This document shows, piece by piece, positions 1 to 44,884 of a stretch of DNA of 44,884 nt. The DNA is taken from assembly GCA_902541315.1 (NCBI GenBank), contig CACBQF010000007.1, forward strand, positions 1-44,884, read 5' to 3'. This DNA comes from an uncultured Pelagibacteraceae bacterium (GTDB lineage Bacteria > Pseudomonadota > Alphaproteobacteria > Pelagibacterales > Pelagibacteraceae). The translations under genes were made by a program, and so were the position numbers. A model generated the notes under the pieces. It made no database searches and was not told the DNA's origin. It saw nothing but the letters and a program-made list of their open reading frames with translations. The stretch's first letter is position 1. Every line of letters starts with the position of its first letter.

Positions 1-1
1 T

Positions 2-772
2 TTTGATGCGAAAGATTCAACTTCAATAGATTTTAAAAGAAATCATTTTAGTAAAGATCTTACTAATAATATTAAAGGAAAAAAAATTGGAATACCAAAA
101 GAATATAGAGTTGATGGTATGCCTAAAGAAATTGAGGACCTCTGGCAAAAAGGTATTGAATATGTAAGAGATTGTGGTGCAGAAATTATAAACATTTCAC
201 TTCCGCATACTAATTATGCCCTGCCAACTTATTATATAGTTGCTCCAGCCGAAGCATCTTCAAATTTGGCAAGATATGACGGTGTCAAGTATGGATATAG
301 AGCAAATGGTGAAAATTTAATTGATATGTATGAAAAAACTAGGTCGGAAGGTTTTGGTGCGGAAGTTCAAAGAAGGATTATGATTGGAACTTATGTTCTA
401 TCTTCAGGGTATTATGATGCATATTATTTAAAAGCTCAAAAGGTTAGAAGACTAATCAAAAATGATTTTGATGAAGCATATAAAAAAGTAGACGCAATTT
501 TAACACCATCTACGCCTAGCTCAGCTTTCAAAATTGGTGAAAAAACAAATGATCCTGTTTCCATGTATCTCAACGATATATTTACAGTGCCTGTTAATTT
601 AGCTGGTTTACCAGGTATTTCAATTCCTGCAGGACATGACGCAAAAGGTTACCCCCTTGGTCTACAAATAATTGGTAAAGCCTTCGATGAACAAAATATA
701 TTGAATATTGCATTTGCAATGGAAGAAAAAATAAATTTTAAAAATAAAATTACTGATTGGTGGATTAAATGA
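2..772 (+). CDS. gatA: Asp/Glu-tRNA amidotransferase subunit A, C-terminal part (5' end outside window)
   Basis: Amidase subunit of the GatCAB complex, which converts Glu-tRNA(Gln) and Asp-tRNA(Asn) to the amidated forms. The frame is open from base 2, so 256 C-terminal residues are present of a protein that is usually about 490 long. The amidase-signature catalytic Ser and Lys would lie left of the window. Visible family marks are the DAKDSTS segment at the start, the long helix region with YYLKAQKVR, and the C-terminal motifs [26 protein letters not shown] and [13 protein letters not shown]. The first internal ATG is at 119 but homology plainly continues upstream, so it is not the start. 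The stop overlaps the gatB start (ATGA), as expected for translationally coupled subunits. Confidence 0.95.
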
Positions 773-2244
773 GTAAAAAGAGCGGAGAATATTTGATTAA
801 TCGTAGAGATAATCAATATGAAGTTGTAATAGGTTTAGAAGTTCATGCTCAAGTATTATCCGAGTCAAAATTATTTTCTACTTCTGCTACAAAATTTGGT
901 GCTGAACCTAATACTCAAGTAAGTTTAGTTGATGCTGCTTTTCCAGGAATGCTACCAGTAATAAATGAATTTTGTGTTAAACAAGCAATAAAAACCGGTA
1001 TAGGTCTTAATGCAAAAATAAATAAACGCTCAGTTTTTGATAGAAAAAATTATTTTTATGCAGATTTACCACAAGGATATCAAATTTCACAATTTAAAGA
1101 TCCAATAGTGGGTGAGGGTAAAGTTATTATAGATTTGCCTGACGGTCATAAAGAAGTAGGTATAGAAAGATTACATTTAGAACAAGATGCAGGAAAGAGT
1201 ATACATGATTTAGATCCTCAAAGCACTTTTGTTGATTTGAATAGATCAGGAGTAGCTTTAATGGAAATTGTAAGTAAACCAGACCTTAGATCCCCAGATG
1301 AAGTAAGTATATATATAAAAAAATTGAGATCAATCATGCGATATTTAGGTACTTGTGATGGAAATATGCAAGAAGGATCATTAAGAGCAGATGTTAATGT
1401 ATCCGTAAGGAAAAAAGGGTCAAAAGAGTTTGGAACAAGATGTGAAATTAAAAATGTAAACTCGATTAAATTTATGCAAATGGCTATAGAATATGAGGCT
1501 AATAGACAAGTTGATCTAATTGAAGAAGGTAAAACAATTGATCAGGAGACTAGACTATTTGACACTAAGAAAAATGAGACAAGATCAATGAGATCGAAAG
1601 AAGATGCTCATGACTATAGATATTTCCCTGATCCAGATTTATTACCATTAGAAGTCTCAGACGAATTTGTAAATAAACTCAAAAGTGAAATTCCAGAGTT
1701 ACCTGATGATAAGAAGAAAAGATTTATCAATGAATTTAAGTTATCAGCTTATGAAGCAACAATCTTAGTTTCTGATATAGAAATAGCAAAATATTTTGAA
1801 GAAGTTGTTGCAAAAATGGGCAAAAATAAAGATATGAAACTTGCTGTCAATTGGATTACTGGAGAGCTTTTTGCTGTTTTAAATAGTAAAAATTTAGAAA
1901 TTACACAAAGCCCTGTAAGTGCAAAAAATTTGGCAATATTAGTAAATTTAATTAAGAATGGAACAATCTCAGGAAAAATTGCTAAAACAGTTTTTGAACT
2001 AATGTTAAAGAATGATGAAGATCCTCAAAAAATTGTGGAAGAAAAAGGCTTAAAACAACAAAGCGATCCAAAAGCATTAGAGGAATTGATAGATAAGATA
2101 ATTAACAATAATAGAGAAAAAGCTATTGAATACAAGCAGGGCAAAGAAAAACTTTTTGGTTTTTTTGTAGGTCAAGCTATGAAAGCCTCTGGTGGAAAAG
2201 CCAATCCCCAATTAATTAATGAGATCTTAAAAAAAAAATTATAA
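769..2244 (+). CDS. gatB: Asp/Glu-tRNA amidotransferase subunit B
   Basis: tRNA-binding, kinase-like subunit of GatCAB. It phosphorylates the misacylated Glu or Asp and uses ammonia channelled from GatA. At 491 residues it has normal full length. The N-terminal [11 protein letters not shown] motif, the [18 protein letters not shown] segment and LEQDAGKS are diagnostic of the GatB catalytic cradle. The last ~150 residues form the helical YqeY-like tail, ending in [19 protein letters not shown]. The ATG at 769 overlaps the gatA stop by 4 bases, with GGTGGA just upstream. gatC is not in the window and may precede gatA. Confidence 0.97.
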
Positions 2245-2249
2245 GGGTT

Positions 2250-2900
2250 ATGGGTTCTGACCTTAATATTACAAAGCATTTACAAGATTATATATTAAAA
2301 CATGGTTTAAAACTTCATCCAGTACAAAAAGAAATAATTAATTATAATATTAAATTAGGTGATATTAAAAGAATGCAAATATCAATATCACAATGTCAAT
2401 TTCTTCATTTAATTATTAAAGTTTCTAAAATTAAGAAAGTATTAGAAATCGGAACCTTCACTGGCCTAAGTACATTATCCATGGCACTAGCTTTACCTGA
2501 TAATGGAGAAATTATTGCTTTAGATAAAAATAGAGAGACTAATAAAATTGCTGTTAATTTTTTTAAAAAAGCTGAACAAAATCATAAGATAAAGACAATT
2601 ATAAAACCAGCCTTAGAATCTCTAATTAAGATTAGAAATAAAAAATTTGATTTAGTTTTTATAGATGCAGATAAAATGAATTATAAAAAGTATTATGAAA
2701 TTTCTCTAGACTTATTAAATAAAGGAGGTTTAGTAATAATTGATAATGTATTATGGCATGGAGAAGTAGTTGATAAAAGAATAAATGATAAATTTACAAA
2801 AAATATAAGGGAACTGAATAATTTTATATCAAAAGACAAACGAATAGAGAAAGTAATTGTTCCTTTTGGTGATGGAATGAGTGTTTGTAGGAAAGTTTAA
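2250..2900 (+). CDS. class I SAM-dependent O-methyltransferase
   Basis: Predicted cytosolic O-methyltransferase of the caffeoyl-CoA/catechol type (Methyltransf_3). The SAM-binding motif I is EIGTFTG at residues 66-72. The metal-binding acidic motif FIDAD is at 137-141 and IIDNVLW at 163-169, both typical of this family. At 216 residues it has normal length. The start lies 5 bases after gatB, with a weak AAGGG ribosome site, so it is probably co-transcribed with gatAB. The substrate cannot be told from sequence. A small-molecule phenol-like acceptor or a tRNA role (TrmR-like) are both possible. Confidence 0.85.
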   Translation: MGSDLNITKHLQDYILKHGLKLHPVQKEIINYNIKLGDIKRMQISISQCQFLHLIIKVSKIKKVLEIGTFTGLSTLSMALALPDNGEIIALDKNRETNKIAVNFFKKAEQNHKIKTIIKPALESLIKIRNKKFDLVFIDADKMNYKKYYEISLDLLNKGGLVIIDNVLWHGEVVDKRINDKFTKNIRELNNFISKDKRIEKVIVPFGDGMSVCRKV

Positions 2901-3805
2901 TGTTTACAGTATTTGGTTTTTATAAATTCAAACAAATTAATAATTTAAATAGAAATAAAAAATTATTAAATAATCTTCTTCTCAAAAAAAATATTAGAGG
3001 AACAATTATAATTTCTAGAGAAGGAGTCAATGGATCTTTATCTGGAAAAAATAAAGATTTAAATGAAACAATTAGAAAAATTAAGACTATTTTTAAATTA
3101 AAAGAATTTAATAGTTTTAACAAGTCAAATAGCAAATTTCAACCTTATCATAAACCAAAAATAAAAATCAAAAAAGAGTTAGTACCAATGAGTTTAAATA
3201 TAAAAAATGAAATTCAAAAAATTGATAATCGTATAGAGCCAAACAAATGGAATAAACTAATTAAAAGTAATGAAACATTTTTACTAGATGCGAGAAAACC
3301 TTTTGAAAACAAAGTAGGATCTTTTAAAAATGCTTTTAATCCTAATGTTGATAATTTTAGGGATTTTCCAAAATATTTAAAACGATTAAAAAAGCAACAT
3401 CCTATCGCTATGTTTTGCACTGGTGGTATTAGGTGTGAAAAAGCTTCTGTATTTTTAAAAAAAAAAGGTTTTGAAAATGTTTATCAATTAAAAGGAGGCA
3501 TATTAAATTACTTAAAAAAAATCAAAAAAAAGGATAGTTTATGGAAAGGGGAGTGCTTTGTATTTGATAACCGAGTCAGTTTAAAACATGGCTTACTACA
3601 AGGCTCTTATTCGGTTTGCAGCGGATGCAGAAAACCAATTTCATTAAAAGATAAAAAATCTAAAATGTACGAGGAGGGTGTATCTTGTCCAAGTTGTTAT
3701 GGTAAACTCACTAAAAAACAAAAATCTCGTTTTAGAATGAGACAAAGTCAGATATATAAAGCAAAGTTATCTGGAAAAAAATATAATTTTCAAAAAGAAT
3801 ATTAG
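2900..3805 (+). CDS. trhO: tRNA uridine(34) hydroxylase, rhodanese family
   Basis: TrhO/YceA-type protein, which in E. coli hydroxylates U34 of tRNA with oxygen to give 5-hydroxyuridine, a precursor of xo5U-type modifications. Order of parts: an N-terminal ferredoxin-like acylphosphatase fold (residues ~1-95, with TIIISREGVNGSLSG), a rhodanese domain (~110-215) with active Cys173 in CTGGIRCEKAS, and a C-terminal Cys-rich tail carrying CSGC and CPSC, a likely metal site. At 301 residues it is of usual size. The start overlaps the preceding stop (TAATG) with AGGAA 6 bases before it. Confidence 0.9.
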   Translation: MFTVFGFYKFKQINNLNRNKKLLNNLLLKKNIRGTIIISREGVNGSLSGKNKDLNETIRKIKTIFKLKEFNSFNKSNSKFQPYHKPKIKIKKELVPMSLNIKNEIQKIDNRIEPNKWNKLIKSNETFLLDARKPFENKVGSFKNAFNPNVDNFRDFPKYLKRLKKQHPIAMFCTGGIRCEKASVFLKKKGFENVYQLKGGILNYLKKIKKKDSLWKGECFVFDNRVSLKHGLLQGSYSVCSGCRKPISLKDKKSKMYEEGVSCPSCYGKLTKKQKSRFRMRQSQIYKAKLSGKKYNFQKEY

Positions 3806-3816
3806 TAGGAATTAAT

Positions 3817-5187
3817 TTGCCACAATCTCTTAAACTTACCAAGGACCCAATATGGTTTTTATTAAGGAAAGTCACAATCCCAGCAAGTGTGGGTTCGTTA
3901 TTTCAAACTTTTTATAATTTAGTTGACACATGGTTCGCAGGAAGAATATCAGCTGAAGCAATAGCAGCAATTGCAAAATCTTTTCCAATTTACTTTACTA
4001 TAATTGCTATAGGTGTTGGTTTAACAGCTGGTACAAACACATTAATAGGTAATAATTTAGGAGCAAATAATAAAAAAAAAGCTTCATTATTTATTGCTCA
4101 ATCGATAATTTTTGCAATTTTTTTATCTGTTCTTGTTACCTTCTTTGGTTTAAACGTTTCAGATTTCTTATTGTCATTAATGGGGTCTGACCCAGATGGA
4201 ATTATTTTATCAAGAGAATATTTAGATATTATTTTTTATGGAACAATTATTGTTTTAATACAAATTTCCTTAAACGGGACTTTAAATGCTCAAGGAGATA
4301 CTAAAAGTTATAGAAATGTATTGATATTTACTTTCTTTTTAAATATTTTTTTAAATCCTTTATTTATTTTTGGATATGGATTTATTCCTGCTTTTGGCAT
4401 AGCAGGTTTAGCAATAGCCACAGTTGTTGCTCAATTTACTGGTCTGCTTTATCTGGCGCATAAGGTATATTGTTGTGAGTTAAAACAATACCTAAAACTA
4501 GAATGCTTTATTCCTAAATTTAATCTTTTGGGTGAGTTAGTTTATCAAACCATACCTGTTATGTTTAGTATGTTATTAATTGGTGTAGGATTATTTAATA
4601 TTCTTTATTTCATTGGACAATTTGGAGATCTCGCAACCGCCGGTTATGGCGCTGCCCTAAGAATTGAACAAGTTTTTTTACTACCTGTTATAGGCTTGAA
4701 TACAGCTGTTTTATCTATTGGTGGACAAAACTTTGGGGCAAAAAATTACGATCGTCTTAGAGAATTATATAAAAAAGCTTTACTATTTGGCTCATCTTTC
4801 ATGATTTGTGCAGGAATAATAATTTTTATTGGAGCAGAATTTTTAGTTTCATTATTTACAGACAATTCAGAGGCAGTAAAACATGGTGCAATTTACCTAA
4901 AAGTTGCAGCATTGATTGGTCCTATCTATCCAGTGTTCTTTATTACTACTGCAGTATTTCAAGCAGTCAAAAAACCTCTTTATAGTCTTTATATGAGTGT
5001 TTTAAGATTAACAGCCCTTCCTTTTTTTAGTTTATGGTATGTAATTAATATTAGAGGAGGTGATTATGAGGACATTTTTTACACTATATTTGTAACAAAT
5101 TGGTTAATGGGAATTGCAGTTTTGATGTTTATTGGATATTTCTTAAATAATGTTTTTAAACAAAATAAGAGTTTTTTTATTAATTAA
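3817..5187 (+). CDS. MATE family multidrug/metabolite exporter
   Basis: Inner-membrane cation-coupled efflux protein of the MATE family (NorM/DinF superfamily). About 12 hydrophobic segments are visible over 456 residues. Family marks include the early SLFQTFYNLVDTWFAGRIS, LTAGTNTLIGNNLGA in the first half and the pseudo-repeat LSIGGQNFGAKNY in the second half. The reading starts at TTG 3817, preceded by AGGA at 3807-3810. No in-frame ATG lies nearby. The substrate is unknown. The 3' end overlaps the next gene by 38 bases. Confidence 0.9.
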   Translation: MPQSLKLTKDPIWFLLRKVTIPASVGSLFQTFYNLVDTWFAGRISAEAIAAIAKSFPIYFTIIAIGVGLTAGTNTLIGNNLGANNKKKASLFIAQSIIFAIFLSVLVTFFGLNVSDFLLSLMGSDPDGIILSREYLDIIFYGTIIVLIQISLNGTLNAQGDTKSYRNVLIFTFFLNIFLNPLFIFGYGFIPAFGIAGLAIATVVAQFTGLLYLAHKVYCCELKQYLKLECFIPKFNLLGELVYQTIPVMFSMLLIGVGLFNILYFIGQFGDLATAGYGAALRIEQVFLLPVIGLNTAVLSIGGQNFGAKNYDRLRELYKKALLFGSSFMICAGIIIFIGAEFLVSLFTDNSEAVKHGAIYLKVAALIGPIYPVFFITTAVFQAVKKPLYSLYMSVLRLTALPFFSLWYVINIRGGDYEDIFYTIFVTNWLMGIAVLMFIGYFLNNVFKQNKSFFIN

Positions 5188-5677
5188 TTTACATATAGTC
5201 ATTCTTTTAACTAGCCCAGAAAATCTTAAAGCTAAAGAGCTAAAAATTATTACAGGTATTGCAAAAGTTATTGATGGTGACACAATTTTAATAAATAAAA
5301 AAAAAATTCGTCTTTTTGGAATTGATGCCCCAGAACGGGATCAAAAATGTCAAAAAATTTGGCTAACAATTTCTTTCTTTTCATTTAATAAAGATTATTT
5401 TTGTGGTGAGATTTCTACTAATAGGCTCAAAAAAAAAATTAACAATCAATTTATGAGCTGTAAATGGAAAAATAAAGATAGATATAAAAGATTTATCGCA
5501 GAATGTTTTAAGGGCAAGACTAACATCAATGCTTGGATGGTTCGATATGGTTATGCTGTTGCATACAGAAAATACTCAAAAAAATATGTTGCACATGAAG
5601 ATATAGCAAAAAAAGACAAATTAGGTTTATGGGCTGGTACTTTTGAAATGCCTTGGGATTATAGAAAAAAAAATTAA
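5150..5677 (+). CDS. secreted staphylococcal-nuclease-like (thermonuclease) protein
   Basis: SNase-fold nuclease, probably exported. Residues ~7-28 form a hydrophobic signal segment ending near LKAKE. The fold begins at ITGIAKVIDGDTI, with the Ca-binding acidic residues D42 and D44 and the catalytic-loop RLFGIDAPER (R54, E62). The C-terminal half has RYKRFIAECF, then GLWAGTFEMPWDYR, the standard family ending. It starts inside the end of the MATE gene (38-base overlap), which implies coupled translation. Its stop overlaps the stop of the convergent permease gene by 4 bases. A role in scavenging extracellular nucleic acid is plausible but inferred. Confidence 0.85.
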   Translation: MFLNKIRVFLLINLHIVILLTSPENLKAKELKIITGIAKVIDGDTILINKKKIRLFGIDAPERDQKCQKIWLTISFFSFNKDYFCGEISTNRLKKKINNQFMSCKWKNKDRYKRFIAECFKGKTNINAWMVRYGYAVAYRKYSKKYVAHEDIAKKDKLGLWAGTFEMPWDYRKKN

Positions 5678-6405
5678 TCCTTTTGCAATTTTTTTTCAAA
5701 TTTTCTCACTAGATAGGAAACAATTAATATTAAAACTAAATACTCAAGAATTAAAAATGTATATATTTCAAGAGGGCGATAGGTTGTAACAACAAGTTCA
5801 TTAGCTTTTCTTGTCAAATCACCAATGCCTATAATTGAAACTAAAGAAGACATTTTTAAGACATAGACAAATTGATTTCCTATTGCAGGTAAAATATTTT
5901 TGATAGCCTGAGGAAGAATAACAAGCTTTAATTTTTTGACAAAATTTAATCCCAGCGAACTTCCTGCCTCCCACTGGGACTTCTTGATGGAGTTTATGCC
6001 CGCTCTAAAAATTTCTGCTTGAAACGCACTTTCACTTATAGATAGTGCAATAATGCCAGATACAAATGGACTAAAGCTAATACCCGTCATTATTGGTAGT
6101 CCATAATAGATCCATAATATTAATACTAATAATGGTATCGCCCTGACAATCTCAACATAGCCAATATTGATATAAGTTAAAAATTTATTTTTAGCTAATG
6201 ATGGTATAGCTACAATTAATCCAACGAAGATTGAGATAATAATTGAAACTAAAGAAATAAAAATTGTGGTGGTTAAACCACTTAATAGAAACTTTAGATT
6301 TGTTAAACCTTCAATGTTGTTTGGTGATAAGATTAGCCAATTAAGTTCTCCTTTATTACATGAAGTTAAAGGGATAATTAGAAGTAAAAAAAATAAATTT
6401 CTCAC
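5674..6405 (-). CDS. polar amino-acid-type ABC transporter permease (HisM/GlnP family)
   Basis: Integral membrane subunit of an amino-acid-type ABC importer. The cytoplasmic EAA loop, where the ATPase docks, is visible as EIFRAGINSIKKSQWEAGSSLGL followed by VILPQAIKNILP. Five or so membrane segments follow the N terminus. The start is GTG, with a run of G bases directly before it. The first 16 residues look like a lipoprotein signal with a canonical lipobox LTSC (Cys16), unusual for a permease. It lies 40 bases downstream of the binding-protein gene on the same strand. No ATPase gene is present in the window, so one must be supplied from elsewhere. Confidence 0.85.
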   Translation of the reverse strand: MRNLFFLLLIIPLTSCNKGELNWLILSPNNIEGLTNLKFLLSGLTTTIFISLVSIIISIFVGLIVAIPSLAKNKFLTYINIGYVEIVRAIPLLVLILWIYYGLPIMTGISFSPFVSGIIALSISESAFQAEIFRAGINSIKKSQWEAGSSLGLNFVKKLKLVILPQAIKNILPAIGNQFVYVLKMSSLVSIIGIGDLTRKANELVVTTYRPLEIYTFLILEYLVLILIVSYLVRKFEKKLQKD

Positions 6406-6419
6406 CCCCCAATTTATAA

Positions 6420-6439
6420 AGTATTAAGCAGTAAATACT
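6420..6439 (-). other. small inverted repeat between binding-protein and permease genes
   Basis: Six-base perfect arms AGTATT / AATACT separated by 8 bases in the 40-base gap between the two transporter genes. No T-run follows, so it is not a normal intrinsic terminator. A hairpin here could stabilise the upstream mRNA and favour excess binding protein, as in other ABC operons. In AT-rich DNA this could be chance. Confidence 0.25.
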
Positions 6440-6445
6440 AATTTA

Positions 6446-7213
6446 TTATAAACTTTTTAAATTATATTTAGCTAACAACTTAGTAAAGAAGCCCGATGAT
6501 TTCTTCTTTTTAATCCACTCATTAACATAGTTGTTCCATTTATTATCACCTTTAGGAACCATCATAGCTAAAAAAGCAGGATTTTTTTCACCATCAGGAA
6601 CGATAGCTAATTGTGGATATTTGATAACTAACTTATTCGCTTCTGTTGAACTTGTTATATTTCCATCTGCTCTTCCAGCTAATACTTCTTGAAAATCCCT
6701 AGCAGGAGCTTCTACAGAATTCAGTTTTGATTTAGGAAAAAATTCTTTTGCTTTTTCTTCCTGTGATGTACCAAGAGTAGTTGCAATAGTTACACTTGAG
6801 TTGTTAAGTGAGTCCCAGGTCGAAAATTTGCTTAAATTCTTTTTTAAAACAAGTGGTACAGTTCCATATTTATAGTAGGTATCTGTAAATCCAGCTACTT
6901 CAGCTCTTTTAGGAGTTTTTGTGACACTTGTTGATATATCATATCTTTCAGAAGTTATTCCAGAAACGATAGTTTTCCACTCAGCTGGTACAAATTCAAT
7001 TTTAACTCCCATGTCCTTAGCTAGTTCATTCATTACATCGATATCGAATCCTTTATATTTATTAGTCGCCGGATCTTTAATAGTCATAGGATCCCAATCT
7101 CCAGTTGTTCCAACTTTTAAGACACCTGATGATAAAATCTTGTCCAAGTTTGATTCTGCATTTAAATTAAAGGGTAAAAGAGCAAATATTGCTAAATAGA
7201 TTAATTTTTTCAT
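6446..7213 (-). CDS. periplasmic amino-acid-type substrate-binding protein (SBP_bac_3)
   Basis: Exported solute-binding protein of an ABC importer. A clean signal peptide (residues 1-20, ending NLNAES) starts at ATG 7213. A TTG at 7228 would add five residues before the signal and is less likely. The mature part has the family order [40 protein letters not shown] and [10 protein letters not shown]. It lies 33 bases downstream of soxG on the same strand and is probably in the sox transcript, which suggests a substrate related to sarcosine, glycine or other amino acids; this is inference. The fold also resembles periplasmic cyclohexadienyl dehydratase (PheC), which cannot be fully excluded. Confidence 0.85.
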
Positions 7214-7246
7214 TCTTGTTTTTAACAAATCTAAAAAAAAATGAGA

Positions 7247-7810
7247 CTATAATCTTGACGCACTATCATTCATCCAAGAAAACAAATGTTGTGAAAAAGA
7301 GCGTCTTACAAAAAGATTCACGTCATTTTGACTCTCATTTTGTATAATCACATCAATTTTCGCTAATATTGTTTGTGTGACAGAACCCTTTTTTTTTCTA
7401 AAATCATTGAAATTGAATGGTGATCCAGTCTCAAATAACTCATAAATTTTGTCTCCTTTAAGGTTAATCAAAACAAATTGGTCTGTAACATCTGTGACAG
7501 CTCCTAAATTTGTTTTACAAATACTTTTATTAAGTAAATTTTCTATTTGATAATCGTTACTATCAATATGAGAAACTTCATTTGAAAAAATCATCCATTC
7601 ATCAGGACTTAGCCAAAGTGCAGTTAATTTATCGCTTTTAGTAAAAGTATTTGCTTCGGCTGGCAATATCAAATTTAATGATTTTCCAACTGCAGATAAA
7701 AATTCTCTTTTTTTTCCTCTTAGAATCAGTTTCATTATAGGTTTAACTTCTTTCATTTGTAATCCTGAATAAGATTTTTCTTCTGAAATTGCGTTTGAAT
7801 AATTAAGCAT
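7247..7810 (-). CDS. soxG: sarcosine oxidase gamma subunit
   Basis: Small non-catalytic subunit of heterotetrameric sarcosine oxidase. It is recognised from its place at the end of soxBDA and from the family segments KLILRGKKREF, LWLSPDEWMIFS and GAVTDVTDQFVLINLKG, which show the GcvT-like fold of this subunit. It is 187 residues long against about 200 in characterised enzymes. Its start overlaps the soxA end by 8 bases, consistent with coupled synthesis of the complex. Confidence 0.9.
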   Translation of the reverse strand: MLNYSNAISEEKSYSGLQMKEVKPIMKLILRGKKREFLSAVGKSLNLILPAEANTFTKSDKLTALWLSPDEWMIFSNEVSHIDSNDYQIENLLNKSICKTNLGAVTDVTDQFVLINLKGDKIYELFETGSPFNFNDFRKKKGSVTQTILAKIDVIIQNESQNDVNLFVRRSFSQHLFSWMNDSASRL

Positions 7811-10808
7811 TCAATCTTTTATTCTCCTTGTCTAAAAACACTGGATCCGTAATTGTCACGTTGATTTGTTTATTTTCCATAGGTATAATTAGTTTTTGAC
7901 CAATCATATTTTTTCCACCTTTAACAACACCTAAAGCAATAGATTTTTCTAAATTTGGACTATAGTAACTTGAAGTTACGTGACCCAACATTTCAACCGG
8001 AGACTTGCTTGCGTCCAGAACAATTTGAGCACCTTCTTCCAAAACTTCTTTTGGGTTTTCCGTAACCAAACCAATTAATTGTTTTCTGTCTTCTCTTATT
8101 GTATCTGATCTATATAAAGATCTTTTACCAATAAAGTCATATTTCTTTTTACTAACTATCCAATCCATTTGAAGATCGATTGGTGTCATAGTTGCATCTG
8201 TGTCTTGTCCCACAATTATAAATCCTTTTTCTGCTCTAAGTAAATGCATTGTTTCAGTCCCATAAGGTGTGATGTTAAATTCTTTTCCTGCCTCCATACA
8301 CTTTTTCCATACAGATTTTCCATAGTTAGCTTGAACGTTAATTTCATAACTTTGTTCACCTGTAAAACTTATCCTCATTACCCTACATTTGACTTTGTCA
8401 ATTTTGGTATTTTTAAAAGACATATGTGGGAATTTTTCATCAGACAAATCTAGATTAGGAATTACTTTTGAAATAATTTTTTTACTGTTTGGACCACAAA
8501 CACTAATTGTTGCATAATGATCAGTTACTGACGTTAAATATACGTCTAACTCTGGCCACTCTGTTTGAAGGTAATCCTCTAATTTACCTAAAACGGTTGC
8601 GGCTCCGCCTGTTGTTGTAGTCATAATATAGTGATTTTCATCTAAACGTGTTGTTACACCATCATCATAAACCATACCATCCTCATTAAGCATCAGTCCA
8701 TATCGACATTTTCCAATATCAAGTTTTGACCATGCATTTGTGTAAACTCTATTTAAAAACTCTGAAGCATCTGTGCCTTTAATATCGATCTTACCTAATG
8801 TTGAAGCATCTAATATACCGGCGCTATCTCTTGCAGCTTTACTCTCTCTTTGCACAGCTTCATGCATACTTTCATTTTTTTTTGGATAAAACCAAGCTCT
8901 TTTCCATTGTCCTACATTCTCAAACTTCGCTTTATTTTCTACGTGCCAATCATGAATCGGAGTTTTTCTAAAGACATCAAAATATTCTCCGACATTTCTG
9001 CCAACTATTGTGCCAAAAGTAAGAGGGGTATAGGGTGGTCTAAATGTTGTTGTACCAAGCTCACCCATTTTAGACCCGGCGGTTTCAGAGATAATTCCTA
9101 AAGCATGCATGTTACCAAGTTTACCTTGATCAGTACCCATACCTGTTGTTGTATATCTTTTTACATGCTCAATTGATCGGAAACCTTCCCTTAAAGCTAA
9201 TTTAATATCTTTTGCTGTAGCATCATTTTGATAATCAACAAATGGTTTTGTCTTACCAATTATCTTATCAGATGGAAGTAACCATATATTTCTTTTAGTT
9301 TTATTGAAATGAGATTGGATCTCAAGATTTTCATATTCAGTTTTCTTGATATTTAAGAAATCTTTAAGTTTTTTTGAAATACTTGATAATATTTCATCTA
9401 ATGTAAATTCTCCATTACAAGAACCTATGCTTATTTGATCTGAAGGATATGTATCTGGAATAAATACTTGATCTTCATCTCTGAATTTCAATTTTCCACC
9501 AGATTGCGTAAAAAGATGCACTGCTGGTGTCCATCCTCCAGACATGCCAAGGCAGTCACAATCAATAGAAATTTTAGAGCCCACAACTTTTTGACCATCT
9601 TTAGAAAGTTGCATTATTGAGATTTTATTAATCCTTTTGTATCCAAATGTATTAACAACTGTATAACCTTTATATATTTTGATATTATTTTTTTCTATTT
9701 CTTTGACTAATTTTGAATCAACATTTTCTCTATTATCGATAATAGCTTCAATTTTAATTCCTTTTTGAAATAAACTTATTGCTGTTTCATAGGCGCTATC
9801 ATTGTTAGTAAAAATAATATTTTTTTGACCACATGCAACACCAAACAAATTCGAGTATTTTTCTATGGCGGATGATAGCAAAATTCCTGGTCGGTCATTA
9901 TTGTCAAATACCAAAGGTCTTTCTAAAGATCCCGTTGCACTTATAACCTTTTTTGCTCTAATTTTCAGTAGTCTATGACGAACTTTTCCATCTCTTTGAT
10001 GCAAAGGTAAATGATCCGTTAAATTTTCTCGTGCCAATAAAAAATTGTAGCCATGAAAAGCAGCAACACTTGTTCTTGTCTTTATTTCTAAATTATCAAT
10101 TTTTTTTATTTCATTTATTTCTTTCTCTAACCATGAGCTCGAGATTTGATTGTTAATCTTGAAGTATTCTGAATTTTGATAAATTGTAGAACCACCAAGA
10201 TGAGGTTTTTCATCTAACAATAGTGTTTTAAAACCATTTTTTGCAGAAGTTTTTGCTGCAATTATACCTGAGATACCAGCACCAATAACTAGCACATCAC
10301 AATGGATATATTTATGCTCATATATATCAGGATCAGGCTCCGTAGGTGATTTACCTAAACCCGCAGACTTTCTTATAAAATACTCATATTTTTCCCAAAA
10401 ACTTGCTGGCCACATGAAAGTTTTGTAATAAAAACCTGCTGGAAGCACAGGACTTAAAAAATTATTTATACCTCCAATATCAAAGTTTACACTTGGCCAA
10501 CAATTTTGACTTGAAGCCTCAAGTCCCTCATAAATTTCTATTTCTGTTGCTCTAACATTTGGTTCGGTTCGAGATGTATTTTTATGAAGTTGAACAATAG
10601 CATTAGGCTCTTCTGAACCAGCAGTCATTATTCCCCTTGGTCTATGGTATTTAAAACTTCTTCCGACTAAATGGATATTATTAGCTAAAAGGGCAGATGC
10701 TAATGTATCTCCCTTATAACCATAATAAGTTTTATTATTAAACTTAAATGAAATTTTATATGTCTCATCTATAAACTTACTTGATTTAACTCTTAAATTG
10801 TTTGTCAT
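7803..10808 (-). CDS. soxA: sarcosine oxidase alpha subunit
   Basis: Large subunit of heterotetrameric sarcosine oxidase, which oxidatively demethylates N-methylglycine to glycine and passes the methyl carbon to tetrahydrofolate as methylene-THF. Three parts are visible in 1001 residues: an N-terminal ferredoxin-like domain (~1-100, with RSFKYHRPRGIMTAGSEEPN), an NAD-binding disulfide-oxidoreductase-like domain beginning CDVLVIGAGISG (~170-480), and a C-terminal aminomethyltransferase (GcvT-like) folate domain from ~residue 610 (TLGKIDIKGTDASEFLNRVYTN). Length is normal. It overlaps soxD by 4 and soxG by 8 bases. Confidence 0.96.
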   Translation of the reverse strand: MTNNLRVKSSKFIDETYKISFKFNNKTYYGYKGDTLASALLANNIHLVGRSFKYHRPRGIMTAGSEEPNAIVQLHKNTSRTEPNVRATEIEIYEGLEASSQNCWPSVNFDIGGINNFLSPVLPAGFYYKTFMWPASFWEKYEYFIRKSAGLGKSPTEPDPDIYEHKYIHCDVLVIGAGISGIIAAKTSAKNGFKTLLLDEKPHLGGSTIYQNSEYFKINNQISSSWLEKEINEIKKIDNLEIKTRTSVAAFHGYNFLLARENLTDHLPLHQRDGKVRHRLLKIRAKKVISATGSLERPLVFDNNDRPGILLSSAIEKYSNLFGVACGQKNIIFTNNDSAYETAISLFQKGIKIEAIIDNRENVDSKLVKEIEKNNIKIYKGYTVVNTFGYKRINKISIMQLSKDGQKVVGSKISIDCDCLGMSGGWTPAVHLFTQSGGKLKFRDEDQVFIPDTYPSDQISIGSCNGEFTLDEILSSISKKLKDFLNIKKTEYENLEIQSHFNKTKRNIWLLPSDKIIGKTKPFVDYQNDATAKDIKLALREGFRSIEHVKRYTTTGMGTDQGKLGNMHALGIISETAGSKMGELGTTTFRPPYTPLTFGTIVGRNVGEYFDVFRKTPIHDWHVENKAKFENVGQWKRAWFYPKKNESMHEAVQRESKAARDSAGILDASTLGKIDIKGTDASEFLNRVYTNAWSKLDIGKCRYGLMLNEDGMVYDDGVTTRLDENHYIMTTTTGGAATVLGKLEDYLQTEWPELDVYLTSVTDHYATISVCGPNSKKIISKVIPNLDLSDEKFPHMSFKNTKIDKVKCRVMRISFTGEQSYEINVQANYGKSVWKKCMEAGKEFNITPYGTETMHLLRAEKGFIIVGQDTDATMTPIDLQMDWIVSKKKYDFIGKRSLYRSDTIREDRKQLIGLVTENPKEVLEEGAQIVLDASKSPVEMLGHVTSSYYSPNLEKSIALGVVKGGKNMIGQKLIIPMENKQINVTITDPVFLDKENKRLNA

Positions 10809-11086
10809 TTATATTTTGTTGGAGGTTTTTCACCCATTTTATAAATTGCTTTAATTTCATCATTAGATGTATCTCTAACCATATTAAACCATTTTCTACA
10901 TCCATGGGTATGAACCCATCTTTCGAACTGGACACCTTTGATATTTTTTCTCATGAAAAGATATTCTGCCCACTGATCATCACTTAATTCAGTTGGCTGT
11001 TTTGGTCTAACTATATGAGCTTCACCTCCAGCTTTAAACTCGCTTTGTTCTCTTTCACCACAATAAGGACAATGAATCAAAAACAT
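10805..11086 (-). CDS. soxD: sarcosine oxidase delta subunit (zinc-binding)
   Basis: Small zinc-binding subunit, 93 residues. The ligands Cys6, Cys9, His59 and Cys63 are all present, at the same numbering as in the structurally known delta subunits (CPYC near the start; the HTHGC segment at 59-63). The highly conserved ERWVHTHGCRKWFNMVRDT stretch confirms the family. It starts one base inside the end of soxB and its stop overlaps the soxA start by 4 bases. Confidence 0.95.
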   Translation of the reverse strand: MFLIHCPYCGEREQSEFKAGGEAHIVRPKQPTELSDDQWAEYLFMRKNIKGVQFERWVHTHGCRKWFNMVRDTSNDEIKAIYKMGEKPPTKYK

Positions 11087-12339
11087 CAGTGTGCTACAGC
11101 AGCTGCACCATGTTCGTCAACAAGATCTCCACTTACAAATCTATTAAGATTAAATGCAGCATTTAATTTATGAGGTTCATCATTTGCTATTGTATGGGCG
11201 AATAGATCTCCTGAACCTGGTGTTGCTTTAAATCCTCCAGTGCCCCAACCACAGTTAAAGTATAAACCTTTAATTGGTGTCTTACTAATAATAGGACTGG
11301 CGTCAGGACATATATCTACAATACCACCCCATTGTCTTAACATTCTCATTCGGCTAAATATTGGGTATAATTCTAAAATAGCATTTAAAGTTCCCTCTAC
11401 AATTTCATGACTTCCTTTTTGAGAATAAGAAACGTAGTCATCTGTGCCAGCTCCAATTACTAGCTCACCTTTATCAGACTGACTAACATAAGCATGTACA
11501 GCATTAGACATAACTACTGTATCAATAATAGGTTTTACTGGTTCTGACACTAATGCTTGAAGAGGTTTACTTTCCAAGGGTAACTTTAAGCCTGCCATAT
11601 TTGCAATTACACTTGAATGACCAGCAGCAACAACACCAATTTTTTTTGTTTTGATATAACCTTTAGTTGTTTCAATACCCTCAATACCATCACCACTTCT
11701 TTTAATTCCTTTGACTTCGCAATTTTGAATTATATCAACACCCATTTCATCAGCACCTCTTGCATAACCCCAAGCCACTGCATCGTGACGTGCAGTACCA
11801 GCCCTACGTTGAAGTGTTCCTCCTAAAACAGGATATCTAATATCTGGAGAAATGTTTATTATCGGACAAAAGTTTTTTACTTGTTCTGTATTAAGATAAA
11901 CTGCATCAACACCATTCAATCTGTTAGCATGAGTTCTTCTTTTGAGATCTCTAACATCCTGCAAATTATGAGCAAGATTCATTACACCTCGTTGACTGAA
12001 CATCACATTGTAATTTAATTCTTGTGAAAGATTTTCCCAAATTTTTAAAGCATGATCATATAAACCTGCACTTGCGTCCCATAAATAATTTGATCTTATT
12101 ATAGTAGTATTTCTTCCAGTGTTGCCCCCACCGATCCAACCTTTTTCCACTACAGCTATATTTTTCATATCATGTTTTTTTGCAAGATAATAAGCTGTAG
12201 CTAATCCATGACCTCCACCACCAACAATTACAACGTCATATTCTTTTTTTGGATCAGGATCACCCCAAGCTTTTTGCCAGTTTTCGTGATAAGAAAAAGA
12301 ATTTTTAATTAGTGATATTATTGAATATTTATTTTTCAT
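11086..12339 (-). CDS. soxB: sarcosine oxidase beta subunit
   Basis: Catalytic FAD subunit of heterotetrameric sarcosine oxidase, where sarcosine is oxidised. The dinucleotide-binding motif is [15 protein letters not shown] near residue 36, followed by [17 protein letters not shown]. The [16 protein letters not shown] segment probably carries the histidine that holds covalent FMN in this family. The C-terminal [20 protein letters not shown] is the usual FAD-capping motif. At 417 residues it has normal length. It is the first gene of the sox operon. There is no ribosome-binding site before the ATG at 12339; instead a promoter ends 7 bases upstream. Confidence 0.96.
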
Positions 12340-12346
12340 TGTGCAA

Positions 12347-12375
12347 TAAATACTTGATTAATATTGAATATTCAA
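12347..12375 (-). promoter_or_regulatory. predicted sox operon promoter, leaderless geometry
   Basis: On the minus strand TTGAAT (12375-12370), a 17-base spacer and TATTTA (12352-12347) stand at -36 and -13 relative to the soxB ATG. A start of transcription at the usual distance would fall on or next to the A of the ATG, so the mRNA would have no leader. The -35 box lies inside a perfect palindrome at 12363-12376. Confidence 0.45.
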
Positions 12376-12376
12376 T
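12363..12376. repeat. 14-base perfect palindrome between soxB and tRNA-Ser
   Basis: ATTGAATATTCAAT is its own reverse complement. It is flanked by the looser pair CTTGA (12353-12357) and TCAAG (12381-12385). It contains TTGAAT on both strands, so it can supply a -35 box to soxB leftward and to the tRNA gene rightward. It could equally be an operator for a dimeric regulator. Which of these holds is not decided by sequence. Confidence 0.5.
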
Positions 12377-12401
12377 GATTTCAAGTTACACACTTATTAA
12401 T

Positions 12402-12493
12402 GGAAAGGTGGGTGAGAGGCTTAAACCAGTCGTTTGCTAAATGACCGTGCGAGGAAACTTGTACCGAGGGTTCGAATCCCTCCCTTTCCGCCA
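12402..12493 (+). tRNA. tRNA-Ser (anticodon GCU)
   Basis: A class II tRNA with encoded CCA. The acceptor arms GGAAAGG (12402-12408) and CCTTTCC (12483-12489) pair fully, with discriminator G at 12490 and CCA at 12491-12493. The anticodon stem GTCGT/ATGAC closes a 7-base loop with GCT at 12436-12438, reading AGC/AGU serine codons. A long variable arm follows, typical of tRNA-Ser, then the T arm GAGGG-TTCGAAT-CCCTC. No terminator is visible before the convergent gene end at 12509. Confidence 0.96.
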
Positions 12494-12508
12494 TTTATAA
12501 TAAAAAAT

Positions 12509-14104
12509 CTACCTTTTAAATAATTCTTTCAATTTATTGTTAATTTCTAAAGAGACTGATTCCCAATTATTTATTTTGTCAGCTTTAATTATTTCTAAAT
12601 TATCATAAAAACATCTTTCCTTTAATTCTATATGCCATCGCCAATCAGGATTAGAATTAAGCAATAGCAAAGTTTTAACACCCATTGTAGATGCAAGATG
12701 AGTCATTGAGGTATCGACTGAAATCAATAGGTCTATATTTTTTAAAACAGAGATAGTATCAACAAAACTTTTATTTCCTAAATCAATTTGTTCAGAGAAA
12801 TCTGTAATAAATTCTTGCAAGTTATTAGATTTAATATCTTTTGAAAATTTGTCTTTTTGTAAACTTAAAAAAGAGTAACTTTTATCTTTAATTAAATTAC
12901 TAAAAAATTTAAAAGGAATAGATCTTTGTTGATCATCAAGAAATTTTTCGTTTCCTTTCCATTGAATAGCAATGATTGGTCTTTTTAAATTCTCAAGTTT
13001 TTTTTTCCATTTCAAATTATTAGAAATATCATTTGATATAAAAGAGATACATCTTTTAAATTTATTTTCGATTTTATATTGTATGTATGGTAGAGTTAAT
13101 AAATATTGATAAAAATCAATTTTATTAATTTGATCTAAATCATTTATAATTTTACATGGACAATTTTGAAAAATATGTGAAATTTTTTTATTAATATAAA
13201 ATAATATTTCACAATTATATTTTTCTTTTAACCAAAAAATATATCTAGCAAATTGTAAATTATCTCCAATACCTTGTTCACTAAGTATCAAAATTTTTTT
13301 ATTATCTATTTTTTCCTTAAACCATTCTTTACAATTGAAATCTTTAACCAATTTATTCGTAATTTTTAAATTGTCCAATTGTACTTTTTTTCTTGCCTCA
13401 AAAAAATAAAAAGCTTTATCATAATCATTTATAGCAAAATAACATTTACTTAATCCTATTTTAGCAATTGTATGATCTTTATCTATGTCTAAAACTTTAT
13501 TATAATTTATGATTGAGTTTTCAAAATCTTTTATTTGAAATAAACAATTAGCTAAATTTAGCATTGCTTGTTTATTTTTATCATTTATATTAAGGCACTG
13601 TTTAAATAAATTAATCGCTTTTTTAAAATTAATTTCCTTTAAATAACAGATTCCAAGATTATTAAGAGCACTTAAATTTTTTGGTTCCTTCAATAAGATA
13701 TCTTCAAATTTTTTTTTGGCTTTTTCATACTCTTTATTCATCATTTCAATTAATCCAAGATGATATTTAGCTAATGAATTCTCTTGATTTATATTTAGTG
13801 TTTTATTGAGATAATCTATTGTTTTATTTACATCTTTTTCTTGAAAAAAAACGAGACCTAAATTTAAATTTGCAAATTCATGATTTTTATTTATTTTGAG
13901 TATTTTAAAAAAAAATTTTTTTGCATTTTCATTATTATTTTTTTTTATTTCTATTATCCCTAAGTATAAACAAGCTATTATTTGTGTCGATTTTTCATTT
14001 TCCAGAATTTTAAAACACTCAATAGCTTCATTTAGTTTGTTTTTGTTGAAAAATTCTATTCCAGATTTTAATTTTTGTTGGAAAAAAGACTGATTAAATT
14101 CCAT
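12509..14104 (-). CDS. TPR-repeat protein with GT9-like glycosyltransferase C-terminal domain
   Basis: Residues ~1-250 are tandem tetratricopeptide repeats; examples are YLGIIEIKKNNNENAKKFF, ANLNLGLVFF and ALNNLGICYLKEINFKKA. From about residue 265 there is a GT-B-like domain with ILILSEQGIGDNLQFARYI and a nucleotide-sugar-site-like LLISVDTSMTHLASTMGVKTLLL. This is the pattern of TPR proteins related to ADP-heptose:LPS heptosyltransferase (GT9). A role in building surface sugars is likely but the acceptor is unknown. The gene starts 2 bases after the transglycosylase stop, so the two share an operon. It is very AT-rich, as are its neighbours. Confidence 0.7.
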   Translation of the reverse strand: MEFNQSFFQQKLKSGIEFFNKNKLNEAIECFKILENEKSTQIIACLYLGIIEIKKNNNENAKKFFFKILKINKNHEFANLNLGLVFFQEKDVNKTIDYLNKTLNINQENSLAKYHLGLIEMMNKEYEKAKKKFEDILLKEPKNLSALNNLGICYLKEINFKKAINLFKQCLNINDKNKQAMLNLANCLFQIKDFENSIINYNKVLDIDKDHTIAKIGLSKCYFAINDYDKAFYFFEARKKVQLDNLKITNKLVKDFNCKEWFKEKIDNKKILILSEQGIGDNLQFARYIFWLKEKYNCEILFYINKKISHIFQNCPCKIINDLDQINKIDFYQYLLTLPYIQYKIENKFKRCISFISNDISNNLKWKKKLENLKRPIIAIQWKGNEKFLDDQQRSIPFKFFSNLIKDKSYSFLSLQKDKFSKDIKSNNLQEFITDFSEQIDLGNKSFVDTISVLKNIDLLISVDTSMTHLASTMGVKTLLLLNSNPDWRWHIELKERCFYDNLEIIKADKINNWESVSLEINNKLKELFKR

Positions 14105-14106
14105 AT

Positions 14107-16326
14107 TTAATAAAGAGGATCATCTTTAAAAAAATTTTTCATTTTTATAGGTTTTTGCTCTAAGATATATCGATAGACATTATAATTTTCCAAAACTCTT
14201 TGTACATAATTTCTTGTTTCTTTAAATTTAATTAGTTCTATCCAGTTTATATAATCAATCTGTTTTTTTTGAGGGTTTTTATTTATTTTTTTCCAATATT
14301 TAACTCTTTTAGGACCGGCATTATAAGCTGCAACAGCAAAAGGATAAGCTCCATCATAATCGAGAATTAAACCAGCTATATAATGTGATCCAAGATTTAT
14401 ATTGTACTCTGCATCCTTTGTAAGTCTTGATTTTGAATAGGGAAGCTTTGCTTGTTTGGCAACTACTTTTGCAGTGTAGGGCATTAGTTGCATTAAACCT
14501 TTTGCACCGGCATGACTATTAGCACTTAAATCAAATTCACTTTCTTGTCTTATTATTGATAGAATAAAAGCAGTTTCTGGTATCTTTCTTCCATTGATAT
14601 ATTTGGGTGTGCTTATAATTGGATAGTTAAATTTATTATGGAATCTTTTTTCATAGGAAGCAATTTTAGCAATTTGAATTGCAAAATCAAATCTATCAAT
14701 ACTAGTTGCTAGTTGTGCTGCTAAAATTTCACTTCCATTTATGATATTATCATTGGCTAGATGTCGAAGAATATGTTTGGAGTATTTATCATTGTCGAGT
14801 TCATCAAGAAGATAGATTATTTTTACTAATTCCTTTTTAAAAAAATAATCCTTATAATCTTTTGATACCTCTAAATCTTTCGGAAGTTCAAACGTTTTAT
14901 CAGGATTTAGTTCCATAAAAGCTAATTGACCATAGTAAGTAGTCAAAAATCCTGCCGCTTTTTCAAGCCATTCAATAGCTAGGTTTTTTTCTCCAAGTTT
15001 TTGGTAAGTTTTTCCTAACCAATATGCACCACGGGAAACACTTATCGGATAGCCCACATTATTATAAAAATTTTCAAAATGATCTTTTGCCAATAAAGGA
15101 TCATTTAAAAAACTTAGTGCTATCCATCCGCTCATCCATTCCGCTGCTGCATATTCAGGACCTTCGGTCAATGCATGATTACTTGATATTTTATACGCTA
15201 CTTCAAATTTTTTTTTGTAGATAAGAGATCTTGAAATTATTTCTCTTTCAATCCACCATTTATCAGGTCGAACAAGATAATCTTTAGTATTATTAATCTT
15301 TAATAAAATATCTAGAGAACTGTCAACTCTTCCTCTTTTTCGTCTCCATTTTAATCTGTCGTAATTTAATCCTGCATCATTTTTAAATTTAGTAGGCACT
15401 TTTGCAATAGCATTATCTACACCATATGACTTACTCATTAAAAGTTGTCTTGCTGTGTATAAAAGCTGATAGTCTTTTGGTAAATATCTTAAAAGCCTTT
15501 TTAAATCCCAATATTTATCATTCCAGGCAAGATAATCTGCTCTTTTAATATAATCATCAGAATTTAGATATTTTTTAAATTTTTTCCTATAAAATTTAAG
15601 TTCAGATCTGTTAAGTTCAGCTGTTATCCATCCTTCTTTAACTAATGAAATTCCTTTTTGCTTACTGCCTAGCAAAATATAGCTTTCACCTAATATCATT
15701 TTTCCAAAACCACTTAACGGTTCACTAGCTTCAAACCAACTAATAATCTTTTTTGGTGACACAGTATCTGTTGAAAGTTTGTGCTCTGCTAAATATTTAA
15801 TTCGTCCTATTCTTGGGTAATTCTCATTTGCATCAATAAATGCTTTATATTCATAATATGAGGCTTTATTTCCTTTTGTTAAAAGGTGTCTCCATTGTAT
15901 GAAGTTATAAATTGATTTATCCTTAGCTCTTTTTGAAATCTTTAAAGCAGAGGTCCACTTTGCTTGTTTCATTTCACTCAAAGCTTTTTTTGCTAATGCA
16001 AAATCTTTTTTACTGTAATATTTTGATTTTTTAACAGGATCGTCTTTTTTAACTCCTGCTATCAAAGGTTTTTTTTTTGGTAAAATTATACCTATATTCG
16101 ACTTTTTTTTTGTAACTTTTTTGTAATCAGGTTGTTTTTGTTGGTTTTTTATGACCTTTTTAGTTGATGGTTTTTGCAAAGGTTTTAAGACATCTATAAG
16201 CAGTTTCTTTTCTTTTTCCTCTAAAGTTTGTAAAGGCTTTTTTAATGGTATTATTTCTGCAAATGTTTGAACAGATTGATTAAAAATTGTAAACAAACTA
16301 ATAATTAACAAGAATTTTTTAAACAT
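14107..16326 (-). CDS. slt: soluble lytic murein transglycosylase
   Basis: Periplasmic enzyme that cleaves the MurNAc-GlcNAc bond of peptidoglycan to give 1,6-anhydro ends. A signal peptide covers residues ~1-23. A Lys/Pro-rich linker with repeated KKPL-like motifs spans ~25-90. A long helical superhelix (~90-560) follows, as in Slt70, then the SLT catalytic domain with the acid Glu595 in IIRQESEF, GAKGLMQLMPYTA and AVAAYNAGPKRVKYW. At 739 residues it is slightly longer than E. coli Slt because of the linker. It starts divergently from dapA with only 43 bases between. Confidence 0.93.
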   Translation of the reverse strand: MFKKFLLIISLFTIFNQSVQTFAEIIPLKKPLQTLEEKEKKLLIDVLKPLQKPSTKKVIKNQQKQPDYKKVTKKKSNIGIILPKKKPLIAGVKKDDPVKKSKYYSKKDFALAKKALSEMKQAKWTSALKISKRAKDKSIYNFIQWRHLLTKGNKASYYEYKAFIDANENYPRIGRIKYLAEHKLSTDTVSPKKIISWFEASEPLSGFGKMILGESYILLGSKQKGISLVKEGWITAELNRSELKFYRKKFKKYLNSDDYIKRADYLAWNDKYWDLKRLLRYLPKDYQLLYTARQLLMSKSYGVDNAIAKVPTKFKNDAGLNYDRLKWRRKRGRVDSSLDILLKINNTKDYLVRPDKWWIEREIISRSLIYKKKFEVAYKISSNHALTEGPEYAAAEWMSGWIALSFLNDPLLAKDHFENFYNNVGYPISVSRGAYWLGKTYQKLGEKNLAIEWLEKAAGFLTTYYGQLAFMELNPDKTFELPKDLEVSKDYKDYFFKKELVKIIYLLDELDNDKYSKHILRHLANDNIINGSEILAAQLATSIDRFDFAIQIAKIASYEKRFHNKFNYPIISTPKYINGRKIPETAFILSIIRQESEFDLSANSHAGAKGLMQLMPYTAKVVAKQAKLPYSKSRLTKDAEYNINLGSHYIAGLILDYDGAYPFAVAAYNAGPKRVKYWKKINKNPQKKQIDYINWIELIKFKETRNYVQRVLENYNVYRYILEQKPIKMKNFFKDDPLY

Positions 16327-16334
16327 ATTCTTTT

Positions 16335-16340
16335 ACTATA
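16335..16340 (-). promoter_or_regulatory. predicted -10 box of slt, leaderless geometry
   Basis: TATAGT on the minus strand ends 8 bases before the slt ATG at 16326. Five of six bases match the consensus. A TTATAA 17 bases upstream could be a weak -35. No Shine-Dalgarno sequence is seen before the ATG. Confidence 0.35.
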
Positions 16341-16355
16341 TGAATCTTTAAACTA

Positions 16356-16364
16356 TGTTATAAG
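16356..16364 (+). promoter_or_regulatory. predicted extended -10 promoter of dapA, leaderless geometry
   Basis: TGT-TATAAG is an extended -10 element whose 3' end lies 5 bases before the dapA ATG at 16370. Transcription would start on or next to the A of the ATG. No good -35 and no Shine-Dalgarno sequence are seen. The same layout occurs before spoT and argC. Confidence 0.45.
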
Positions 16365-16369
16365 TACTT

Positions 16370-17251
16370 ATGTTTAAAGGTTCAAATGTTGCTTTAGTCA
16401 CCCCATTTAAAAATAATCAACTTGATGAAGAAAATTACATCAAGTTAATACATTTTCACATCAAAAATGGTACAAATGGTCTAGTACCTGCTGGCACAAC
16501 AGGAGAGTCTCCAACTTTAAGTCACGACGAGCATCAAAAAGTAATTGAACTATGCGTAAAAGAAAGTAGCGGTAAAATACCAGTTATTGCAGGAACTGGA
16601 TCAAATTCCACAGAAGAAGCAATTTCTCTTACAAAACATGCTGAAAAAATAGGGGCAAACGGAGCTCTTATTGTTACTCCATATTATAACAAACCAACAC
16701 AAGAAGGTTTGTATCAACACTACAAGGCTATAAATGATAAATGTGGGATACCAATCCTGATTTATAATATTCCAGGAAGATCTGTAATTGATATGTCTGT
16801 AGACACGATGGCAAGATTATTTGAATTAAAAAATATTGTTGGTGTAAAGGACGCTACGGGAGATTTAAATCGAGTAAATCAAACATTAGAGAAAATGGGA
16901 AAAGAATTTATTCAACTAACTGGGAATGATGATAATGCGATGGAATTTAATAAAAGGGGAGGTGTTGGGGCTATAAGCGTTACAGCTAATATAGCACCTA
17001 AATTATGTTCTCAATTTCAAGAAAGTTCTTTAAAGAATGATAATAAATCAATTCAAGAAACTGTAAAATTGGATAAAATTTTGCAGCCTTTGCATAATGT
17101 AATGTTTGTTGAGAGTAATCCGAGCCCAGTTAAATATGCAGCAAAACTTTTAAATCTTTGTACTGATGATGTTAGACTTCCACTGGTTAAAGTTACAGAA
17201 AAAACAAAAGATATTGTAGAAAAAGCACTTCGGTTATCTAAATTGATTTAA
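16370..17251 (+). CDS. dapA: 4-hydroxy-tetrahydrodipicolinate synthase
   Basis: Condenses pyruvate with aspartate semialdehyde, the first committed step to diaminopimelate and lysine. Class I aldolase TIM barrel of normal length (293). The pyruvate-binding GTTGESPTL loop, the [14 protein letters not shown] segment, YNIPGRS and the Schiff-base Lys160 in GVKDATGDL are all present. Its stop overlaps the smpB start by one base, giving the dapA-smpB pair common in alphaproteobacteria. The ATG is the first codon after a -10 box, see the promoter at 16356. Confidence 0.97.
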
Positions 17252-17721
17252 TGATAAAAAAAACCAATCAAGGTTTAAAAATAATCTGTTTAAATAGAAA
17301 AGCAAGTTTTAATTTTTTTTTTGAAAGTCTCTTGGAGGCTGGAATTGTTTTAAAAGGTTCGGAGATCAAATCTTTAAGGCAAGGTAAAGTTAGTATTGCA
17401 GACTCCTATGCTGTTGAAAAAAATGGAGAAATGATTTTAATTAATTCTCATATAGCTTCTTACAAACAAGCAAGTTACATAAATCACAAACCACTAGATG
17501 AAAGGAAACTTTTACTGAATAAAAGAGAAATAAATAAACTTATAGGCAAGATACAAAGAGAGGGTTTCACAATAATTCCAACAAAAATGTATTTTAAGAA
17601 AGGTAAAGCCAAAATTGAGTTAGCAATTGCTAAAGGAAAAAAACAATTCGATAAGAGAGCTGCGATTAAAAGAAGAGATTGGAATCGCGACAAAGCAAGA
17701 TATGTCAGAAAAACAAGCTAA
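17251..17721 (+). CDS. smpB: tmRNA-binding protein SmpB
   Basis: Binds tmRNA and delivers it to stalled ribosomes for trans-translation. The OB-fold core has [32 protein letters not shown], and the basic C-terminal tail [20 protein letters not shown] is the part that enters the mRNA channel. At 156 residues it has normal length. It overlaps dapA by one base and folK by 20 bases. The tmRNA gene itself is not seen in this window. Confidence 0.97.
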
Positions 17722-18199
17722 AATTATTTATTTGAGCGTTGGTTCCAGTCTTGGTAACAGAAAAAAAAATATCGAAAAAACTAAATTCGAATTATACTCC
17801 AAAGGTATAAATATAATTAGATCCTCAAATTACTACGAAACTTTATCTTGGCCAAATCCAAAAAATCCAAAATTTTACAATATTATCTTAAAAGTTTCAT
17901 CAAATTTGAAAATATTAGAACTATTAAAAATTTGTAAACAGATAGAAACATCTTTAGGAAGAAAAAAGGCACCTAAAAACTCACCACGTATATGTGATAT
18001 TGATATTATTGACTATAATCAAAAAATTACTTCAAATGGCATAAATGTTCCTCATCCTAGAATGCACCTTAGAAACTTTGTATTAATACCATTATTTGAG
18101 ATAGAAAAAAATTGGAGATACCCTAATTCTAAACGATATATAAAAGATCTTATTTTTTCTTTATCCAATAGTGACATTAGATCTATTAAACTTGTCTAA
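17702..18199 (+). CDS. folK: 6-hydroxymethyl-dihydropterin pyrophosphokinase
   Basis: Transfers pyrophosphate from ATP to hydroxymethyl-dihydropterin in folate synthesis. Family signatures are [16 protein letters not shown] at the start, FYNIILKV, and the Mg/ATP motif [11 protein letters not shown] followed by [17 protein letters not shown] place the start at ATG 17702, giving 165 residues, because the family begins a few residues before YLSVGSSLG. The frame stays open further upstream inside smpB, but that part has no homology. The overlap with smpB is 20 bases. Confidence 0.93.
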
Positions 18200-18204
18200 A
18201 TTAA

Positions 18205-18213
18205 TGATATAAC
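18205..18213 (+). promoter_or_regulatory. predicted extended -10 promoter of spoT, leaderless geometry
   Basis: TGA-TATAAC lies in the 19-base gap between folK and spoT and ends 5 bases before the spoT ATG at 18219. The spacing is identical to the elements before dapA and argC. No clear -35 and no Shine-Dalgarno sequence are visible. Confidence 0.4.
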
Positions 18214-18218
18214 TAAGT

Positions 18219-19964
18219 ATGTTAAATTCTCAAGAACTTATAAATAAAGTCAAAAATTATAATAAATTTTTGAATCCTGAGAAACTAAATAAAGCTTACG
18301 ATTTTGCAGTTAAGGCGCACGAGAACCAAAAAAGAGCATCAGGAGATCCATATTCGGTTCATCCAATTGAAGTAGCAAATATTTTAACAGATTTAAAGTT
18401 AGACAGTGCAACAATAACAACTGGTTTATTACATGATACTATCGAGGATACATATGCAACCTATGAGACGATCAAAGGAGAATTTGGAATTGAAGTGGCT
18501 GATTTAGTTGATGGAGTAACAAAAATTTCTGTATTTGAAAATACCGCATCACCGAACTCAAAAGCGGAAAACTTTAGAAAGTTAATTTTAGCTACGTCAA
18601 AAGATATAAGAGTTTTATTAGTTAAAATTGCAGATCGGCTACATAATATGAGGACCATCAAAGCAATTAAAAAAAAAGATAAAAGACAAAGAATAGCTCA
18701 GGAAACAATGGAGATATATGCACCTCTGGCTGATAGAATGGGTATGCATAGAATTAGAGATGAATTAGAAGATTTATCTTTTGAAATTTTAAATAATGAT
18801 GCAAGGTCATTAATTCAAAAACGATTAGACGAAATAAAATTAGATAAAAAAGATATTTTTGAAACGTTATCAAATGAAATAAATACATTATTATCTCAGA
18901 ACAATATTCAGTTAAAAATTTTTGGTAGAGAAAAAACTCCTTTTTCAATTTGGAGAAAAGTTCAAAAGAAAAGAGTCTCATTAGAGCAAATTACAGATAT
19001 AATTGGATTTAGAATTATTTTAGATAATATAGATGATTGCTATAAAACTTTAGGGATAATTCATAAAGAATGGAATTGTATTCCAGGAAAATTCAAAGAT
19101 TATATATCATCACCGAAAATTAATGGATATAAGTCAATACACACTGCAGTAATTGGCTCCTATAAAAAACCAATAGAAATACAAATAAGAACTAAAAAGA
19201 TGCATGATTTTGCTGAGAGAGGAATAGCATCACACTGGCAATATAAATCTTCTGAAAAATTTAATTCTTTAACTTGGAAAGAGTATGATTGGTTAAAAGA
19301 TTTAGTCGAAATTATTGAAAAAAATGAAAATCCAGAACATTCCTACGAATATACTAAAATGCAAATGTTCCAAGAAAATGTATTTTGTTTTACGCCCAAA
19401 GGATCTGTAATTAAGTTGCCAAAAAACGCAACTCCAATTGATTTTGCATATGCAGTACACACAAAAATAGGTGATACGGCCGTTGGTTGTGAGATTAATG
19501 GCAACAAAGGAGAATTACAAAGTATTTTAAGAAACGGAGATACGATAAGAATCATAACATCAAAAAATAATTCTCCATCATTACATTGGATACCAATTAC
19601 TAAAACAGGTAAGGCTAGATCTGCTATTAGAAAGTATTGGCATGATAAAGGAGAAAAAAAACAGGAAAGAGTAAAAAAATATAATACAACTCTATGGATT
19701 TCTTTACCTGATAAACCAGGTCAATTAGGTAATGTAAGTTCACTTATAGGACAACATAAATTAAATATATCAAATCTCGAGATGGTTGGAAAAAACCCTA
19801 ATTATATTAATTTTAAGTTTCAACTTATAATAAGAGATCTTAAAAACTTTACTAATTTTATTGCAGAGCTTAAACAAAAGGGTATAAAATTTAAGATAAT
19901 CAGACACGAAGATAAAAGAAATGCTTTCACACAAAAAATCCTTAAATATTTTAAGAAAAACTGA
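18219..19964 (+). CDS. spoT: bifunctional (p)ppGpp synthetase/hydrolase, compact form
   Basis: Makes and breaks the stringent-response alarmone. The hydrolase HD domain (~20-170) keeps H48 and HDTIED at 72-77. The synthetase domain (~230-345) keeps the GREK segment at 236-239 (RxK type, as in bifunctional enzymes), GYKSIHT and the catalytic Glu320 in EIQIRT. A TGS domain spans ~387-448 and an ACT domain ~491-563. Only ~43 residues separate TGS and ACT, so most of the helical and zinc-finger/RIS region of ordinary Rel/SpoT (about 700 residues) is missing. The 3' end overlaps pyrE by 44 bases. rpoZ, often upstream in alphaproteobacteria, is absent here. Confidence 0.94.
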   Translation: MLNSQELINKVKNYNKFLNPEKLNKAYDFAVKAHENQKRASGDPYSVHPIEVANILTDLKLDSATITTGLLHDTIEDTYATYETIKGEFGIEVADLVDGVTKISVFENTASPNSKAENFRKLILATSKDIRVLLVKIADRLHNMRTIKAIKKKDKRQRIAQETMEIYAPLADRMGMHRIRDELEDLSFEILNNDARSLIQKRLDEIKLDKKDIFETLSNEINTLLSQNNIQLKIFGREKTPFSIWRKVQKKRVSLEQITDIIGFRIILDNIDDCYKTLGIIHKEWNCIPGKFKDYISSPKINGYKSIHTAVIGSYKKPIEIQIRTKKMHDFAERGIASHWQYKSSEKFNSLTWKEYDWLKDLVEIIEKNENPEHSYEYTKMQMFQENVFCFTPKGSVIKLPKNATPIDFAYAVHTKIGDTAVGCEINGNKGELQSILRNGDTIRIITSKNNSPSLHWIPITKTGKARSAIRKYWHDKGEKKQERVKKYNTTLWISLPDKPGQLGNVSSLIGQHKLNISNLEMVGKNPNYINFKFQLIIRDLKNFTNFIAELKQKGIKFKIIRHEDKRNAFTQKILKYFKKN

Positions 19965-20508
19965 TGCGCTTTTAGATGGACATTTTGTATTATCATCTGG
20001 TCTCCACTCTTCAAAATACATTCAATGTGCAAAACTTCTAAGTTATCCTTATTTAGCTGAAAAAATATGCAAATCTCTTGCCAATAAGATAAAAAAAAAT
20101 TTCAGTAAATTTGATCTTATTTTATCTCCAGCAATAGGAGGTATAGTAATTGGCTATGAAATAGGTAGAATTTTAAAAAAAGAAACTATTTTTTGTGAAA
20201 GAGTAAAGGGTAAATTCACACTTAGAAGAGGATTTAAGATAAGAAAAGGATCAAAGGTTTTAATAATTGAAGATGTTATTACTACAGGAAAGTCTAGTAT
20301 CGAATGTGTCAAATTAATAAAAAAAGCTAAAGCAAAATTTATAGGATTTGCTTCTATAATTGACAGGTCAAATAAAAAAAATCTCAAAATAAAAAGTAAA
20401 ATTATTTCTCAGCTAAAAATAGATGTGCCAGTTTTTAATAAAAAACAAATACCAAATAGTTTAAAACTTATTCCTATAACTACTCCAGGGAGTAGATTTA
20501 CAAAATGA
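19921..20508 (+). CDS. pyrE: orotate phosphoribosyltransferase
   Basis: Joins orotate to PRPP to form orotidine monophosphate in pyrimidine synthesis. The PRPP-binding motif VLIIEDVITTGKS and the segments GHFVLSSGLHSSKYIQCA and ILSPAIGGIVIGYEIGR identify it. At 195 residues it has usual length. The ATG at 19921 lies 44 bases inside the spoT end. The N terminus up to FVLSSGLHS matches the family, so this long overlap appears real. Confidence 0.95.
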   Translation: MLSHKKSLNILRKTDALLDGHFVLSSGLHSSKYIQCAKLLSYPYLAEKICKSLANKIKKNFSKFDLILSPAIGGIVIGYEIGRILKKETIFCERVKGKFTLRRGFKIRKGSKVLIIEDVITTGKSSIECVKLIKKAKAKFIGFASIIDRSNKKNLKIKSKIISQLKIDVPVFNKKQIPNSLKLIPITTPGSRFTK

Positions 20509-21221
20509 AACGTTTAGGGGTAAATATTGATCATGTAGCAACTTTAAGAAATGCTAGAGGTGAAAATCATCCAGATCCAGTTTACGCTGCTAAATTTGTT
20601 AAAAAAGTTGGAGCAGATTCAATTACAATTCACTTAAGAGAAGATAGAAGACATATTAATGATGCTGATGCTAAAAGAATATGTTCTATAAAAGGGTTAC
20701 TAGTAAATTTAGAAATTTCAACAAATTCAAATATTGTCAAAAACGCAATTAAAATAAAACCTAGTTTTGTTTGTATTGTGCCCGAAAAAAGAAAAGAAAT
20801 AACTACTGAAGGTGGTTTAAATTTAATAAAAAACAGGACCAAAATACAAGATATAATAAAAAAATTTAAAAGATTAAATATAAGAACAAGTCTTTTTGTT
20901 AATCCTTCTCTGAAAGATATTAGAATATCAAAAGCAATTAACGTTGATTGTATAGAAATTCATACAGGTAAATTATCCAATTTAGTTAAAACAGGAAAAA
21001 ATTTTCAAAAAGAATTAAAGAGAATCAAAGAATGTTCTTATCTTGCAAATGATTTGGGAATAGAAGTCCATGCAGGACATGGTCTTGACTATAAAACCAC
21101 AAAAATCCTAACTAGAATAAAAACGATTAAAGAGTTTAATATTGGACATTTCATAATAGGAGAGTCAGTTTTTTTGGGTTTAAACGATGTAGTTAAAAAA
21201 TTTAAGACTATAATTAAGTAA
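20505..21221 (+). CDS. pdxJ: pyridoxine 5'-phosphate synthase
   Basis: Last ring-closing step of the DXP-dependent vitamin B6 pathway, condensing 1-deoxyxylulose 5-phosphate with 3-amino-2-oxopropyl phosphate. TIM barrel of 238 residues with RLGVNIDHVATLRNARG at the N terminus, ITIHLREDRRHI, CIVPEKRKEITTEGG, and EVHAGHGLDY with the GHFIIGESVF ending. It overlaps the pyrE stop by 4 bases (ATGA). Confidence 0.97.
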   Translation: MKRLGVNIDHVATLRNARGENHPDPVYAAKFVKKVGADSITIHLREDRRHINDADAKRICSIKGLLVNLEISTNSNIVKNAIKIKPSFVCIVPEKRKEITTEGGLNLIKNRTKIQDIIKKFKRLNIRTSLFVNPSLKDIRISKAINVDCIEIHTGKLSNLVKTGKNFQKELKRIKECSYLANDLGIEVHAGHGLDYKTTKILTRIKTIKEFNIGHFIIGESVFLGLNDVVKKFKTIIK

Positions 21222-21222
21222 G

Positions 21223-21609
21223 ATGAAAATTTTAGGTGTAGGCGTAGATATAGTTAAAAACGATAGACTTAAAATTTTAACAGGTAAAAAAAATTTTATC
21301 TTTAGAACTTTTACCAAAAATGAAATAAACTTTTCTAAAAAAAAAAATACAAAAATATCTTTTTTTGCAAAAAGATTTGCAGCAAAAGAGTCTTTTTCTA
21401 AATCCTTAGGAACCGGTATTCGAGATAATCTTAATTTTAAAGACATTGAGATACTAAATGATAAATTAGGTAAACCTTATTTTCGAAAAACAAAAAAAAT
21501 TAACAATCTTATTTATAAAAAATTTAAAGTTAAAAAGTACAATTTGTATCTTTCAATTTCCGATGAAAAAGATTATTCAATAGCATTTACAATTATTCAA
21601 AAACAATAA
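21223..21609 (+). CDS. acpS: holo-[acyl-carrier-protein] synthase
   Basis: Transfers 4'-phosphopantetheine from CoA to acyl carrier protein. Key motifs are GVGVDIVKNDR (Mg-binding Asp) and FAAKESFSKSLGTGI (catalytic Glu), with LYLSISDEKDYSIAFTII at the end. At 128 residues it has normal size. One base separates it from pdxJ and its stop overlaps lepB by one base. Confidence 0.95.
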   Translation: MKILGVGVDIVKNDRLKILTGKKNFIFRTFTKNEINFSKKKNTKISFFAKRFAAKESFSKSLGTGIRDNLNFKDIEILNDKLGKPYFRKTKKINNLIYKKFKVKKYNLYLSISDEKDYSIAFTIIQKQ

Positions 21610-22343
21610 TGTTTAATAAAAATTTTTTGATTGAAAACGCTAAAACATTGGTCTACGCTCTTATAATAGCTGTTTTTATAAGGTCCATATTAATCCAACC
21701 ATTTTATATTCCATCTTCATCCATGGAACCCAATCTCTTAGTTGGAGATAGATTATTTGTTAGTAAATACTCTTATGGTTATAGTAAGCATTCATTTCCA
21801 TTCAGCCCATCTATCTTTAAAGGTAGAATTTTTTTTAATGAGCCCAAAAGAGGTGATGTAGTTGTTTTTAAAACTCCAGCAGATAACAGAACTGATTATA
21901 TAAAAAGATTAATTGGTCTTCCAGGAGATAAAATCCAATTTATAAATTCTGAATTATACATAAATAATAATGTAATTTTTAAAGATAAAATATCAATTAA
22001 TGATAAAATTTTTTGTGGAAATAAAAGAGTAGATGTTTTTTCTTTCAAAGAGAATTTGCCTAACAGTTTAAGTTATAAAACAGTTTATTTCAAAAACGGA
22101 TCGTTTCAAAATTCAGATATTTTTGTTGTACCCAAAGATAATTACTTTTTTTTAGGAGACAATAGAGACTGTTCCAAAGATAGCAGATATTTATCAAGCG
22201 TAGGTTATGTTCATAAAGATAATCTAGTAGGTAAGGCACAGTTTATTTTCTTTTCATCAGACAGATCTTTTGGAAGTATTTTTTATTTTTGGAAATGGAA
22301 TCAGTCTATTAGATTTGATAGATTTTTTAAAAAGATTAGATAA
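21609..22343 (+). CDS. lepB: signal peptidase I
   Basis: Membrane serine protease that removes Sec signal peptides. One N-terminal membrane segment (TLVYALIIAVFIRSILIQ) is followed by the catalytic Ser in IPSSSMEPNLLVGD. The catalytic Lys lies in NRTDYIKRLIGLPGD, and the box FFLGDNRDCSKDSR is complete. At 244 residues it has the alphaproteobacterial size. It sits in the usual acpS-lepB-rnc order with one-base overlaps on both sides. Confidence 0.96.
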   Translation: MFNKNFLIENAKTLVYALIIAVFIRSILIQPFYIPSSSMEPNLLVGDRLFVSKYSYGYSKHSFPFSPSIFKGRIFFNEPKRGDVVVFKTPADNRTDYIKRLIGLPGDKIQFINSELYINNNVIFKDKISINDKIFCGNKRVDVFSFKENLPNSLSYKTVYFKNGSFQNSDIFVVPKDNYFFLGDNRDCSKDSRYLSSVGYVHKDNLVGKAQFIFFSSDRSFGSIFYFWKWNQSIRFDRFFKKIR

Positions 22344-23005
22344 TGAAAATACTTTATAACAGCCTTGAAAAAAAATTAGGTATAGATTTTAAAGATAAGA
22401 ATCTTTTAGTAAAATCACTGACACATAAAAGTTTTGATAATCAGCATAACAATGAAAAAATTGAATTTTTAGGAGACAGAGTTTTGGGTTTGGTGATTGC
22501 TAAAAAACTTTTAGAAATTTATCCAAATGAGAAAGAGGGTGTGTTAGATAAAAAATTTGCATCACTTGTTAACAGAAGAACTTGTTTACAAATTGCGAAT
22601 GAAATTGAATTAGAAAAATATATATTAATTTTTAGACCCAGAAATAAAAAAACAATTATTGAAGATAAAGTTGTCGCTGATAGTTGTGAAGCTTTGATAG
22701 GTGCAATTTATTTAGATAGAGGTTTTACAGCCGTAGAGAAAACTATTCTTAATTTATGGAAAAAACATTTAGAAAGAAGTGTGATAACAGAAATCGACGC
22801 AAAAACTAAATTACAAGAATTGTCTTTGAAAAAATTTAAAAAATTGCCAATTTATAGGTTAATATCTAATACAGGTCCTAGACACAAACCTTTATTTAAA
22901 GTTGGAGTAAAATTATTTAATACAAAACTATTTATATCTGAAGGTAGATCAAAAAAAGACGCTGAACAAAATGCAGCAATACTTTGTTTAAAGAATATTA
23001 TTTAA
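22343..23005 (+). CDS. rnc: ribonuclease III
   Basis: Endonuclease for double-stranded RNA, used in rRNA and mRNA processing. The catalytic signature NEKIEFLGDRVLGLVIA is near residue 37, with the second acidic site VVADSCEALIGAIYLD. A C-terminal double-stranded RNA-binding domain begins at DAKTKLQELSLKKF (~residue 153). At 220 residues it has normal length. The next gene is recO; the era GTPase gene usually found here is missing. Confidence 0.96.
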   Translation: MKILYNSLEKKLGIDFKDKNLLVKSLTHKSFDNQHNNEKIEFLGDRVLGLVIAKKLLEIYPNEKEGVLDKKFASLVNRRTCLQIANEIELEKYILIFRPRNKKTIIEDKVVADSCEALIGAIYLDRGFTAVEKTILNLWKKHLERSVITEIDAKTKLQELSLKKFKKLPIYRLISNTGPRHKPLFKVGVKLFNTKLFISEGRSKKDAEQNAAILCLKNII

Positions 23006-23007
23006 TT

Positions 23008-23688
23008 ATGACTTGGGATGATGAAGGTTTTTTAATTTCAAAAAATAAATATAGTGAAAATTCATTAATTGTTGAAATTTTTACAAAAAATCACGGTAAA
23101 ACTTCTGGTATTATTTTTGGAGGAACTTCAAGAAAAATTAAGAATTATCTTCAGTTGGGAAACCAATTACATGTAAATTATTCTACTAAAACAGAAAATA
23201 AGATTGGTAATTTTAAAATTGAGCTACTTAAGGCCTATGCTCCTATTTTTTTTAATAATTATAGGAAATTATTATGTATTTTTTCTGCTTTTCAATTAAT
23301 CAAAATTTTAACTGCCGAGTCTCAAAAAAATATTAAGATTTATGGTCTAATTGAAAATTTTTATATTTTGTTAAAAAAAGAAAATTGGATAAAAAATTAT
23401 ATTTTTTGGGAGTTAGAATTATTTAAAATCATTGGCTATGACCTTGAGTTAAAAAATTTGGTAAAAAAAGAACTTATTAATAATGAAGTTAAGTATTTAG
23501 TAAAATCTACAAAAGAAAAAAAAATTGTTCCAAATTTCTTGATAGATAATAATCAAGATTTTTTAAATGAGGAAATTTTGATTGATGGATTAAGACTAGT
23601 TGGTGATTATTTAGAAAAAAGTATATTAAGACCTAATAATATCAATTATCCATTAAGCAGATTGAGATTTTTAAATACATTTAAATAA
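23008..23688 (+). CDS. recO: DNA repair protein RecO
   Basis: RecF-pathway mediator that helps load RecA on SSB-coated gaps. The N-terminal OB-fold with WDDEGFLISKNKYSENSLIVEIFTKNHGKTSG matches alphaproteobacterial RecO. I choose ATG 23008 (226 residues), which puts the conserved W-D-E-G start at residue 3. A TTG at 22984 inside rnc would add eight unrelated residues. The C terminus has LRLVGDYLEKSILRP. The gene ends directly against hemB, with no base between the two stops. Confidence 0.9.
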   Translation: MTWDDEGFLISKNKYSENSLIVEIFTKNHGKTSGIIFGGTSRKIKNYLQLGNQLHVNYSTKTENKIGNFKIELLKAYAPIFFNNYRKLLCIFSAFQLIKILTAESQKNIKIYGLIENFYILLKKENWIKNYIFWELELFKIIGYDLELKNLVKKELINNEVKYLVKSTKEKKIVPNFLIDNNQDFLNEEILIDGLRLVGDYLEKSILRPNNINYPLSRLRFLNTFK

Positions 23689-24678
23689 TTAATCTAATAT
23701 TTTATCAATTCTATCTGCATAATAACTAACAATTGCGTTAGCACCCGATCGTTTAAATGAAATAAGACTTTCCAGAATTACATCATTATTTACAAAACCT
23801 TTATTAACAGCATTCGATAATAAAGTGTACTCACCTGATACTTGATATGCAAATACTGGTATTTTAAATTTTTCTTTTACAGATTTTATAATATCTAAAT
23901 ATGGCATGCCTGGTTTAACCATTACCATATCAGCACCTTCTTTAATATCCAAGGCAACCTCTCTTAAAGCTTCATTGCTATTTCTGAAGTCCATCTGATA
24001 ATTTTTTTTATTCCCTTTTAAAATATTTTTAGAGCCAACCGCATCTCTAAAAGGACCATAGAAACTTGAGGCATATTTAACTGCATAAGATAAAATTTGT
24101 GTCATTTTATAACCATTTTTATCTAATGATTTTCTAATTTTACCTATTCTTCCATCCATCATATCAGATGGTGCTATGACATCACATCCCATTTCAGCTT
24201 GTAACAATGATTGTTTTATTAAAATTTCTACTGTTTCATCATTCAAAACATATTTATTATTCACTAATCCATCCTGTCCATGTGAAGTATATGGATCCAG
24301 TGCAACATCACACATAATTCCAATCTCATTTTGATATTTTTTTTTGATTAATTGTAAGGCTTTACAAACTAAATTTTCTTCATTTAAAGCTTCAGTTCCA
24401 AATCTATCTTTATGTTTTTTGTTAGTATAAGGAAATAGAGCAATCATTGGCAGTTTTAATTTAAGTGCTTTATCAACCACTGAGCTTAATTTATCTAATG
24501 AATAACGATATACTCCTGGCATAGAATTAATACTTTGCTTTTTATTTTTTCCATCTATAAGAAACACTGGCAGTATAAAATCATTAGGCGTTAAGTTATT
24601 TTCAGCTATTAGTCTTCTAGACCAATCATTTTTACGACTTCTTCTAAGTCTCAAATTAGGAAAATTACCAGTAATCAT
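23689..24678 (-). CDS. hemB: porphobilinogen synthase (delta-aminolevulinate dehydratase), Mg-type
   Basis: Condenses two 5-aminolevulinate molecules to porphobilinogen in haem synthesis. The Schiff-base lysines are K201 (KYASSFYGPFRDA) and K255 (MVMVKPGMPYLD). The metal-site motif is CDVALDPYTSHGQDG, with Ala126, Asp128 and Asp136 where zinc enzymes have three cysteines. This marks the zinc-independent, Mg/K-type enzyme. At 329 residues it has normal length. It is a single-gene unit on the minus strand, with TATAAT ending 7 bases before its ATG. Confidence 0.97.
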   Translation of the reverse strand: MITGNFPNLRLRRSRKNDWSRRLIAENNLTPNDFILPVFLIDGKNKKQSINSMPGVYRYSLDKLSSVVDKALKLKLPMIALFPYTNKKHKDRFGTEALNEENLVCKALQLIKKKYQNEIGIMCDVALDPYTSHGQDGLVNNKYVLNDETVEILIKQSLLQAEMGCDVIAPSDMMDGRIGKIRKSLDKNGYKMTQILSYAVKYASSFYGPFRDAVGSKNILKGNKKNYQMDFRNSNEALREVALDIKEGADMVMVKPGMPYLDIIKSVKEKFKIPVFAYQVSGEYTLLSNAVNKGFVNNDVILESLISFKRSGANAIVSYYADRIDKILD

Positions 24679-24685
24679 ACTTTAA

Positions 24686-24691
24686 ATTATA
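24686..24691 (-). promoter_or_regulatory. predicted -10 box of hemB, leaderless geometry
   Basis: A perfect TATAAT on the minus strand with 7 bases between it and the hemB ATG at 24678. It lies in an alternating TA run, which raises the chance of a coincidental match. No good -35 at 17 bases and no Shine-Dalgarno sequence are seen. Confidence 0.35.
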
Positions 24692-24770
24692 TATATATTG
24701 TGCGACAAATGTTATATACAAATATATCTTAAAAGAGATAATAAACAATATCAGGAGACAATTAGCTACA

Positions 24771-25361
24771 ATGAATTTAAATTTTAATGACTTTCAAAAG
24801 CAAGATTTGAAGTTTGACATTAAAAAACTCAAAGAGGCCTACAAACAAGTATTATCAATAAAAGGTTTTACAGGTGTTACTGGAGTATCAAATTTTGGAG
24901 CGATTTCATTAACTCAAATTCCAGGAGATCCAGACTCTATAAAGGGTAACAAGGCTAGAGGTGTGTTTTGGACAAAACCAGACTCTAGTGGAAAGGAAGT
25001 CAGAAGAGATGAAATGATAAATGAAGATGCTTATTCAGAATTTATAAATGATTATAAAAATACTTATTTTAAAGAAGTCTTTGATGTTCTTTCATCTAAA
25101 TATAAGTTAGGAAGAGTAAGAGTTTTATTAAAAGAACCAAGATCAACATTAAGTTGGCATAGAGATCCAGAACCAAGACTGCATATTCCAATTATAACAA
25201 ATCCAGGATCGATAATGGTTATAGATAATGTTGCAAAACATATGCCAGCCGATGGCTCTGTTTGGATAACTAATAACACGAAGTATCATAACGCCTTTAA
25301 CGGTGGAGAAGAAGACAGGGTCCATTTAGTTGCTTGCGTATTAGATTACAAATTTAATTAA
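24771..25361 (+). CDS. aspartyl/asparaginyl beta-hydroxylase-like Fe(II)/2-oxoglutarate oxygenase
   Basis: Probable double-stranded beta-helix oxygenase of 196 residues. The likely iron ligands are H130 and D132 in the SWHRDPEP segment and H173 in KYHNAFNGGEEDR, with R183 as a candidate 2-oxoglutarate anchor (DRVHLVACVLDYKF). RLHIPIITNPGSIMVID between them fits the AspH-like family. The substrate is unknown; a free amino acid, a peptide or a protein side chain are all possible. The start has a strong AGGAG at 24753-24757, with a long 13-base spacing. It faces away from hemB and is followed at once by rpiB. Confidence 0.7.
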   Translation: MNLNFNDFQKQDLKFDIKKLKEAYKQVLSIKGFTGVTGVSNFGAISLTQIPGDPDSIKGNKARGVFWTKPDSSGKEVRRDEMINEDAYSEFINDYKNTYFKEVFDVLSSKYKLGRVRVLLKEPRSTLSWHRDPEPRLHIPIITNPGSIMVIDNVAKHMPADGSVWITNNTKYHNAFNGGEEDRVHLVACVLDYKFN

Positions 25362-25362
25362 A

Positions 25363-25788
25363 TTGAAAAAAGTATTTATTTCATCAGATCATGCTGGATA
25401 TCAACTAAAGGAGCAGATTAAAAAAAAATTTTCTAGAAAATTTATATTTGACGATTTAGGAACTCACAATTCAAAGAACTCAGTAAATTATCCAGATTAT
25501 GCACACAATCTTTGTAAGAAAGTTAGTAAAAATGATGAAAATATGGGTATATTAGTCTGTGGATCGGGTATGGGAATGTCAATGGCGGCTAATAAACACA
25601 AGAAAATAAGAGCAGCTTTAGGTTATTCAATAAGAAACACTAGATTATCCAGATTACACAATAATGCGAATATTATTACATTAGGTTCTAGATTGACAAA
25701 AAAAGATACAGCATTTAAATGTATATCTGTGTTCTTTAATACAAATTTTGAAGGTGGAAGACACAAAAAAAGAGTTAAAAAAATATAG
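25363..25788 (+). CDS. rpiB: ribose 5-phosphate isomerase B
   Basis: Interconverts ribose 5-phosphate and ribulose 5-phosphate. The LacAB/RpiB motifs are VFISSDHAGYQLKEQIK, the catalytic-Cys segment GILVCGSGMGMSMAANK, and RLSRLHNNANIITLGSR. At 141 residues it has usual length. It starts with TTG one base after the previous stop; no ATG fits the N terminus. rpiB before glyA is a common alphaproteobacterial pair. Confidence 0.95.
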   Translation: MKKVFISSDHAGYQLKEQIKKKFSRKFIFDDLGTHNSKNSVNYPDYAHNLCKKVSKNDENMGILVCGSGMGMSMAANKHKKIRAALGYSIRNTRLSRLHNNANIITLGSRLTKKDTAFKCISVFFNTNFEGGRHKKRVKKI

Positions 25789-25794
25789 ATTATT

Positions 25795-27108
25795 ATGTCA
25801 AGTGAAACTAAATATATAAACTCAGATTATAAAGATTTTTTTGAAAAAAGTTTATCTCAATCTGACCCAGATTTGTTCAAAGCCATTAATGATGAATTAG
25901 TTAGACAACAAAATCATATAGAACTTATTGCTTCTGAGAATATCGTTTCTCAAGCAGTGCTTGATGCACAAGGTTCAGTGCTAACAAACAAATATGCTGA
26001 AGGGTACCCAGGTAAAAGATATTACAACGGATGTGAACATGTAGACGTAGCTGAGAAATTAGCTTTAGAAAGAATTAAAAAACTTTTTAATTGCAAGTAT
26101 GCAAATGTACAACCACATTCTGGCGCCCAAGCAAATGGAGCGGTATTTTTAGCTCTTCTTAAACCTAACGATACATTTATGGGTATGAGCTTAAATTCTG
26201 GAGGTCATATTACTCATGGATTAAAAATTTCAATGTCTGGAAAGTGGTTTAATGCTATTAGTTATGATGTAGATAAAAAAACAGAGCTAATAGATTATGA
26301 GAATGTAGAGAGATTAGCCTTAGAACATAAACCTAAATTAATTATTGCTGGAGGAAGCGCATACTCTCGAGTAATTGATTTTAAAAGATTTCGTGAAATA
26401 GCAGATAAGGTCGGAGCATATTTGATGGTTGACATGGCTCATTTTTCTGGTCTTGTTGCAGGTAAGGGTTATCCAAACCCATGTGATTATGCACATGTTG
26501 TTACTTCAACTACACACAAAGTTTTTAGAAGTGCAAGAGGTGGTATAATTTTATCAAATGATCTTGATTTAGGAAAAAAGTTTGATACGGCAGTTTTTCC
26601 GGGATACCAAGGTGGACCATTAATGCACATAATTGCAGCAAAGGCTGCAGGCTTTTTCGAAGCACTAAAACCAGAATTTCAAGTTTATATAAAAAATGTT
26701 TTAGCTAATGCTAAAATGTTAGCCGAAACTTTGAAAAATAATGGATTTAAAATTTACTCTGGTGGCACAGATACCCATTTGATGTTAGTTGATCTTAGAC
26801 CATTCAATGTGAAGGGAAACGTTGCCTCTGAAAGTCTCTGTAGAGCAAACATAACTTGTAATAAAAATGGAATTCCATTTGATACTGAAAAACCAATGAT
26901 CACATCTGGCATTAGGCTTGGTTCTCAAGCGGCAACAACAAGAGGATTTGGTTTAAAAGAATTTGAAAAAGTTGGTAATTTAATAACTAAAGTAATAGAA
27001 GGTTTATCAAAAAACCCTGAGGATAATAGTAAAATTGAGGAAGAAGTTAGAAACGAAGTTATAGACTTATGTTCTCATTTCCCAATTTACAAAAATCTCA
27101 ATAGATGA
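25795..27108 (+). CDS. glyA: serine hydroxymethyltransferase
   Basis: PLP enzyme converting serine plus THF to glycine plus methylene-THF. It connects with the sarcosine oxidase products made from the sox operon. Key motifs are [52 protein letters not shown] and the PLP lysine K242 in [13 protein letters not shown]. That last motif differs from the usual THKT(L)xGPRGG. At 437 residues it is slightly long. A TATAGA ends 5 bases before the ATG but overlaps the rpiB stop, so it is only a weak promoter candidate. Confidence 0.97.
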
Positions 27109-27563
27109 TCTGTCCTTGTGAAAAGAAAGGTGAGACTTCTGTAGTAGATTCTCGCCCAACTGAAGATGGAACAGCAATTCGGAGAAGAAGATTATGTGAG
27201 TGTGGTACTAGATTTACAACATTTGAGAGAATTCAACATCGTGAAATAATGGTGGTAAAAAAAAACGGACGAAAATCTTCATTCGATAGGGATAAATTAT
27301 CAAAATCAATTTACATAGCCCTTAAGAAAAGACCTTTAGACACTGAAACTATTGAGAAGTTTATTAGTAAAATTTCAAGATCTTTGGAGGAGTTAGGCCA
27401 AAATGAAATTTCTAGTAACACAATTGGAACTATGGTTATGGAAGGTTTGAAAGATCTTGACCCTGTTGCATATGTTAGATTTGCATCTGTTTACAGAAAT
27501 TTTAGAGAAGAAAAAGATTTTATACAATTTGTGGACAAGATAGATGTCTACAAAAAGAGATAA
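27105..27563 (+). CDS. nrdR: transcriptional repressor NrdR with altered zinc ribbon
   Basis: ATP-cone regulator of ribonucleotide reductase genes. [26 protein letters not shown] and the ATP cone from ~residue 46 ([16 protein letters not shown] through [13 protein letters not shown]) are standard. The zinc ribbon is not. The first pair is Cys3-Pro-Cys5 and the second is Cys31-Glu-Cys33, CxC in both cases, where family members have CxxC. I checked both codon by codon. At 152 residues it has normal length. It overlaps glyA by 4 and ribD by 20 bases, in the conserved glyA-nrdR-ribD order. Confidence 0.94.
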
Positions 27564-28647
27564 TTTTTCGTCAAAAGATAAGAAATATATGAAACTTGCT
27601 CTAGATTTAGCAAGGGCTAGAAGAGGTCTTACTGGTGACAATCCATCTGTTGGTTGTGTAATTGTAAAAAAAGATAAGATTATTTCTATTGGTCAAACTG
27701 GGTATGGGGGTAGACCTCATGCTGAACATAATGCAATTTTAAATTGTTTTGAAGATCCAAAAGGCTCTAAAATGTATATTACGCTAGAACCATGTAATCA
27801 TTATGGAAAAACCCCTCCTTGTACCAAGAATATAATTAAAAATAAAATTAGTGAAGTTTATTATTCAATTGATGACATTGACGTTAAGATGAAAGGTAAA
27901 AGTTATTCAATTTTAAAAAAGAATAACATTAATGTTAAAAAAGGCCTTTTAAAAAAAGAGTCACTAAATTTATATGAATCATATTACTTAAATAGAAAAA
28001 AGAAATTGCCTTATGTAATTGGAAAAATTGCATTATCAAAAAATAAGATTATTTATAGTGATGTATCGAAAAAAATTACTAACGAAATATCAGATAAATT
28101 AACTCATTATTTAAGACTAAAATGTGATGGTATAATGGTTACCAGCGAAACACTAAATATCGATAATCCAAAACTTAGTTGTAGGTTAGAAGGATATGCA
28201 CAGCACTCTCCAAAAAGAATTATTTTAGATAAAAATTTGAAAATTGATTTAAAAAGTTATGTCGTAAAGTCTATAAAAAATGGAAACACTATTATCTTCT
28301 ATAACTCAAATAATAAAATAAAAAAAAATTTTCTAACAAAAAAAGGAGCTTTTTTAATAAATCAACCTATTCAAAAACATAGAAATTTTGATTTAAAAAA
28401 AATTCTTAAAAAATTATATCTGGTGGGAATTAAAAATCTTCTAGTAGAGGGTGGTGATAAATTAACAAAAAGTTTTCTTCAAAAAAGAATGTTTAATGAA
28501 TTTTATATGTTTAAAAGTTCAAAAAATTTATTAAAAGAAAATAAATATGTAAACTTTACATCTTCTTATATCTTAAATACAAAATATGATAGATATAAAA
28601 CAAATTTTAAATTAGGTACTGATAAGATAACGATTTATAAAAGATAA
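27544..28647 (+). CDS. ribD: bifunctional riboflavin deaminase/reductase
   Basis: Performs the second and third steps of riboflavin synthesis. The N-terminal deaminase (~15-150) has the zinc motif PHAEHNAIL and [12 protein letters not shown]. The C-terminal reductase (~155-367) has [27 protein letters not shown] and LLVEGGDKL. At 367 residues it is complete. The assigned ATG overlaps nrdR by 20 bases; a later ATG at 27589 would still precede all conserved motifs. It heads the rib cluster ribD-ribE-ribB-ribH. Confidence 0.95.
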
Positions 28648-28648
28648 C

Positions 28649-29242
28649 ATGTTTAACGGAATTATATTCAACAAAGGTTCAATTTCTAAGATTTTTAAAA
28701 GACCCAAAGGTATTAATATATTTATAAAATCAGATCTAAAATTGAGTATGAAGGATATAGGTGTTTCTGTAGCCTGTGATGGGGTTTGCCTTACTCTTAT
28801 ATCAATTAAAAATAAGATTATGGAGTTCTATCTTTCAAATGAAACAATTAATCGTTCTAAATTTAATAATATTAAACTAAACGATAGTATTAATCTAGAA
28901 CTTCCTCTTAAATATGGTCAGAAAATTTCGGGCCATATTTGTCAGGGACACGTTGATACTATTGGAAAAATATTGAGTATAAAAAAAATTGATAAATCTT
29001 ACTTATTTGATTTTCAAATTATTAAAAAAGAGAGAAAAAATATTATTGAAAAAGGCTCGATTAGTATAAATGGTATTTCTCTAACAATTTCAAAGGTAAC
29101 AAGTAAAGGTTTTCAAATATGGATTATTCCTCATACATATAAATTAACAAATTTATCATCTCTTAAAAAAGGAAGTTTAGTTAATGTTGAGATAGATATT
29201 CTCTCAAAATACGTTAGGAATTATTTTTATGAAAAAAAATAA
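28649..29242 (+). CDS. ribE: riboflavin synthase (alpha chain)
   Basis: Dismutates two 6,7-dimethyl-8-ribityllumazine molecules to riboflavin. Two lumazine-binding half-repeats are visible: the first opens with MFNGIIFNKGSI and has ACDGVCLTLI; the second has GHICQGHVDTIGKI and SISINGISLTIS. At 197 residues it has normal size. One base separates it from ribD, and its end overlaps ribB by 14 bases. Confidence 0.95.
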   Translation: MFNGIIFNKGSISKIFKRPKGINIFIKSDLKLSMKDIGVSVACDGVCLTLISIKNKIMEFYLSNETINRSKFNNIKLNDSINLELPLKYGQKISGHICQGHVDTIGKILSIKKIDKSYLFDFQIIKKERKNIIEKGSISINGISLTISKVTSKGFQIWIIPHTYKLTNLSSLKKGSLVNVEIDILSKYVRNYFYEKK

Positions 29243-30332
29243 TTATTCATCAATAGAAACCATAATAAACGTTGCAAAAAGAGGAGGTATGTACATCCTA
29301 GTCGATGATGAAAAAAGAGAAAATGAAGGTGATTTGGTTATGTCAACTTCTGATACTAATGCTAGGAACATTAATTTTATGGCTAAATATGGAAGAGGCT
29401 TAATCTGTTTAGCATTAGACAGTCTTCAAGCTAAAAGACTAAATTTATCTTTAATGTCACCTGTAAATCAATCTAGAAATCAAACAGCATTTACAGTTTC
29501 AATTGAAGCTAAAAAAGGAATTACCACTGGTATTTCTGCAAAGGATAGGGCTAGAACTATTAAGATTGCATCAAAAAAAAATGTAAGTAAAAAAGACATT
29601 GTATCACCAGGCCATGTATTTCCAATTATTGCTCAAGATGGTGGTGTTCTTGTTAGGGCTGGCCACACTGAGGCTTCAGTTGATATCTCAAAACTAGCTA
29701 GAAAAAATAACTCAGCAGTTATTTGTGAAATAATGAATGAGGACGGAACTATGGCTAAGGGTAAAAAACTTATAAATTTTGCACAAAAACATAAACTTAA
29801 GATAGGAAAAATTGAGGATCTTATTTCTTATCGTTTAAAAAAAGAAAAATTAGTGAAACTAAAAAAAACATCCGAAATTCAGATTAAAAAACAAAAATAT
29901 AAGATTAAAATATATGAAAATTTACTAGATGGATCTGAACATTTTGCACTTATCAAAGGTACTCTAAAAAAATCTATTATTCCACGAGTTAGAGTTATTT
30001 CATCAAATGTTGTTTATAATTATTTAATAAGTCAAAAATTACCCAATTCATTTGATAAAACTATAGATTATTTTAAAAAATATACTAATTGTGTATTAAT
30101 TTTTATTAAAGATACTAACTTAAAATCTGTTACACAAACATTAAAAAGTTTTAAAAATAAAGATTTAAAAAGAGATAAAGGAAAAGATAATCTTATAAGA
30201 AACTATGGTATAGGTGCCCAAATCATTAAAGACTTAAGAATTAATAAAATGATATTAATAACCAAAACACCAAAAAAAGTTATTGGACTTGAGGGATTTA
30301 ATATCAAAATTACTAAACAAGAATTGATTTAA
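29229..30332 (+). CDS. ribB: DHBP synthase fused to an inactive GTP cyclohydrolase II-like domain
   Basis: Makes 3,4-dihydroxy-2-butanone 4-phosphate from ribulose 5-phosphate for riboflavin. The N-terminal DHBP domain (~8-205) is intact, with DDEKRENEGD at 26-35 and AGHTEASVDISKLA. The C-terminal ~150 residues sit where RibBA has GTP cyclohydrolase II, but the zinc-binding cysteine motif (normally SECLTGDVFGSLRCDCG-like) is replaced by RVRVISSNVVYNYL. A GIGAQIIKDL remnant near the end keeps the fold recognisable. I infer that cyclohydrolase activity is lost, as in RibB-X hybrids known in other bacteria. A separate ribA is therefore needed. Confidence 0.92.
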   Translation: MKKNNYSSIETIINVAKRGGMYILVDDEKRENEGDLVMSTSDTNARNINFMAKYGRGLICLALDSLQAKRLNLSLMSPVNQSRNQTAFTVSIEAKKGITTGISAKDRARTIKIASKKNVSKKDIVSPGHVFPIIAQDGGVLVRAGHTEASVDISKLARKNNSAVICEIMNEDGTMAKGKKLINFAQKHKLKIGKIEDLISYRLKKEKLVKLKKTSEIQIKKQKYKIKIYENLLDGSEHFALIKGTLKKSIIPRVRVISSNVVYNYLISQKLPNSFDKTIDYFKKYTNCVLIFIKDTNLKSVTQTLKSFKNKDLKRDKGKDNLIRNYGIGAQIIKDLRINKMILITKTPKKVIGLEGFNIKITKQELI

Positions 30333-30721
30333 TGAAAAAAAAAATTTTAATTATTGTAGCTGATTATTATAAAGAAATTTCTTTAGGCTTATTGAACAGT
30401 GCAAAAAAAAATCTTCCGAGATCTTTTGAAATAGAGACAATAAAAGTTCCTGGCGTTTTTGAAATACCAATTACTATATCGAAATATCTAAAAAAATTTG
30501 ACGCTTTCATTGCACTTGGATGTGTCATTAAAGGAAAAACCCCACATTTTGATTTCATATCTCAATCTTCAACTAATGCTATTATGGATCTAGCGATAAA
30601 CTCAAAAAAACCTATAGGTAATGGAATACTTACTTGTTTAAATATTAATCAAGCAAAAGTCAGAAAAAAAAAAGGTGCTGAGGCAGCAAAAGCTATTGTT
30701 TCAGTTCTATCTCAAAAATGA
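30332..30721 (+). CDS. ribH: 6,7-dimethyl-8-ribityllumazine synthase
   Basis: Condenses the ribB product with the ribD product to give the lumazine precursor of riboflavin. Motifs are VPGVFEIPITI, ALGCVIKGKTPHFDFIS (catalytic His) and PIGNGILTCLN. At 129 residues it is shorter than the common ~155, mostly at the N terminus, where it begins directly with the first beta strand (KKKILIIVADYY). One-base overlap with ribB and 4-base overlap with nusB. Confidence 0.94.
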   Translation: MKKKILIIVADYYKEISLGLLNSAKKNLPRSFEIETIKVPGVFEIPITISKYLKKFDAFIALGCVIKGKTPHFDFISQSSTNAIMDLAINSKKPIGNGILTCLNINQAKVRKKKGAEAAKAIVSVLSQK

Positions 30722-31122
30722 GACTAAAATACAGTGCAAAAAATAATCCAAGAGTAATTATTATTCAAAAATTATATAGCGTTTTGTATAATAATGATAA
30801 TAAAATTGAATTTCCAAAACATAGGTTTAAAAAATTTATTAAAGACATTGTTCTTGGTACAATAGAACGTAATGAGATCATTATAGAAGAGTTAGACAAG
30901 AATCTTGGTGTAGATTTTAATCTATTTAAACTAGACAAAACATTTCAAATTATTTTAAAATCAGCAACATATGAAATTTTGTACAAACCTAATGTATCAA
31001 TAAAGATAATAATTAAAGAGTATCTTAATGCATCTAATTTTTTTTTAGATAATTCTCAAATTAAATACCTTAATGCATTATTAGATAATGTGGCTAAGAG
31101 ATTAAGATATTCAAATGCTTGA
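30718..31122 (+). CDS. nusB: transcription antitermination factor NusB
   Basis: Binds boxA with NusE in rRNA antitermination. All-helical protein of 134 residues. Supporting segments are PRVIIIQKLYSVLYN, the central helices with FIKDIVLGTIERNEIIIEELD, and the conserved C-terminal LKSATYEILYKP with IIIKEYLNAS and YLNALLDNVAKRLR. Its position after ribH and before thiL is the usual one. It overlaps thiL by 8 bases. Confidence 0.93.
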   Translation: MRLKYSAKNNPRVIIIQKLYSVLYNNDNKIEFPKHRFKKFIKDIVLGTIERNEIIIEELDKNLGVDFNLFKLDKTFQIILKSATYEILYKPNVSIKIIIKEYLNASNFFLDNSQIKYLNALLDNVAKRLRYSNA

Positions 31123-32074
31123 ATTTGATCTAATTAAAAAATATTTGTCCAAATTATCTTTTAATAATAAAAATTCATTAAATTTAAATGATGACGTTTT
31201 TTTTGATAGGTCAAAAAAATTAGTTGTTTCTGTTGATACTTATATTAATAAATCTCATTTTTTTGATTTCAAGAGGCCTAATTTAGTTATTAAAAAGATT
31301 CTCAGATCATCAATTTCTGATTTAATTTGTAAAGGTGTTAAGCCAAAATATTATTTTATTTCAGGCTCAGGAAATAAAAAGACATTTACCAAATTGAATT
31401 TAAAAAAGATTTCCCTTTCACTTAAACAGGAACAAAAAAAGTTTTCTATTTATTTGTCTGGTGGTGATACAGTTTTTTCTAATAAATTAAGTTTTACAAT
31501 TATTTCTGTTGGTTTTTCAAATAATATTATATTTAGAAACAATGCAAAATTAAACGATGATATTTATGTATCAGGTAATTTGGGAGATAGTTATGCAGGT
31601 TTAAAGATTTTAAAAAAAGATATTTCATTAAACAAACATTTGAGTAAATATTTTATTATGAAATATTATCTTCCAGAATTGCATATAAATTTGGCAAAAA
31701 AATTACTCAATTTTGCTAATACATCTATAGATATTTCCGATGGTCTTTTTGCTGATTTAGATAAATTAATTAATAAACAGAAACTTTCTTACAAAATATA
31801 CTTGTCTGATGTTCCAATATCAAAAAAACTAAAAAAAATGATCTTATTAAAAAAACTGAAAAAAGCTGACTTCATATCAAGAGGTGATGATTATCAAATA
31901 TTATTTACTGCATCAAAAAATAAAGCTAGAATCATTAAAAGGACGTTTAAATCCTTAGGTGTAAAAATTTCAAAAATTGGAAAAATCTGCTCAAGTAATC
32001 AAAAATCACAAATTATTGATGAAAAAGGGAATAAAACTACGATAAAAAATAAAGGCTATTTACATAAATTTTAG
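31115..32074 (+). CDS. thiL: thiamine-monophosphate kinase
   Basis: Phosphorylates thiamine monophosphate to the active cofactor TPP. It belongs to the PurM/ThiL ATP-binding fold: LNDDVFF near the N terminus (family GDDAA), VSVDTYINKSHF, SGGDTVFSNKLSFTII and IDISDGLFADLDKL. At 319 residues it has normal length. The sequence is Lys/Ile-rich and divergent but all metal- and ATP-binding aspartate blocks are present. It is the last gene of the rib-nusB cluster; hppA follows after an 80-base gap with its own -10 box. Confidence 0.92.
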   Translation: MLEFDLIKKYLSKLSFNNKNSLNLNDDVFFDRSKKLVVSVDTYINKSHFFDFKRPNLVIKKILRSSISDLICKGVKPKYYFISGSGNKKTFTKLNLKKISLSLKQEQKKFSIYLSGGDTVFSNKLSFTIISVGFSNNIIFRNNAKLNDDIYVSGNLGDSYAGLKILKKDISLNKHLSKYFIMKYYLPELHINLAKKLLNFANTSIDISDGLFADLDKLINKQKLSYKIYLSDVPISKKLKKMILLKKLKKADFISRGDDYQILFTASKNKARIIKRTFKSLGVKISKIGKICSSNQKSQIIDEKGNKTTIKNKGYLHKF

Positions 32075-32120
32075 AAGTTATTTATTGCCTTTTATATCTT
32101 TTTTTGTATTGTGCGCCTTT

Positions 32121-32126
32121 TATAAT
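32121..32126 (+). promoter_or_regulatory. predicted -10 box of hppA
   Basis: A perfect TATAAT in the 80-base gap before hppA. Transcription would begin near 32133, giving a leader of about 22 bases. No convincing -35 lies at 17 bases and there is no Shine-Dalgarno sequence before the ATG at 32155. Confidence 0.35.
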
Positions 32127-32154
32127 TAACATTAAAAACTTAATTTAGATTTAA

Positions 32155-34260
32155 ATGAATTCAACTATAGAGACTATTCTTTTATACACAATCGGCGCAG
32201 GATTATTATCAATCATCTATGGATATCTAACAGGAAAAAATATTTTAAACTCTAGTGCAGGAAATTCGAAAATGCAAGATATTGCATCTGCTATTCAGAT
32301 CGGTGCAAAAGCTTATCTTGCAAGACAGTATAAGACAATTTCAATTGTTGGTGTCGTAGTATTAGTTATTGTAAGTTTTGCTTTTAGTATACTTGTTGGA
32401 TTAGGTTATCTAATCGGTGCAACATTATCTGGAATAGCCGGATACGTTGGAATGTTAGTTTCTGTTCAAGCAAATGTTAGAACAGCAGAAGCATCAAGAA
32501 ATGGACTAGCTAACGGTTTATCTGTAGCTTTTAAATCTGGTGCGGTAACAGGTATGCTTGTTGCCGGTTTAGCCTTATTATCAATTGCTGTTTATTACTA
32601 TTTATTATTAAAGTTTAATGTTGAAGAGAGAGAAATTGTTAATGCTCTTGTTGCACTTGGTTTTGGTGCTTCGTTAATATCTATTTTTGCAAGATTAGGT
32701 GGAGGAATTTTTACAAAAGGTGCAGATGTAGGTGCTGATCTAGTTGGTAAAGTAGAGGCTGGAATACCAGAAGATGATCCAAGGAATCCTGCTGTGATAG
32801 CCGACAATGTTGGTGATAATGTTGGTGATTGTGCAGGAATGGCAGCTGATTTATTTGAAACCTATGCTGTAACAATAGTTGCCACAATGGTTTTATCATC
32901 AATATTTTTTCCTGGTGATTTATCTATGATGATTTATCCTTTAACAATAGGTGGAGCATGTATAATAACATCAATAATTGGTACTTTTTTTGTAAAACTT
33001 GGAAAAAGTAAAAATGTTATGGGAGCTTTATACAAGGGGTTTGTTGTTTCTGCTCTAACCTCTTTAATAATTTTATATCCAGTTACTGACTTTGTTTTGG
33101 GTTTAGAAAATTCCTACGATTTAAATAATAAATCTTTTACTGGTATAAGTTTATATTATTGTGGAGTGATTGGATTAATTATTACTGGGTTATTAATCTG
33201 GGTAACTGAATATTATACAGGAACAAATTACAGGCCGGTAAGAAGTGTTGCAAATTCGTCAACAACAGGACATGGCACTAATGTAATTCAAGGTTTGGCT
33301 ATTTCATTGGAGGCGACCGCTATCCCAGCACTAATAATAGTTGCAGGTATTTTACTTACAAATCATATCGCTGGTCTATATGGGATAGCTATAGCAGTAA
33401 CAACAATGTTAGCTTTAGCTGGTATGGTTGTGGCTTTAGATGCTTATGGACCTGTTACTGATAACGCAGGTGGTATCGCAGAAATGTCTAAGTTACCAAA
33501 CAATGTTAGGAAAACAACAGATGCATTGGATGCCGTTGGAAATACTACTAAAGCGGTAACAAAAGGTTATGCCATAGGTTCAGCTGGGTTAGGCGCTTTG
33601 GTTCTTTTTGCAGCTTATACAGAAGATATTAAACATTTTTCTAAAGAGATCGGATCAAATTTAGAAGGTATTGTAGTAACATTTGATCTATCTAATCCAT
33701 ATGTAGTCGTCGGTTTATTAATAGGAGGAATGCTTCCATACCTGTTTGGCTCTATGGGTATGCAAGCTGTTGGTAGAGCAGGTGGAGCTGTTGTTATTGA
33801 AGTTAGAAGACAATTTAAAAAATATCCTGGGATTATGAAAAGAAAACAAAAACCTGACTATGCTAAATTAGTTGATTTACTAACGGTGGCTGCAATTAAA
33901 GAGATGATAATTCCATCTTTGCTTCCTGTGCTTTCACCAATAGTTTTATACTTCATAATATTCGCGATCGGGGGTCAAGTGGCTGCTCTGGCTTCAGTTG
34001 GTGCAATGCTGTTAGGTGTAATAATCACTGGTTTATTTGTTGCCGTTTCGATGACAGCAGGAGGTGGAGCTTGGGATAATGCAAAAAAATATATCGAGGA
34101 TGGTAACCATGGCGGAAAAGGATCTGAGGCACACAAAGCTGCAGTAACTGGAGATACAGTAGGAGACCCTTATAAAGATACCGCAGGACCAGCTGTAAAT
34201 CCTATGATTAAGATAACAAATATTGTTGCTTTACTTTTATTAGCAGTTATCGCTGGTTAA
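32155..34260 (+). CDS. hppA: membrane H+-translocating pyrophosphatase (K+-independent type)
   Basis: Integral membrane pump that couples hydrolysis of pyrophosphate to proton export, saving energy from biosynthetic PPi. About 15-16 membrane segments lie in 701 residues. The substrate loop has [19 protein letters not shown] and [19 protein letters not shown], and the C-terminal loop has [21 protein letters not shown]. The Lys in GNTTKA (residue 466) is the established mark of K+-independent enzymes. Its last 14 bases overlap the convergent bamE. Confidence 0.97.
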
Positions 34261-34732
34261 TTTCTTCTCTTTTCTTAGCTCTTACGCCGAGAGGGTCGTT
34301 AATTTTTTGTCTTAAGCTAGACATAAAGTCATAAATGAAAGAGTTTTTTGTTATATTTCCCTCCGTAGTTTTTTTTACAATATCTATTTTTTTCATATCA
34401 TTTACGTTGTAAAAATCTTTTTTCTTTAGCAATCCATAATTATCAATTTCAAGAATTAATACGTCATTTTTATAAATTTTCATTTTACCCAAATTTTTAA
34501 ATTGAGATTGAGTTTGTTTCCTCTCAATATATATCCACACATCATTATTAAATTTACTTTGTGTAGAAGGTTTTCCTAGTATTTCAATAATTTCGTTTTT
34601 ATTTGTCTTATTTATGATTAGATTTTTTTGTTTTTTTTCAAGAAAAGATACACCATGGTGTCTTACAACTTTTTCGAAAGAGCAATTAGTTACTATTAAT
34701 GATAAGATAAATAGATATAATATGTTTCTCAT
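34247..34732 (-). CDS. bamE: outer-membrane assembly lipoprotein BamE
   Basis: Lipoprotein of the BAM complex, which folds beta-barrel proteins into the outer membrane. A signal segment of 16 residues ends VTN before Cys17, a lipobox with an unusual Asn at -1. The SmpA/OmlA domain follows with [28 protein letters not shown] and [11 protein letters not shown]. At 161 residues it has normal alphaproteobacterial size. Its ATG overlaps the ATG of the divergent chaperone gene, so its promoter must lie inside that gene. The 3' end overlaps hppA by 14 bases. Confidence 0.9.
34716..34721 (+). promoter_or_regulatory. predicted -10 box of the cyt bc1 chaperone gene, inside bamE
   Basis: A perfect TATAAT with 9 bases between it and ATG 34731. 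An alternative in-frame ATG at 34722 abuts the box and could not be on a transcript made from it, which favours 34731 as the start. The element lies within the first codons of bamE on the other strand. Confidence 0.35.
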
Positions 34733-35198
34733 GAGTAAAAATTACATTAATATTTATAATAATCTTATTAATTACACCAGAAATAAAGATTTATATAGAT
34801 CATTAAATAGAAATGACAATTTTTCTGACAGATTAACACTTTTTTTATTACATTTTGCTTTTTTTTTAAAAAATTTTAAAAATGAGGAGAATAAAGAGGT
34901 TCTTCAGGAAATATATGATTTCAATTTCCGACAATTAGAATTGAGTATAAGAGAAATTGGTTACGGTGATCAGTCAATTAACAAAAAGATGAAGGTATAT
35001 ATAAATTTATTTCATTCTATGGTAAGCGAAGTTCATTTTTGGGATAATTTAGATAAAACCAAGAAAATTGAAAAGCTATCATTATTTTTGGAGGATTTTA
35101 CAAATATTGATAAATTAGTTGATTATTTTGAGGATTTTAAGCTTAAAATATCAAAAAAAAATTTGAATTATCTATTAAAAGGTGTAAGTAACCTTTAA
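34731..35198 (+). CDS. ubiquinol-cytochrome c chaperone (Cbp3-like)
   Basis: Assembly factor for the cytochrome bc1 complex. The family core is present: [14 protein letters not shown], then [23 protein letters not shown], which is the diagnostic REiGxGD...KKMK motif, and MVSEVHFW. I start at ATG 34731 (155 residues); the frame is open further upstream inside bamE but that part has no homology. The bamE / chaperone divergent pair is conserved in alphaproteobacteria. The DUF177 gene that often follows is absent and rpmF comes next after 2 bases. Confidence 0.85.
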
Positions 35199-35200
35199 TT

Positions 35201-35383
35201 ATGGCTGTACCAAAGAGAAAACAAACACCATCTAGAACTGGTATGAGAAGATCTCAGAATATGAAATTTTCATCAAAAAACGTTATTGAAGATAAGAAAA
35301 CTGGTGAGTACAGATTATCACATCATTTAGATTTAAAAACAGGTATGTATAAGGGAAGACAAGTTTTAGACCCTAAAGAATAA
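35201..35383 (+). CDS. rpmF: ribosomal protein bL32
   Basis: Large-subunit ribosomal protein of 60 residues. The N terminus [20 protein letters not shown] is characteristic. It has no cysteines, so it is the zinc-free form usual in alphaproteobacteria. It sits in the conserved rpmF-plsX order, with 17 bases before plsX. Confidence 0.96.
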
Positions 35384-35400
35384 TTTTTTAAGATTTTAAG

Positions 35401-36405
35401 ATGACTAAATTGATAAAAATTGCAGTAGATGCAATGGGTGGAGACAATTCACCAAAGAAAGTAATCGATGGAATTATTCATAATCACCAAAAAAATAAAG
35501 ATAACTTTTATAAAATTTTTGGAGACAAAGATGAAATTTCAAAGCATTTAGATAATAAGATTAATGAGAGCTTTTATGAAATAATACATACCAATGATGT
35601 TGTGAAAAGTACTGATAGTCCATTAGAGGCTGCAAAGAGAGGAAAAAAAACAAGTATGTGGCTTTCAATTGAGAGCGTCAAAAATAAAGAAACCGATATT
35701 GTGATTTCTGCTGGTAATACTGGAGCGTTGCTAGTAATTGCAAAATTAAATTTAAAAATGCTTGAAAATATTGATAGACCTGCCTTATCAGCTTTATGGC
35801 CGAACAAAAAGGGGATGAGTGTTGTTCTTGATCTAGGTGCAAATATTGAGTGTAGTTCAAAAAATTTAGCTGATTTTGCAATTATGGGGGCTTCTTTATA
35901 TAAGTCGTTATATCCTAATGATATTTCAAAAGTGGCTTTGTTAAATATAGGTTCTGAGGAACTAAAAGGAAATGAAATTATAAAGGAAACTTATCAATTA
36001 TTGAATGATAGAAAAAAACAAAACTTTGATTTTGAAGGGTATATAGAGGGAAATGAATTAATGAATGGCAAAGTAAATGTTATTGTTTCAGATGGATTTA
36101 CTGGAAATGTTGCCTTAAAAACAGCTGAGGGCACTGCTAATTTTATTACAGATGAGTTAAAGAAAGCTTTGAGTGGATCGTTTCTTGGAAAAATATCCTC
36201 CCTACTAAATATCTCAAATTTAAGAAAATTTAAAAAAAGATTAGATCCTAGATTATATAATGGAGCAATATTTGTTGGTTTGGACACACCAGTTGTTAAA
36301 AGTCATGGTGGAATAGATTATATTGGGTTCTCTAACTCTTTAAATGTTTGTAATAGAATAATTAAAGGAAATTTGATAAAAAAAATTAAGGAAAATATCA
36401 AATAA
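35401..36405 (+). CDS. plsX: phosphate acyltransferase PlsX
   Basis: Converts acyl-ACP to acyl-phosphate, the donor for glycerol-3-phosphate acylation by PlsY. Signatures are IAVDAMGGDNSPKKVIDG at the N terminus, VISAGNTGALLV, VLDLGANIECSS, NIGSEELKGNE and VNVIVSDGFTGNVALK, with the ending VKSHGGIDYIGFSN. At 334 residues it is complete. The next gene starts at the very next base, so fabH, normally between plsX and ihfA, is absent here. Confidence 0.96.
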   Translation: MTKLIKIAVDAMGGDNSPKKVIDGIIHNHQKNKDNFYKIFGDKDEISKHLDNKINESFYEIIHTNDVVKSTDSPLEAAKRGKKTSMWLSIESVKNKETDIVISAGNTGALLVIAKLNLKMLENIDRPALSALWPNKKGMSVVLDLGANIECSSKNLADFAIMGASLYKSLYPNDISKVALLNIGSEELKGNEIIKETYQLLNDRKKQNFDFEGYIEGNELMNGKVNVIVSDGFTGNVALKTAEGTANFITDELKKALSGSFLGKISSLLNISNLRKFKKRLDPRLYNGAIFVGLDTPVVKSHGGIDYIGFSNSLNVCNRIIKGNLIKKIKENIK

Positions 36406-36702
36406 ATGAGAACAAACTTAACTAAAAAAGATTTAGTTAATATTATTTACATGCAAGTAGGTTTTTCTAAACAAATATCTGAGCATCTAATAGATGAGTT
36501 TTTCACTCTAATAACACTAAATCTGAAGAAAGAAAAAAAATTAAAATTAACAAAATTTGGTACATTTTTTATTAAATTAAAGAAATCAAGAATTGGAAGA
36601 AATCCTAAAACAAAGGAAGACAAGATCATTTCTGAGAGAAATGTAGTTTTATTTAAACCTTCTAAAGAATTTAAAGAATTTATAAATTCAAAAAATGAGT
36701 AA
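36406..36702 (+). CDS. ihfA: integration host factor alpha-type DNA-binding protein
   Basis: HU/IHF-family DNA-bending protein of 98 residues. The fold is clear: TKKDLVNIIYMQVGFSK helices, then KLKLTKFGTFFIKLKKSRIGRNPKTKE, whose GRNPKT arm inserts into the DNA minor groove. Its place after plsX and before a MerR gene is that of ihfA in alphaproteobacteria. Overlaps the next gene by 8 bases. Confidence 0.9.
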   Translation: MRTNLTKKDLVNIIYMQVGFSKQISEHLIDEFFTLITLNLKKEKKLKLTKFGTFFIKLKKSRIGRNPKTKEDKIISERNVVLFKPSKEFKEFINSKNE

Positions 36703-37066
36703 ACTTGAGAGTGCTTATAAAACAATAGGTGAAGTAGTCAAAATTATTGGCTTAAAATCTAAAAGAGGTGATGCCTCACCAACACATACAATAAGATATT
36801 GGGAAAAAGAATTTAAACAAATTAAACCCAAAATTTTAAACGGCAATAGACGGTATTACGATAAAAAAAATATAGATTTAATCAGAAAAGTTCATTTTCT
36901 TTTAAAAGACCAAGGAATGACAATAAAAGGTGTAAAAAAAATTTTGAATAATCTAGATACTTTAAAACTTGACGAAAATTTAAATGAATCTATAAAAGCT
37001 TACGATATCAGAAATAAATTAATTAAGATTTCTAATATTATTAAAAATATTAAAAATAATAAATAA
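36695..37066 (+). CDS. MerR-family transcriptional regulator
   Basis: Small DNA-binding regulator of 123 residues. The N-terminal winged helix has YKTIGEVVKIIGL, THTIRYWEKEF, RRYYDKKNIDLIRKVHFLL and GMTIKGVKKILNN, which is the standard MerR layout. The short tail after ~residue 85 has no cysteines, so a metal sensor is unlikely. It is the uncharacterised MerR that follows ihfA in many alphaproteobacteria; target genes are unknown. Confidence 0.88.
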   Translation: MSKLESAYKTIGEVVKIIGLKSKRGDASPTHTIRYWEKEFKQIKPKILNGNRRYYDKKNIDLIRKVHFLLKDQGMTIKGVKKILNNLDTLKLDENLNESIKAYDIRNKLIKISNIIKNIKNNK

Positions 37067-37067
37067 T

Positions 37068-37259
37068 ATGGCTAAAAAAACTCATGTTAAAGTAAGACTA
37101 GTTCCTGAATCTAAACCAGATAGTTCTTTTTTTTATTATGTTAAAAAACCCGCAGGTGGAGAGAAAGCTAAAGTAAAACTTAAAGCAAAAAAATACAACC
37201 CTGTTACTAGAAAACATGAAATTTTTGTGGAAAAAAAACTTCCACCACACAGTAAATAA
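37068..37259 (+). CDS. rpmG: ribosomal protein bL33
   Basis: Large-subunit ribosomal protein of 63 residues. MAKKTHVKVRLV, FFYYVKKPAGG and KKYNPVTRKHEIFVEKKLPPHSK align with bL33. No cysteines, so this is the zinc-free form. It starts one base after the MerR gene and its stop abuts the stop of the convergent chorismate mutase gene, together forming TAATTA. Confidence 0.93.
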   Translation: MAKKTHVKVRLVPESKPDSSFFYYVKKPAGGEKAKVKLKAKKYNPVTRKHEIFVEKKLPPHSK

Positions 37260-37550
37260 TTATTTTTTTTTGAAGTTTCTCTTTTCGTAATCGATATATG
37301 CATAAATCATATTCTTCCAAATCTTATTTGTAATTTTTGGATCAATATTATTTTTCTGAGATTTTTTCTTTATATTTGATAAAATTTCTTTAATTCTTTT
37401 TTTATCAACTATTTGACTTTTTTTTTCTTTAAGTAAAAGTACCTTTTTGACTAAAAATGTTCTTTTCTTGACCAGCTTTATCAGTAAATTGTCAAGTTTG
37501 TCTAATTCAGATCTAATTTTAGTTAGTTTTTTTTTTTTTAAAGGCGACAT
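37260..37550 (-). CDS. chorismate mutase (AroQ type, free-standing)
   Basis: Rearranges chorismate to prephenate for phenylalanine and tyrosine. The 96-residue all-helical AroQ fold is seen: TKIRSELDKLDNLLIKLVKKRTFLVKKV (first helix with its conserved Arg and Lys), then KKRIKEILSNIKKKSQ and KITNKIWKNMIYAYIDYEKR. It is not fused to prephenate dehydratase or dehydrogenase. It is a one-gene unit between convergent rpmG and divergent ctaA. Confidence 0.82.
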   Translation of the reverse strand: MSPLKKKKLTKIRSELDKLDNLLIKLVKKRTFLVKKVLLLKEKKSQIVDKKRIKEILSNIKKKSQKNNIDPKITNKIWKNMIYAYIDYEKRNFKKK

Positions 37551-37558
37551 TTATTAAA

Positions 37559-37586
37559 TTGGATTAGTTAATAATTATTATATTTA
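37559..37586 (+). promoter_or_regulatory. predicted ctaA promoter, leaderless geometry
   Basis: TTGGAT (37559-37564), a 16-base spacer and TATTTA (37581-37586), with 7 bases before the ctaA ATG at 37594. Transcription would start at or just before the ATG. TATATT at 37579-37584 overlaps and is an alternative -10. No Shine-Dalgarno sequence is seen. Confidence 0.35.
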
Positions 37587-37593
37587 TCATTAT

Positions 37594-38619
37594 ATGTATA
37601 TAGAGAATAATTTACTGAGAAAACATATATCATTGTGGCTAATGTTCATGTTTTTTTTGATAGCTTTTATGATTGTTGTTGGTGGTCTAACAAGACTAAC
37701 CGATTCTGGTCTCTCAATAACAAAGTGGGAATTATTTTCTGGAACATTACCTCCTTTAAGTGATGCCAATTGGTTAGATTATTTTGAGGAGTATAAAAAG
37801 ATACCAGAATATAAAATGCAAAATTATTCTATGACTATGAGTGAATTTAAAGTTATTTTTTGGTGGGAGTGGGCACATCGTTTTTTAGGAAGACTAATTG
37901 GTTTAGGATTTTTAATTCCTCTAATATATTTTTCTTTTAAGATTAAGCTAACAAAATTAATAAATCTTTATTCAATTTTTTTACTTATATGTTTTCAAGG
38001 TTTTATAGGCTGGTATATGGTTTCAAGTGGGTTAATTGATAGATTAGATGTAAGTCATTTTCGACTATCAATTCATTTATTAATAGCATTTTTGATTTTG
38101 TCTTTAATTTTATGGAATTACCTTAAATTAAATTTTGATATAAAAGAACAATCGCAATTGAATATTTTTTTTCCTATAGCTTTTTTATTTTTAGTTTTTT
38201 TGCAAATAATTATTGGTGCTTTTGTTTCAGGGATGGATGCTGGTTTAATATATAATTCATGGCCCATGATGGGCAATACTTACTTTCCGGATGATAATAA
38301 ATTGGAAAATCTATTTAATTTAGCTGCATTTAGTGATGCATCACTAGTTCAATTTCTTCATAGAAATTTAGCTTATGTAATACTTTTTTATTATTTTTGG
38401 ATTTTATTTAAAATATATAAATATCGAATAAAAAATTGTTTTTTTGCAATTAATCTAGTTGGTTTTTTCTTACTTACTCAAGTCATTCTTGGAATATTCA
38501 CTTTAATAAATGGAGCTCAAATAATTTTAGCATCAATGCATCAATTGAGTTCAATTTTTCTTGTTAGTGCATCAGTATATTTTTTATATCTTAATAAAAG
38601 AATTAATTCTTTTTTATAG
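37594..38619 (+). CDS. ctaA: haem A synthase (COX15/CtaA)
   Basis: Inner-membrane enzyme that oxidises the C8 methyl of haem O to give haem A for cytochrome c oxidase. Eight membrane segments in 341 residues. The haem-ligand histidines are in the expected places: EWAHRFLGR, DVSHFRLSIHL, VQFLHRNLAYV and ASMHQLSSIF. The N-terminal VVGGLTRLTDSGLSITKWE and the central GAFVSGMDAGLIYNSWPMM loop are diagnostic. Its 3' end overlaps the convergent hydrolase gene by 17 bases. Confidence 0.96.
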   Translation: MYIENNLLRKHISLWLMFMFFLIAFMIVVGGLTRLTDSGLSITKWELFSGTLPPLSDANWLDYFEEYKKIPEYKMQNYSMTMSEFKVIFWWEWAHRFLGRLIGLGFLIPLIYFSFKIKLTKLINLYSIFLLICFQGFIGWYMVSSGLIDRLDVSHFRLSIHLLIAFLILSLILWNYLKLNFDIKEQSQLNIFFPIAFLFLVFLQIIIGAFVSGMDAGLIYNSWPMMGNTYFPDDNKLENLFNLAAFSDASLVQFLHRNLAYVILFYYFWILFKIYKYRIKNCFFAINLVGFFLLTQVILGIFTLINGAQIILASMHQLSSIFLVSASVYFLYLNKRINSFL

Positions 38620-39421
38620 GAAAATAAGTAAGAATAAATTTTTTCAGTACGTTTAAGACTTTATCAGCTTCTTCTAAGAGCATCATATGCCCACAATTGT
38701 CAATTATTTCAATTTTACTTCCATCTATTAAATTTGCTAATTTTTTTCCTTCCTTTACAGGACACATCTTATCTCCATTTGCTAAAATAGATAAAGTAGG
38801 GATCTTGATTTCTTTGGCAGCCTTAAAACCATTCTTATAATTATCACAAGCTCTAAAATCTATTCCTAATGTATTTTTGATTGTTCTGGACTTAGCAAGC
38901 ATTCCACCTGTATTAATGTGATATAAACCTGGAACTGGATGTCCACCAAAGTGTCCAGCTGGACCATGTGCCCAGTCCATCATTAAATCAACGGCTTTCG
39001 GATCATCGTTTTCTGCTAAAGACAATAATTCTGGATTCATAGGAATGGCTCCAGCTCCACCCATTAAACTTAGTGTTTTTATCTTTTTTGGAAACCTAAA
39101 TGCACATTCTAAAATAACTAAACATCCTTGGGAATGACCAACTAGAGAAGCCTCTTTGTAACCTACTGCATCTATAACATCACTAATCCAATCAGCCATG
39201 TCTTCGATTGTTTTCAAACTTTCACCTCCTGAAAGACCATGTCCAGGCATATCTAAAGCTAAAACACTATAACCATGAAAAGCAAAATACCTAGTTTGGA
39301 GTACCCAAGTCATATGTGTTAATCCACTACCATGAACAAAAATTATTAGTGGTTTTTTTTTGTCGAAAGGTCGTCCACCTGTAGAAGCAAAAACTTCTAC
39401 ACCATTAACTTGAAACTTCAT
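38603..39421 (-). CDS. alpha/beta hydrolase
   Basis: Alpha/beta-hydrolase of 272 residues. The oxyanion motif is FVHGSGLTHMTW. The nucleophile Ser lies in VGHSQGCLV, the acid Asp in ILANGDKMCPV, and the His in IDNCGHMMLLEEADK. No signal peptide, so cytosolic. It overlaps the metY stop by 4 bases and is surely in the same transcript. Function is not known. The fold is that of esterases and thioesterases, and also of homoserine acetyltransferases, but it is shorter than MetX and lacks its typical motifs. Confidence 0.85.
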   Translation of the reverse strand: MKFQVNGVEVFASTGGRPFDKKKPLIIFVHGSGLTHMTWVLQTRYFAFHGYSVLALDMPGHGLSGGESLKTIEDMADWISDVIDAVGYKEASLVGHSQGCLVILECAFRFPKKIKTLSLMGGAGAIPMNPELLSLAENDDPKAVDLMMDWAHGPAGHFGGHPVPGLYHINTGGMLAKSRTIKNTLGIDFRACDNYKNGFKAAKEIKIPTLSILANGDKMCPVKEGKKLANLIDGSKIEIIDNCGHMMLLEEADKVLNVLKKFILTYFPIKKN

Positions 39422-40752
39422 TGATTAGAAACAAGTCTAGGTCGCCTTGCAGCTCTAAAACCTGTTTCAAAGTCATTCCTAATATCATCAAAATCTTCTA
39501 TACCCACAGACAATCTAATCATATCTTGAGATAATCCAGCAAATTTTAATGTAGCCTCATCCATTTGAGAGTGCGTAGACGATGCTGGATGAATTACTAA
39601 GGTTCTAGTATCACCAACATTTGCAAGATGTGAAGCAAGTTTAACGTTATTTATAAATGCTTCACCTGCTTCTTTACCACCTTTAATACCAAAAGCTATC
39701 ATAGAACCCTTACCATTTGGTAAAAGTTTTTTTGCTAAATTGTGGTCAGGGTGGTCAGGAACACTTGGATGAGAAACCCAAGCAACACTCTCATGACTTA
39801 ATAAATATTCAACCATTTTTTCTGCGTTAGAACAATGCTTTTGCATTCTAACAGATAAAGTTTCAATACCTTGCAAAACATTCCAGGCATTCTGCGGACT
39901 TAAACATGGTCCAAAATCTCTCATACCTTCAGCTCTTGCTTTCATAGTAAAAGCAGTAGGCCCAAACTCTTCAGCAAACGAAAGTCCATGGTAACCCTCA
40001 TAAGGTTTAGTCATGGTTGGAAACTTTTCATTTTGCATCCAATCAAATTTTCCACCCTCTACTAAAATACCTGCCATTGATGAACCATGACCTGCCATCC
40101 ATTTAGTAAGCGAATGAACCACAATATCAGCACCATGATCAATTGGTTTGCAAAGATATGGTGTTTGATAAGTTGCATCTATAATTAAAGGAACTCCGGC
40201 ATCATGAGCAATCTTCGCTATTTCAGGCATATTCATAATTTCGTTTCCAGGATTTCCAACAAGCTCACCAAAAATACCTTTAGTATTTTTTTGAATTGCT
40301 TTTTTAAAACCCTCAGTATCTCTTGGTTTTACAAATGTACATTTGATACCAAATTTTGGCAAAGTGAGCCTAAATAAATTTACAGTCCCACCATAAAGCT
40401 GAGACGAAACTACTAAATGATCTCCAGCTTCACATAGAGTCATTATCGTTAAAAAAATTGCACTCATTCCAGATGAGGTTGCTAGTGCTGCTGTGCCACC
40501 TTCTAGAGCCGCAACCCTCTCCTCCAAGACAGCGACTGTAGGATTAGAAATTCTGCTGTATATATGACCACCTCTTTCCAAATTAAAAAGTGCAGCAGCA
40601 TGATCAACATCATCAAATAAATATGATGTAGTTTGATAAATTGGGACTTGTCTCGAACCAGCATTTTTTTGAGGCTGATAGCCAGCATGAAGACTTAATG
40701 TATCAAATTTGTAAGTTTTAGGATCAGTGCTTTTCTTTTTCTTATCGGTCAT
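39418..40752 (-). CDS. metY: O-acetylhomoserine sulfhydrylase (MetY-type PLP enzyme)
   Basis: Cys/Met-metabolism PLP enzyme that adds sulfide (or methanethiol) to O-acetylhomoserine to form homocysteine (or methionine). The length of 444 and the N-terminal FDTLSLHAGYQP with VPIYQTTSYLFDD fit MetY rather than the shorter MetB/MetZ. The PLP lysine lies in VVHSLTKWMAGHGSSMAG; YSRISNPTVAVLEERVAALEGG and the ending LIRLSVGIEDFDDI are complete. AAGGA stands 6 bases before the ATG. SAR11 members are reported to depend on reduced sulfur, which makes a direct sulfhydrylation enzyme relevant. Confidence 0.93.
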   Translation of the reverse strand: MTDKKKKSTDPKTYKFDTLSLHAGYQPQKNAGSRQVPIYQTTSYLFDDVDHAAALFNLERGGHIYSRISNPTVAVLEERVAALEGGTAALATSSGMSAIFLTIMTLCEAGDHLVVSSQLYGGTVNLFRLTLPKFGIKCTFVKPRDTEGFKKAIQKNTKGIFGELVGNPGNEIMNMPEIAKIAHDAGVPLIIDATYQTPYLCKPIDHGADIVVHSLTKWMAGHGSSMAGILVEGGKFDWMQNEKFPTMTKPYEGYHGLSFAEEFGPTAFTMKARAEGMRDFGPCLSPQNAWNVLQGIETLSVRMQKHCSNAEKMVEYLLSHESVAWVSHPSVPDHPDHNLAKKLLPNGKGSMIAFGIKGGKEAGEAFINNVKLASHLANVGDTRTLVIHPASSTHSQMDEATLKFAGLSQDMIRLSVGIEDFDDIRNDFETGFRAARRPRLVSNQ

Positions 40753-40804
40753 AAATTTTCCTTGTTTTTAAATATTATTAACTAACTATCAATATTAATA
40801 TAAA

Positions 40805-40832
40805 TTGACAATATCACATTTATCAGTATTAA
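40805..40832 (+). promoter_or_regulatory. predicted promoter of rplM-rpsI
   Basis: A perfect TTGACA (40805-40810), a 16-base spacer and TATTAA (40827-40832). Transcription would begin about 40839, leaving roughly 5 bases before ATG 40844, and no Shine-Dalgarno sequence is present. This is the best -35 box in the window. The promoter shows that the open frame upstream of 40844 is not coding. Confidence 0.6.
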
Positions 40833-40843
40833 TCCGGCCATTC

Positions 40844-41302
40844 ATGACTAAATTTATCAAAAAAGAACAATTATCACCATCATGGTATGAAATTGATGCT
40901 ACTAATGCGGTTGTAGGAAGACTCGCTACAGTAATATCTAAGATAATTAGAGGTAAAAATAAAGCTACTTACACACCACATATGAATAGTGGTGACTTTG
41001 TTGTTGTTAAAAATATTGAACAAATAAAATTCACAGGAAAAAAGTTTCAAAATAAAAAATACTATAGACACACAGGTCATCCTGGTGGAATCAAAGAAAC
41101 TACCCCTGAAAAGTTAAAAGAAAAAAAACCAGGAGAGATTTTAAAACTAGCTGTAAAAAGAATGCTACCCACTGGAGTATTAGGTAGAGAACAGCTTTCC
41201 ATGTTAAAAATTTATAGTGGTGATAGTCATCCTCATACAGCTCAAAATCCTAAAGTAATAGAATTAAATAAACTGAATAATAAAAACATTGTAAGAAATT
41301 AG
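40844..41302 (+). CDS. rplM: ribosomal protein uL13
   Basis: Large-subunit ribosomal protein. Start set at ATG 40844, giving 152 residues. It opens MTKFIKKEQLSPSWYEIDA, followed by the conserved VVGRLATVISKIIRGKNKATYTPHMNSGDFVVV and KRMLPTGVLGREQLSMLKIY. An in-frame TTG at 40805 is the -35 box of the promoter, not a start. It is followed after one base by rpsI, the universal L13-S9 operon. Confidence 0.96.
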   Translation: MTKFIKKEQLSPSWYEIDATNAVVGRLATVISKIIRGKNKATYTPHMNSGDFVVVKNIEQIKFTGKKFQNKKYYRHTGHPGGIKETTPEKLKEKKPGEILKLAVKRMLPTGVLGREQLSMLKIYSGDSHPHTAQNPKVIELNKLNNKNIVRN

Positions 41303-41303
41303 T

Positions 41304-41741
41304 ATGGAAAGTGTTCAACAAAATCAAAAAAAAATAAAGATAAAATTAGATTTCAAAGATAGCAAATATGCCACTGGAAGAAGAAAAACTTCAATTGCAA
41401 AAGTTTGGCTTAAAAAAGGATCTGGTAAAATTTATGTTAATGGAAAACTTTACAGTGAATATTTTTCAAGTGATAATCACAAAATGCTAATAACAAAACC
41501 CTTTGAATTGATAAAACAACCCACTGATTTTGATGTTAGATGTAATGTAAAGGGTGGGGGACCAACAGGTCAAGCAGGAGCAATGGTTCATGGAATTTCC
41601 AAAGCCTTAGTTTTATTTGATGAAAATTTTAAAACATCTCTTAGAACTGAAAAATTAACCACTCGTGATTCTCGTGCTGTTGAAAGAAAAAAACCTGGAA
41701 GAAAAAAGGCTAGAAGAAGCTTCCAGTTTTCTAAAAGATAA
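41304..41741 (+). CDS. rpsI: ribosomal protein uS9
   Basis: Small-subunit ribosomal protein of 145 residues. The core starts at YATGRRKTSIAKVWLKKGSG, with VKGGGPTGQAGAMVHGISKAL and the basic C-terminal tail DSRAVERKKPGRKKARRSFQFSKR that reaches the P-site tRNA. The short N-terminal extension is usual in alphaproteobacteria. No terminator is seen after it; the 33-base gap holds the argC -10 box. Confidence 0.96.
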   Translation: MESVQQNQKKIKIKLDFKDSKYATGRRKTSIAKVWLKKGSGKIYVNGKLYSEYFSSDNHKMLITKPFELIKQPTDFDVRCNVKGGGPTGQAGAMVHGISKALVLFDENFKTSLRTEKLTTRDSRAVERKKPGRKKARRSFQFSKR

Positions 41742-41760
41742 TTTTCTTTTAATAATTAAC

Positions 41761-41769
41761 TGCTATAAT
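41761..41769 (+). promoter_or_regulatory. predicted extended -10 promoter of argC, leaderless geometry
   Basis: TGC-TATAAT is a perfect extended -10 element, ending 5 bases before the argC ATG at 41775. Transcription would begin on the A of the ATG. The spacing equals that before dapA and spoT. No recognisable -35 and no Shine-Dalgarno sequence. Confidence 0.5.
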
Positions 41770-41774
41770 AAAAA

Positions 41775-42797
41775 ATGCCTAAGCTTAATGTATTAGTTTC
41801 TGGATCTACTGGATATATTGGTATCCAATTAGTAAAATTGTTAGTCAAACATAAATATGTAAAAATTAAATATCTTTGTGGAAATTCCTCTGTGGGAAAA
41901 AAGATTTCATATTTTGATAAATCTTTGACTAGTAAAAAATTACCAAAAATTGTGAAATTCAATAAAAGATATCTTAATGAAATTGACATAATTTTTACGG
42001 CTCTTCCTAATGGTGAAGCTCAAGAAATTTCAAATTATTTAAAAGATAATAATGTATTAATTGATCTAGCTGCCGATTTTAGACTAAAAAAAGCTTCTGA
42101 TTATTTTAAGTGGTATAAACAGAAACACAAATCAACTAAAAATATCAAAAAAAGTATTTATTCCTTACCAGAAATTTCTAAACAAGAGGTTAAGAAATTT
42201 AATATAATTGCTTGTCCTGGATGTTACCCAACCTCGATCCTATTACCTTTAATTCCATTGGTACAAAAAAAACTAATTAACCTAAAAAACATTATAATTG
42301 ACTCAAAATCAGGTTACTCGGGAGCAGGCAGAGGTGTTCACAAAAAATATAAATATCAAAATTTATACGAGTCAATCAGCGCTTATGGAGTAGGGTTCCA
42401 TAGACATAATTCAGAAATAGAGCAAACTTTAAAAGATTATTCAAAAAAAAAAATTGAATTTAATTTCACTCCACATCTAACACCAATGTTTAGAGGAATT
42501 TTAAGTACAATTTACATAGAGGTTAAAAAGAATGTTTCTCAAAACAAAATCAAAAAAGTTTTAACTGATTATTATAAAAACGATATTTTCATTAAAATTT
42601 TAAAAAATAACAGTTTTATAAGCACTAATGATGTAATTAACACAAACAGATGTCATATTTCAGTATGCAAGACGAAAATTAAAAATAAGTTTATCATTCT
42701 TTCCATTATTGACAATCTTATAAAAGGCGGATCCGGTCAAGGTGTACAAAATATGAATTTAAAATTTGGATTTCCTTTAACAACTGGACTTATATGA
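41775..42797 (+). CDS. argC: N-acetyl-gamma-glutamyl-phosphate reductase
   Basis: NADPH-dependent third step of arginine synthesis. The N-terminal nucleotide motif is VLVSGSTGYIGIQLVKLL. The catalytic Cys150 is in ACPGCYPTSILLPL, and SKSGYSGAGRG, HRHNSEIEQTL and TPHLTPMFRGILST follow in normal order, with NLIKGGSGQGVQNMN near the end. At 340 residues it is complete. It follows rpsI, a common alphaproteobacterial neighbour. Confidence 0.96.
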   Translation: MPKLNVLVSGSTGYIGIQLVKLLVKHKYVKIKYLCGNSSVGKKISYFDKSLTSKKLPKIVKFNKRYLNEIDIIFTALPNGEAQEISNYLKDNNVLIDLAADFRLKKASDYFKWYKQKHKSTKNIKKSIYSLPEISKQEVKKFNIIACPGCYPTSILLPLIPLVQKKLINLKNIIIDSKSGYSGAGRGVHKKYKYQNLYESISAYGVGFHRHNSEIEQTLKDYSKKKIEFNFTPHLTPMFRGILSTIYIEVKKNVSQNKIKKVLTDYYKNDIFIKILKNNSFISTNDVINTNRCHISVCKTKIKNKFIILSIIDNLIKGGSGQGVQNMNLKFGFPLTTGLI

Positions 42798-42824
42798 AAA
42801 AAGTAAATATCCTGATTTAACACA

Positions 42825-44117
42825 ATGAAAAATTCAGTAAATATTGCAATCATAGGCTTAGGACAAATAGGTATTTATCTTTACAACGAACTTAGATCAA
42901 AAAAAAAGGAAATTGAGAGAAAAACTGGAAAAAAAATTATTATTGCTGCTATTTCAGCAAAAAATAAGAATAAAAAACGAAAATTTCAAATTCAAAAAAA
43001 TATTTTCTTTAAAAAACCACTTCAAATTTTTAAAGACAAAAAAATAGATATACTATTTGAGTGTATAGGATTGTCTGATGGTATATCAAAAAAAATAGTA
43101 GAAACTGCTCTTAAAAATAAGATACACGTTATAACACCCAACAAAGCTCTAATAGCAAAACATGGTGATAGTTTAGCAAAACTTGCTGAAATAAATAAAG
43201 TAAATTTAGAATTTGAAGCCTCTGTTGCAGGAGGGATTCCTATTTTAAGAACAATAAAAGAAGGTTTGGCTACAAATAAAATTAATAAAGTTTATGGAAT
43301 TTTAAATGGAACAACAAATTATATTTTATCTGAAATGGAAAGTAGTAACGAAAATTTTGAAAAAGTTTTACAAAAAGCTCAACAACTTGGTTATGCTGAA
43401 CCGGGCAATCCAAAGCTTGATTTGAATGGATTTGATGCGTTTGCAAAAGTGAGAATCTTATCTGCACTTTCCTTTAATACACTAATCTCTAAACATAATT
43501 CCATAATGCAAGGTATTGAAAATATCGATTTAAAGGATATTAAAATTGCTAATCAATTAGGATTAAGAGTTAAACTTCTTGGTATTTCTCAAATAATTAA
43601 AAATAGATTATTTGAAACTGTGCATCCATGTTTAGTTAGTAAGAACACGTATATTGGTAATGTTAATGGTGTTATGAATGCAGTTATTATAGAGGGCAAA
43701 CCGATAGGTGAGAGTGTCTTACAAGGCGAGGGCGCTGGTCCGGGACCAACCTCATCTTCTTTATTGTCTGATTTGCTATCAATTTTGAGAGGAAATATTA
43801 AATATCCTTTTGGTTTATCCTCAAAAAAAAGAAAATCTCTCAAATTATTTAATAATGATAATTATACTAATTCTTTATATCTTAGATTTGAAGTTAATGA
43901 CAAACAGGGTGTTCTTTCCTTTATAACAAACAGATTAGCTAAATATAAAATTTCTGTAAAAAGAATAATTCAAACACCAGATAAAAAAAGCAAGAGGGCG
44001 ACAATAGTCATCATTACCCATAAAACTTCTGAGAAAAATGCTAGTAATTGCTTATCTATTTTTAAAAAAAATAAGAATATTCTTAAATCTCCAACATTAA
44101 TAAGATTATATAATTAA
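42825..44117 (+). CDS. hom: homoserine dehydrogenase
   Basis: Reduces aspartate semialdehyde to homoserine, the branch to threonine and methionine, and so feeds the metY pathway. The NAD site is IAIIGLGQIGIYL. The catalytic region has TPNKALIAKHG, EASVAGGIPILRTIKEGL, GILNGTTNYILSEM and AEPGNPKLDLNGFDAFAKVRILS. The C-terminal ~75 residues form an ACT domain (LRFEVNDKQGVLSFITNRLA), probably for feedback by threonine. At 430 residues it is complete. It shares its last base with the next gene's ATG. Confidence 0.96.
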   Translation: MKNSVNIAIIGLGQIGIYLYNELRSKKKEIERKTGKKIIIAAISAKNKNKKRKFQIQKNIFFKKPLQIFKDKKIDILFECIGLSDGISKKIVETALKNKIHVITPNKALIAKHGDSLAKLAEINKVNLEFEASVAGGIPILRTIKEGLATNKINKVYGILNGTTNYILSEMESSNENFEKVLQKAQQLGYAEPGNPKLDLNGFDAFAKVRILSALSFNTLISKHNSIMQGIENIDLKDIKIANQLGLRVKLLGISQIIKNRLFETVHPCLVSKNTYIGNVNGVMNAVIIEGKPIGESVLQGEGAGPGPTSSSLLSDLLSILRGNIKYPFGLSSKKRKSLKLFNNDNYTNSLYLRFEVNDKQGVLSFITNRLAKYKISVKRIIQTPDKKSKRATIVIITHKTSEKNASNCLSIFKKNKNILKSPTLIRLYN

Positions 44118-44884
44118 TGGATATTTACATAAAACTTTTTGAGGTTTTATTCCCTGTTTTCTTTGTAGTTGGTATTGGATATTACTTAGGTAAAAAAAAT
44201 CCTAAAATAGATACAACTTTTATTACTAATTTTGCTGCTAACGTAGGAACCCCAGCAATGATTATTTATGCTTTAAACCCAGTAAATATTTCGTTTAATA
44301 TTTTTTTAAATTTTTTTTGGTATTACGCACTGGCTATTATTGGTTTTATGATTACTGGAATAATAATACTATATCTTCTAAATACTAAAGATATTATAAG
44401 AGAATTACCCCCACTAACAATGCCAAACACTGGAAATATGGGTTTACCCATATGTTTGTTTGCCTATGGTTCACAAGGGCTTGGAGTTTCAGCCGCAATA
44501 TCTGCTCTGATTATCTTATGCCACTTTACTCTAGGTGTATTTCTTGCTGATAGAAAATTTAGTTTACACGTCATACTTAAAAGTCCTCCATTTTACGCAA
44601 TAATAATTTCTGTTTTTTTGCTTTATTATGATTTAGAACTTCCAGGGTTTGTTGAAAATACTACCTTTCTGTTAATGTATGCAACAATATTTTTGATTTT
44701 AATGTCTTTAGGAATTGCTCTAACAAGACTGAAGGTCTTTTCACTTAATAAAGCAATATTTTCCTCTATAGGACGAGTAATTATTGGTCCTATAATTGGA
44801 TACTTTTTGATTTTATATTTTAATCTAGAGGGATTTGCAGCGGGAGTTTTATTAATTCAATGTTCTATGCCAAGTGCTGTTCTT
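44117..44884 (+). CDS. AEC-family transporter, N-terminal part (cut by window end)
   Basis: Membrane permease of the auxin efflux carrier (AEC) family, which in bacteria exports or exchanges organic acids such as malate. The ATG at 44117 overlaps the hom stop (TAATG), and 256 codons are open to the window edge. Visible hydrophobic segments begin EVLFPVFFVVGIGYYLG. The family motifs FAANVGTPAMIIYAL, TMPNTGNMGLPICLFAYG and IQCSMPSAV are present. About 50-60 residues are likely missing at the C terminus. Co-transcription with hom is likely; the substrate is unknown. Confidence 0.85.
   Translation, partial: MDIYIKLFEVLFPVFFVVGIGYYLGKKNPKIDTTFITNFAANVGTPAMIIYALNPVNISFNIFLNFFWYYALAIIGFMITGIIILYLLNTKDIIRELPPLTMPNTGNMGLPICLFAYGSQGLGVSAAISALIILCHFTLGVFLADRKFSLHVILKSPPFYAIIISVFLLYYDLELPGFVENTTFLLMYATIFLILMSLGIALTRLKVFSLNKAIFSSIGRVIIGPIIGYFLILYFNLEGFAAGVLLIQCSMPSAVL

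Follow-up and report, generated by a model that had tools for sequence, protein, structure and literature searches.

Conserved TGNTATA boxes next to the start codons of dapA, spoT and argC in SAR11 as predicted extended -10 elements of leaderless mRNAs

The window, which is the whole analysed stretch of 44,884 nucleotides from an uncultured Pelagibacteraceae bacterium (contig CACBQF010000007.1), carries the genes dapA, spoT and argC, which bear on the stringent response and on how amino acids are supplied. A preliminary description had claimed the arrangement TGN-TATAAN-N5-ATG and the absence of a Shine-Dalgarno (SD) sequence for all three, and the sequence confirmed both, with exact coordinates (Table 1). 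When GGAG, GAGG or AGGA were sought 3-12 bases 5' of the ATG in the orthologues, none was found at dapA (0/76), spoT (0/81) or argC (0/26). The start codon is ATG in each case and is the same in 30, 30, and 26 same-genus orthologues, respectively. TGn lies directly 5' of the hexamer, as in an extended -10 element, and the box spacing, the lack of an SD sequence and the AUG start agree with those of leaderless (TA-led) genes, in which a -10-like box is placed about 5-8 bases 5' of the start codon. Among the three boxes of this genome, the hexamer-final T occurs at argC only. The spoT start is located 20 bases past folK and the argC start 34 bases past rpsI, each on the same strand.

Table 1. 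Genes and predicted -10 boxes at the three start sites (positions in the window)
Feature	Position	Strand	Remarks
Gene divergent from dapA	14107..16326	-	C-terminal part resembles lytic transglycosylases; the best NCBIfam matches stay under their cut-offs
Predicted -10 of the divergent gene, TATAGT	16335..16340	-	spacing of 8 to its own ATG; stands back to back with the box of dapA
Predicted extended -10 of dapA, TGT-TATAAG	16356-16364	+	followed by TACTT, ATG at 16370; spacing 5
dapA	16370..17251	+	NCBIfam TIGR00674 above cut-off; orthologues align from residue 1
Predicted extended -10 of spoT, TGA-TATAAC	18205-18213	+	followed by TAAGT, ATG at 18219; spacing 5
spoT/rsh	18219..19964	+	NCBIfam TIGR00691 (spoT_relA) above cut-off
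Predicted extended -10 of argC, TGC-TATAAT	41761-41769	+	followed by AAAAA, ATG at 41775; spacing 5
argC	41775..42797	+	NCBIfam TIGR01850 above cut-off

The boxes recur in relatives. At dapA, TGnTATAnn is present with a spacing of 5 in 76/76 sequences (including the window, out of 81 possible; loci with a match short of the start were left out). In a set of 89 dapA loci, for which 21 of 110 had been left out, the spacing is 5 in every one, even as the divergent gene lies at distances of 35 to 48 bp. At spoT, 80/81 sequences carry TGnTATAnn, at spacings of 5, 6, and 7 in 54, 24, and 2 sequences, respectively. For argC the figure is 22/26 same-genus orthologues (spacing 5 in 19, spacing 6 in 3; four sister-family sequences are excluded from this count); no box could be recognised at the argC of genome G012, and at three further argC it is altered or shifted. 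The fixed spacing that the preliminary description had assumed is thus invariant at dapA, but relaxes to 5-7 at spoT and 5-6 at argC. The n of TGn varies freely among relatives. Since the named loci (the best 80 of 232) overlap with the other genomes examined, the counts are kept separate. The row for the folK start is uninformative, as that start had been placed where no start codon stands. As regards other starts in the same region, 18/19 are without TGnTATA at 5-8 bases, and the remaining one shows it in 3/71 sequences. Conservation at dapA covers about 17 bases ending at the ATG, which is more than a -10 element requires, and an alternative register, TATGnT (TAnnnT) 10 bases 5' of the ATG, is likewise conserved; this register stays a candidate and would mean a leader of about 4 bases. 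The box of the divergent gene, TATAAT with at most one mismatch, is found at spacings of 7 and 8 in 25 and 19 of 55 sequences. In the sister family, TGn-TAnnnT was read by eye at spacing 5-6 in 5/7 dapA loci, and no clear equivalent of the box was seen at spoT and argC.

In the whole genome (1.03 Mb, 83.8% complete) the exact motif occurs eight times and the reversed pattern once. Only the dapA, spoT and argC sites open genes, whereas the other five open 1, 4, 5, 18, and 44 codons. A first-order Markov model fitted to upstream DNA predicts 0.06 motifs at that place among 216 gene-group starts (445 kb sampled of this genome); three are observed, all of them in the window. Because the motif was picked after the fact, its conservation is the stronger evidence. 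The earlier proposal that TGN-TATAAN at spacing 5 is a general module was not borne out, as the exact form opens three genes only and TGN is unenriched elsewhere.

A broader signal emerged after pooling the gene-group heads, defined as genes preceded by a gap of at least 15 bases, comparing them with shuffles and checking orthologues; raw counts on a cruder gene call had given no clear peak, and unguided motif finding by expectation maximisation yielded GC-containing motifs but nothing like a -10. In 739 heads TATA ranks top of the 256 tetramers at 5-12 bases 5' of the ATG (228 seen, 95 expected). The filter for dapA, spoT and argC had removed six heads from this count, five belonging to these genes and one unrelated, and had left one argC (G004). 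Per position there are 11.4 TATA at 0-4 bases, which is background, and 29.5 at 5-8. At the same place TTTT is halved (106 vs 204), and AATT and TATT are flat. Instead of the spike at 5 that was anticipated for a distance count against shuffles, we found an enrichment that sets in at 5 bases and stays level up to 12. The outcome that the preliminary description had named as refuting it, no genome-wide peak at 5, therefore applies by half. Dinucleotide shuffles gave 36.2±6.5 TATA against 77 in G000 and 54.5±7.7 against 105 in G012. Genes were called by our own script and starts were verified by orthologues for 91 heads, of which 23 retain TATA in both of two genomes, compared to 0-5 in nine control windows. 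SD-led starts are scarce and carry TATA less often than other starts (8/71 vs 184/674; Fisher p 0.0025). The 3' end of the 16S gene was sought in the loci examined and was not found there.

This general box differs from the three exact ones. TGN is unenriched in front of it (10/228 near, 24/488 far), and the sixth-position T of TATAAT has a frequency of 0.30 near vs 0.42 far, which leaves a core without the final T. TATAAT with up to one mismatch shows a small excess (G000 76 vs 65.2±7.8; G012 130 vs 98.5±8.6); TATAAT and TANNNT were rejected as descriptions of the signal, their excess being weaker than that of TATA. TTGACA with at least four matches and spacers of 15-18 accompanies 32.5% of near boxes vs 18-29% in other spacer windows, a weak rise. 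For controls outside the genus, TATA was counted at 5-13 bases and compared to shuffles: the sister-family genome G037 gave 45 vs 29.2±5.2 and G085 (GC 33.1%) 22 vs 10.8±3.1. The difference was not significant in G099 (GC 34.5%, SD at 31% of heads; 13 vs 8.9±3.0), and the counts were 1 vs 0.4 in G103 (GC 60%) and 3 vs 3.0 in E. coli.

A side observation concerns trxB and its divergent neighbour, whose start codons are 21 bp apart in 30/30 loci, with a single TATATA in between. Bidirectional promoters have been described in which a near-symmetric -10 serves both strands and divergent starts lie 7-25 bp apart (Warman et al., PMC12825309; PMC10268837). The trxB pair, with one symmetric box, may be of this type; it would differ in that the transcripts predicted for the two strands have little or no leader and that the control region of two genes comes down to 21 bp. 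The dapA pair, unlike such promoters, has two separate boxes.

We consider it probable that the conserved TGNTATA at dapA, spoT and argC acts as an extended -10 element giving rise to leaderless mRNA, and that the TATA class is a broader feature of SAR11. The box would be recognised by sigma-70 and RNA would begin on the ATG or within 1-2 bases of it, so that the messages of the three genes likely start at the start codon without a leader. The optimal distance from the -10 box to the first RNA base is 7 (PMC12825309/PMC10268837). As the A of the ATG is the sixth base at spacing 5, one below this optimum, transcription may also begin inside the ATG or at mixed positions. Other points that speak against the reading are the sixth T missing from the general core, the weak -35 signal, the small excess of TATAAT when one mismatch is allowed, the argC exceptions and the lack of a clear equivalent at sister-family spoT and argC. 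Going by what is established for leaderless mRNAs, the ribosome would engage the 5'-terminal AUG directly and not an SD site. The sequences themselves show the boxes, their conservation, the enrichment by position with its edge at 5 and the scarcity of SD sites, from which sigma-70 recognition, the transcription start and the mode of translation are inferred. The three genes would represent the TG-extended and best-conserved cases of a wider arrangement, in which a TATA core 5-12 bases before the ATG predicts leaders of about 0-6 bases, and many other genes of these genomes would have the same compact layout. The extended -10 interpretation of the preliminary description fits the three conserved boxes, with the predicted first RNA base on or adjoining the ATG, but does not extend to the general class, which is without TGN; likewise its idea that promoter and start codon form a single unit holds up with a window of spacings and not with a fixed one. 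To a further reading we give about an even chance: SAR11 may use, throughout the genome, a second code for gene starts whereby a -10 box places the start codon. Around a quarter of gene-group heads would then have no leader or almost none, and divergent pairs would be driven both ways by one box, as at trxB, where the region has kept its length of 21 bp throughout the genus.

The most serious alternative accepts the boxes as -10 elements but has spoT and argC transcribed mostly by read-through from folK and rpsI, respectively, the leaderless promoter being minor or conditional. The close same-strand neighbours are in line with this, and about half of the leaderless units reported for Zymomonas also have an upstream leadered start (PMC7566282). 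Nevertheless, conservation this strict would be surprising in a promoter without consequence, and read-through cannot serve dapA because its neighbour is divergent; we regard this explanation as possible, though on the unlikely side. It is quite improbable that the element works at the RNA level, where it would be part of a longer leader and offer an AU-rich site to the ribosome or to S1. Nakagawa et al. (2017) were unable to tell Pribnow boxes from S1 sites in AT-rich upstream bias, but the signal here is specific for TATA and not for other AT-rich tetramers, its edge at 5 suits promoter geometry, and a leader in the 21-bp trxB region would need a start within the neighbouring gene.

The length of the conserved stretch at dapA could also point to a regulator's operator common to the three amino-acid or stringent-response genes instead of a core promoter. 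What spoT and argC have in common with dapA, however, is TGnTATA, while the flanks differ, and the sister family retains TGn-TAnnnT only, so this possibility appears very slight. Least probable of all, with hardly any weight left, are chance matches in AT-rich DNA noticed after the fact. A GC content of 28.7%, the five of eight genome-wide matches away from gene starts and the first raw count without a clear peak would favour them; this explanation is refuted for dapA and spoT, where the boxes are invariant among relatives although the flanks vary, and TATA exceeds both dinucleotide shuffles and other AT tetramers.

SAR11 are among the most abundant marine bacteria. If the promoter reading is true, streamlining in this group would extend to the gene start: promoter and start codon would form a single unit, the cell could do without leaders and most SD sites, and divergent genes would be able to share one box. 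This would provide a simple rule for start-codon correction and promoter prediction, applicable to thousands of genomes of uncultured SAR11, and would show which genes can carry no riboswitch or other leader control. Leaderless translation would become testable in a dominant free-living lineage, for which dapA, spoT and argC are well-conserved test cases.

A promoter-adjoining, leaderless-type start is a known kind of gene start; our literature search found no report of this arrangement for SAR11. Zheng et al. (2011, PMC3160421) describe a -10-like signal, located about 10-12 bases 5' of the start codon and not accompanied by SD, as the mark of leaderless genes and list TA-led genes, with a TANNNT core, in 2/117 alphaproteobacteria, Pelagibacter being unnamed in the main text. 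SAR11 likewise has a -10-like box near the start and no SD; its core, TATA, lacks the final T of the one given there, the spacing varies within a window, and some cases are TG-extended. According to Zhong et al. (2025, PMC12340547), who studied Deinococcus-Thermus, almost one third of D. radiodurans genes carry a -10 motif (TANNNT/TACACT) 6-7 bp before the ORF instead of a ribosome-binding site; the transcripts are assumed to be leaderless, with reporter and RNA-seq support. The SAR11 arrangement also puts a predicted -10 next to the ORF, where a ribosome-binding site would otherwise stand, but it belongs to another phylum, has another core and is known from sequence. Within the accessible text of PMC12340547, no shared 21-bp two-way case like trxB was found for Deinococcus-Thermus. 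Nearer relatives are the alphaproteobacteria with reported leaderless mRNAs: 375 in Caulobacter (PMC4117421), 171 in Sinorhizobium (PMC3616915), and 119 in Zymomonas (PMC7566282). The SAR11 cases would be of the same class; those reports, however, concern larger genomes with 5' ends measured at the start codon, whereas the streamlined, AT-rich SAR11 genomes present a case made from nucleotide data. The hemE mRNA is reported as leaderless in Caulobacter (PMC4117421), and in SAR11 hemE has the box and is among the 23 heads that keep TATA.

In order to follow up the preliminary description, which had placed a TGN-TATAAN element exactly five bases before the ATG of three genes, the sequence was re-read, and the positions of all three elements proved precisely right. 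Curated models identified the genes as dapA, spoT/rsh and argC. A search of the whole genome carrying the window (1,032,735 bases; completeness 83.8%) for TGNTATAAN-N5-ATG returned 8 matches, whereas the reversed pattern matched once. Genes begin at the three window sites alone, the remaining five matches leading into ORFs of 1, 4, 5, 18 and 44 codons. The clustering of the sites in one 45-kb contig was set aside as evidence, because it had partly drawn attention to them in the first place.

Conservation was analyzed with orthologues from 60 relatives (up to 30 loci per gene), together with the best 80 of 232 named Pelagibacteraceae/Pelagibacterales loci. For dapA, TGnTATAnn at spacing 5 is present in 76/76 upstream sequences, and the box lies 5 bases from the ATG in 89/89 loci, although the gap to the divergent gene ranges from 35 to 48 bp. 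For spoT it occurs in 80/81 upstream sequences at a spacing of 5 (54), 6 (24) or 7 (2), the single exception having a shifted box. Within the genus, argC carries it in 22/26; three boxes are altered or shifted and one is lost, namely that of the complete same-genus genome G012. TG and TATA are constant, whereas the n of TGn changes. TGnTATA at 5-8 is absent from 18 of the other 19 starts examined in the region, and the remaining one has it in 3/71 sequences. A looser TATAAT (one mismatch) was found near some other starts, for example with spacing 11 in 42/64 at 27105 and spacing 8 in 20/65 at 21223. In the sister family, 5/7 dapA loci show, by eye, TGC-TATTGT-N5, TGA-TAAAAT-N5 or TGT-TAAAAT-N6; the upstream regions of spoT and argC inspected there contain no clear equivalent of the box. 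In the 43-bp interval between dapA and the divergent lytic transglycosylase-like gene (16327-16369), two TATA boxes stand back to back, the dapA box 5 and the other 8 bases from its ATG, and the GAATC between them is also kept. An AT-rich TATA-like box precedes the ATG of hemB by a few bases (minus strand; interval 24679-24770); in 30/66 it matches TATAAT at spacing 5 when one mismatch is allowed. In many relatives, the divergent neighbour (start 24771) shows AGGAG-like sites roughly 15-20 bases ahead of its start.

Genes were called in 445 kb of the window's genome and in 702 kb of G012, and every start preceded by a gap of 15 bases or more was counted as a head (216 and 339). TATA at a hexamer-to-ATG spacing of 5-13 occurs 77 and 105 times, respectively, versus 36.2±6.5 and 54.5±7.7 in dinucleotide shuffles; for starts inside gene groups the counts are 28 versus 18.5±4.5 and 26 versus 26.3±5.1. 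We also pooled 739 heads from five same-genus genomes, filtering out dapA, spoT and argC, whereby recurring orthologues are contained and one argC slipped through. At 5-12, TATA tops the enrichment among all 256 tetramers, above the Shine-Dalgarno (SD) words, and is present in 25.2% of the heads versus 11.3% in same-width windows farther out. Its count per position is 11.4 (0-4), 29.5 (5-8), 27.5 (9-12), 14.5 (13-16) and 11.9 (20-60). We infer that an edge at 5 would be expected from leaderless geometry, since a -10 element nearer than that would hardly yield a whole AUG. An alphaproteobacterium outside the order (GC 33%) has a comparable TATA excess at 5-13 (22 vs 10.8±3.1), so the arrangement may extend beyond SAR11.

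Of 91 heads whose ATG is common to the window's genome and G012, 23 have TATA at 5-12 in both, 20 in one and 48 in neither, while nine same-width upstream control windows gave both-genome counts of 4, 5, 4, 3, 0, 1, 1, 3 and 1. Proteins of 21 of the 23 heads were scanned, 20 with NCBIfam (2 without match) and one more with Pfam. Matches above cut-off comprise rpmE, accA, malate synthase G, rpmI, aceE, trxB, lgt, coxB, purD, typA, hisB, hemE, mnmG, a phytoene desaturase family and a HAD family; one GcrA-like protein matched below cut-off. In Caulobacter, hemE is described as one of the two first-known leaderless mRNAs. GGAG, GAGG or AGGA lies 3-12 bases upstream of 71/745 heads, and a near TATA is rarer with SD (8/71) than without (184/674; Fisher p 0.0025). 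The sequence in which 16S rRNA normally ends, anti-SD included, GGATCACCTCCTT, has one match in the window's genome, a candidate 16S end; an exact match occurs in only 9/31 genomes, with the complete G012 outside those 9, and the other genomes therefore probably carry variants or are masked there.

Not everything fits a classical promoter or a fixed module. The exact module does not hold as a unit across the genome: near boxes show no TGN enrichment (10/228 vs 24/488 far), and a range of spacings was found. The observation itself was correct and a leaderless reading is likely, but a fixed TGN-N5 unit is too narrow. A sixth-base T has a frequency of 0.30 near versus 0.42 far, although this T is reported to be among the two best-conserved -10 bases of known promoters. 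The Sinorhizobium sigma-70 -10 is called poorly conserved, and one might guess at a class-wide trait. The -35 signal upstream of near boxes is weak, and TATAAT with one mismatch reaches just 76 versus 65.2±7.8 in shuffles of the window's genome. Spacing 5 places the A of the ATG as the 6th base after the box, whereas the optimal start is reported to be the 7th. CTATA is over-represented at 5-13 in near-TATA heads of the five genomes, led by ACTATA (16 vs 2.5) and GCTATA (10 vs 1.8). Given this excess and the T-depleted sixth base, SAR11 may have a -10 consensus other than TATAAT.

A -10 placed next to the start codon is already known from leaderless genes (PMC3160421, PMC12340547), and such genes also occur in alphaproteobacteria (PMC4117421, PMC3616915, PMC7566282); among the papers listed by searches of open-access literature on SAR11/Pelagibacter, none describes the arrangement for SAR11 in its title or abstract opening. 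That the dapA, spoT and argC boxes serve leaderless mRNAs is quite probable, and the general SAR11 rule, judged from sequence, puts a TATA box 5-12 bases upstream of the start codon.

Gene starts with conserved boxes and the divergent trxB pair
Feature	Location	Assignment
dapA	window, ATG 16370	dapA
spoT	window, ATG 18219	spoT/rsh
argC	window, ATG 41775	argC
trxB	G000 (genome carrying the window) contig C2, L148:2785-2807 region	TIGR01292 above cut-off
Divergent neighbour of trxB		Mito_fiss_Elm1 (ELM1) family, PF06258

The ATGs of trxB and its ELM1-family neighbour are exactly 21 bp apart in 30/30 fetched loci (L318-L347), despite a neighbour protein identity down to 54%. All 30 loci have a single TATATA at a constant place, 8 bases away from the start codon of trxB and 7 from that of its neighbour, within 12 distinct 21-mers. 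Any leader of this region would need to begin within the neighbouring gene. Published bidirectional promoters share a -10, with starts 7-25 bp apart and most commonly 18 (PMC12825309, PMC10268837); starts on both ATGs here would be 22 apart. The region is a predicted two-way leaderless promoter. Divergent starts are tightly packed in the same-genus samples, with a median distance of 83 in the window's genome and 82 in G012 compared to 233 in an E. coli sample called identically.
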